This document shows, piece after piece, positions 1 to 38,073 of a DNA stretch of 38,073 nucleotides (position 1 is the first letter of the stretch; the number at the start of each line of letters is the position of its first letter). The position numbers and the translations under genes are program-made. Location of the stretch: the NCBI GenBank assembly GCA_018711525.1, contig DVIF01000023.1, forward strand, positions 1 to 38,073, given 5' to 3'. The DNA is from Candidatus Ornithospirochaeta stercorigallinarum (GTDB taxonomy: Bacteria > Spirochaetota > Spirochaetia > Sphaerochaetales > Sphaerochaetaceae). The notes beneath the pieces were generated by a model. That model was not told the origin of the DNA. It saw only the letters and a program-made list of their open reading frames with translations, and ran no database searches.

Positions 1-116
1 CTTTGTTGTTCTCTTTTATCTTTTTCGAATCGACAGAAGCACCCTGCTTCCTTCTCTCTCTTCCCCTGCGCTCCAGCTTTCAAAAACCTTGTGCCTGCTT
101 CCAAGCACGCTAGGAC

Positions 117-146
117 AATTTAGCTCTTTTCACTCTTTTCTGTCAA
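117..146 (-). promoter_or_regulatory. Strong sigma70-type promoter pointing left out of the window
   Basis: On the minus strand a consensus -35 TTGACA (146-141) is followed after 18 bases by TAAATT (122-117). Transcription would begin near 110 and leave at least 110 bases of leader before the left edge. The leader contains a 6-bp stem with a 3-base loop (36-50). A near-consensus promoter with a long untranslated leader would suit a stable-RNA operon or a structured 5' UTR, but the transcribed gene is not in the window. Confidence 0.5.
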
Positions 147-272
147 TTACTTTCTCAAAAAAAATTCAAGATTTTTTTACAGATAAAGAAGCTTTCTCGA
201 TAACTTATTATGTCATGAGAAATAAGCCGAATCATCTGATTCCAAATCTCCTTTGTTGACTAAGGAAACCAG

Positions 273-308
273 GAATATCACCTCATCTTTTTCTGTGAGG
301 TAATATTC
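273..308. repeat. 13-bp inverted repeat, one mismatch
   Basis: Arms 273-285 and 296-308 match over 13 positions with a single mismatch and enclose a 10-base, T-rich loop. It lies about 50 bases before the MATE promoter and is followed directly by a second small hairpin (316-332). It could be a terminator for something transcribed rightward, or a regulator binding site. The sequence does not decide between these. Confidence 0.6.
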
Positions 309-315
309 AGTTTAC

Positions 316-332
316 CATACTTTTTTAGTATG
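316..332. repeat. Small hairpin with 6-bp perfect arms
   Basis: CATACT (316-321) and AGTATG (327-332) are perfect reverse complements around five T residues. It sits about 25 bases upstream of the -35 box of the MATE gene, where an operator could act. Confidence 0.5.
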
Positions 333-354
333 TAAAGAAAATTTTTACAATCAA

Positions 355-383
355 TTGACTAAGATTCAAAAACTATATATTAC
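355..383 (+). promoter_or_regulatory. Promoter of the first MATE gene
   Basis: TTGACT (355-360) is followed by overlapping -10 candidates, TATATT (376-381, spacer 15) or TATTAC (378-383, spacer 17). The ATG at 393 is only 9-11 bases beyond and has no Shine-Dalgarno sequence, so the mRNA would have almost no leader. Confidence 0.5.
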
Positions 384-392
384 ATTACGGCT

Positions 393-1781
393 ATGGACAC
401 AAATATGACAAAAGGCTCGGCTTTTAAGCTGATGCTCATATTCAGTATTCCTTTACTAATAGGAAATGAATTCCAGCAATTCTATAGTATGGTTGATACC
501 ATTGTCGTAGGAAGGTTTGTTGGAATATACGCTTTGGCAGCTGTAGGGGCGACAAGCGGATTCTCATTCATGGTAATCGGTTTCGCACAGGGATTGACCA
601 TGGGATTTTCCGTAATCGTCAGCCAGAGATATGGAGCCGAGGACTATGAAAACATGAGAAAGGCATATGCAATGAGCATAGTCTGTTCGTTCATTACATC
701 AATCGTCGTCTCTGTTCTTTTTGCCCTTCTGAGCATGCCGCTGCTAAGACTGATTCAAACTCCTGAAGATATAATAATGGACGCCAACCTCTATATTATT
801 ACTATATATATAGGGTTGATCGCACCGATATATTATAATCTTTTTTCATCAATACTAAGAGCGGTCGGCGATTCGAAAAGCCCTCTGATATTCCTGCTCA
901 TTTCAAGTGTATTGAACATAGTTCTGGACCTGTTCTTCGTCATAGTCGTACCTTTTGGGGTCTTTGGTGTGGCTTTCGCAACTATCATCTCTCAGATCAT
1001 CAGCGCACTCTTGTGCTATTTCTACATTGTAAAGAAGTACCCGATGTTCCGACTGTCGAAAAAAGAGATGCACATAGACAGGGTACTCTGCAGAAGGCTG
1101 TTTGCAATAGGACTTCCAGGAGCCCTTCAGTTCTCCGTATGTGCAATCGGTGTGATAATCGTTCAGGCTGCAATAAACGGTTTTGGATCCAGTGTTGTCG
1201 CAGCATACAGTGTCGGAACGAAAATCGAGAATGTGATAACCGTAATCTATACGGTACTCGGAATGGCGATAAGCACATACGCGGGACAGAATCTCGGAGC
1301 GGGAAACTTCAAAAGGATAAGACATGGCTTCAATGTATCATTTTTAATGATGATAGGAGCGACCGTAATTACAATACTGCTTGCATATTTCATAACTGAA
1401 CCGATGGCATATCTCTTCGTAGATAAGAACACTACGGAACCTGAAGTAATCGAGAACTGCATTTTCTATGTCAGGACGATTTCAAAGTTCTTCTTTTTCC
1501 TTGGTCTCATTTTCGTATATAGAACAGGCTGCCAAGGTTTAGGTTCCGGTGCAATTCCGATGATCAGCAGCATTACAGAGTTGATAGCCAGGGCGATTGC
1601 CGCAATGACACTGCCTGGGATGCTGGGATATTTCGGTGTCGTGATTGCAAGTCCTATAGCATGGATGGCGGCAGGATGCATCCTACCCTTCTGCTATTTA
1701 TATTATATAGGAAAAACAGAAAAAAGATTTGTCCAGCATCAGAGACAAAAAATAGAAAAAACTGTTGACATGCATATCTAA
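393..1781 (+). CDS. MATE family multidrug/metabolite exporter
   Basis: Inner-membrane cation-coupled antiporter of the MATE (MatE) family, expected to export cationic drugs or metabolites. The 462 residues are the usual length. The protein has about 12 hydrophobic segments in two related halves, beginning with the typical IPLLIGNEFQQFYSMVDTIVVGRFVG segment, split here as IPLLIGNEFQQFYSMVD then TIVVGRFVG. The second half starts near residue 235 with GLPGALQFSVCAIGVIIVQ. The ATG at 393 follows closely on a promoter and lacks a Shine-Dalgarno site. The gene is monocistronic and is followed by two tRNA genes whose promoter -35 box lies inside its last codons. A second MATE gene is at 25608 in the same window. 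The substrate cannot be told from sequence. Confidence 0.9.
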   Translation: MDTNMTKGSAFKLMLIFSIPLLIGNEFQQFYSMVDTIVVGRFVGIYALAAVGATSGFSFMVIGFAQGLTMGFSVIVSQRYGAEDYENMRKAYAMSIVCSFITSIVVSVLFALLSMPLLRLIQTPEDIIMDANLYIITIYIGLIAPIYYNLFSSILRAVGDSKSPLIFLLISSVLNIVLDLFFVIVVPFGVFGVAFATIISQIISALLCYFYIVKKYPMFRLSKKEMHIDRVLCRRLFAIGLPGALQFSVCAIGVIIVQAAINGFGSSVVAAYSVGTKIENVITVIYTVLGMAISTYAGQNLGAGNFKRIRHGFNVSFLMMIGATVITILLAYFITEPMAYLFVDKNTTEPEVIENCIFYVRTISKFFFFLGLIFVYRTGCQGLGSGAIPMISSITELIARAIAAMTLPGMLGYFGVVIASPIAWMAAGCILPFCYLYYIGKTEKRFVQHQRQKIEKTVDMHI

Positions 1782-1793
1782 TTTTGTTAATTT
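1765..1793 (+). promoter_or_regulatory. tRNA operon promoter
   Basis: A consensus TTGACA (1765-1770) lies inside the end of the MATE coding region. A 17-base spacer leads to TAATTT (1788-1793), placing the start of transcription about 10 bases before tRNA-Lys. Confidence 0.5.
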
Positions 1794-1809
1794 ACTAAGC
1801 GTTGCACTT

Positions 1810-1882
1810 GGGCCGCTAGCTCAGCAGGTAGAGCAACGCCCTTTTAAGGCGTGGGTCATTGGTTCGAATCCAATGCGGCTCA
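1810..1882 (+). tRNA. tRNA-Lys (anticodon TTT)
   Basis: A complete cloverleaf can be folded by eye. The acceptor stem is 1810-1816 with 75-81 of the 1800s, including one G-U pair. The D stem is GCTC/GAGC (1819-1822/1831-1834). The anticodon stem is 1836-1840/1848-1852, with loop CTTTTAA and anticodon TTT at 1843-1845. The T stem is 1858-1862/1870-1874 with loop TTCGAAT. The discriminator base is A1882. CCA is not encoded, so it must be added by CCA transferase. Confidence 0.95.
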
Positions 1883-1891
1883 CGTATTTAT

Positions 1892-1963
1892 GTCTCCTTC
1901 GTCTAGTGGTTAGGACAACGGGTTTTCATCCCGTCAACACCAGTTCGATCCTGGTAGGAGATG
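1892..1963 (+). tRNA. tRNA-Glu (anticodon TTC)
   Basis: The cloverleaf has acceptor GTCTCCT (1892-1898) with AGGAGAT (1956-1962), starting with a G-U pair. The anticodon stem is 1918-1922/1930-1934, with TTC at 1925-1927. The T stem ACCAG/CTGGT encloses TTCGATC. The discriminator is G1963 and CCA is not encoded. It is nine bases downstream of tRNA-Lys and is surely co-transcribed with it. Confidence 0.95.
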
Positions 1964-1968
1964 AATAG

Positions 1969-1998
1969 AGGCTATCAGAAATGATAGCCTTTATTTTT
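1969..1998 (+). terminator. Rho-independent terminator of the tRNA pair
   Basis: Arms AGGCTATCA (1969-1977) and TGATAGCCT (1982-1990) are perfect, with a GAAA loop, and are followed by TTATTTTT. It stands between the tRNAs and the convergent efflux operon. On the opposite strand the T tract is poor. Confidence 0.9.
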
Positions 1999-2010
1999 AC
2001 ACTTGGATGT

Positions 2011-3387
2011 TCATCTCAATCCTGCTATATATTCCACAGCTAATGCACCCTGCATCAGATTGGCTTTCTCCTGCAGAAGGGATACCTCATTCTGATAAAT
2101 CTCTATCTTCTTCTGAAGGATGTCACTCTCCCCTACATAACCGGATTCAAGCTTCGTATTCAATGTATCAAGTTCGTCATTCAGCACGTCAGCCTTCGTC
2201 TGATAGTACTCGATTTTCGACTTTGCAAGGTCCATCGTCCTGAAGTTCTCTTCTAAAGCCATGCTCAACTGTGTTTTTGCACTTTCAAGAGTAAGGTTTG
2301 ATGATTCAATCTGACTTTCAGACCTTCTGACATTGTTTATTATCTTCCCTCCATCCCAGAGTGTCGTCTTAAGTCCTACAGTGATATTGAGGGAATAATC
2401 ATTCTCCCTGTACCAGTTCTTCTCTATGAAAGGAAATCTTGACCCTCCATAGCCAAGGGAGACCTGTAGTGCGATATCAGGCTTTCCATACATGCTTCCC
2501 CTTGCGATATCCTCCCCGAGCTCTGCGGCCTCGACAGACATCGATGCCATCTTGATATTGTTGTTGGCATTGCTTACAGCACGTTTCCTGAGCTCATCTC
2601 GATTCAGATTACTTACCTCATAGTAATGCTCCTCATCTGGAATGAAGGAATAATCATCATCTCCTAATTCGATGCCGACCGTTTTCTCAAGGCTATCCAT
2701 CAAGGAGGAGATCTGAACCTCGACTTCCGTCACCGCCATGTCGAGCTCACTCTTTGAAAGCCTTGCCACGTTGTAATCATCAAGCAGCATTACACCATTC
2801 TCATAACCGCTCTTGGCAATTTCAATGAGACTATCAGCATCCTCTGCTGCAAGGCGCAGCTGTTCAAGAATCGCCCTGGCATAATAGAGTCCACCAAGAG
2901 AACCTTCAAGTTCAACGGAAAGACTGTCTATCTTATCATCCTTCTCTGTCTGTCTTATTTCGAGAATCTTGTTGTAAAGCTTCACCGCATTTGTAATCTT
3001 TCCCCAGGTGAATATGGGCTGCGTTATTGAGAGCTGAGCCATATAGAGGGTGTTCTCCATGCCATCGTATAGTGTGACATAGTTGTTGGGAACACCCATC
3101 TGCTGGGCAAGAGGACCAAGGATGTCGTCAGTAGAAACTGTAATCCTGTCTATCAGAGGATTTACCATGTATGTACCGCTAAGCGTCAGGTCTATGCTGG
3201 GTGAATAATTCCCTTTCGCATCCTTCACATCGATCGAGGCCGTCTTTATAACCTCATCCTGAGTCAGAAGCTCAAGGTTGCTCACATTCATGATCGACAG
3301 CAAATCCTCATATGTATAAGGCTCTGCAAAGAGGGAGGCTGAGATAAGAAGAATTATCAGGAATGTAAGTGTTTTCTTCTTTTTCAT
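2011..3387 (-). CDS. TolC family outer-membrane efflux protein
   Basis: Outer-membrane channel of a tripartite efflux system (OEP/TolC family). An N-terminal signal peptide (MKKKKTLTFLIILLISASLFA) ends in an A-E junction near residue 21. It is followed by long amphipathic helices rich in A, L, E and K in two related halves, as in TolC. The ATG at 3387 is preferred because GAGG lies five bases upstream. A GTG two codons earlier would give 460 residues. It is the last gene of the adaptor-pump-lipoprotein-TolC operon and starts 12 bases after the lipoprotein stop codon. At 458 residues it is the normal length. Together with the RND pump it implies a cell with an outer membrane. Confidence 0.92.
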   Translation of the reverse strand: MKKKKTLTFLIILLISASLFAEPYTYEDLLSIMNVSNLELLTQDEVIKTASIDVKDAKGNYSPSIDLTLSGTYMVNPLIDRITVSTDDILGPLAQQMGVPNNYVTLYDGMENTLYMAQLSITQPIFTWGKITNAVKLYNKILEIRQTEKDDKIDSLSVELEGSLGGLYYARAILEQLRLAAEDADSLIEIAKSGYENGVMLLDDYNVARLSKSELDMAVTEVEVQISSLMDSLEKTVGIELGDDDYSFIPDEEHYYEVSNLNRDELRKRAVSNANNNIKMASMSVEAAELGEDIARGSMYGKPDIALQVSLGYGGSRFPFIEKNWYRENDYSLNITVGLKTTLWDGGKIINNVRRSESQIESSNLTLESAKTQLSMALEENFRTMDLAKSKIEYYQTKADVLNDELDTLNTKLESGYVGESDILQKKIEIYQNEVSLLQEKANLMQGALAVEYIAGLR

Positions 3388-3399
3388 AGTCACCTCTGC

Positions 3400-4521
3400 T
3401 TAAGTCAGTGTTATAGAAACCCTATATTCAGATTGATTGCTATTGATTTTAAAATCTGATATTTCTTCCAAATCGGTTCCATCTGATGCAGTAATTTTTA
3501 TTGGATAATTTGGTTGCGAATCATTGATAAAGAAAACTATATCCTCACCAAGACCTGAGAACATTCCACTTCTCCTACCTTCTCCGACCGCCGTTTCCGA
3601 ATCAGTGTAGACCGTTTTTGGAGAATCGCTGGATGGTGTTATTCCTGTCAGACCTGTTACATCGAGAGAGACTGCAACGTTATCAATACCCTTATCTGCT
3701 TTAAGAACCTGTCCGGAAATACTTATCCTGAACCAGTTCTTAGTAAAATACAGGCTATCGGTCTGACTCTGGGATGTGCCATCAAAGCCATCTTCGGTCT
3801 TCAAGATATAAGTTCCGGTTCCTTCTTTATCTTTAAATGAAAACTGCCCCACGCTTTCTTCTGAGGTATTAACTTCCTTGTTAACACTTTCAAAATTCGA
3901 TAATGTGATTTGCGGCGCGCAATCACCTTTGTAATAGACGACAGGGATTGAGTATGTTCCGACAGCACTTACGTTTCCACTTCTCTCAACGCCCCTGTAA
4001 TCCGTGTAGGAATAATGGAACTCTATACCATCGGTCAAGCTGGAGGAATCAGAGTCATCTCTCAAGTCGATATTATAAGTATATGTATCTACAATACTTG
4101 TAAGCTCTGCGGTCTTTATCTGGCTGGTAGACTCACTGTAAAGCGTTACGGAACTGTCACTCTTTGTAAGCCCATAGTTCTCATTATAGAAGAGTAGGTA
4201 CACATCCGCCTTATCGGCATCCTTACCATATTCGGGGCTGTTCGTCTCCCACCAGACCTTGGAGAATGAATAGGAACCGTTTGCAGAAGTATATGCTATG
4301 CCATCCGCTCCTGCCGGGTTGAAATCAGCATGTGCATTCTTATCGTACGCATCATATTCCGAGTCCCTCCTCCCCTCATCGAAATACACGGCGACCATGA
4401 CATCATTTATACCCTCTCCAGTCTCCGCATCCTTAACTGTTCCGGTGATTCCACCATAATAGACTGCAGAGCATGAAGTTAATAAGATTATAAGCAAGAT
4501 CGGCAGAAATAGTTTTTTCAT
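3400..4521 (-). CDS. Putative lipoprotein with carboxypeptidase-regulatory-like domain, in efflux operon
   Basis: A lipoprotein signal is clear: a short basic start, a hydrophobic stretch and the lipobox L-T-S-C with Cys17. Residues about 22-110 look like a carboxypeptidase-regulatory-like (Ig-fold) domain, with ITGTVKDAETGEGINDVMVAV followed later by TSANGSYSFSKVWW, typical of surface beta-sandwich proteins. The remaining ~260 residues are rich in S, T, D and G and probably all beta; I do not recognise them. The start codon overlaps the RND stop (ATGA), with GGAGG just upstream, so translation is coupled. No function is assigned. Its fixed place between pump and TolC suggests an accessory envelope role. 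Confidence 0.75.
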   Translation of the reverse strand: MKKLFLPILLIILLTSCSAVYYGGITGTVKDAETGEGINDVMVAVYFDEGRRDSEYDAYDKNAHADFNPAGADGIAYTSANGSYSFSKVWWETNSPEYGKDADKADVYLLFYNENYGLTKSDSSVTLYSESTSQIKTAELTSIVDTYTYNIDLRDDSDSSSLTDGIEFHYSYTDYRGVERSGNVSAVGTYSIPVVYYKGDCAPQITLSNFESVNKEVNTSEESVGQFSFKDKEGTGTYILKTEDGFDGTSQSQTDSLYFTKNWFRISISGQVLKADKGIDNVAVSLDVTGLTGITPSSDSPKTVYTDSETAVGEGRRSGMFSGLGEDIVFFINDSQPNYPIKITASDGTDLEEISDFKINSNQSEYRVSITLT

Positions 4522-7500
4522 TTTCCCCTCCTCAAATTATATTTCCTGTTCATCCTTCTCCTTTCGCTTCTGAAATAGAAGATAGGCATGATTATAAGTG
4601 TGATGAACGTACTGGTTGTGAGTCCTCCCATGATTACCTGTCCAAGCGGTGCATAAACCTCTGCACCCTCACCTTTTGCAATAGCCATCGGGATGACGCC
4701 GAGGATTGTCGTAAGGCTGCTCATCAGTATCGGTCTGAGTCTGCTTGTTGTTCCTTCCTTAATGTTTTCCTTGAGCATCTTGAGCTCCTCATCGTAAGGA
4801 AGAAGACCGAAAGAGCCATCAACCTCATCGTATGCAATTCCCCGTTCCTTAAGCTTTTCAGCCCTTCTCTCTTCCTGGAGCTGGTTGATGTAGTCAACAA
4901 GTATGATACCGTTGTTTACAAGCATTCCGAAGAGTGTGATCACACCCATTATGGAGACCATGTTCATTGAAGATCCGAACACAGAGAGGGAGAGCAGCAC
5001 TCCTATGGCGCAGAAAGGAATCGTAAGCATTATCAGCATAGGATGCTTGAAACGTTCGAAAACGAGCACCATGACCATGTATACCAGGAAGAGTCCTATG
5101 AGGCCCGCCTGCATCATCGGGACGATCGAGTCGTTCAGAAGCTCTCCCATGCCTCCTGTCTTTGTTGTTATTGCAGCGTCCAGTGGATTTTCAGCAAGAT
5201 ACTCATCCACCCTCTCCGTCACGCCGCTGGTGGACTCACTCACCAGCTGTGCGGATATCGTTATCGTTCTTGCCCTGTCAGTATGATTTATCTGGGAGAG
5301 TTCAGTCTGGATATCGAAATCTGCAATGGAGGCAAATGGGACGACAGCTCCAGCCTGGCTTATCACAGTCAGATTATTCAGCAGGTCCCTGCTTATCGGT
5401 TCATCGGTTACGTTGCTTGTAAGCCTTATATCGTAATTCTTATCCGTGTCGGCATCCTTATAGAGCCCGATATCCATACCGTTGAAGAGTATGGCAGTCG
5501 TCATTCCCGCCTCATAGCTTGTTATTCCCATGTTCGACATGTTCTCATAACTGGCATTGAGTATGGCTGTCCTTGTATCATAGTTTGAATTGATCGACGT
5601 GCTGAGGACTTCATGATCGGTCTTGAGGAAATCCTCTATCCTGCGGGCTTCCGAATAGAGAAGCTCACTGTCATCACCTACAAGTGTCAGACCGTATCCG
5701 CCACCACCTGAGATATATGCAACGAGGTTATCATAACCTCCGTTCTTAACCTGCACTGTCGCACCAGGAAGGATCGAGGAGATCTTGTACTGGAGATCTA
5801 TGATTATGTCATGGATGTCCCTCTCTCTTTCTGCGACAGGGACAAGAACAGCGTGGATGCTTCCCTTGTTAGTCGTAGATGTGCTGAAGTCGAGCATGTC
5901 GGAACCCTTTCCCGAGAACATCACATATGTCTTTAGTTCCGGGACGCTATCGAGCATTACCTTCTCTGCATCGGCCATACCCCTTTCAGTCTGCTCAAGC
6001 GTATAGCCATAAGGGAACGTGATGTTGATATAGAAGTCGCTGTTGTCCGTGCTTGGGATGAAAGCAAAACCTACGAAGAAGAAGAGGTATGCGGTCAGAA
6101 GCAGGACCGAGAGGACTGCAACTACCACAAAGCCGCTGTGCTCTAGGCAAGAGCCCATGAACCTCTTGTAAAGGTCCTCCACTTTGTGAAGACCTTTGAC
6201 TATGAAGCTTTCCTTCTCCAGTCTCCTGTTGTTCTCATCATTGGGAAGGAACTTCTTCAGGAAGAATGGTATGAATATGATGGCTACGATGAGAGAGGCC
6301 CCGATGGAGATCATGAACGTCATCGAAACCGGATAAAGGATCATTCCAACGATACCTGAGAGCATTGCAAGCGGAATGAATACAACTACCGTTGTGAGAT
6401 TGCTTCCTATGACCGATTTATCAACGATATCCGTTCCCCGGAATATCGACTGGTTAACAGTATATGGGAATGTACCGTCCGCTCTCCTCTGCTGGTAGAA
6501 CTTGTATATCTGGTCAAGGACAACGATGGACGCGTCGACTATGCTTCCCAGGGATACAACTATACCTGATATGCTCATCAGGTTTATCGAGATTCCCGCA
6601 ATCCTCATTCCTATGAATGTGAAGAAAACGGAAAGAGGTATCGAAAGGGCGATTACCAGTGTCGCCCTGAGGTCGTTGAGGAATACGAAGATGACTATGA
6701 CTGCAATCAGTATTCCCATGATACCTGATTCGATTACCGTCGAAAGACTTGATATTATGGTCTGACTGTCGTCACTGAGTGTATTGAAGCTGACAGCGCC
6801 ATTGAATTCTGCCGTCTCCCTGGCAAGGACATCCTTAATCGAGTTTATTATCTGAAGTGTGTTCTCTCCACCCCTCTTGGAAACCTCGACAAGTACGACA
6901 TCCTCGCCATAGCTTGTCACATGATAAGAGCTCTCCGGATAGCCGAAATCAATCCGGGCTATATCGCTGAGCCTTATGACATCCCCGTTCTCAGAAGCCC
7001 CCACAGGAAGATTTGCGATATCGGAAAGGCTGTCGAAAGAACCATCATACCTGATTGAAATCTCACTCCCCTGATACTCCCCTGTCGAAAGAGGTATCGA
7101 AAGATTGCCGTACGAAAGAACCTGGAACACCTGCAGTACGGAGACCTTGAGCTGTTTCATCCTCTCGATATCGAGTTCGATGTCGACCTCGGGATCACTT
7201 GTTCCGCTCACACTGACTGTGGAAACCCCACCGATCCTCGTAATCTGAGGGACAAGCTCATCCTCAACATACTCAGAGATATTTGCAATATCGCTGCCCG
7301 CACTCACAGTGAAGGAGTATATCGGAAGCATCGAAGCTCCTCCGACTATTGCGGTAGGAGTCCCACTGAGACCTGAGGGCAGGCTTGACTCCATCTCGGA
7401 TATCCTGTTACGGACTTCAGGAAGCATGTCGTATGCATCTATTCCATCCTGGAACGAGAGGATTACGACTCCGACGCTGTTCGAAGCCTGGCTCTCCATC

Positions 7501-7736
7501 CCTGAAAACCCTTCAAGGGTTACGAAATTATCCTCCATGACATCGATGACTGTCTCTTCTATGTCCTGGCTGCTTGCACCAGGATAGATGGATATGACAT
7601 AGACCTGAGGGATGTTGATATCGCTCATGAATTCGATGTTCACATCATAGATGCTGACAAAGCCGAACACAGCGAGGGCAAGGAGAATCATGCCTATGAT
7701 TACAGGATGCTGGACAGAGAACCTAGATATCTTCAC
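4518..7736 (-). CDS. RND family efflux pump, inner-membrane transporter
   Basis: Proton-driven resistance-nodulation-division transporter (AcrB/MexB-like, ACR_tran family). The 1072 residues have the expected plan: TM1 near residues 12-30, a large periplasmic loop, TM2-6 around residues 330-500, TM7 near 535, a second periplasmic loop, and TM8-12 from about 850. Family marks include IYPGASSQDIEETV near the start, DASIVVLDQIY in TM4 (the AcrB region with the proton-relay aspartates) and LVNNGIILVDYINQL in TM10. The start is GTG at 7736 with GGAGG six bases upstream. It overlaps the adaptor stop by 14 bp and the lipoprotein start by 4 bp. The exported substrate is unknown. Confidence 0.93.
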   Translation of the reverse strand: MKISRFSVQHPVIIGMILLALAVFGFVSIYDVNIEFMSDINIPQVYVISIYPGASSQDIEETVIDVMEDNFVTLEGFSGMESQASNSVGVVILSFQDGIDAYDMLPEVRNRISEMESSLPSGLSGTPTAIVGGASMLPIYSFTVSAGSDIANISEYVEDELVPQITRIGGVSTVSVSGTSDPEVDIELDIERMKQLKVSVLQVFQVLSYGNLSIPLSTGEYQGSEISIRYDGSFDSLSDIANLPVGASENGDVIRLSDIARIDFGYPESSYHVTSYGEDVVLVEVSKRGGENTLQIINSIKDVLARETAEFNGAVSFNTLSDDSQTIISSLSTVIESGIMGILIAVIVIFVFLNDLRATLVIALSIPLSVFFTFIGMRIAGISINLMSISGIVVSLGSIVDASIVVLDQIYKFYQQRRADGTFPYTVNQSIFRGTDIVDKSVIGSNLTTVVVFIPLAMLSGIVGMILYPVSMTFMISIGASLIVAIIFIPFFLKKFLPNDENNRRLEKESFIVKGLHKVEDLYKRFMGSCLEHSGFVVVAVLSVLLLTAYLFFFVGFAFIPSTDNSDFYINITFPYGYTLEQTERGMADAEKVMLDSVPELKTYVMFSGKGSDMLDFSTSTTNKGSIHAVLVPVAERERDIHDIIIDLQYKISSILPGATVQVKNGGYDNLVAYISGGGGYGLTLVGDDSELLYSEARRIEDFLKTDHEVLSTSINSNYDTRTAILNASYENMSNMGITSYEAGMTTAILFNGMDIGLYKDADTDKNYDIRLTSNVTDEPISRDLLNNLTVISQAGAVVPFASIADFDIQTELSQINHTDRARTITISAQLVSESTSGVTERVDEYLAENPLDAAITTKTGGMGELLNDSIVPMMQAGLIGLFLVYMVMVLVFERFKHPMLIMLTIPFCAIGVLLSLSVFGSSMNMVSIMGVITLFGMLVNNGIILVDYINQLQEERRAEKLKERGIAYDEVDGSFGLLPYDEELKMLKENIKEGTTSRLRPILMSSLTTILGVIPMAIAKGEGAEVYAPLGQVIMGGLTTSTFITLIIMPIFYFRSERRRMNRKYNLRRGK

Positions 7737-8790
7737 CTTGGGCCTCCAGGATTCTCACATTCTGCCCATCAAACAGGCTGTTCTGTCCTTCTATCACAAA
7801 ATCAAGATCCTCCATCCCCTCCGGTGCGGATATCAAATCATCATTCTCATAAAGAGGCTTATATTCCATGTAATGAGCCACCCCATCCTCTACATAGTAA
7901 AGTGAATCATCGAGTCGCAATACATTCACAGGCAGGGTATATACATCGGAGATCCTATCATATGTAATATCCACGGTGCATGATGAACCGAGGGCGAAAC
8001 CTTCCGGACTGTCAAGTCTGAGCTTGAGATTGAAACTTCTGCTAAGAGGATCGATCATAGGTGAGATTGAAACAACCTCTGCAGAGCTCACAAGGGCTCT
8101 CGATTCATCTGAGACAGTTATTGAGAGGTTGTCTTTATTCTCATTTATGACATCGTAATATGCGTAAGAGACATTCAAATTGATTACAAGCGCCTCCATA
8201 TCGGCCATGATTGCAAGATAATCGGTATTCGTGGCAATAGAGCCGACAGAACCTTTGTTGATCACCACAGTACCGCTTATCGGGGCCTTTATGTCCGCAT
8301 AGGAGAGCTGGAGGTCTGCAAGGGCCTTCTGCGCATCAGCAGCATCGCGCTGGGCTTCTATGCTCTCAAGTTCCTGCCTGGAGACCGCATTGCTCTGATA
8401 AAGATTGCTTATCCTCTGATACGCACTCTCAAGTGCTGTGGCCTGAGCCTCAGCCTGAAGAGCCTGCAGCCTGTACGGCTCGCTGTCTATCCTGGCGACA
8501 ACCTGGTCCTTTTCAAGCCTGTCCCCCTCCTTGATATCATATTCAAGTATGGTACCGCTGACAAAAGGAACAACTGCAACCATCTGCTCTGATTCGATAT
8601 AGCCTGTAAAACTTATACTCTGTTCTATATCAGACAGCTTTGCCCTGACCGTCCTGACCGGTGCCAGAGGTGCCTGGTAGCTCACCACTTCCCTTGATGA
8701 GAAATAATATCTTAAACCGAAAAAAGCCAATAGGAGGACTGCAAGGAGAATTACAACACGTAGCACTGCAGAGCCAATCTTTTTCTTCAT
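7723..8790 (-). CDS. Efflux RND periplasmic adaptor (membrane fusion protein)
   Basis: Adaptor that links the RND pump to TolC across the periplasm (HlyD/AcrA family). It has one N-terminal membrane anchor (residues about 9-27). A lipoyl/barrel-sandwich half-motif follows (VPFVSGTILEYDIKEGDRLEKDQ), then an alpha-helical hairpin rich in A, Q and E, the returning half-motif (IKAPISGTVVINKGSVGS) and a beta-barrel. I chose ATG 8790 because AAGGTGGG precedes it; an upstream ATG at 8853 would add 21 hydrophobic residues without support. First gene of the four-gene operon; it overlaps the RND start by 14 bp. Confidence 0.9.
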   Translation of the reverse strand: MKKKIGSAVLRVVILLAVLLLAFFGLRYYFSSREVVSYQAPLAPVRTVRAKLSDIEQSISFTGYIESEQMVAVVPFVSGTILEYDIKEGDRLEKDQVVARIDSEPYRLQALQAEAQATALESAYQRISNLYQSNAVSRQELESIEAQRDAADAQKALADLQLSYADIKAPISGTVVINKGSVGSIATNTDYLAIMADMEALVINLNVSYAYYDVINENKDNLSITVSDESRALVSSAEVVSISPMIDPLSRSFNLKLRLDSPEGFALGSSCTVDITYDRISDVYTLPVNVLRLDDSLYYVEDGVAHYMEYKPLYENDDLISAPEGMEDLDFVIEGQNSLFDGQNVRILEAQGEDI

Positions 8791-8825
8791 AGAAACCCAC
8801 CTTTTAAGTAAATAGTAAATACAAA

Positions 8826-8853
8826 AAAATACAAAAACCATAAAAGAATTCAA
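8826..8853 (-). promoter_or_regulatory. Candidate promoter of the efflux operon
   Basis: On the minus strand TTGAAT (8853-8848) and TATTTT (8831-8826) are 16 bases apart, giving a leader of about 30 bases with a Shine-Dalgarno site. The whole 8791-8972 gap is very AT-rich, so other boxes are possible. It includes a partial palindrome near 8846-8859. Confidence 0.35.
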
Positions 8854-8972
8854 AATTCATAAAAAAAACTAAAACACATATACAAAATTAGACAATTTAT
8901 TCATTTTTGTTTATTTATCTGTTTTAGACTAGCTTCGCTGACAGTTTTTTTGCTATGCAACATTCCTTTTAA

Positions 8973-9000
8973 TTGACACTTACATGTAAAACTGTAAAAA
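8973..9000 (+). promoter_or_regulatory. Promoter of aldehyde dehydrogenase gene, leaderless geometry
   Basis: A consensus TTGACA (8973-8978) is followed after 16 bases by TAAAAA (8995-9000). The ATG is only 7 bases further and no Shine-Dalgarno is present, so transcription should begin at or next to the A of the start codon. Confidence 0.65.
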
Positions 9001-9007
9001 TAAAACC

Positions 9008-10378
9008 ATGAGCTCTATAGCAGAAGTATACGAAAAGCAGAGGAATTTCTTTTACAGTGGGAAAAGCAAGGATATTGCATTCAGGAAAGAGAATCTGAAG
9101 AAATTCAGAAGCGCAATAATACGTTATGAATCGAAGATGAAGGATGCACTGCGACTTGATCTGGGCAAAAGCCCGACGGAAAGCTATGAGACGGAAATCG
9201 GCATAGTGCTTTCCGAGTTGAATTATACCCTCAGGCATTTTGAGAAATGGGCAAAGAAGAAGAGGGTCCACACTCCTCTTCTCCACTTTCCTTCGAAATC
9301 ATATATAATAACGGAACCGCTCGGGAACAGCCTGATCATGAGTCCCTGGAACTATCCGGTACAGCTTACGCTGGTCCCCCTGATCGGAGCCATAAGCTCA
9401 GGATGCACAGCAGTCGTCAAGCCTTCAAGATACAGCGGAGAGACATCACTGGTGCTGAAAGAGATGATAGATGAGATCTTCGATGAGGAGTACATCGCCC
9501 TCTTCCTTGGAGGACGTGATGTCAACACCGAACTGCTTTCCTACAAATGGGATTACATATTCTTCACGGGTAGCGTAAACGTAGGACGCATTGTTGCAGA
9601 AAAGGCGGCAAAGGACCTGACAAAGACGACACTTGAGCTGGGAGGGAAGAGCCCTGTCATCATCGATGAGAGTGCCGACCTCAAGAGGACAACTACAAGA
9701 CTGGCATTTGCTAAATTCATAAATGCAGGGCAGACATGCGTAGCCCCCGATTACTTCTTCGTACATAAGACGAAGAGCAAGGAGTTCCTCTCTTTAATGG
9801 TAAAGGCGATTGAAAAGGCCTATGGGGTCGACCAGATAGGAAACGATGAATTCGGGAAGATCATAAACCATCATCATTATCAAAGGCTCTGCTCCCTCAT
9901 AGAAGGTTCTCCTGTATATTATGGTGCCATGAAGGATGAGCAGAGAAACAAGATCTCGGCAACTATACTTTTCCCTGTGAAGGAAGACGAGCCTGTGATG
10001 CAGGAGGAGATCTTCGGACCGGTGATGGCTGTGATGGAATATGAGGATCTTGATGATGTTATTTCATTCATCCGCAACAGACCGCACCCTCTTGCTCTGT
10101 ACATTTTCAGCGAGAACAGGAAGAATATAGAGAGGATACACTCATCCCTGATTTTTGGAGGAGGATGTGTCAACGACGCCATAATGCACCTTGTCAGCCA
10201 CACTCTTCCTTTCGGAGGTGTCGGGGACTCAGGACTCGGCAGCTACCATGGAAAAAGGACGTTCATGGACTTCTCCCATGAGAAGGGGATACTGGACCAC
10301 GCCACATGGCTTGACATAACGCTCCGCTCCGCCCCGTTCGGCAGGAAGGAGAAGATCATAAAGACAATGCTTCACTAA
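9008..10378 (+). CDS. NAD(P)-dependent aldehyde dehydrogenase (ALDH3-like)
   Basis: Oxidises aldehydes to carboxylic acids with NAD(P)+. The 456-residue length and the motifs fit the shorter class 3/fatty-aldehyde-dehydrogenase branch. Visible marks are PWNYPVQLTLVPLIGAI (substrate and cofactor region), the nucleotide-binding stretch FFTGSVNVGRIVAEKAAKD, ELGGKSP with the general base Glu210, and AGQTCVAPDY with the catalytic Cys244. EEIFGPVMAVMEY and PFGGVGDSGLG follow near the C-terminus. It is the first gene of a likely unit with the exported protein (10393) and the CLC transporter (11310). It has a strong promoter but no leader. The true substrate is unknown. Confidence 0.92.
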   Translation: MSSIAEVYEKQRNFFYSGKSKDIAFRKENLKKFRSAIIRYESKMKDALRLDLGKSPTESYETEIGIVLSELNYTLRHFEKWAKKKRVHTPLLHFPSKSYIITEPLGNSLIMSPWNYPVQLTLVPLIGAISSGCTAVVKPSRYSGETSLVLKEMIDEIFDEEYIALFLGGRDVNTELLSYKWDYIFFTGSVNVGRIVAEKAAKDLTKTTLELGGKSPVIIDESADLKRTTTRLAFAKFINAGQTCVAPDYFFVHKTKSKEFLSLMVKAIEKAYGVDQIGNDEFGKIINHHHYQRLCSLIEGSPVYYGAMKDEQRNKISATILFPVKEDEPVMQEEIFGPVMAVMEYEDLDDVISFIRNRPHPLALYIFSENRKNIERIHSSLIFGGGCVNDAIMHLVSHTLPFGGVGDSGLGSYHGKRTFMDFSHEKGILDHATWLDITLRSAPFGRKEKIIKTMLH

Positions 10379-10392
10379 GGAGGAACAAGTAT

Positions 10393-11292
10393 ATGAAAAA
10401 ACTGCTTGCGCTCATTTCAGCCGCCCTTATTGCATCCACCCTCTCCGCTGCATTCAATCCTGAATACAGCGACTACCTCTTCTACACGCTTGAGGATTTC
10501 GATGCGGATGAGGAGTATCTTACAGCTGCAGAGGAAAGTGCCGCAACCGATGAGGAAAAAAGTGCCATCCTGTGGAGGCTGAGCCGCAACAGCCTCAGTC
10601 AGGGAGACCTGCTCGATGAGGATGATAAGGACGGAAGGTTTGCAATGTATGAGGAGTCTCAGGCATATGCCGAGGAGTCGATTTCACTCATGCCCAATGC
10701 AGATGCCTATCATTGGCTTAGCTCGGCAATCGGACGCTGGGGACAGACGAAAGGTGTGCTGGAATCTCTTTCCAGAGCAGGAGAGATGAGGGACTACGAG
10801 CTCAAGGCGATAGATGAGTACGGCTATGACCATACCGACGCCTGGTATGTCCTCGGCATCCTTTACAACCAGCTTCCGGGATGGCCCATCAGCTTTGGAA
10901 ACAAGAACTATGCAATAAGCTATATGAGAAGAAGCCTTGAGACGCAGATTGCGGGAAGAGGTCTTTTCCTTACACTCTACCAGGAGCTCTCGAACCAGCT
11001 CTATGACAGGAACTGGGATGCAAAGAAGAGAACGAGTGAAATCAACAAGATGCAGAAGGATTACGAGAAAAACGACGTCCTTTCCGAAAAGATGAAATAT
11101 TATGAAGGTGCAGAAGGCGCTTCAAAAGTTCCTTTCTACTCCACTGTCGCACTCTCCCAGATGTCCGACAGGCAGGAGGCGGCGATGCTTCTGATGTATG
11201 CCGATGCCGTCTTCAAGACAAAGGCGGACCCGCTTCCTTCCGAGGTGGCAAAGCACAGCGAGATCCTTGCACGTCTTGAAGAGATAACATAA
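10393..11292 (+). CDS. Exported TPR-like helical repeat protein
   Basis: A signal peptide (MKKLLALISAALIASTLSAA) ends near residue 20. The mature part is alpha-helical with TPR-like spacing. Examples are SAILWRLSRNSLSQGD, YEESQAYAEESISLMPNADAYHWLSSAIGRWG and TDAWYVLGILYNQLPG, resembling the TPR families seen in regulator-of-microtubule-dynamics-like bacterial proteins. A good AGGAGG Shine-Dalgarno precedes the ATG, and the gene begins 14 bases after the aldehyde dehydrogenase stop, so it is co-transcribed. Probably a periplasmic scaffold or interaction protein; no enzyme motif is seen. Confidence 0.7.
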   Translation: MKKLLALISAALIASTLSAAFNPEYSDYLFYTLEDFDADEEYLTAAEESAATDEEKSAILWRLSRNSLSQGDLLDEDDKDGRFAMYEESQAYAEESISLMPNADAYHWLSSAIGRWGQTKGVLESLSRAGEMRDYELKAIDEYGYDHTDAWYVLGILYNQLPGWPISFGNKNYAISYMRRSLETQIAGRGLFLTLYQELSNQLYDRNWDAKKRTSEINKMQKDYEKNDVLSEKMKYYEGAEGASKVPFYSTVALSQMSDRQEAAMLLMYADAVFKTKADPLPSEVAKHSEILARLEEIT

Positions 11293-11309
11293 TCTTATAC
11301 CGAGCAGAG

Positions 11310-12533
11310 ATGGAGACACATTTAAAGAACGCTTTGAGAGGGGTCCTGACAGGACTTCTCTCCGCCCCATTCATAACGCTTTTCTCAAATCTTGTAACCT
11401 GGGCGAACGGTTTCAACTCGGAGCACAGGTACCTTATCCTTTTACTGCCTGTAGGCTCATTGATAATCATTCTGACATACCATCTTCTAGGCTATCAGAG
11501 CAAGAAGATCACCAGTATGGCGATAAACCAGATACACTATGCAGAGGATGGGAACACATCGATGAAAGGTGAAGGCAGAATAAGCGTGAAGATGGCCGCT
11601 ACGAGTTTCTTCAACTCCGTCCTCTCTCACTTTCTTGGAGCCTCCGTCGGAAAGGAGGGCGTCGGAGTACAGATCGGTTTTTCCGCAGCATCATTTTTAG
11701 ACCGTGCAGAGGAACGTTTGTTAGGCTCCAGCAGGAGGGACTATTATCTGATGGGAGGAGCTGCATCGGCATTCTCCGCTCTTTTCGGAGCACCAGTTGC
11801 AGGAACGCTCTTCGGTCTTCATATCGCATCACCCCGTCTTGCACGCTTTGATGCACTGCTGCCTGCAGCATGCGCATCATTCTCTTCGTACTTCTTTTCC
11901 CAGCTGATAGGAATCCATGTGCTTTACACCCCCGGGATAAAACCTCTCGACCTGACAGTAGAAAATGCTTTAATCGTGCTGCTTTTCGCTGTGATAATAG
12001 GAATAGTCTGCTCTTTAAGCTGCAAGGCACTGGAATTCTTCAAGGAAAAACTGAACGACATCTATCCGGGGAACGAGGTCATCAAAGCTGTGATCCCGGC
12101 ATTCATCCTCACACTCTTTTCCGTACTCATATATCTAAGCAAAGGACATTTCCTTTACAACGGACTTTCGATAGACCTTATCAGCTACTCGATGTTCAGA
12201 GCTGCAGGTTTTGAGGATTTCCTTATAAAGCTCGTCATGGTGCTTCTTTCCCTCGCAGCAGGATTCCAGGGCGGAGAGGTCGTACCCCTTCTTGTCCTTG
12301 GAGCTACGTTCACATCCTCCCTTGCCTCAGTGCTCAATCTCGACACGGCGGCATTCTCAATCCTTGGTGCAATCGGCTTCCTTGCCGCAGGAACTAAACT
12401 TCCACTCGTGACTTTCGCCCTCGGTCTTGAGCTCTTCGGCTATTCAGAGCCATCGCTTCTCTTTCTCATGACATCTGTCGCTCTTATCTCATCAGGAAAG
12501 ACTGGAATTTATTCCCACCAGAGGATTTACTGA
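11310..12533 (+). CDS. CLC family anion channel/antiporter, possibly fluoride type
   Basis: Polytopic CLC protein of 407 residues. GASVGKEGVGVQIG carries the gating glutamate motif (G-x-E-G). AGFQGGEVVPLLVLGA corresponds to the second conserved CLC loop (GFxGGxxxP), and GAIGFLAAGTKLPL follows. The chloride-type GSGIP selectivity motif in the first half is missing; the equivalent stretch is INQIHYAEDG. This, with the short length, resembles the CLC-F branch (fluoride/proton antiporters), but I cannot confirm it by alignment. Only 17 bases separate it from the preceding gene, so no fluoride riboswitch could fit directly upstream. It is likely co-transcribed with the two genes before it. Confidence 0.82.
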   Translation: METHLKNALRGVLTGLLSAPFITLFSNLVTWANGFNSEHRYLILLLPVGSLIIILTYHLLGYQSKKITSMAINQIHYAEDGNTSMKGEGRISVKMAATSFFNSVLSHFLGASVGKEGVGVQIGFSAASFLDRAEERLLGSSRRDYYLMGGAASAFSALFGAPVAGTLFGLHIASPRLARFDALLPAACASFSSYFFSQLIGIHVLYTPGIKPLDLTVENALIVLLFAVIIGIVCSLSCKALEFFKEKLNDIYPGNEVIKAVIPAFILTLFSVLIYLSKGHFLYNGLSIDLISYSMFRAAGFEDFLIKLVMVLLSLAAGFQGGEVVPLLVLGATFTSSLASVLNLDTAAFSILGAIGFLAAGTKLPLVTFALGLELFGYSEPSLLFLMTSVALISSGKTGIYSHQRIY

Positions 12534-12584
12534 CATCCAAAAACGCCATTCAAAGTTCTCTTTCATCCAATTTTATAATTCAAA

Positions 12585-12613
12585 TTTACAAGATTCCCAT
12601 ATTCTGGTAATAT
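12585..12613 (+). promoter_or_regulatory. Promoter of EF-G gene, leaderless geometry
   Basis: TTTACA (12585-12590) lies 17 bases from TAATAT (12608-12613), which also has the TGn of an extended -10 (12605-12607). The ATG at 12621 is 7 bases downstream and there is no Shine-Dalgarno, so the EF-G message should be leaderless. Confidence 0.7.
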
Positions 12614-12620
12614 AAGCCGC

Positions 12621-14648
12621 ATGGAAGAGAGCAGAATCCGCAACATCGGTATTATGGCTCATATCGATGCTGGCAAGACAACTACTACTGAAAGAATACT
12701 GTTTTACACAGGTGAGAACCACAGGATTGGCGAAGTCGACAACGGCGAAGCCACCATGGACTGGATGCAGCAGGAGCAGGACAGGGGTATAACCATCACC
12801 AGTGCTGCCACAACATGCTATTGGAAGGACCATCAGATAAACATCATAGACACTCCGGGCCATGTCGATTTCACAGCCGAAGTAGAACGCTCTCTGAGAG
12901 TCCTTGACGGGGCGGTTGCAGTCTTCTGCGCTGTAGGAGGGGTCGAACCACAGAGCGAGACGGTATGGAGGCAGGCAGATACATACAAGGTCCCTCGTCT
13001 TGCATTCATAAACAAGATGGACAGGCTTGGTGCTGATTTCTTCGCTGTACTTGATGACATGAGGAAGAAACTTGGGGCCAACCCTATTCCACTTTTCATA
13101 CCGATTGGAAGCGAAAACTCATTCTCTGCAATCATAGACCTTATAAAGATGAAGAGGATCACTTTCAGCGAGGAGGATCAGGGTTCTACGATGATTGAAT
13201 CCGAGATTCTTCCTGAAGAGATGGCACTCGCTGAAGAGTGGAGAGAGAAGCTGATCGACAGCGTCTCCTCCTTCTCCGATGAGATAACGGAGCTCTATTT
13301 CGAAGGTGAGCCGATTCCAGAGGATCTGATCTACTCTACCTTGAGAACGGCGACACTGGAGAGGAAGGCCATCCCGACTTTCGTCGGCTCTTCACTTAAG
13401 AACATCGGAGTACAGACACTGCTGGATGGAATAGTAAGACTGCTGCCCTCCCCTGTGGATGCCCCTGAGATCGAGGCCCATGATGCAAGAAACGGAAAGA
13501 GCGTGATGATCCATCACAGCACAAGCGGAAATCTCGAAGCCCTCATATTCAAGATCCAGGTCGACCCGCAGGCGGGGCCGATGTGCTTTGTGCGCGTCTA
13601 TTCCGGAGTGCTTAAGAAAGGCATCTCCATATACAATGCGACGAAAGGCAAGAAGGAAAGGGTCAACAGGCTTCTCAGGATGCATGCAGACAGAAGCGAA
13701 GAACTCAGTGAGATAAAAGCAGGGGACATCGGAGTCATAATCGGCTTTAAAAATGCACAGACCGGAGATACACTTGCCGTAGAATCCTCACCATATCTTC
13801 TCGAGAACATGGTGTTCCCGAAACCTGTCATTTCGATTGCAATCGAACCGAAGACCACTGATGCCCAGGAGAAGCTGAAAAAGGCCCTCGAGGTCTTCGC
13901 CATGGAAGATCCTACCTTCACATACAAGGATGACAGTGAGACAGGACAGCTCGTCATCTCAGGAATGGGAGAGCTCCATCTCGATGTTCTTGTTACAAGG
14001 ATAACAAAAGAGATGAAGATCGATGCCAGGGTCGGAAATCCGCAGGTAAGCTACAGGGAATCGATAAAAGGAGAAAAGACATTAAGCGAGGAGTTCTCAA
14101 AGCAGATTGCAGGAAAGGAGAACTATGCGGGGCTTACCATCTCTGTTAAACCTAATGAGAGGGGCAAGGGTAATGAATACCTCGTCTCTGCGAAGACAAG
14201 GGATATTCCGCAAGAGATTCTCGAAGCCGTCAGGATGGGAATCGAAGGTTCTTTCTCCAGCGGAATAAAATTCGGCTATGAGACAACAGATATCATAGCG
14301 GATGTAAAAGAGATAAAGTATGATGAGCTCACATCCACGCCGTTTGCATTCACAAGCTGTGCGGCCATGGCCTTCGACAAGGCATGCCAGGAGGCGGGTG
14401 CGATACTCATGGAGCCTATAATGAAGGTCCAGGTCGTAAGCCCGAGCGAGTATATAGGAGATGTGATAAGCTCCATCACGCAGAGGAACGGCATAGTGGA
14501 GAGCATGGAGAGCAAGACTGGTGGAGATGTCGTCACAGCCCAGGTTCCGCTTGAGAAGATGTTCGGATACTCGACCATCCTACGCTCATCCACGCAGGGA
14601 AGAGGCAGCTTCTCGATGGAGTTCAGCCACTACCAAGAAAAATTATGA
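12621..14648 (+). CDS. fusA: Elongation factor G (spirochaete type)
   Basis: Ribosomal translocation GTPase, or its ribosome-recycling paralogue. 675 residues with the full EF-G plan. G1 is AHIDAGKT (residues 13-20). G3 is DTPGH with the catalytic His81. G4 is NKMD from residue 131. Domain II, domain III with MGELHLDVL, domain IV and domain V follow. EF-G domain II/IV motifs and the tail MEFSHYQ are intact. Spirochaetes are known to carry two divided-function factors (spdEFG1 for translocation, spdEFG2 for recycling). From sequence alone I cannot say which this is, and a main fusA could exist elsewhere. Its stop codon lies within a perfect inverted repeat (14640-14660) in front of the XRE regulator gene. 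Confidence 0.9.
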
Positions 14649-14660
14649 TTTTCATAATTT
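14640..14660. repeat. Perfect 9-bp inverted repeat, possible operator
   Basis: Arms AAATTATGA (14640-14648) and TCATAATTT (14652-14660) are perfect around TTT. It covers the EF-G stop codon and stands 30 bases before the XRE regulator gene. It could be the regulator's own operator. As a terminator it would be weak, since it is AT-rich and lacks a T tract. Confidence 0.6.
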
Positions 14661-14689
14661 GATTGTTAACATACAACAGGAGATACAAC

Positions 14690-15004
14690 ATGAAAAAAGT
14701 TAGCAACCTACAGCAGATTTTTGCAAACAATGTCAAGGTAAGACGTAAGAAAAACGGGCTTACACAGGCGGAACTTGCGAAACAGATCGGAGTCTCGACA
14801 TCATTCATAACGGAGATCGAGACAGTCAGGAAGGCCCCATCCTTCTCCACGATTGAAAAGATTGCGGAAGTCCTGGGCACGCCGGCATGGACCCTCTTCA
14901 GCGAATACAGCGACAAGATCAGGGATGCACAGGAAGGAGATGAGCTTCTCAAGTTCCTTCTGAAGAACAAGATCAATGACGCGATAGAAGAAGTCTTGAA
15001 ATGA
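14690..15004 (+). CDS. Small XRE-family transcriptional regulator
   Basis: 104-residue DNA-binding protein. Residues about 10-65 form a lambda-repressor-type helix-turn-helix (NVKVRRKKNGLTQAELAKQI, then GVSTSFITEIETVRKAPSFSTIEKIAEVL). The remainder is a charged helical tail. ATG 14690 is chosen because AGGAGA lies six bases upstream; a TTG 27 bases earlier has no such site. The gene sits alone between the two EF-G-type genes and is closed by a terminator. An inverted repeat right upstream suggests autoregulation, which is inference. Confidence 0.85.
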   Translation: MKKVSNLQQIFANNVKVRRKKNGLTQAELAKQIGVSTSFITEIETVRKAPSFSTIEKIAEVLGTPAWTLFSEYSDKIRDAQEGDELLKFLLKNKINDAIEEVLK

Positions 15005-15010
15005 TACACT

Positions 15011-15034
15011 CAGCCCTCTTTGAGGGCTGTTTTA
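15011..15034 (+). terminator. Rho-independent terminator after the XRE gene
   Basis: CAGCCCTC (15011-15018) and GAGGGCTG (15022-15029) are perfect arms with a 3-base loop, followed by TTTTA. It separates the EF-G/XRE unit from the second EF-G-like gene. Confidence 0.9.
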
Positions 15035-15096
15035 GTAAAAAACACTCACGAAAGTTCATATTTCCCCTACTTTTTCCCCTCGAAGAACGAAAAAGT

Positions 15097-15125
15097 TTGA
15101 CTAATCAATACTGAGGTTTTAAGCT
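15097..15125 (+). promoter_or_regulatory. Promoter of the second EF-G-like gene with overlapping palindrome
   Basis: TTGACT (15097-15102) and TAAGCT (15120-15125) are 17 bases apart. The -10 box overlaps a perfect 8-bp inverted repeat (15121-15128/15131-15138, 2-base loop) that a repressor could use. The leader is about 30 bases and includes a strong AGGAGG, unlike the leaderless genes nearby. Confidence 0.55.
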
Positions 15126-15162
15126 TTTAGAAAAGCTTTAGATTTTCAAAAGGAGGAAATTA

Positions 15163-17247
15163 ATGAGCGTTGAAACCAAAAACATAAGGAACGTGGCACT
15201 CATCGGCCATAATGGAACGGGAAAGACGAACCTCATAGAGCAGATGCTGTTCTATGCCGGTGTTCTTTCCCGTGCTGAAACTGTAGAGAGCGGCAAGACC
15301 GTAAGCGACTACACGGATGAAGAAATCCAGAAGAAGATGTCAATCCATTCATCACTTGCCTCCATGACCTGGGACGATAAGGTCATAAACGTACTCGATA
15401 CCCCGGGTACCGGCGACTTCATAGGAGAGGCGATCTCCGCATTCAGAGCTACAGAAGCCGCATTGATGATGATTGACGGACGTGAAGGTGCTCAGATTGA
15501 GACGATCAAGCTCTGGAGAAGACTGGATGAGAGAAACAAGCCTAGAGCGGTTTTCATCAACAAGATGGATAAGGAAAGAGCCAGCTTCAGGCATACGATA
15601 GATTCACTAGTAGAGGAATTCGGAGCCCACTTCGTACCAGTTGTCATCGCACTGGGAGAAGCAGAGGAATTCCATGGAGTAATCAACCTTATTGAGAACC
15701 AGGCATACGAATGCCATGAAGGTGGAAAGGAGACACCGATTCCTATTCCGGAAAAATATGCCGCAGTGGTTGAAGACTTCAGAAACAGGCTCATAGAGAA
15801 TGCTGCAGAAGGAACGGATGAACTGATTGAGAAGTACTTCGAGGAAGGTACTCTTGAAGCGGACGACATCCGTCACGGCCTTGCAGTAGGAATGAGAGAA
15901 AACAGGGTCGTACCTGTATTCTGTGGTGCGACGGACAAGGGCGCGGGAATCACATCACTGCTCAACTTCATCAAGAACAACTTCCCATGGCCGCTTGGAA
16001 TCGAGGAATACATCATCGGACACGAAGGGGAAGAGACCACAATTGCGATCGACCCGGAAAAGCCTTTCTCGGCATACTGTTTCAAGACGACCATCGACCA
16101 GTTCTCTGGAAAGATGAGTTTCATCAAGGTCGTTACAGGAGTGCTTACACCTGAGACCGACATGTTCAACAATGAAATCGGAAAGAAGGCTAAGCCAGGT
16201 AAGCTCTACAGGGCTGTAGGAAAGAAACTCATAGAGACCGATTCTCTCTCAGCTGGAGATATCGGAATAATCACAAAGTGCGATATCATAAGCACGAATT
16301 CAACCCTCGTTGCAGGACCGGAGTACAAGAGAAGGTTCCGCCCTCTGCGCCTGCCCCAGCCTATCTATCAGCTTGCAATAAGCGCAGATGACAAGAAGAG
16401 CGAGGACAAGATGAATGATGCACTGCACAGGGTGCAGGAAGAGGATCTCACATTCCAGATGTCATACAACGAGGAGACAAGGGAATCCATCATCGGAGGC
16501 ATGGGAGAGCTTCATATCAACATGATCCTCGACAAGATCCGTGACAAGCAGAAGATCCAGATCCATACGAAGACGCCGAAGATCGCATATCGTGAGACGA
16601 TCACGAAAAAGAGCGGCCTTGCAGAGTACTCACATAAGAAGCAGAGCGGCGGCCATGGACAGTTCGGAAGAGTCGTGCTTGAGATTGAACCTCTTGAGAG
16701 AGGAAAGTACTACGAATTCGAGAATGTCATCAAAGGTGGTGCTATTTCCAAGGGATATGTACCGGGAATCGAAAAAGGTCTTCATGAGAAGATGGAAGAG
16801 GGGTATCTCGCAGGCTATCCACTTGTGGATATAAAGATTACCCTTGTCGATGGAAAGGAGCACCCTGTCGACTCATCTGAAATGGCATTCAAGCTCGCAG
16901 CAAAAGGAGCTATGGAGATTGCGCTTTCCAAAGCAGGATGTGTTCTTCTTGAACCTTTCATGAAGCTTGAAGTATTTGTCGATGACGAATACCTGGGAGC
17001 AATCCTCTCTGACCTCTCAGGAAAGAGAGGAAGGGTCCTCGGACAGGAGGAGAAAGGCCATGTCGTCGCAGTCAAGGCTGAAGTCCCGATGGCAGAGCTC
17101 AGGAACTATGCAATAGAGCTTAAGAGCATGACCAGCGGAACAGGTTCCTTCGAACTTGAGTTCGACCACTATGAAATCCTGCAGGGAAAACTTGCAGAAG
17201 ATGTAATAGCGGAGGCCAAGAGGGAAAAGGAAGCTGCTAACAACTAG
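15163..17247 (+). CDS. EF-G-like translation GTPase (EF-G-2 type)
   Basis: 694 residues with the five-domain EF-G plan but with changed GTPase motifs. G1 is GHNGTGKT (residues 15-22) instead of the usual AHIDAGKT. G3 is DTPGTGDF (residues 79-86), so Thr83 stands where EF-G has its catalytic histidine. G4 NKMDKE is kept, and MGELHINMIL and HGQFGRVVLEIEP of domains III/IV are present. These are traits of the EF-G-2-like bacterial paralogue family, known from Thermus EF-G-2, whose role is not settled. The strong Shine-Dalgarno, leader and own promoter suggest high expression. It is a separate unit, ended by a hairpin at 17258. Confidence 0.9.
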   Translation: MSVETKNIRNVALIGHNGTGKTNLIEQMLFYAGVLSRAETVESGKTVSDYTDEEIQKKMSIHSSLASMTWDDKVINVLDTPGTGDFIGEAISAFRATEAALMMIDGREGAQIETIKLWRRLDERNKPRAVFINKMDKERASFRHTIDSLVEEFGAHFVPVVIALGEAEEFHGVINLIENQAYECHEGGKETPIPIPEKYAAVVEDFRNRLIENAAEGTDELIEKYFEEGTLEADDIRHGLAVGMRENRVVPVFCGATDKGAGITSLLNFIKNNFPWPLGIEEYIIGHEGEETTIAIDPEKPFSAYCFKTTIDQFSGKMSFIKVVTGVLTPETDMFNNEIGKKAKPGKLYRAVGKKLIETDSLSAGDIGIITKCDIISTNSTLVAGPEYKRRFRPLRLPQPIYQLAISADDKKSEDKMNDALHRVQEEDLTFQMSYNEETRESIIGGMGELHINMILDKIRDKQKIQIHTKTPKIAYRETITKKSGLAEYSHKKQSGGHGQFGRVVLEIEPLERGKYYEFENVIKGGAISKGYVPGIEKGLHEKMEEGYLAGYPLVDIKITLVDGKEHPVDSSEMAFKLAAKGAMEIALSKAGCVLLEPFMKLEVFVDDEYLGAILSDLSGKRGRVLGQEEKGHVVAVKAEVPMAELRNYAIELKSMTSGTGSFELEFDHYEILQGKLAEDVIAEAKREKEAANN

Positions 17248-17257
17248 GAAAGAAAGA

Positions 17258-17281
17258 GGGCGGGAGAGAAAATCCCGCCTT
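17258..17281. terminator. Bidirectional terminator hairpin between EF-G-like gene and trmB
   Basis: GGCGGGA (17259-17265) and TCCCGCC (17273-17279) form a GC-rich stem between convergent genes. The T tract is imperfect rightward (TTCATTTCTT) and better leftward (CTCTTTCTTT). Confidence 0.75.
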
Positions 17282-17988
17282 CATTTCTTCTCAACCCAGA
17301 GCTCCCTGACCTCATGCTCTTTTTCCTTTCCCTTCGCTTCGAACTTCGTCTCCGGACGCCACTGCATATGGGGAGCAAATCCATCATATGGATTTAAAAG
17401 CTTCTCGTTTCCATTGAACAGGGAAAGGACCTCGTCCGCATACTCGACCCAGTCGGTGACGAAATATATATATCCCCCCTTCCTTAGCTTTGAGACAAGC
17501 AGATCGATGAAAGCTGGATTCATCAGCCTTCTCTTATGATGCTTCTTCTTCATCCATGGATCGGGGAAGAAGATATGGAAGCCATCGACGCTATCATCAT
17601 CAATCAGGTGGGAAAGGACGTCGACGGCGTTGAATCTCATGACCTTGAGGTTCTTCACCCCCTCCTCCCTTATCCTCTTGAGAAGCTTGACGACACCGTC
17701 GAGATAGACCTCAAGTCCGAGGAAATTGCAATCACTTCTGCTCTTCGCTATCTCTATGGTCGCAGTCCCCATTCCAAATCCTATTTCAATGATGAATGGC
17801 TTCGACGAGCCGAACAGGGACTCTGAATTCAGCCTCGAGCCTTCCTCATAGAAGATGAGACTATCCTTGGAATCTTCTATGACACGCTCACCCTTATCAT
17901 CAAGGACATTGCTTCTGAGCACATAGCTTTTGATACTCCTCTCCTTCCCTTGCCTAAGTTCTATCTTGAATATCCTCTCATCTATCAT
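17281..17988 (-). CDS. trmB: tRNA (guanine-N7)-methyltransferase
   Basis: Methylates guanine-46 in the variable loop of tRNAs, using S-adenosylmethionine. The SAM-binding motif is IIEIGFGMGTATIEIA. The hallmark FPDPWMKKKHHKRRLMN loop of TrmB and the following YFVTDWVEYADEVLSLF are present. 235 residues is the normal size. The start ATG overlaps the mfd stop (ATGA), with AGGAG upstream inside mfd, so translation is coupled to mfd. Pairing of trmB with mfd looks like operon economy rather than shared function. Confidence 0.93.
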   Translation of the reverse strand: MIDERIFKIELRQGKERSIKSYVLRSNVLDDKGERVIEDSKDSLIFYEEGSRLNSESLFGSSKPFIIEIGFGMGTATIEIAKSRSDCNFLGLEVYLDGVVKLLKRIREEGVKNLKVMRFNAVDVLSHLIDDDSVDGFHIFFPDPWMKKKHHKRRLMNPAFIDLLVSKLRKGGYIYFVTDWVEYADEVLSLFNGNEKLLNPYDGFAPHMQWRPETKFEAKGKEKEHEVRELWVEKK

Positions 17989-20900
17989 TTCAGTCTCCTA
18001 AGCTGTTCAAGGATGAAAAGCGCCTTGTCCTTGAGACTGACACTTGAACTCTTCATCCTTATGTAGTTCATCCTTTTCGGATCAAGATTGACCTTTCCTC
18101 CGCTGAGCTGTATCAGGTTCACAAGCTTTCCCGGATCTATTGCACTGACCTTGCTCAGCTCGAACTCGATCACCCCGTTCTTCTCCTTGATGTTGTAGAT
18201 GTCGAGGGAGGCTGCAAGAATCTTTATCTCTGCTATGCATAGAAGGTTGTCAACATCCTCAGGAATCGGTCCAAACCTGTCCTCTATCTCCGCCCTCAGG
18301 CTCTCAAGCTGCTCGGAGCTTTTCACGGAGGCTATCTTCTTATAGATTTCAAACTTCTCGACACTGTTTGAGATGTAGCTGTCGGGGATGAAGCCCGAAT
18401 AATCAAGCTCAAGAAGGACCTCCCTTTTCTTTCCATCCTCACTGCCCCTGATGCGGTCTATCTCCTCATCAAGGAGCTTCATATACATATCCAGGCCGAC
18501 TGCCTCGAGGTGGCCGGACTGCTCCCTTCCCAGGATGTTTCCAGCCCCTCTTATCTCCATATCCTTCATTGCGATCTTAAAGCCTGAACCCAGTGCCGTG
18601 TTCTCACTCATCACACGCAGACGTTTCAAGGCATCATCATTGAGGCTTGAGCGGTCCTTGTAGAAAAGATAACAGTAGGCCTTCTTATCGGAACGGCCGA
18701 CCCTTCCTCTGAGCTGATAGAGCTGAGAGAGCCCTAGACGCTCCGCTCTGTCTATGATGATGGTATTCACATTCGGGATATCTATTCCGTTCTCTATTAT
18801 CGTCGTCGATACGAGTATCTGCACTCCTTCATATATGAAACGGTGCATGACATCCTCAAGGTCCTCCGCCTCCATCTGACCATGGGCGTATTCTACAATC
18901 GCCTCAGGGATCTCACGCCTGATTTCCATGACGATCTGTTCAAGGTCCTCGATCCTGTTGTGGAGGAAGAAGACCTGGCCTCCCCTTTCAAGCTCATTGC
19001 GCATGGCTTTTACAGCCTTATCAAAATCAAACTCCTCTATATATGTCTCGATTGGAAGACGCTCCCTAGGTGCGGTAGTAAGAAGGCTCATGTCCCTTAC
19101 CTTCAAAAGGGACATGTAGAGGGTCCGCGGAATCGGTGTCGCACTCAGGGTAAGGCAGTCTATGTTCGTCTTGAGCTGCTTGATCTTCTCCTTATCCTTG
19201 ACACCGAACCTCTGCTCCTCATCTACTATCAGAAGACCAAGGTCCTTGAATTCAATCTTGTTCAGGATCTTGTGGGTACCGAAAAGGACATCCACATCCC
19301 CCACCTTAAGCCGTGAGAGAATCTTCTTCTGATTCTTTGAAGGGACAAAACGTGTCAGGAGAGATGCATTCACAGGGAACTGTCCCAGCCTCTCCTTGAA
19401 ATTGTTGTAATGCTGCTCTGCCAGGATCACGGTAGGAGCAAGGAATGCAACCTGCTTGCCAGAGAGGACCGCCTTGAATGCCGCACGGAAAGCCAATTCG
19501 GTCTTGCCATAGCCTACATCACCACAGACGAGGCGGTCCATGACCTTTTTGGTCTCCATGTCCTTCTTAATCTCCTCAAGGCACTTTATCTGGTCGGGTG
19601 TCTCTGAAAAAGGAAATGACGCCTCGAATGCAAGCTGCCAGTCGTTGTCACTTGAGAATGGGAAACCTTCGCTGTTCTCCCTTTGTGCATAAAGCCTCAC
19701 AAGCTCCTTCGCAAGCTCCTCTGCACTTTTAAGCGCCCGCTCCTTCTTCTTCGACCATGTTGAGGAGCCAAGCTTCTCAAGTTTTGGAAGCCTCTGGTCG
19801 CTTCCTATGTATTTCTGAACGAGGTTCGCCTGCTCGATAGGAACGTATATGAACTCCTTGTCTGCATACTCGATCTTTATGTAATCCCTTTCAGTGTAGA
19901 ACCCCTTGACCCTGTCGATTTTCACAAACCGTCCGATTCCGTAGTTCACATGTACGACATAGTCGCCCTCCTTCAGGTCGACAAAGCTATCAAGGGGGGA
20001 TGAGGAAGTGTCCACAAGCTTTTCCGCCCTGTGTTTCTTCCTTCCGAATATCTCATTGTCAAGAACCACAAGCAGAGATTCGTCATCTACTACGAACCCT
20101 GAAGAGATGTCCTTTACGATTATATTGACATTGAAATCCTTTAAAACCGAGTCCAGCCTGTCCTTCTGCACAGATGATGGGGCAAGCACATAGATGCTCC
20201 ACCCTTCTTTGAGCAGTGTCGAGATGTCATCCTTGAAATATGTGACATTGCCGAAATAAGAGCGGCTGGGAGAGATGGAGAAGTGGTGGTAATCATTCTT
20301 TTTTATATCATATAAAGTGATGGACGGCCTCTCAGCTGCTATGAATGAGCTCCAGGCGAACAACATCTGGGAAGGACTCTTGACCTCCTGATGCGCCCTG
20401 TACGCCTCCTTGTAACGGGCCTCCGCCTCCTTCAAAAGGGAGGAGTAGCTTGTTTCAAGACGCTCGGCACCTATGAATGCAAAATAATCGTCTTTCCTGA
20501 TGAATGATTCGAACGTGGTATAGCTCTCTCCTGCCGACGCATTTAAAAGGGAGATGTCCACCTTGCCAAGCTCTTTGACGGTCTTCTGGCTCAAAGCATC
20601 GAAAAAGCGTATCTGGGTAATCTCATCCCACTCTGTGTTTATCCTTACAGGGTTCTCCTCTCCGAACGGATAGACATCAATCATCTCCCCCCTGATGGTA
20701 TAAGTCCCCTCCTCATAGCAGGAATTGACCCGCTCATAACCGGAAGCTGCGAGCTTGGATGCAATCTCTTCAGGACTTTTCACATCATGCAGGCAAAGGC
20801 GCATCGTCATCTGATCCATCATCGCACGGGAAAGGACCGGGGAGATGAAAGCACGCAGAGAGGTCACGATGATACCGCACTTCATGCCATCAAGCTCCAT

Positions 20901-21218
20901 AAGGGCCTTCTTCGCTTCATTGTCAGAAGATGAAAGGCCGTATGAATAAAGCATCTTGCCGCTGGATGGATAATAAAGTGTGCTGATATTATCGACATCG
21001 GCAAGATCAAGGGAGAGAGCCTTCGCACTCTCTTCTGTAGCGCAGATGGCAAAAAGACGGGAGCCCCATTTCTGACTAAAGAGCTTTAGAAGCCTCGATA
21101 TGGGGTAATTCGATATCCCGTCCGCCTTGAGAGGGGCTTTGGGATCCTTTATGAATGCTTTATAAGCACTGCTCTTTCTGATATAATCTGAGCAGATTCC
21201 GTCTAGAGTTGTTTCCAC
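17985..21218 (-). CDS. mfd: Transcription-repair coupling factor
   Basis: DNA translocase that removes RNA polymerase stalled at damage and recruits UvrA. 1077 residues. The order is: UvrB-like N-terminal domains (about 1-330), an RNA-polymerase-interacting CarD-like domain (LKEGDYVVHVNYGIGRF, about 410-480), the RecG-like motor, then a C-terminal TRCF domain. The motor shows Walker A GDVGYGKTE (about 566), DEEQ box VDEEQRFG, motif III SATPIPRTLYM, and motif VI region LYQLRGRVGRSDKKAYCY. The start is GTG at 21218, 8 bases after a -10 box, so probably leaderless. First gene of an mfd-trmB operon. Confidence 0.95.
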   Translation of the reverse strand: METTLDGICSDYIRKSSAYKAFIKDPKAPLKADGISNYPISRLLKLFSQKWGSRLFAICATEESAKALSLDLADVDNISTLYYPSSGKMLYSYGLSSSDNEAKKALMELDGMKCGIIVTSLRAFISPVLSRAMMDQMTMRLCLHDVKSPEEIASKLAASGYERVNSCYEEGTYTIRGEMIDVYPFGEENPVRINTEWDEITQIRFFDALSQKTVKELGKVDISLLNASAGESYTTFESFIRKDDYFAFIGAERLETSYSSLLKEAEARYKEAYRAHQEVKSPSQMLFAWSSFIAAERPSITLYDIKKNDYHHFSISPSRSYFGNVTYFKDDISTLLKEGWSIYVLAPSSVQKDRLDSVLKDFNVNIIVKDISSGFVVDDESLLVVLDNEIFGRKKHRAEKLVDTSSSPLDSFVDLKEGDYVVHVNYGIGRFVKIDRVKGFYTERDYIKIEYADKEFIYVPIEQANLVQKYIGSDQRLPKLEKLGSSTWSKKKERALKSAEELAKELVRLYAQRENSEGFPFSSDNDWQLAFEASFPFSETPDQIKCLEEIKKDMETKKVMDRLVCGDVGYGKTELAFRAAFKAVLSGKQVAFLAPTVILAEQHYNNFKERLGQFPVNASLLTRFVPSKNQKKILSRLKVGDVDVLFGTHKILNKIEFKDLGLLIVDEEQRFGVKDKEKIKQLKTNIDCLTLSATPIPRTLYMSLLKVRDMSLLTTAPRERLPIETYIEEFDFDKAVKAMRNELERGGQVFFLHNRIEDLEQIVMEIRREIPEAIVEYAHGQMEAEDLEDVMHRFIYEGVQILVSTTIIENGIDIPNVNTIIIDRAERLGLSQLYQLRGRVGRSDKKAYCYLFYKDRSSLNDDALKRLRVMSENTALGSGFKIAMKDMEIRGAGNILGREQSGHLEAVGLDMYMKLLDEEIDRIRGSEDGKKREVLLELDYSGFIPDSYISNSVEKFEIYKKIASVKSSEQLESLRAEIEDRFGPIPEDVDNLLCIAEIKILAASLDIYNIKEKNGVIEFELSKVSAIDPGKLVNLIQLSGGKVNLDPKRMNYIRMKSSSVSLKDKALFILEQLRRLK

Positions 21219-21226
21219 TAGGCCAA

Positions 21227-21255
21227 AATATAATTAAAAAGGTAAAAAATGACAA
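21227..21255 (-). promoter_or_regulatory. mfd promoter, leaderless geometry
   Basis: On the minus strand TTGTCA (21255-21250) and TATATT (21232-21227) are 17 bases apart, and the GTG start is 8 bases further on. The -35 box lies inside the first codons of the divergent phosphatase gene, and the -10 box overlaps that gene's own -10 box. Confidence 0.6.
21229..21234 (+). promoter_or_regulatory. -10 box for the phosphatase gene
   Basis: A consensus TATAAT, 14 bases before the ATG at 21249. No good -35 is seen (best guesses near 21204-21214). It shares bases with the mfd -10 box, so the two promoters cannot easily be open at the same time. Confidence 0.5.
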
Positions 21256-22061
21256 CAAATAGTTTGGATTTGAATAAACTTGAAAAGCTCTATACCTTCA
21301 TCATAGATTTGACAAGATACGCCAGAGCACGGCAGAAGAAAGTGAAGAGGCACTTCAAAAGCGACGGCTCGGTCCTTACAGAAATAGATTTATACATCTC
21401 GAATGAAATATCGAAGAAGATAAAGGAGCTCTTTCCAGAGGCCAACGTAATAAGCGAAGAGGAGGAAAGCCCCTTCGATGGAGAGAAACCCTTTACATTC
21501 ATCCTCGACCCTATAGATGGCACCGATGTCTTTTCCCAGGGAATGCCGAGCTACGCTACGGCCCTGGGAATCCTAGACAGGGAAAGGAATCCCGTCGGTG
21601 CGGTGATATCAGCACCACGCTTCGGAATCGGAGAAGAGGAGCTGAACATACGCCTCTTTCCAGGATCCGAGTGCCTGATCAACGGGGAGCCCCTCGTAAT
21701 GGAGGCCAAAGGGGATGAGATAAAACAGATAATGATGACCAGCCAGGGGATCTCCAAGTATGATTTCTCCGCATACGACGGTAAGATAAGGACAATCGGC
21801 TCCTCAATCCTTCACATCCTAAGCCCCGTGATATTCCCTCAGATCGATGCATCAATCACGCAAGCATGCTATGCGTGGGACATCTCAGCCAGTCATGCAA
21901 TCCTGAAGCATTATTCGATGGATCTCTTCTACAATGACGGTACAAGGGTTGAATATACAGACCAGATGCTGGTTCAAAGGAAGAAATGCAAAAGCACTAT
22001 CTATGCCTCGACAGAGGAAAAAGCCCTCCGCCTTATGAGACTGGTCCCATTCATGCCGTAG
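21249..22061 (+). CDS. Inositol monophosphatase family protein
   Basis: Mg2+-dependent sugar-phosphate or nucleotide phosphatase of the IMPase/CysQ superfamily. The metal-binding motifs are complete: VISEEEESPF (near residue 73), LDPIDGTDVFSQGMPSYATALGI (near residue 94) and WDISASHAIL (near residue 212). 270 residues is the normal length. Substrates in this family range from inositol phosphate to fructose-1,6-bisphosphate and PAP, and cannot be told apart here. It is divergent from mfd, and its 3' end overlaps the convergent ACT-domain gene by 11 bp. Confidence 0.88.
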   Translation: MTTNSLDLNKLEKLYTFIIDLTRYARARQKKVKRHFKSDGSVLTEIDLYISNEISKKIKELFPEANVISEEEESPFDGEKPFTFILDPIDGTDVFSQGMPSYATALGILDRERNPVGAVISAPRFGIGEEELNIRLFPGSECLINGEPLVMEAKGDEIKQIMMTSQGISKYDFSAYDGKIRTIGSSILHILSPVIFPQIDASITQACYAWDISASHAILKHYSMDLFYNDGTRVEYTDQMLVQRKKCKSTIYASTEEKALRLMRLVPFMP

Positions 22062-22716
22062 TGTCCTCTAAGAATGTCTGAAGCACTTCGTATGCCTTCA
22101 TGCTCTGCGTCCGCTCAACGACGAAAGTCAGCACGTTCATCGTACTTACGATTTCGATTACATTTATGTTCTCGAAAGCAAGCTTCCTGACAGCCATATA
22201 TACAAGACCGGGTGTCTCTACGAAATTATCTGAGAATGCGATATTGATTGCAACAAGATCTGTAAATTCATTGAGAACGGTCTCTTCCTTTATAAGGTCC
22301 TTCAATATGTTCGTATATTTGTCACTTATCGATATGCTCATCTCAAAAGTGCCGAGGCTTACGTTTAAGAAATCCCCCTTCTCAAGCTGAACGTTCTCAT
22401 AAAGCCTGTTGAGAATCCTCATGGACTCGTCGTTTCTCTGGAGATTCACATCGAAGATGTTCGTCTTCATGCTCAGTTCATAGTGCATCCTGATCTTCGG
22501 TTTCTCAAGCATCTCCTTCTTAAGCTCATCAGCATACCGCCTTAAGGCCATGACAACGGCAGGAGCGTTGACACTCTTTCCCAGACGCTCTTCCACTCTC
22601 GGCTTTATCTCATTTGCAAGATTTGAAAAGCTCACAATGTCCCTGATGAGCATCTCCGAAAGAAACGGACTCTTATCTATGATTTCCTTTACTTCCTGAC
22701 TTATTGTACCTGCCAT
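22051..22716 (-). CDS. ACT-domain protein, possible amino-acid-responsive regulator
   Basis: 221 residues. The N-terminal half (about 1-85) is helical and may include a winged-helix-like segment (IDKSPFLSEMLIRDIVSFSNLANEI, then VNAPAVVMALRRYADEL). The C-terminal third (about 138-215) reads as an ACT domain: DLVAINIAFSDNFVETPGLVYMAVRKLAFENINVIEIVSTMNVLTFVVE. That is the ligand-binding fold of amino-acid-sensing proteins such as aspartokinase. A DNA-binding head with an ACT sensor would suggest a regulator, but no specific family is recognised. It has a near-perfect promoter with no leader and no Shine-Dalgarno. It is divergent from the unknown gene at 22797. Confidence 0.7.
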   Translation of the reverse strand: MAGTISQEVKEIIDKSPFLSEMLIRDIVSFSNLANEIKPRVEERLGKSVNAPAVVMALRRYADELKKEMLEKPKIRMHYELSMKTNIFDVNLQRNDESMRILNRLYENVQLEKGDFLNVSLGTFEMSISISDKYTNILKDLIKEETVLNEFTDLVAINIAFSDNFVETPGLVYMAVRKLAFENINVIEIVSTMNVLTFVVERTQSMKAYEVLQTFLEDTTA

Positions 22717-22722
22717 GTTAGC

Positions 22723-22751
22723 ATAATAACAGTTTGTTAATTTCCTGTCAA
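22723..22751 (-). promoter_or_regulatory. Promoter of ACT-domain gene, leaderless geometry
   Basis: On the minus strand TTGACA (22751-22746), a 17-base spacer, TATTAT (22728-22723), then six bases to the ATG. This is the cleanest promoter in the window and would place the transcription start on the start codon. Confidence 0.75.
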
Positions 22752-22760
22752 AAGAATTTC

Positions 22761-22790
22761 TTGATTCTCATCTTCCCAATAATGTAGACT
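22761..22790 (+). promoter_or_regulatory. Promoter of unknown basic-protein gene, leaderless geometry
   Basis: TTGATT (22761-22766) is 18 bases from TAGACT (22785-22790), and six bases then lead to the ATG at 22797. No Shine-Dalgarno is present. Confidence 0.5.
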
Positions 22791-22796
22791 ATAACA

Positions 22797-23930
22797 ATGT
22801 TGAAAGAAAACATAATCCGAAAATATGAAAAAGGAAGTATTCTACTCATTGATTCAGAAGATGATGAAATAAGAAAACTGACTGAAATCATAGCGGTATC
22901 CGATATTTCAATTCTCAGACACTATATTTTGAAATCCATAGACTTTGTCTGTGTCAAGATAATTCAGTTACATCAATATTACTCCATACCATTGAAAGAG
23001 ATAAGAGCATATGCAGCTGACGTGGTCTCAGGCAGGGACAATGAGATGATGCATAATGTGATTCTTTCATACCTGTACCATTGCACCTGCATGACAAATG
23101 ACAGATATGCAAAATCACTGCTCCTGTGCCTTCACAGCCATATAGCATCGTTATATCAGGAACACCGTTATGTCAGGGCGCTTTTATATGAATACTCTTC
23201 AGCCTTCCATTCGTTGGGAGGAAGGAAGCAGATCGAGCAGGCCTACAATAGGATTGAAGAATCTCTTCTCCTCTCCATTGAGGACCTCAAGCTCTCTCTC
23301 GTCTCTGAGAACAGGAGAAGCAGTGCAGGATGCAGGATGATTAATTCCGAATTCATAAGGATCTACAATGACAAAAGGAAGGACGGGAGGAAGAGAGAGG
23401 TTGACATCAAGGCTGAAAAAAGACGGAAGATGGTGAAGACTCTCGCCATGACAAAGCGCAGGGAAAGATGCATGAGGGTCAAAGTTATCAAGGTCATGCC
23501 TCAGGTGATTAAACTGAAGGAGAGTCTCTCCAGACTGGAGAAAGCACACCTGAGGAGGTACTATCTTGACCTGTTTGAAGATGTAAGGTGCGACCTGACA
23601 GGGAAAGATAGACGCTATGAGAGGCTTTTCATCTCCATAGCAGCATGCTACAGGAACGTGGAGAAGAAAAAGGAGTCGAAACGAAAACTGAGATTCGTCA
23701 TGGCACAGCTTACAGGCTATGCCATGAAAAGAGGACCTGAGGAACTGAAAAAAGCGAAGATAGTGCCTCCTGCATTATTTGAATCCATCGATGCAGATGT
23801 GAAGGAAGACGAGATGAAACTCATATTCGATACTGCATCCAATAATGAAGAAAATGCGAAGATGATTCTCACCCGTGAGCTGGAGAGAATAGAAAGGACT
23901 AGGAGAGAAGCTTCATATCCCCGTCTTTGA
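22797..23930 (+). CDS. Hypothetical basic helical protein
   Basis: 377 residues with no recognised domain. It has no signal peptide or membrane segment. It is predicted to be almost wholly alpha-helical and is rich in K and R, most strongly at residues about 190-260 (KRKDGRKREVDIKAEKRRK and after) and again near 280-310. The N-terminal 170 residues are less basic, with hydrophobic helices and several cysteines and histidines (residues 98-115). The charge suggests nucleic-acid or ribosome binding, which is inference only. Promoter and start codon are clear, codon use is like its neighbours, and the 3' end overlaps the convergent membrane-protein gene by 32 bp. Confidence 0.65.
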   Translation: MLKENIIRKYEKGSILLIDSEDDEIRKLTEIIAVSDISILRHYILKSIDFVCVKIIQLHQYYSIPLKEIRAYAADVVSGRDNEMMHNVILSYLYHCTCMTNDRYAKSLLLCLHSHIASLYQEHRYVRALLYEYSSAFHSLGGRKQIEQAYNRIEESLLLSIEDLKLSLVSENRRSSAGCRMINSEFIRIYNDKRKDGRKREVDIKAEKRRKMVKTLAMTKRRERCMRVKVIKVMPQVIKLKESLSRLEKAHLRRYYLDLFEDVRCDLTGKDRRYERLFISIAACYRNVEKKKESKRKLRFVMAQLTGYAMKRGPEELKKAKIVPPALFESIDADVKEDEMKLIFDTASNNEENAKMILTRELERIERTRREASYPRL

Positions 23931-24933
23931 TCCACCCTTTCTTCCTCATCAGTTCGGAAAAGACAAGGGAAAGAACGGCAGGCAGGATGAAATGAAGGAG
24001 TATGACCTGAGGTATGCACCCTGCACCCATGACCGCGACGGCATTGAACTGACCAACAAGTCCGCTTGTACCCATTCCAGCTCCACTTGCATTGTTCTCA
24101 AGCTTGAAAAGGCATGTACTGATCGGACCTGTGATGGCACTTGCAAGCGTCGGGGGAATCCATATCCTCCAGTTCCTCCATATGTTCGGAATCTGGAGCA
24201 TGCTCGTACCAAGTCCTTGTGCGATGAGTCCACCTATCCTGTTCTCCCTGTATGAAGAGACCGCAAAGCCGACCATCTGAGCCGCACATCCTGCACATGC
24301 GGCTCCTGCTGCAAGGCCGCTCAGTCCTAGTGATATGCAGATCGCCGCACTGGATATCGGAAGGGTAAGCACCATGCCTACGACAACAGAGACCATGATT
24401 CCCATGAAGAGAGGATATAGGGTCGTAAGGCTGTTGATGAAGGATCCGAGGGCGTTCATCATGGCACTTACCGCAGGAGAGATGAAAACTCCGACAACCC
24501 CGCCTATGAGTATCGTGGCTATCGGAACGAGTATGATATCCACCTTCGTCCTTCCTGATATGAGCTTCCCAGCCAATGCTCCGAACAGAGCGGCTATGCA
24601 TGCCCCAAGAGGCTCCCCAAGTGTCAGGGATGCAGCACCGGATGCAAAACTTATCGTGCCGGCACCGATCGCGCCAGAGGCGGCAGAAGAAAAGAGTGCA
24701 AGAGATGGTGCCTTTATGCTCATCGCAACACCAACTCCGATTGCAGGCCCTGTCATGTATTGGGCTATCTGACCGAAGCTGACAAGCATGTCAATGCCCA
24801 GATACGTTCCGATCTGCAGGATGATAAGTCCTATTATAAGTGATGAAAAAAGGCCCTGGGCCATCCCGTTAAGCACAGCTACGATAAAAGAACCGAAGCT
24901 GAAAGCTTTCTTCTCTTCCATAACGAACTCCAT
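23899..24933 (-). CDS. PTS EIIC-type membrane protein (PfoR-like)
   Basis: 344 residues with about eight to ten hydrophobic segments and many G/A/S-rich stretches. The opening FGSFIVAVLNGMAQGLFSSLI and the conserved GLGTSMLQIPNIWRNWRIWIPPTLASAITGPI match the PTS_EIIC_2 family, which includes PfoR-like proteins. These lack linked EIIA and EIIB domains, as here, so sugar phosphorylation is not demonstrated. Start: ATG 24933 lies 7 bases after a possible -10 (TACATT); ATG 24921 has GGAG six bases upstream and is equally possible (340 residues). Monocistronic. Confidence 0.8.
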   Translation of the reverse strand: MEFVMEEKKAFSFGSFIVAVLNGMAQGLFSSLIIGLIILQIGTYLGIDMLVSFGQIAQYMTGPAIGVGVAMSIKAPSLALFSSAASGAIGAGTISFASGAASLTLGEPLGACIAALFGALAGKLISGRTKVDIILVPIATILIGGVVGVFISPAVSAMMNALGSFINSLTTLYPLFMGIMVSVVVGMVLTLPISSAAICISLGLSGLAAGAACAGCAAQMVGFAVSSYRENRIGGLIAQGLGTSMLQIPNIWRNWRIWIPPTLASAITGPISTCLFKLENNASGAGMGTSGLVGQFNAVAVMGAGCIPQVILLHFILPAVLSLVFSELMRKKGWIKDGDMKLLS

Positions 24934-24940
24934 GATATCA

Positions 24941-24946
24941 AATGTA
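24941..24946 (-). promoter_or_regulatory. Possible -10 box of the EIIC-type gene
   Basis: TACATT on the minus strand (24946-24941), seven bases before ATG 24933. The -35 region is poor, so this is tentative. The rest of the 24934-25053 gap shows nothing further. Confidence 0.3.
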
Positions 24947-25053
24947 AAGGGAAATCCAGGATGACAGACACCGGGTGAAAATCATCAATCAGCCGGCGGC
25001 CTCCACAGAATGTTTTGCCTGATGATACCTATTTTCACATTCGATAGTCAATA

Positions 25054-25081
25054 TTGCAAAAAGGCATAAATAAGGTAAAAT
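25054..25081 (+). promoter_or_regulatory. nrdR promoter, leaderless geometry
   Basis: TTGCAA (25054-25059), 16 bases, TAAAAT (25076-25081), then 8 bases to ATG 25090 (2 bases to ATG 25084). No Shine-Dalgarno. An open frame continues upstream from a TTG at 25054, but that codon is part of the -35 box. Confidence 0.6.
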
Positions 25082-25089
25082 CTATGACT

Positions 25090-25563
25090 ATGAAATGTCC
25101 TCGCTGTGGTTGTCTCTTAGACAAGGTAATAGAATCCCGTCCAGGGAAGGACGGCATGAGCATCAGGCGTAGAAGGGAATGCACCTCCTGCGGCTGCCGT
25201 TTCACCAGTTACGAGAGGGTCGAACTCAAACCGATCATCGTCATAAAGAAGAACGGAAAGCATCAGAGTTTCGATATCAACAAGGTGGAGCATGGAATCA
25301 GGGTGTGCACCGACAAGATAAACATAGACCCGGATGCCCTTCAAAGGACACTTATCAACATCGAGAACAGGATCACCGAACTTGCAGGGGCCAAAAGGAC
25401 AGTCACAAGTGCAATGATCGGAGAGGAGACACTCAAGGAGCTCTATAAGCTCAACCCTGTCGCATATGTCCGGTTCGCAGCAGTATACAGGGCTTTCGAC
25501 GATGTCGGTCAGTTCATAAGCGAGATAGAGAAAATCGCAAAGGAGAGTTCCAGCGAGAGCTGA
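25090..25563 (+). CDS. nrdR: Transcriptional repressor NrdR
   Basis: Represses ribonucleotide reductase genes when dATP is high. 157 residues, the family length. It begins with a zinc ribbon (MKCPRCG ... CTSCGCRFTSYER, cysteines at residues 3, 6 and in the later C-x-x-C). An ATP-cone domain follows (about 45-135), with KPIIVIKKNGKHQSFDINKV and GEETLKELYKLNPVAYVRFAAVYRAF. ATG 25090 is chosen because NrdR proteins start directly at the zinc ribbon and because the -10 box is 8 bases upstream. ATG 25084 would add two residues. No NrdR box is obvious nearby. Confidence 0.95.
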   Translation: MKCPRCGCLLDKVIESRPGKDGMSIRRRRECTSCGCRFTSYERVELKPIIVIKKNGKHQSFDINKVEHGIRVCTDKINIDPDALQRTLINIENRITELAGAKRTVTSAMIGEETLKELYKLNPVAYVRFAAVYRAFDDVGQFISEIEKIAKESSSES

Positions 25564-25570
25564 GAATCGC

Positions 25571-25599
25571 TTCACCTAATGTTTCTTTTGGTCTATCAT
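25571..25599 (+). promoter_or_regulatory. Promoter of second MATE gene, near-leaderless
   Basis: TTCACC (25571-25576) and TATCAT (25594-25599) are 17 bases apart, and the ATG at 25608 is 8 bases further, without a Shine-Dalgarno. Read-through from nrdR (44 bases upstream) is also possible. Confidence 0.5.
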
Positions 25600-25607
25600 G
25601 AGCACTC

Positions 25608-26945
25608 ATGGACAATGAGTATCTGATCAAAGAGAGGCCGATAAAAGCCATCACTGTTTTTGCAATCCCTCTTATGCTGGCAGCTTTCTTCCAGCAGTTC
25701 TACACCCTTGCCGATTCGGCCATAGTCGCACGCTTCGTCTCGGAGAAGGCCCTTGCCGCAATAGGAGCCTCCTATGCCCTTACAAATGTATTCATATCCA
25801 TTGCAATCGGTGCAGGTACGGGCTCAGGAGTCATCATTTCGCGCTACTATGGGGCCCATGACTACCACATGACCAAGAACAGTACGAAGATAAGCCTGAT
25901 CTCATTTCTCGCATTGAGCATCATGCTGGCACTCATCGGCCTGATATTCTCCGAAGACATCCTCGTTCTTCTGAACACACCATATGACATCCTCAGTGAT
26001 GCGAAAGCCTATCTGGACATCTATTTCATGGGGCTCCCATTCCTTTTCTGCTATAACGCACTCTCATCGTGCTATAACGCACTGGGCAGAAGCAGATACC
26101 CCCTGTTCTTCCTGATATTCTCATCGATTCTGAACATAATACTCGACCTTGTCGCCGTAATAGTCTTTGACATGGGTCTTGTAGGTGCAGCATGGGCGAC
26201 CCTTGTCAGCCAGGCGCTTTCGGCACTGCTTTCATTCATATTGCTCGTAAGGCTCCTGAAAAAACTCGATTCATCTGCTTTCGGACCCTTCTCATTCTCC
26301 GAGCTCAAGAAGATGAGTGCCATCGCACTACCCTCAATCCTTCAGCAGTCAACCGTCTCCATCGGCATGATGCTCGTGCAGGGGGTCATAAACAGTTTCG
26401 GCTCCGCCATCCTTGCAGGATACAGTGCGGCGATGCGCCTTGAGAGCATTGCAACCGTACCTTTCACCAGCCTCGGAAATGCCGCCTCATCCTATGCCGC
26501 CCAGAACATCGGAGCAAAGAAAACAGAGCGCATAAAATCCGGTTATAATGCGATGGTCGTACTCACGGTGATCTTCTCACTGCTGATCTTCATAACCTTC
26601 AACCTATTCAAGCCCTTGTTGATATCTATTTTCATCGAAGAGAACTCAATCGAGGCATATGAGACTGCCAACCAGTTCTTTGTATACATAACTCCAGTGT
26701 TCGTATTCATAGGATTGAAGATGATTACAGATGGAATATTGAAGGCATCCGGGAATGTCGTCCCGTTCACCATTGCAAACATCGTGAATCTTTCAATCAG
26801 GGTCGCCCTATCCTACCTCCTCGCACCTGTCATAGGTTTCTCAATCTGCTACATGGCGGTTCCCCTTGGATGGATTGCAAACTTCATGATATCTGGAAGC
26901 ATCTACTTCTCCGGACGATGGAAGAGGAAGCTGGGGATGGACTGA
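25608..26945 (+). CDS. MATE family multidrug/metabolite exporter
   Basis: 445-residue MATE antiporter with about 12 membrane segments. It opens with AITVFAIPLMLAAFFQQFYTLADSAIVARFVSEKALAAIGASYALT. The halves repeat from about residue 240 (ALPSILQQSTVSIGMMLVQGVINSFGSAILAGYSAAMRLE). It is paralogous to the gene at 393, sharing the FQQFY and GAxYA-type motifs, but clearly diverged. Monocistronic or weakly linked to nrdR. It converges on adenine deaminase with 19 bases between the stop codons. The substrate is unknown. Confidence 0.9.
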   Translation: MDNEYLIKERPIKAITVFAIPLMLAAFFQQFYTLADSAIVARFVSEKALAAIGASYALTNVFISIAIGAGTGSGVIISRYYGAHDYHMTKNSTKISLISFLALSIMLALIGLIFSEDILVLLNTPYDILSDAKAYLDIYFMGLPFLFCYNALSSCYNALGRSRYPLFFLIFSSILNIILDLVAVIVFDMGLVGAAWATLVSQALSALLSFILLVRLLKKLDSSAFGPFSFSELKKMSAIALPSILQQSTVSIGMMLVQGVINSFGSAILAGYSAAMRLESIATVPFTSLGNAASSYAAQNIGAKKTERIKSGYNAMVVLTVIFSLLIFITFNLFKPLLISIFIEENSIEAYETANQFFVYITPVFVFIGLKMITDGILKASGNVVPFTIANIVNLSIRVALSYLLAPVIGFSICYMAVPLGWIANFMISGSIYFSGRWKRKLGMD

Positions 26946-26953
26946 ACATCCCC
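26933..26953. terminator. Weak hairpin between convergent MATE and ade genes
   Basis: GGGGATG (26933-26939) and CATCCCC (26947-26953) are perfect arms around a 7-base loop that contains the MATE stop codon. No clear T tract follows on either strand, so termination is only possible, not shown. Confidence 0.35.
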
Positions 26954-26964
26954 ATGCTCAAGGA

Positions 26965-28701
26965 TCATAAGCAATTATCTACGAAACTGAAGGATACGAC
27001 ATCGAATAGTCCAGAATCGGTAAGCTTGTAGGAAGGAATTACAGGAAGTGCCATGAAGCACAGCGTCATGAACGGATCGATGTCCTTGTTCACGCAGAGC
27101 TCTCTCTCACATATCTCATGCATCTTATCAAGACATTCCGTCACGTTCCCAAGACTGTCGTCGGTCATCAGCCCTGCAATCTCAAGGCGGTGCGTCCCAA
27201 GCTCCCTTCCATCCTTGAACATTGTTATGCCGCCGCCTGTTTCAATCAACTTCTCGACAGAGTGAAGCATATCCTCGTCATTGTCTCCGACTACAATTAT
27301 GTTATGTGAATCATGTGCGATAGAAGTTGCAACCGCACCATGCTTCAATCCATATCCCCTTATCAGGGCCGTGGCATGAAGCCCGGTGCCATGATGACGT
27401 TCTATCACAGCTATCTTCAGGATGTCCTTCCCTGGGTCGTGAATCCAGTTCCCGTCATCATCCGTCTTGACATAAGCCTCTCCCGCTCCCGTCACGACCC
27501 CGCCTGGAATGATATCTATTACACGGGCATGATTTGATTTGAGCTTTAATGAGAATGAATCTATTGAAAAATTTTTCACATCCATCTTTCCAGATACATT
27601 CACCGGCTCGATGTGCCTTGCCTTCGCTATGGTTTTTCCATTCTTTGCAACAAGCTTTCCTTTGAGGAAGACCTCTTCCGGGACAATACCTTCTTCGAGG
27701 GATGAAGAGAGGAAGAAATCGGCTCTCTTTCCCGGGGCGATCGCACCCCTGTCCCTGAGGCGGTAGCATGTCGCAGCATTGAGAGTCGCCATGGAAATCG
27801 CGATGAAAGGATCAAGACCGCCTCTTATCGCTAGATTGACTGCATGACTGACATGCCCCTCCCTTGTGATCGACTGCGGCTGACGGTCATCGGTACAGAA
27901 CAGGAAGCGGGAGAAGTTCCTCTCGTTCACCGCAGGAAGGATCTGAAGTACATTCTGGCATGCAGTCCCCTGGCGAAGCATCACATACATCCCCTTTCTT
28001 ATCTTGTCGTAAGCCTCTTCAGGAGTTTCGCATTCATGGTCGGTCTCTATGCCTGCCGACACATAGCTGTCAAGTGCAGCTCCCGCAATAGATGGAGCAT
28101 GTCCATCTATTATCTTATCGAGCCTGTAAGCCTCTCCAAGTTTTGCAATAACACCTTCGTCTGCACCATTGACACCAGGATAGTTCATCATCTCACCAAG
28201 TCCGAGGACCCTTGGATTGTCGATGTACGCTCTTACATCTTCCGCACTCAATACGGCACCAGAGTGTTCGAACGGTGTTGCGGGAACACAGGAAGGGAAC
28301 ATGAGGAAAACGGACAGGGGGATGTCCTTTGATGCATCAAGCATGTATTGCATCCCATCCAGACCTGTGACATTGCATATCTCGTGGGGGTCTGCGATGA
28401 CAGTTCCAGTCCCGCAAGGGACAACGGCATCCGAGAACTCCGCAGGAGATAGATGGGATGATTCGATATGACAGTGGGAGTCGATAAAGGAAGGAATCAG
28501 GAACCTGCCCTTTCCATCGAACTCCTCCTGGGCCTTCCTATCCCCTCCGAAACCGATGATATAACCATCCTTTACATATACATCCGAAGGAAAAAGCTCC
28601 TTGTTGTAGACATCTACGATCTTCACATTCCTGATCTTCAAATCAGCATCCGTACGGCATGCCGACGCATCGATAAGGGACTTTACCGTCTTCAAATCCA
28701 T
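26965..28701 (-). CDS. ade: Adenine deaminase
   Basis: Converts adenine to hypoxanthine and ammonia for purine salvage (amidohydrolase superfamily, Ade type). 578 residues, the normal length. Metal-binding and catalytic marks are IDSHCHIESSHLSP, then GLGEMMNYPGVN, DGHAPS and CTDDRQPQSI. The Ade-specific C-terminal domain follows with ERHHGTG and SIAHDSHNIIVVG. I chose ATG 28701 because AGGAGG lies five or six bases before it; an upstream ATG at 28737 lacks this. The promoter and a 16-bp palindrome lie just upstream, next to a very AT-rich island. Confidence 0.94.
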   Translation of the reverse strand: MDLKTVKSLIDASACRTDADLKIRNVKIVDVYNKELFPSDVYVKDGYIIGFGGDRKAQEEFDGKGRFLIPSFIDSHCHIESSHLSPAEFSDAVVPCGTGTVIADPHEICNVTGLDGMQYMLDASKDIPLSVFLMFPSCVPATPFEHSGAVLSAEDVRAYIDNPRVLGLGEMMNYPGVNGADEGVIAKLGEAYRLDKIIDGHAPSIAGAALDSYVSAGIETDHECETPEEAYDKIRKGMYVMLRQGTACQNVLQILPAVNERNFSRFLFCTDDRQPQSITREGHVSHAVNLAIRGGLDPFIAISMATLNAATCYRLRDRGAIAPGKRADFFLSSSLEEGIVPEEVFLKGKLVAKNGKTIAKARHIEPVNVSGKMDVKNFSIDSFSLKLKSNHARVIDIIPGGVVTGAGEAYVKTDDDGNWIHDPGKDILKIAVIERHHGTGLHATALIRGYGLKHGAVATSIAHDSHNIIVVGDNDEDMLHSVEKLIETGGGITMFKDGRELGTHRLEIAGLMTDDSLGNVTECLDKMHEICERELCVNKDIDPFMTLCFMALPVIPSYKLTDSGLFDVVSFSFVDNCL

Positions 28702-28737
28702 ATAAGCCTCCTTTTGGCGTAAACGGCCTGTTCTCAT

Positions 28738-28753
28738 ATAGATTATAATCTAT
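28738..28753 (-). promoter_or_regulatory. 16-bp palindrome containing the ade -10 box
   Basis: ATAGATTATAATCTAT is a perfect palindrome with TATAAT readable on both strands (minus strand 28747-28742). TTGCCA at 28772-28767 on the minus strand could be the -35, though the 19-base spacing is long. A palindrome exactly on the -10 box could be a repressor site. The leader of about 35 bases carries the Shine-Dalgarno used by ade. Confidence 0.5.
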
Positions 28754-28766
28754 TTTCAATGATTAT

Positions 28767-28776
28767 TGGCAAAACT
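28767..28776 (+). repeat. Direct repeat copy 1, left border of AT-rich island
   Basis: TGGCAAAACT, identical to 29056-29065. It abuts the left end of the AT-rich stretch and overlaps the possible ade -35 box. Confidence 0.6.
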
Positions 28777-29055
28777 TTATTTATATGTTTTGCATAAGTA
28801 ATCACATTAATTCTTTCTAATTTTTATATAATTTTAATATATTTTTACTATTATTTATATATAGTTTTACATATAATTTTCAGTAAAATAAATTTATTTA
28901 ATATTTTATTGTAAATACTTCTAATTAATAACAATAGATTATTCAATATGATTGAAATGTTTAAGCTATCATTCTTAATATATTTACTTGATATATTTAT
29001 TTTAATTATAAGTTTCCATATATATCGTTGTGATTTCAATATCAAAATGATTTCA
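28777..29055. other. Extremely AT-rich non-coding island
   Basis: By hand count about 14% G+C over 28777-29040, against roughly 45-50% in the genes on both sides. It consists of runs and mixtures of TTTA, TATA and AATT. The only reading frame of note (minus, ending at 28851) translates into I/L/K/N-rich low-complexity sequence, with no start signal or domain. Inverted repeat arms ATCGTTG/CAACGAT (29024-29030/29078-29084) and two TGATTTCA copies (29031-29038/29048-29055) lie at the right edge. It separates ade from the dGTPase gene and could act as an upstream AT element, a bent region or a remnant of inserted DNA. Confidence 0.7.
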
Positions 29056-29065
29056 TGGCAAAACT
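29056..29065 (+). repeat. Direct repeat copy 2, right border of AT-rich island
   Basis: TGGCAAAACT, identical to 28767-28776, 289 bases apart start to start. Confidence 0.6.
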
Positions 29066-29118
29066 CAGGATTTACACCAACGATTTGAGTTGCAAGGAGT
29101 ATGAATGATGAGATGCCA

Positions 29119-30279
29119 TCAGTACGGAGCATCGAACCATTTGCCTGTCTGACTCATCTCTATCTCATCATTGAGGTGCTCCGGCTTGAGGATTTCATTC
29201 GCACAGTCAAGGCAGAAGTTGTCTGTCATTCCCGCGACATAGTCGATGATCATCCTCTTGTCACTTCCTTCTTTTTCGATATAAAGCATCTGCATCTCCC
29301 TGATATGATTGTAGAATCCTGCAGCAAGCATGTTCTTCTCCGAAAGATATCCTTTCTCATCTAGGGCGTATGATGAGTAGATTTCCTCCAGGTAGTTCAC
29401 AATCAGGTTTATCAGCCTTGTAAAATATCGTGTATAGCCATTGAGGATCTCAGAACGGTATATGTATTTGTAGTTGAATTCACTGAAAGCACTTACAGCT
29501 TCAAAGATGTCATCTGAGAAACCGATTCCCCTCTCAGCATCAGCCCCTTCAATCAGGTCGTTCACAAGAGTGTTGATTATGCTGCTGTTGCTCTCCCCGA
29601 GCCTCTCCCTGACAATTTTAGGCAGCTCAAGACCTTTAAGGATTCCAAGGCGCTTTGCATCCTCGTAATCACGGCCAAGGTATGCAATGGAGTCTGAAAA
29701 CCGGACTACGGCACCTTCATATGTCGCAGGAATCAGCCCCTTTCTCGACTTGATTGCATCAAGATCCTTGATTTCATATGTCGGAACAATCCTCTTTCTC
29801 AGGTCCTCCCCATTGTGGGAGACTATCCCGTCCCTTACAGCATATGTGAGATTGAGGCCTCTGCCGTTGTTGGAAAGGAACTCAACGACTCTGAGGCTGT
29901 TGACTTCGTGCTCGAATGCACCAAGCCCTCTTTCAAGTGAAAGCTTCGAGATGATTCTCTCCCCGACATGTCCGAACGGGGTGTGTCCTAGGTCATGCCC
30001 CATGCCTATTGCCCATGCGAGCTCTGTATCGAGGCCTAGTGGTCTGCAGATTGTGGAAGCTATCGAAGCGACATGAAGAACATGCTCCATCCTCGTACAT
30101 ATATGGTCGTTGCTGGGAGAAAAGAAGACCTGGGTCTTATGCTTCAGTCTTCTGAATGCAGATGAATGGATTATTGCAGTCGTGTCACGGTAGTAGGCAC
30201 CTCTGATATCTTCCTGACGCTCCCTGATGCGTGCCTTAAGCTTATCAGAGAGGGATTTTTCAATCTTTAAACCTTCCAT
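29119..30279 (-). CDS. dGTP triphosphohydrolase-like HD-domain protein
   Basis: Deoxynucleotide triphosphohydrolase family (dNTP -> deoxynucleoside + triphosphate), important for dNTP balance. 386 residues. The HD-domain residues are visible: RRLKHKTQVF near the start, then TRMEHVLHVASIA with the first His, GMGHDLGHTPFGHVGE with the HD pair, and HEVNSLRVVEFL after it. Start ATG 30279 is preferred: a -10-like TATCAT is six bases upstream. An upstream in-frame start at 30327 would add 16 cysteine-rich residues that look non-native. Divergent from the membrane-protein gene at 30318. Confidence 0.9.
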   Translation of the reverse strand: MEGLKIEKSLSDKLKARIRERQEDIRGAYYRDTTAIIHSSAFRRLKHKTQVFFSPSNDHICTRMEHVLHVASIASTICRPLGLDTELAWAIGMGHDLGHTPFGHVGERIISKLSLERGLGAFEHEVNSLRVVEFLSNNGRGLNLTYAVRDGIVSHNGEDLRKRIVPTYEIKDLDAIKSRKGLIPATYEGAVVRFSDSIAYLGRDYEDAKRLGILKGLELPKIVRERLGESNSSIINTLVNDLIEGADAERGIGFSDDIFEAVSAFSEFNYKYIYRSEILNGYTRYFTRLINLIVNYLEEIYSSYALDEKGYLSEKNMLAAGFYNHIREMQMLYIEKEGSDKRMIIDYVAGMTDNFCLDCANEILKPEHLNDEIEMSQTGKWFDAPY

Positions 30280-30285
30280 GGTATT

Positions 30286-30291
30286 ATGATA
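30286..30291 (-). promoter_or_regulatory. -10 box of the dGTPase gene, leaderless geometry
   Basis: TATCAT on the minus strand (30291-30286), six bases before the ATG, with no Shine-Dalgarno. The -35 region is poor (TTTTGC or TTTTTG about 16-17 bases upstream). Confidence 0.4.
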
Positions 30292-30317
30292 ACATAAAGA
30301 GCAAGGAGCAAAAAGAT

Positions 30318-30785
30318 TTGACAGCATATATCATCCCGTTGTTTTGCTTGATACTCACATTCATGGCGACCCTGACCTGCCTAAGGTTCATCCTTTCACG
30401 TGAAGGGCTGTACTGGATAATACCTTGCTTCATCTCCATAATACTTACTCTGGAAAATCTTGATACCCTTCTCCTTGCAGCCGAGACTTCGATAATGCCG
30501 GACTACAGGATGATGAGGAACATTGCTCCTGTCCTCATCGCATTCCTCTGGTACATGATGATAATCACATTCCATTATGCACTGAGGTTCAAAATCAAGG
30601 TAAACCGTTTCCGCAACGAGAACAGAAAAAACAGGAAAGAGGCGGAGTTCATAGAGAAGATGGAGAGAAGGAAGAGAAGGAAGGAATACATCCTCAACGA
30701 GCAGAACAAGGAGAACAAGGCGGAAAAACCGCGCATCTATCAAAATAATGGCTCTGATGATTGGTCAGACCTATTCTCCGACTAG
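30318..30785 (+). CDS. Small membrane protein with basic cytoplasmic tail
   Basis: 155 residues starting with TTG. AAGGAG (30303-30308) lies nine bases before the TTG, and no later ATG precedes the first membrane segment. Three hydrophobic segments are seen (about residues 4-24, 32-52 and 68-90), followed by a strongly charged K/R/E/N-rich tail (about 93-155). No family is recognised. It ends 46 bases before aroK on the same strand and may be the first gene of the aroK-aroC-XPB unit. The tail could be a binding surface, which is a guess. Confidence 0.6.
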   Translation: MTAYIIPLFCLILTFMATLTCLRFILSREGLYWIIPCFISIILTLENLDTLLLAAETSIMPDYRMMRNIAPVLIAFLWYMMIITFHYALRFKIKVNRFRNENRKNRKEAEFIEKMERRKRRKEYILNEQNKENKAEKPRIYQNNGSDDWSDLFSD

Positions 30786-30802
30786 AAGGAATCCCTCCAT
30801 TC

Positions 30803-30811
30803 TGCTAAAAT
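30803..30811 (+). promoter_or_regulatory. Extended -10 promoter before aroK
   Basis: TGC followed by TAAAAT (30806-30811) makes a textbook extended -10, giving a short leader with AAGGA (30820-30824) seven bases before the aroK ATG. A -35 is not obvious. Confidence 0.45.
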
Positions 30812-30831
30812 GACACTTTAAGGAAATTTTA

Positions 30832-31359
30832 ATGGAGAACTTATTCATCTTAGGGATAAAACATTCAGGGAAGACGACATTCGCACGCCTTCTGGCAGAG
30901 AGATTAAATCTCAAATCAGTGGATTCAGATGACCTAGTAAAAGAAGAGATAAAGCCTTTAAGCATAAGGGATTACTATAAGAAAGAAGGGAGTGCTGGCT
31001 TCAAGAGAAAAGAATTCGAAGCAGTCTCCTTATACCTGGAGAACACAAAAGGACCCGTTATCATGAGCCTTGGCGGAGGGGCTTCAGACAACGATGAACT
31101 TATAGACCTGCTGAAGAAGAACGGCAAGCTCATCTATCTGAAAAGAAAGGAGGAGGAGATGCTTCCTGTCATACTCAAACACGGCATTCCCGCTTTTCTT
31201 GACGAGGATGATCTTCCAGGGTCGTTCCATAGGGTATATAAGAGAAGGGATGAGATCTATTCAAGGATTTCAGACAAGATTGTCGACATGGGGCCCTACA
31301 GGGACAGGATAGAGACGCTTGAGTGCCTTATACAGGATTTGGGGGATCTGGTCAGATGA
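30832..31359 (+). CDS. aroK: Shikimate kinase
   Basis: Phosphorylates shikimate with ATP in aromatic amino-acid synthesis. 175 residues. Walker A is GIKHSGKTT (residues 8-16). The shikimate-binding DSDD motif is near residue 32, followed by GFKRKEFEAV and the GGG loop MSLGGGAS near residue 80. The lid region near residue 115 is less typical than in AroK of Proteobacteria (no clear RPLL), but the order of motifs is right. AAGGA precedes the ATG. The stop overlaps the aroC start (ATGA), so translation is coupled. Confidence 0.87.
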   Translation: MENLFILGIKHSGKTTFARLLAERLNLKSVDSDDLVKEEIKPLSIRDYYKKEGSAGFKRKEFEAVSLYLENTKGPVIMSLGGGASDNDELIDLLKKNGKLIYLKRKEEEMLPVILKHGIPAFLDEDDLPGSFHRVYKRRDEIYSRISDKIVDMGPYRDRIETLECLIQDLGDLVR

Positions 31360-32408
31360 GCGGAAACACTTTTGGAAAGAACTTCAGGATAACAACATTC
31401 GGAGAGTCCCATGGGAAAGCCCTGGGAGTTGTAATCGACGGCTGTCCTGCAGGAATCGATTTCGACCTTGCTTTCATACAAAGCGAGATGGACAGGCGCC
31501 GCCCGGGAGGAACCAGCATCGGGACCCAAAGGGATGAGAAAGACAGGATTGAAGTACTATCCGGAGTATTTGAAGGAAAGACGGAAGGAACACCGATTGC
31601 TCTTATGCTTTTCAACAACGACCAGAAAAGCCATGACTACTCCCAGATAAAGGACATATTCCGCCCCGGCCATGCGGATTACACATATTTCATGAAATAT
31701 GGAATAAGGGACTATAGAGGTGGAGGAAGGTCTTCAGGGAGGGAGACATCAGCAAGGGTCGCTGCTGGGGCTTTGGCCAAACTTGTCCTGAGAACAAAGG
31801 GGATAGAGGTCTCTGCAGGAATAAGAAGTGTGAAGGGCATCAGGGTCGAAGGGGAATTCAGGCCACCTTTCAAAGGGCCGTTATATACAATATCAAATGA
31901 GAAGGATGAAGAGATCCTTTCACTCATAGATGAGGCGAAAAGGAACAAGGACAGCCTCGGAGGGGTTGTCGAATGCCACATAACAGGAGTCCCCGCAGGA
32001 CTTGGAGAGCCTGTATTCGATAAGACCGAGGCACTCCTTTCACATGCGATAATGAGCATAGGTGCGGTAAAGGGCATTGAATTCGGACTTGGATTCAAGT
32101 CATCAGAGCTCTATGGCAGCGAGAACAATGACCAGATGGATGAAAAAGGGTTCATAACCAATAATGCAGGAGGTATCCTCGGGGGGATTACAACCGGGGA
32201 GGAGATAATCTTCAGAGCCTCGTTCAAGCCTACTCCTTCCATTGCGAGGGTGCAGCATACACTAGGTACCGACGGCATTGTCCATGAATTGGAAATCAAC
32301 GGTAGGCACGACCCCACAGTACTCGTAAGGGCAATTCCAGTTGTCGAGGCGATGAGTGCAATGACGATCCTTGATCTTCTTCTGGAGGACATGAAGTATG
32401 GTGGATAA
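31356..32408 (+). CDS. aroC: Chorismate synthase
   Basis: FMN-dependent final step of the shikimate pathway (EPSP -> chorismate). 350 residues. Signatures are FGESHGKALGVVIDGCPAG near the N-terminus, then RPGHADYTYFMKYGIRDYRGGGRSS and GRETSARVAAGALAK, and RHDPTVLVRAIPVVEAM near the C-terminus. ATG 31356 is chosen because it gives the normal start (MSGNTFGKNFRITTFGESHG) and overlaps the aroK stop. Its own end overlaps the XPB helicase start by 11 bp. Confidence 0.96.
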   Translation: MSGNTFGKNFRITTFGESHGKALGVVIDGCPAGIDFDLAFIQSEMDRRRPGGTSIGTQRDEKDRIEVLSGVFEGKTEGTPIALMLFNNDQKSHDYSQIKDIFRPGHADYTYFMKYGIRDYRGGGRSSGRETSARVAAGALAKLVLRTKGIEVSAGIRSVKGIRVEGEFRPPFKGPLYTISNEKDEEILSLIDEAKRNKDSLGGVVECHITGVPAGLGEPVFDKTEALLSHAIMSIGAVKGIEFGLGFKSSELYGSENNDQMDEKGFITNNAGGILGGITTGEEIIFRASFKPTPSIARVQHTLGTDGIVHELEINGRHDPTVLVRAIPVVEAMSAMTILDLLLEDMKYGG

Positions 32409-34050
32409 GGAAAAACCACTGCTTGTTCAAAGCGACAGGACGATCCTTCTTGACCTCTCAAGCAATGATGCGGAGAATGCAAGACTCGACATTATTCCTT
32501 TTGCAGAACTTGTGAAAAGTCCTGAGCATATGCATACCTACACACTCTCCCCTCTCTCACTTTGGAACGCGATAAGTGCAGGACTGAGTGCAGAGGAGAT
32601 CATAACAAGACTTAGGAAATGGTCTCGTTATGACATAGACCAGAGGGTGTTGTTCTTCATTGAGGACACCGCAGGCCGATATGGCGATTTCATACTCACA
32701 GAAGATGAGGAGAATACCGAAAGACTTCTTCTGAAAGTAAAGAGAAAGCTTTTCTTCATGCAGATAGCATCATCTAATCTTGCAAAGAAATACCTGAAGC
32801 CGGAGGGAGAAGGCACATTCTCGCTTGACCGCCTGAACAGAGGAAGGATCAAAGTGGAGCTGATAAAGATGGGCTTTCCCGTCGATGACAGGATTCCACT
32901 GAGCAGAGGGGAAAGTGTCGAGATGGACCTTAGCGGGACGTTCTCGGCAAGGGACTACCAGGAAAGTGCTGTAAACAGTTTTCTCGGAAATGGTGAGAGA
33001 GGAACGGGATTCAGCACCATAGTCCTTCCCTGCGGATCGGGAAAGACGATAGTCGGTATTCTCGCCATGGCAAGGCTCAAGACAAGGACTCTGATCCTCT
33101 GTCCGAATGTACAGAGCGTACATCAGTGGATAAGGGAGATAAGGACGAAGACAAATATTGCAGATGATATGATCGGAGAATACTCTGGAGATGTGAAGGA
33201 GATGAAGCCGATTACTGTCTCCACCTATCAGATTCTGACATACCGTAAGCCCGGCACGGAGGAATACGCCCACTTCTCACTCCTCAGGGATGGCAGATGG
33301 GGATTCATCATATACGATGAGGTGCATATGCTTCCCGCTCCTGTGTTCAGGATTACAGCAGAGCTGCAGAGCATATACCGCCTTGGACTGACCGCGACAC
33401 TGATTAGGGAGGACGGAAGGGAGGATGAGGTGTTCTCCCTTGTAGGTCCCAAAAGATATGACAGTCCATGGTCGGAGCTCGCTCAGAGGGGCTACATCGC
33501 AGAGGCCTATTGCCATGAGATAAGAGTTCCTCTGATGGAAGAGGACGAGGTAGGATACGCCCTCGCATCGAAGAGGGAGAAATACAGGATTGCAAGCGTA
33601 AACAGAAGGAAACTGGATATCGTAGAAGGTCTCGTGCAGAAACACAGCGAGGATTCGATAATCATCATCGGACAATACATCGAGCAGCTGGAAGAGGTTG
33701 GAAAGAGGTTTTCATGGCCGATTGTCACAGGAAAGACCAGCAACAAGGTCCGAGATGAGATATATCAGAAGTTCAGGAACAAGGAGATAAGGGTCCTCAT
33801 AGTCTCAAAAGTCGCCAATTTCGCAATCGACCTGCCGGACTGTTCGGTGGCGATACAGATATCGGGGACATTCGGATCCAGACAGGAGGAGGCCCAGAGG
33901 CTTGGAAGGATCCTCAGGCCGAAGGAGAGACCGAGTCACTTCTACACGATCATAACCGAGTATTCCGAAGAAGAGGAATTTGCAATGAACAGGCAGAAGT
34001 TCCTATCGGAGCAGGGATATAGCTACACGCTGGAGAGAGTCGATGTCTAA
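32398..34050 (+). CDS. XPB/ERCC3-type DEAD-like helicase
   Basis: Superfamily 2 DNA helicase of the bacterial XPB group. 550 residues. An N-terminal helical-bundle XPB domain (about residues 35-105: FAELVKSPEHMHTYTLSPLS then LWNAISAGLSAEEIITRLRKWS) is followed by two RecA-like lobes. Walker A is LPCGSGKTIVG, motif II is YDEVHMLPAP, and motif III with the XPB RED residues is GLTATLIREDGREDE. Motif VI is EAQRLGRILRPK. A DNA-repair or transcription-linked role is inferred from archaeal and eukaryotic XPB. The start lies inside aroC with GGAGG upstream. It overlaps the next gene by 8 bp. Similar genes are known in Treponema and Actinobacteria. Confidence 0.92.
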   Translation: MVDKEKPLLVQSDRTILLDLSSNDAENARLDIIPFAELVKSPEHMHTYTLSPLSLWNAISAGLSAEEIITRLRKWSRYDIDQRVLFFIEDTAGRYGDFILTEDEENTERLLLKVKRKLFFMQIASSNLAKKYLKPEGEGTFSLDRLNRGRIKVELIKMGFPVDDRIPLSRGESVEMDLSGTFSARDYQESAVNSFLGNGERGTGFSTIVLPCGSGKTIVGILAMARLKTRTLILCPNVQSVHQWIREIRTKTNIADDMIGEYSGDVKEMKPITVSTYQILTYRKPGTEEYAHFSLLRDGRWGFIIYDEVHMLPAPVFRITAELQSIYRLGLTATLIREDGREDEVFSLVGPKRYDSPWSELAQRGYIAEAYCHEIRVPLMEEDEVGYALASKREKYRIASVNRRKLDIVEGLVQKHSEDSIIIIGQYIEQLEEVGKRFSWPIVTGKTSNKVRDEIYQKFRNKEIRVLIVSKVANFAIDLPDCSVAIQISGTFGSRQEEAQRLGRILRPKERPSHFYTIITEYSEEEEFAMNRQKFLSEQGYSYTLERVDV

Positions 34051-35755
34051 ACAAGAGAGCATTGGCATGCTGAGCATACTCTATCTTGACAAGGGAGATG
34101 GCAAGCTCGAAGAATTCTACGCAAAGAGGGAGCAGGAGATTGCAATAAACACCACAGAGGTGGAAGGCATGGTGGCATCCGCATGTTTTCTCGCATCCTC
34201 CGAGGATAAGAACCTCATAAAATCGATGTTCCCCTCCTATAACGACAGGAAGATAGAGAACCTTAGGGAAAGAGGCGTCTTCAACATCGATAACGCCCTC
34301 ATCACATCGGCCTACCCTCTGCTGGGGAAAAACATCCCGATTGAATGGGCAATAGGACTCTCTGATATTGCAAAGGCTGTTGTGAGTCTGATAGAGACGA
34401 AAGAGAGCTACGTCAATGAGAGACGATTGAATGCCTTCATCTCATCGGAACAGTACAGGAATGTCTTTCCAAGCCTTGAAGGGGAAGCTATTTCCTACCT
34501 GACGGGGAAGATAATTGAAAGCCTTTTCGAGCTTGAGATACTGAAAAAGCAGAAGAGAAGAATCAAGCTGGACAGGAAAAAGGCATTCGAGCTCATCAGT
34601 CTTGATGAGGTCAGGCTATCATCATATCTGATGTTTCCAAAGCTTGATGAATGGGACAGGAAGAAAAGTTTCCATTTCATTCATCTGATAAAGAAAATCA
34701 AAGGTGCAGAGAGGGATGAAATCGATGTTTTCATCCTCCGTGCCGCCCTGATTTCAGGCTTCTCATATTTCAAGGCCGAAGAACTGTTCACTTTTCTTCT
34801 CCTAGTTGAAAGGGATGGAATAATATCCTCCCCCGTCGATGAAAAAACAGAAGGACCTGTACTCATATCGTCGGACTACTCGGTATCATTCCTAGGCTCT
34901 GCATCCCCACTTATAGCTCTTATAGCAGAGCCGGTAAGAATAGACAGGATGAAGATCTATCAGATATCCAAGGAAAGCATTCTGAACGCATTCAGCCTAT
35001 CATACACAGATGAAGAGGTAATCAGAATCCTTGAATCAGTCTCCGATTACAAGCTCTCCAAGATGCTCTCTTCCCGTATCTCCATATGGTATGAGGAATA
35101 TACCAGGATCTCCCTGGAGAGGGCCCTCGTTTTGAAAACAGATGAGAAATGTGCGAACATAATAAAGAACATTCCACAGATGAGGAACTACATACTTGAA
35201 GAGCTCTCAGATGGGATTTTCATCATGGACAGCCTAGCAGAAGATGAATGGAGGGAGATTCTTAAAGATGCATCATTCGAAATGATGAGTGAGACAAAAG
35301 GTCCCGAGTTCAACTATTCCCGGTATGAGAGCGAAAGCCCCTTCATCGAACTCCAGACATTCAAGGAGATCAATGCGGAAAGGAGGATTCCCTATGATGA
35401 AAAGATCCGCAGACGTCTGCTATCCGAAATAAGAGAGAAGGAGCCGATGCTGAGGAAAATCAGGGAGATGCTGGTCCTTAGCGGCGTCATATTCGACAGT
35501 ACGCAGCTTGAGAGGCCACTTCATATAGAGACGGCGGATGCATTCAACTATATGGAGAAGCACAGGCTAATAGAAAGAGCCTATAAGGATAAAAGCCTAG
35601 TGCTTGTTGTAGAGAACCATAGCGGGAAGATAGCGGCGGGGAATGTCGAGATGGTAGAAAGCTTCGAGGAAGGGGACCATATGGTCCTGGGACATAAGAT
35701 GCTCTCGATATCGAGGCTTTACAGAGTGGCGCTGCTGCCCTCCTCCCTTCTATAA
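34043..35755 (+). CDS. Helicase-associated protein, XPB partner
   Basis: 570 residues, mostly helical. Residues about 275-372 (VLISSDYSVSFLGSASPLIA, LIAEPVRIDRMKIYQISKES, ILNAFSLSYTDEEVIRILES and after) fit the helicase-associated helical-bundle domain found beside XPB helicases in Actinobacteria. By eye they also align with the N-terminal domain of the XPB protein encoded just before. The remaining parts are winged-helix-like or unrecognised; I see no clear nuclease motif. The start overlaps the helicase stop by 8 bp, so the two are made together and probably act as a complex. The end overlaps the convergent aroDE gene by 6 bp. Confidence 0.75.
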   Translation: MSKQESIGMLSILYLDKGDGKLEEFYAKREQEIAINTTEVEGMVASACFLASSEDKNLIKSMFPSYNDRKIENLRERGVFNIDNALITSAYPLLGKNIPIEWAIGLSDIAKAVVSLIETKESYVNERRLNAFISSEQYRNVFPSLEGEAISYLTGKIIESLFELEILKKQKRRIKLDRKKAFELISLDEVRLSSYLMFPKLDEWDRKKSFHFIHLIKKIKGAERDEIDVFILRAALISGFSYFKAEELFTFLLLVERDGIISSPVDEKTEGPVLISSDYSVSFLGSASPLIALIAEPVRIDRMKIYQISKESILNAFSLSYTDEEVIRILESVSDYKLSKMLSSRISIWYEEYTRISLERALVLKTDEKCANIIKNIPQMRNYILEELSDGIFIMDSLAEDEWREILKDASFEMMSETKGPEFNYSRYESESPFIELQTFKEINAERRIPYDEKIRRRLLSEIREKEPMLRKIREMLVLSGVIFDSTQLERPLHIETADAFNYMEKHRLIERAYKDKSLVLVVENHSGKIAAGNVEMVESFEEGDHMVLGHKMLSISRLYRVALLPSSLL

Positions 35756-37192
35756 TCCGCTGTCGACCCAATGCGGATAATGGTAGCCTGTAAATGCCTC
35801 AAACTGAAGCTTTCCCTGCTCTAAAAGCATCTGAGAGCCAAAATGAAGCTGGCATCCTGCCTTCTCCGCCTCCTGCAACAGCTTAGTCATCTTCGGTTTG
35901 TATATGATATCATAGACGATTTCACTTCCTGTGAACTTGAAACCTTCTATGGGGTTCTGATCGACATCGGGATAGAGTCCTACGCTAGTCGTCTGCACAA
36001 TCAGATCGACTGCTCCCGAATATTTGCCGGCATTCTCTATGCTGTCATAGTCGCAGAGGTTGATACGTGCGATGGTCTCCGCCCTGGAAAGGGTCCTGTT
36101 GAGGATTGTGACCTTGACTCCGTAGTTCCTCAGAGCCCAGACGATTGCATGGCTCGCACCCCCGGCTCCTATCACAAGAGCATTTTTTATCCTGCCGTTT
36201 TCAATGTCATTCACAATCGGCTTTATGAAACCGTAGTAATCAGTGTTGATTCCCTTCCACATCCCTGGGACCCTGACCACCGTATTGCATGATCCTATCT
36301 GCTTGACCTCCCTGGTGACATTGCCTAGGTAAGAGAGGACATCGACCTTGAAAGGTACGGTGACGGAAAAGCCTCTCATCTTCACATATTCAGCGAACAT
36401 GAAGAAACTTCTGACGTTATCGACAAGGAACGGGACATAGATTGCATTGAAATTTATTCCCTTGAATCCCCTGTTATGCAGCATCGGGGATGCACTGTGC
36501 AATACGGGATTTCCGATTATCCCATAGATTGCAGTACGCTCATTCACCTGGTCCGCTCTGTACTCGAGCTTAAGCTGCTCTGCACTTATCTGCCCTGGAG
36601 CTACTTCATCAGAGCTGGCGAAAGTCAGCATCGAGCCGAGTTTTTTATACAGGATGCGTGTGCATACCCCATAGTCCCCCATGCCGATTACAATCTTATC
36701 CACACCCTTGAGCTCCTCTTCGACCCTGAAGAGAGTGAAGACATCCTGAAACGACCTTGGGGTTACGGCGATCTTTGCGATATCCCCTTTCTCTGAAAGA
36801 TGGTAGAGCTTTGAGAATATGTCCTCAGGAACCTTTTCGAAATCATGAAGGCTCCTGATTATCCTCACACCTTTTTCCCTTGCCTTGTCTTCCACCTCGC
36901 TTCTTTTGACATCCTCTTCGATATCGACATACTTGAAATCCCCTTCAAGGGCGCTGACCATCATCGCACGGCGGATCTTCTCGGAAAAACCGCACTTTCC
37001 TCCATCCTGAGGCCTTCTGAATGTAAGAATCACAGGAATATCGACCATTGCTGGAAAGCATGCAGCCTTCCTCTGCTCGCTCTCATCCAGATAATCGAGC
37101 CTGAGCTCACAGATATCTATATAATCTCGGTTTTCTTTCACTCTCTTAGCTGCGCTCTCAAGAGTACTATCAGAAAGGGTCAGACAAATCAT
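35750..37192 (-). CDS. aroDE: Bifunctional 3-dehydroquinate dehydratase / shikimate dehydrogenase
   Basis: Fusion catalysing two successive shikimate-pathway steps. 480 residues. Residues 1-210 are a type I dehydroquinase: ICELRLDYLD, SLHDF with the catalytic His, IAKIAVTP with the Schiff-base Lys. Residues about 220-480 are shikimate dehydrogenase: YGIIGNPVLHSASPMLHN, SVTVPFK with the catalytic Lys, NTDYYGF, the NADP-binding GAGGASHAIVWAL and LNRTLSRAE. ATG 37192 is used because AGGAG lies five bases upstream; a TTG at 37216 would add eight residues. Such fusions are usual in plants and occur in some bacteria. It is not in the aroK-aroC unit but converges on it. Confidence 0.93.
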   Translation of the reverse strand: MICLTLSDSTLESAAKRVKENRDYIDICELRLDYLDESEQRKAACFPAMVDIPVILTFRRPQDGGKCGFSEKIRRAMMVSALEGDFKYVDIEEDVKRSEVEDKAREKGVRIIRSLHDFEKVPEDIFSKLYHLSEKGDIAKIAVTPRSFQDVFTLFRVEEELKGVDKIVIGMGDYGVCTRILYKKLGSMLTFASSDEVAPGQISAEQLKLEYRADQVNERTAIYGIIGNPVLHSASPMLHNRGFKGINFNAIYVPFLVDNVRSFFMFAEYVKMRGFSVTVPFKVDVLSYLGNVTREVKQIGSCNTVVRVPGMWKGINTDYYGFIKPIVNDIENGRIKNALVIGAGGASHAIVWALRNYGVKVTILNRTLSRAETIARINLCDYDSIENAGKYSGAVDLIVQTTSVGLYPDVDQNPIEGFKFTGSEIVYDIIYKPKMTKLLQEAEKAGCQLHFGSQMLLEQGKLQFEAFTGYHYPHWVDSGL

Positions 37193-37241
37193 CTCATCTC
37201 CTAAAACGCATCCCAATCATAATGAGGAGTCTATAAATCGG

Positions 37242-37270
37242 ACCATACACGATTAACAGACTTTCATCAA
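37242..37270 (-). promoter_or_regulatory. Promoter of aroDE
   Basis: TTGATG (37270-37265) and TATGGT (37247-37242) on the minus strand, 17 bases apart. The leader is about 45 bases and includes the Shine-Dalgarno. Confidence 0.45.
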
Positions 37271-37357
37271 GGATTACAGGCAACGTCAAACTTTGTTTCA
37301 TTGTACCATGTGCTTAGATTGATGAAAACTCCATTTGACTTGTTGAGCATATTAATG

Positions 37358-37392
37358 GCAATATTGCAATCAATCCAACTCCCCGTTATCAT
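37358..37392 (+). promoter_or_regulatory. Promoter of the ABC-F gene with palindrome on the -35
   Basis: TTGCAA (37364-37369), 17 bases, TATCAT (37387-37392). The palindrome GCAATATTGC (37358-37367) overlaps the -35 box. The leader is about 24 bases with AAGGTG (37409-37414) eight bases before the ATG. Confidence 0.5.
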
Positions 37393-37422
37393 AGGCTGGA
37401 TATCATTCAAGGTGTGTATTTT

Positions 37423-38073
37423 ATGGTAAATTTGCAAGTGAGCTCCCTCTCCCTTTCATTTGGAGATCGTGTCATACTCTCAGATGTCTCATTCTCCCTT
37501 TCCGAAAAATCACGAATCGCCCTCATGGGTGCGAACGGATCGGGCAAATCCACGTTGCTTAAAGCAATCAGCCACAACATAGAAGCAGAGAGCATGAACA
37601 TATCACTGACAAAAGGTGCAAGGGTCTCATACCTGCCTCAAAGCGATATTGTCCCGGAAGGCTCAAGTGTGTATGATGCGGCTGAACACGGCTACGACAG
37701 ATTCCTTCCAAAGGTGAAGGAACTGGAAAGACTTGAAAAAGCCGATGCCAGCATGAAGACGGCCGAAGGCATAGCAACCCTTCATGAGGAGCTGGAAGAA
37801 GGGGGATATTACTCAAGGAAGAGGAAGATAGAGCAGGTCCTTCTAGGTCTGGGATTTGAAATGAAGGATATGAGTCGTCCAGTAGAGGACTTCTCCGGCG
37901 GCTATCAGATGAGGGTCGCACTTGCAAAGGTTCTCCTGGAGGAAAGCGATTTCCTCCTTCTTGATGAACCGACGAACTACCTGGACATAGATGCACTTAC
38001 ATACCTCGAAGGTTTCATAAAATCATTTCATGGAGGTCTTGTGCTCGTATCCCATGACCAGGACTTCATAGAC
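37423..38073 (+). CDS. ABC-F family ATPase, N-terminal part (runs off the window)
   Basis: Soluble twin-ATPase ABC-F proteins act on the ribosome (translation quality control or antibiotic protection) and have no membrane domain. The first 217 codons are present and the frame is still open at the right edge. They cover almost the first ATPase domain: Walker A GANGSGKST, Q-loop LPQSD, the ABC-F type signature FSGGYQMRVALAKVLL, Walker B LLLDEPTNYLDID and switch VSHDQDF. Missing are the linker and second ATPase domain. Start ATG 37423 is supported by AAGGTG upstream. The subfamily cannot be assigned from this half. Divergent from aroDE. Confidence 0.9.
   Translation, partial: MVNLQVSSLSLSFGDRVILSDVSFSLSEKSRIALMGANGSGKSTLLKAISHNIEAESMNISLTKGARVSYLPQSDIVPEGSSVYDAAEHGYDRFLPKVKELERLEKADASMKTAEGIATLHEELEEGGYYSRKRKIEQVLLGLGFEMKDMSRPVEDFSGGYQMRVALAKVLLEESDFLLLDEPTNYLDIDALTYLEGFIKSFHGGLVLVSHDQDFID

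Follow-up and report, generated by a model that had tools for sequence, protein, structure and literature searches.

Leaderless genes have been predicted in Spirochaetes before. The survey of Zheng et al. 2011 (PMC3160421) reports them in 6 of 18 Spirochaetes genomes, at a mean of 3.9% of genes (1.8-6.9), and takes a TANNNT motif some 12 bases upstream of the start codon as the sign of such (TA-led) genes. In Leptospira interrogans, about 440 mRNAs with a UTR shorter than 10 nt, half of them shorter than 2, were mapped by dRNA-seq (PMC5243855); sigma54 aside, no shared promoter motif was found there. Leaderless mRNAs are given for about 60% of genes in Deinococcus deserti (per PMC9031893), and Cappable-seq (PMC4782308) assigned to this class 10% of the start sites mapped in Akkermansia muciniphila and 15% of those in Bifidobacterium pseudolongum. 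The available part of the latter paper names four species of gut microbes, with no spirochaete among them. Our literature search found no account of leaderless mRNA frequency in this group (leaderless with Sphaerochaeta) and nothing joining Sphaerochaeta, promoter and Shine-Dalgarno; publications on leaderless and Treponema, judged by titles, included none on start-site mapping. A sequence-only reading of the DNA analyzed here knew of no description of leaderless starts as a dominant mode in this lineage, a novelty claim that is too strong given the predictions of Zheng et al. 2011 and the L. interrogans leaderless mRNAs. We describe a lineage rich in leaderless mRNA, an already established phenomenon, also in Spirochaetes.

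The window is a stretch of 38,073 nucleotides (contig DVIF01000023.1) from Candidatus Ornithospirochaeta stercorigallinarum. RNA polymerase begins transcription roughly 6-7 bases downstream of the -10 hexamer, and a hexamer at that distance from a start codon would place the mRNA 5′ end at the start codon. Ribosomes with bound initiator tRNA translate leaderless mRNAs, recognizing the 5′-terminal AUG. Genes are named below by the position of their start codon, and the gap is the number of bases between the -10 hexamer and that codon.

8973..9000, plus strand: promoter of 9008, with -35 TTGACA (8973-8978), spacer 16, -10 TAAAAA (8995-9000) and 7 bases to ATG
9008..10378, plus strand: aldehyde dehydrogenase family gene, predicted leaderless (Pfam PF00171 and geometry)
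12585..12613, plus strand: promoter of 12621, TTTACA-17-TAATAT, 7 bases to ATG
12621..14648, plus strand: EF-G gene, predicted leaderless (Pfam EF-G domains)
17985..21218, minus strand: mfd (transcription-repair coupling factor), predicted leaderless from GTG (Pfam TRCF, CarD_TRCF_RID)
21227..21255, minus strand: promoter of mfd, with TTGTCA (21250-21255), spacer 17, TATATT (21227-21232) and 8 bases to GTG
22051..22716, minus strand: DUF7523-like protein gene, predicted leaderless here and not in nearest relatives (Pfam PF24367)
22723..22751, minus strand: promoter of 22716, TTGACA-17-TATTAT, 6 bases to ATG
22761..22790, plus strand: promoter of 22797, TTGATT-18-TAGACT, 6 bases to ATG
22797..23930, plus strand: gene with no assigned function, predicted leaderless (geometry); its product has no Pfam match at E 0.001
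25054..25081, plus strand: promoter of nrdR, TTGCAA-16-TAAAAT, 8 bases to ATG
25090..25563, plus strand: nrdR, predicted leaderless (Pfam PF22811, residues 1-42, profile 1-42 of 42)
25571..25599, plus strand: possible promoter of 25608, TTCACC-17-TATCAT, 8 bases to ATG, within the 44 bases after nrdR
25608..26945, plus strand: MATE transporter gene, possibly leaderless (Pfam MatE)
29119..30279, minus strand: HD-domain phosphohydrolase gene, predicted leaderless (Pfam HD, HD_assoc)
30286..30291, minus strand: -10 of 30279, TATCAT, 6 bases to ATG, no clear -35

The sequence-only reading had assigned a -10 box to eight of these genes, and all eight hexamers are exact, as are the spacers, gaps, start codons (one GTG) and the seven -35 hexamers that it gave. 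It claimed no -35 for 30279 (minus strand), where the hexamer at spacer 17 is TTTTTG, not a -35. Seven of the eight -10 hexamers fit TANNNT, the exception being 9008 (TAAAAA). Among 18 first-of-unit genes in the window, ten have TANNNT at gap 6-8 (393, 12621, 21218, 22716, 22797, 24933, 25090, 25608, 30279 and 37414), compared with 1.66±1.18 in shuffled upstreams; none of 5000 Markov shuffles reaches ten. We drew up the list of 18 ourselves, and parts of it can be disputed: 25608 follows nrdR by 44 bases, and the starts of 8853, 30318 and 37414 are uncertain. One further candidate, 28737 (TATAAT, 4 bases, ATG), was a false lead, and 28701 with AAAGGAGG is the likely start.

The wider sample comprises the window and 60 other stretches of the genome (929,363 of 1,929,630 bases, 48%; genome GC 46.5%). 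A look before first-of-unit starts across the genome, which the sequence-only reading had suggested, gives a TANNNT peak at gaps 6 and 7 (34 and 32 genes of 356), on a background in the same upstreams that averages 9.4 per position at gaps 16-45. Together these are 66 genes, versus 18.6±4.3 in shuffles. First-of-unit spacers are AT-rich, which the dinucleotide-based shuffles and the neighboring positions take into account. The peak is restricted to first-of-unit genes, with operon-internal genes at 7/243 (shuffled 6.6), and E. coli shows no excess at gaps 6-7 (5/144 vs 5.1 in shuffles). When an expectation-maximization (EM) mixture was started from a flat gap distribution over 0-25, gaps 6 and 7 received 74% of the weight and the matrix came out TATAAT-like.

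A Shine-Dalgarno motif precedes 2 of the 66 TANNNT-led genes versus 150 of the 290 others (p 2e-15). The claim of sigma70-type promoters flush with start codons that have no Shine-Dalgarno, EF-G included, is supported. The companion claim that operon-internal genes are mostly Shine-Dalgarno-led is borne out by the 4-mer in 183/243. The TANNNT-led genes have a -35 TTG at spacer 17 in 20/66 cases and in no more than 4 at each of the other spacers from 8 to 26, and the frequency of T at -23 relative to the -10 hexamer is 0.76; TANNNT boxes at gaps 13-30 have the TTG at spacer 17 in 22/180. The promoter is of sigma70 type, a TTG-type -35 about 17 bases before a TATAAT-like -10. In our own sample, ATG outnumbers each of the other 63 triplets at the predicted start site (59 vs 22 at a shifted gap). 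An initiator effect (YA preference at start sites) was rejected as the cause of the pattern counts, as the other ANN triplets rise only from 17.0 to 19.9 in that sample.

We infer that in many genes of this organism and its relatives, EF-G included, the promoter lies flush with the start codon and the mRNA begins there, and we give this reading a probability of roughly 0.87. Transcription would begin at the start codon of the first-of-unit gene, set by the -35/17/-10/6-7/start geometry, and the 5′-terminal AUG would be recognized by a ribosome with initiator tRNA; downstream genes of the same operons would use Shine-Dalgarno initiation. For any gene, a second, more upstream promoter may yield a leadered mRNA.

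Very short leaders of 1-5 bases, with a start site slightly upstream of the AUG, are an unlikely general explanation. The gap is at least 8 in mfd, nrdR, 25608 and the box that the sequence-only reading placed before 393, and it is 9, rather than 6-7, in many EF-G orthologues, which may have leaders of 2-3 bases. Against this stand the peak at gaps 6-7 and the pyrimidine right before the start codon in 57/66 TANNNT-led genes (150/290 in the others, p 8e-8). A leader of 1-5 bases would leave no room for a Shine-Dalgarno, so the initiation mode would be much alike.

It is considerably less probable that the starts were called too far upstream and that translation begins at a later in-frame, Shine-Dalgarno-led codon behind an ordinary leader. 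Start choice was ambiguous in the gene caller used, which shifted 393, 22797 and 25090 downstream, and 9/66 TA-led genes have some Shine-Dalgarno 4-mer ahead of a downstream in-frame ATG, similar to 15/150 Shine-Dalgarno-led genes. However, when a strong Shine-Dalgarno is required and the range is limited to 35 codons, later in-frame starts remain in only 2/66 versus 8/150, and codon scores over codons 2-21 do not separate the TA-led from the Shine-Dalgarno-led genes (0.149 vs 0.135, p 0.62). The NrdR zinc ribbon is matched from residue 1, which fixes the nrdR start. In EF-G the stretch AHIDAGKT, which we take to be the G1 motif, begins at residue 13, so that a later start would truncate the GTPase domain.

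The predicted starts flush with promoters recur in orthologues. Each orthologue row is the one best tblastn match per locus; loci were dropped if the match started after residue 15 (16 in the second nrdR/HD locus set) or if the expected position had no start codon nearby; the closest start was used, with preference for ATG. On the Sphaerochaetaceae side, EF-G has TANNNT at gap 5-9 in 49/52 orthologues (21 at gap 6/7) and a Shine-Dalgarno 4-mer in 1/52, whereas the 4-mer is found in 26/27 of those from Treponema and others. Orthologues of mfd have TANNNT at gap 5-9 in 22/25 (16 at gap 6/7), a Shine-Dalgarno in 0/25 and a GTG start in 20/25. For nrdR the motif is at gap 5-9 in 14/16 and, in a second locus set, 22/24; the two sets overlap, with L014 and L242 sharing the same upstream. 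The HD gene has it in 21/29 same-genus loci (its own included), with a Shine-Dalgarno 4-mer in 5/29. The 9008 promoter elements TTGACA and TGTAAAAAT, or near variants, are retained in the closest orthologues, and strict TANNNT at gap 6/7 is present in 16/35 with a Shine-Dalgarno in 0/35. All three orthologues found for 22797 have TANNNT at gap 6/7, and 25608 had 0 matches in the short 4-kb loci. The promoter of 22716 is not conserved: its orthologues have TANNNT at gap 5-9 in 4/22 and a Shine-Dalgarno 4-mer in 12/22, the nearest among them.

Start-anchored identity at -48..-31 is 0.31 for EF-G (0.27 shuffled), 0.31 for mfd (0.29) and 0.35 for nrdR (0.28). The predicted promoter-start geometry is kept in orthologues of these three genes though their upstream sequences are hardly more alike than random ones. 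Chance can be dismissed as the source of the -10-like hexamers: the upstreams of first-of-unit genes are rich in AT, with about 9 hexamers per position elsewhere in the 356, but the peak covers two positions only and does not appear in internal genes, E. coli or shuffles; the shuffles and orthologue footprints contradict this explanation.

The share of leaderless genes depends on the estimator. The strict excess over background is 14.5% of first-of-unit genes (51.5/356), a start-robust count gives 16.3%, and held-out matrix scoring gives 6-11%. The last was redone with a third class; held-out -10 matrices that lacked a Shine-Dalgarno class in training scored internal genes and E. coli high, seem in our reading to have drifted onto Shine-Dalgarno motifs, and their estimate was discarded. 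EM mixtures give 38% and 41%, which we count as overfitted because the same mixture gives 22% in the same-family genome G084, 12% in G069 (also of this family) and 5% in E. coli. The leaderless share of first-of-unit genes genome-wide has a floor of 6-16% and an overfitted ceiling of about 40%. The suggestion that about half of the units start this way is too high genome-wide; the window, at 10/18, is richer than the genome at large. Neither that share nor leaderless initiation as a dominant mode is supported as stated. A Shine-Dalgarno 4-mer stands before 43% of first-of-unit genes.

These genes resemble the TA-led genes of Zheng et al. (PMC3160421): TANNNT keeps a sharply preferred distance of about 12 bases to the start, a Shine-Dalgarno is lacking, and the genes are first in their operon or single. 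The excess corresponds to 51.5 of 732 classified genes (7%), unlike the 3.9% mean of that survey, with a strict hexamer, first-of-unit genes only and a different method. The lineage of the window is known from uncultured gut MAGs, whereas the spirochaetes of that survey may include cultured Sphaerochaeta. L. interrogans (PMC5243855) is likewise a spirochaete with many transcripts beginning at or near the start codon, mapped there and predicted here; unlike it, the genome of the window has a plain TTG/TATAAT-type promoter. D. deserti, of another phylum and GC-rich, has the same geometry, and the same program gives a 13.0% excess on 250 kb of its plasmid 1 versus 14.5% here, a rough comparison because the plasmid gene calls are cruder and the -1 pyrimidine preference was not seen there (7/14). 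The whole-genome pattern on plasmid 1 gave 1 and 0 matches, too few to inform.

Signs of the predicted leaderless habit extend across the order and class, and they are strong in the genus of the window and in genus g2. TANNNT at gaps 6-7 precedes 38/161 first-of-unit genes in the related genome G064 (shuffles 6.1) and 24/164 in G012 (shuffles 8.0). At gene level the excess is only 1.3% in G084 and 0.3% in G069, and the genome of the window differs from them at p 0.001 and 0.0004, respectively. These two genomes had suggested a trait confined to genera g1 and g2, which is weakened by the whole-genome pattern: it exceeds its shifted-gap control in all 22 genera (weakly in g3, 15 vs 9) and in 124/124 genomes of the order (3606 vs 704 matches, 5-fold pooled), including G084 (44 vs 12) and G069 (18 vs 5). 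Outside the order it exceeds the control in 8/8 genomes from other families of the class and in 48/51 from other classes (pooled 1.85-fold). In the triplet comparison, G012 has only 18 ATG at the predicted start site versus 11 at the shifted gap and G084 only 24 versus 15, and in neither genome does ATG rank first. Treponema loci gave 6.5%, all from one neighborhood (around EF-G), so they are not a genome sample.

Leaderless starts here would extend the set of bacteria rich in leaderless mRNA to a gut lineage that is Gram-negative and has moderate GC. They also matter for start calling in the many spirochaete MAGs, where a gene finder that relies on a Shine-Dalgarno may put starts in the wrong place. 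Leader gain and loss, an old question in the evolution of initiation, becomes directly testable with orthologues of unlike mode, such as EF-G in Sphaerochaetales and in Treponema, or 22716 in this genome and its close relatives. A bolder proposal, which we hold tentatively and think rather less likely than its opposite, is that first-of-unit genes in the genus of the window and in g2 that do without Shine-Dalgarno mainly use leaderless initiation (about 40%), and that the gene of EF-G, the translocation factor, moved from Shine-Dalgarno to leaderless on the Sphaerochaetales branch (the proposed direction) and then stayed, tying production of this core translation factor to the leaderless pathway. 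Absence of bS21 was considered as a cause of the trait and rejected: the protein is present in 120/124 genomes of the order and so does not explain it.

In the window, a TANNNT hexamer (the -10 box) lies 6 to 8 bases before the start codon (a distance we call the gap) in 10 of the 18 genes that, by our own judgement, are the first of their transcription units. Dinucleotide-based shuffles of the upstream sequences give 1.66 ± 1.18, and 0 of 5000 reach 10, so the window by itself is convincing evidence, yet it is richer than the remaining genome. The sequence-only reading had proposed promoters placed this close to the start codon, and all of its boxes are found, with the spacings it gave. The genes followed into relatives include, by start:

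9008, aldehyde dehydrogenase family
12621, EF-G
15163, EF-G2, led by a Shine-Dalgarno site
21218, minus strand, mfd
22716, minus strand, DUF7523-like
25090, nrdR
30279, minus strand, HD-domain gene

The window (contig C3:1-38073) comes from a MAG of 1.93 Mb (92 contigs, 82.9% complete). Together with 60 stretches of the same genome it makes a sample of 929,363 bases, in which genes were called by codon score and starts were picked without looking upstream; the 787 genes include 356 first-of-unit, 243 operon-internal, and 133 other genes. Before first-of-unit genes the hexamer peaks at gap 6 (34 genes) and gap 7 (32), against 9.4 per position at gaps 16-45; before internal genes it occurs 5 and 2 times. 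The peak persists with the longest ATG frame (17 and 18 in a smaller sample of 199 genes) and with all plausible starts allowed (98 of 400 genes vs. a background of 39.1 ± 6.4). The 66 genes boxed at gap 6 or 7 (TA-led) are predicted to be leaderless. A Shine-Dalgarno 4-mer precedes 2 of them, 150 of the 290 other first genes, and 183 of the 243 internal genes; a pyrimidine directly precedes the start codon in 57/66, 150/290, and 108/243, respectively. Ten proteins were scanned, chosen from the 26 TA-led genes with top coding scores, and six match named families above cut-offs (lon, leuS, ligA, PTS enzyme I family, trkA, and xseA), so the mode extends beyond odd genes.

Some of these genes may have leaders of a few bases, which at the sequence level look the same as none. 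It is unlikely that the true starts lie later in frame than called, because the 5′ ends of TA-led frames are as coding-like as those of Shine-Dalgarno-led genes and a later start with a strong Shine-Dalgarno site exists in just 2 of the 66.

The boxes of predicted leaderless genes have further promoter features. Anchored on the hexamer, T occurs at -23 in 76%; 41% have G two bases 5′ of it, and 53% have T three bases 5′. A -35 element beginning TTG lies at spacer 17 in 20 of the 66; no other spacer from 8 to 26 has it more than 4 times. It is rarer for TANNNT boxes at gaps 13-30 (22/180), although its presence there means that some of these are real promoters of leadered genes. An EM mixture started flat over gaps 0-25 put weights of 0.32 on gap 6 and 0.42 on gap 7.

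The excess over flanking positions amounts to 51.5 of 356 first-of-unit genes (14.5%), a start-robust count gives 16.3%, and a held-out matrix gives 6.4, 10.0, and 11.1% when the background rate is set to 2, 5, and 10%, respectively. These estimates are floors, because true -10 boxes may miss TANNNT and the background itself contains real promoters. The EM share (37.6% in one run, 41% in another) is a ceiling, since the same mixture also gives 36% in G064 (same genus), 34% in G012 (genus g2), 34% in Treponema loci, 27% in a D. deserti plasmid, 22% and 12% in the comparison genomes G084 and G069, and 5% in E. coli. Measured as excess over flanking positions, the shares are 17.3% in G064, 12.4% in G012, 13.0% in D. 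deserti plasmid 1, 6.5% in Treponema loci, 1.3% in G084, 0.3% in G069, and -1.3% in E. coli. The gene-level excess in the window's genome is above that in G084 (p 0.001) and G069 (p 0.0004).

In orthologues, near-start promoters are retained where the remaining upstream DNA has diverged. In ungapped pairwise comparisons anchored on the start codon, identity over -48..-31 is 0.31 vs. 0.27 shuffled (EF-G), 0.31 vs. 0.29 (mfd), and 0.35 vs. 0.28 (nrdR). For EF-G, TANNNT lies at gap 5-9 in 49 of 52 loci on the Sphaerochaetaceae side (in 21 of them at gap 6 or 7), and one of the 52 has a Shine-Dalgarno site, which is present in 26 of 27 Treponema and other loci. The box occurs at gap 5-9 in 22/25 mfd orthologues (Shine-Dalgarno 0/25, GTG start 20/25), in 14/16 for nrdR (22/24 in a second, overlapping locus set), and in 21/29 for the HD-domain gene (Shine-Dalgarno 5/29). 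Orthologues of 9008 keep the strict hexamer in 16/35; the nearest relatives retain TTGACA and TGTAAAAAT instead. Among controls, the operon-internal 10393 has TANNNT in 0/18 of the same loci and Shine-Dalgarno in 16/18, and 11310 has TANNNT in 7/41, about the expectation from a background of 0.033 per position over five gaps. Relatives of the third control, EF-G2 (15163-17247), have Shine-Dalgarno in 40/52, and the other 12 have TANNNT at gap 5-9 without a Shine-Dalgarno 4-mer.

The exception is 22716, with TANNNT in 4/22 and Shine-Dalgarno in 12/22, including its nearest relatives (L001-L004); given the latter, its leaderless form looks to have arisen recently in the window's genome. By eye, the nearest orthologues have TTAACA...TGTTA-type repeats, which look like an operator, followed by Shine-Dalgarno and a short leader that the window copy seems to lack.

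Leaderless genes with a TANNNT signature are established, at 1.8-6.9% of genes in 6 of 18 Spirochaetes according to PMC3160421, and PMC5243855 describes many mapped leaderless genes in Leptospira. Two surveys include Spirochaetes (PMC5397173, PMC10783764) but, in the text available, do not mention leaderless genes of Sphaerochaetales, and our literature search found no account of them in that order or in these gut MAGs. The window's lineage is thus a new, leaderless-rich one for a phenomenon itself already known. Among the best 80 of 270 relatives, the window's EF-G protein matches uncultured Spirochaetaceae/Spirochaetales MAGs first (92% downwards), then others including Candidatus Ornithospirochaeta and Sphaerochaetaceae, with Treponema at 53-58%. 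The order sample comprises 124 genomes at least 80% complete, all of the window's own family (f1), which we infer to be Sphaerochaetaceae, with 22 genera (43 genomes in the window's genus; g16 is inferred to be Sphaerochaeta itself).

We counted TTGA-N19-TANNNT-N5/6-Y-ATG in whole genomes, with the same pattern carrying N10/11 as control. Counts are 35 vs. 6 in the window's own genome, 3606 vs. 704 in the order (above control in each of the 124), 300 vs. 63 in eight genomes of the class that represent four further families, and 1428 vs. 770 in other classes of the phylum (48/51 genomes above control). When any -35 beginning TTG is accepted at spacer 16-18, ATG ranks first among the 64 triplets at the predicted start place in the 929-kb own sample (59 vs. 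22 at a shifted gap), and other ANN triplets are near-constant (19.9 vs. 17.0). ATG is also top in G064 (29 vs. 8) and G069 (24 vs. 11), not in G012 (18 vs. 11) or G084 (24 vs. 15), and in 300 kb of E. coli it scores 1 vs. 1. Together these counts argue for a predicted leaderless habit that extends across the order and class and varies in strength. The maxima of the phylum sample are G141 (87 vs. 12) and G150 (75 vs. 19), of family f3 in the same class.

Two divergent pairs in the window stand back to back, 80 bases apart (22716-22797, both apparently leaderless) and 30 bases apart (21218-21249); the mfd -35 (21250-21255) sits within the first codons of the opposite gene. Since codons upstream of 30363 look conserved in relatives by eye, the plus-strand gene near 30318-30363 probably starts at 30318 or earlier, overlapping the HD-domain gene's promoter. 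At 30832, the window and near relatives (L234, L235) have a Shine-Dalgarno 4-mer, and in 20 of 25 loci TANNNT lies at gap 5-9, usually 8-9.
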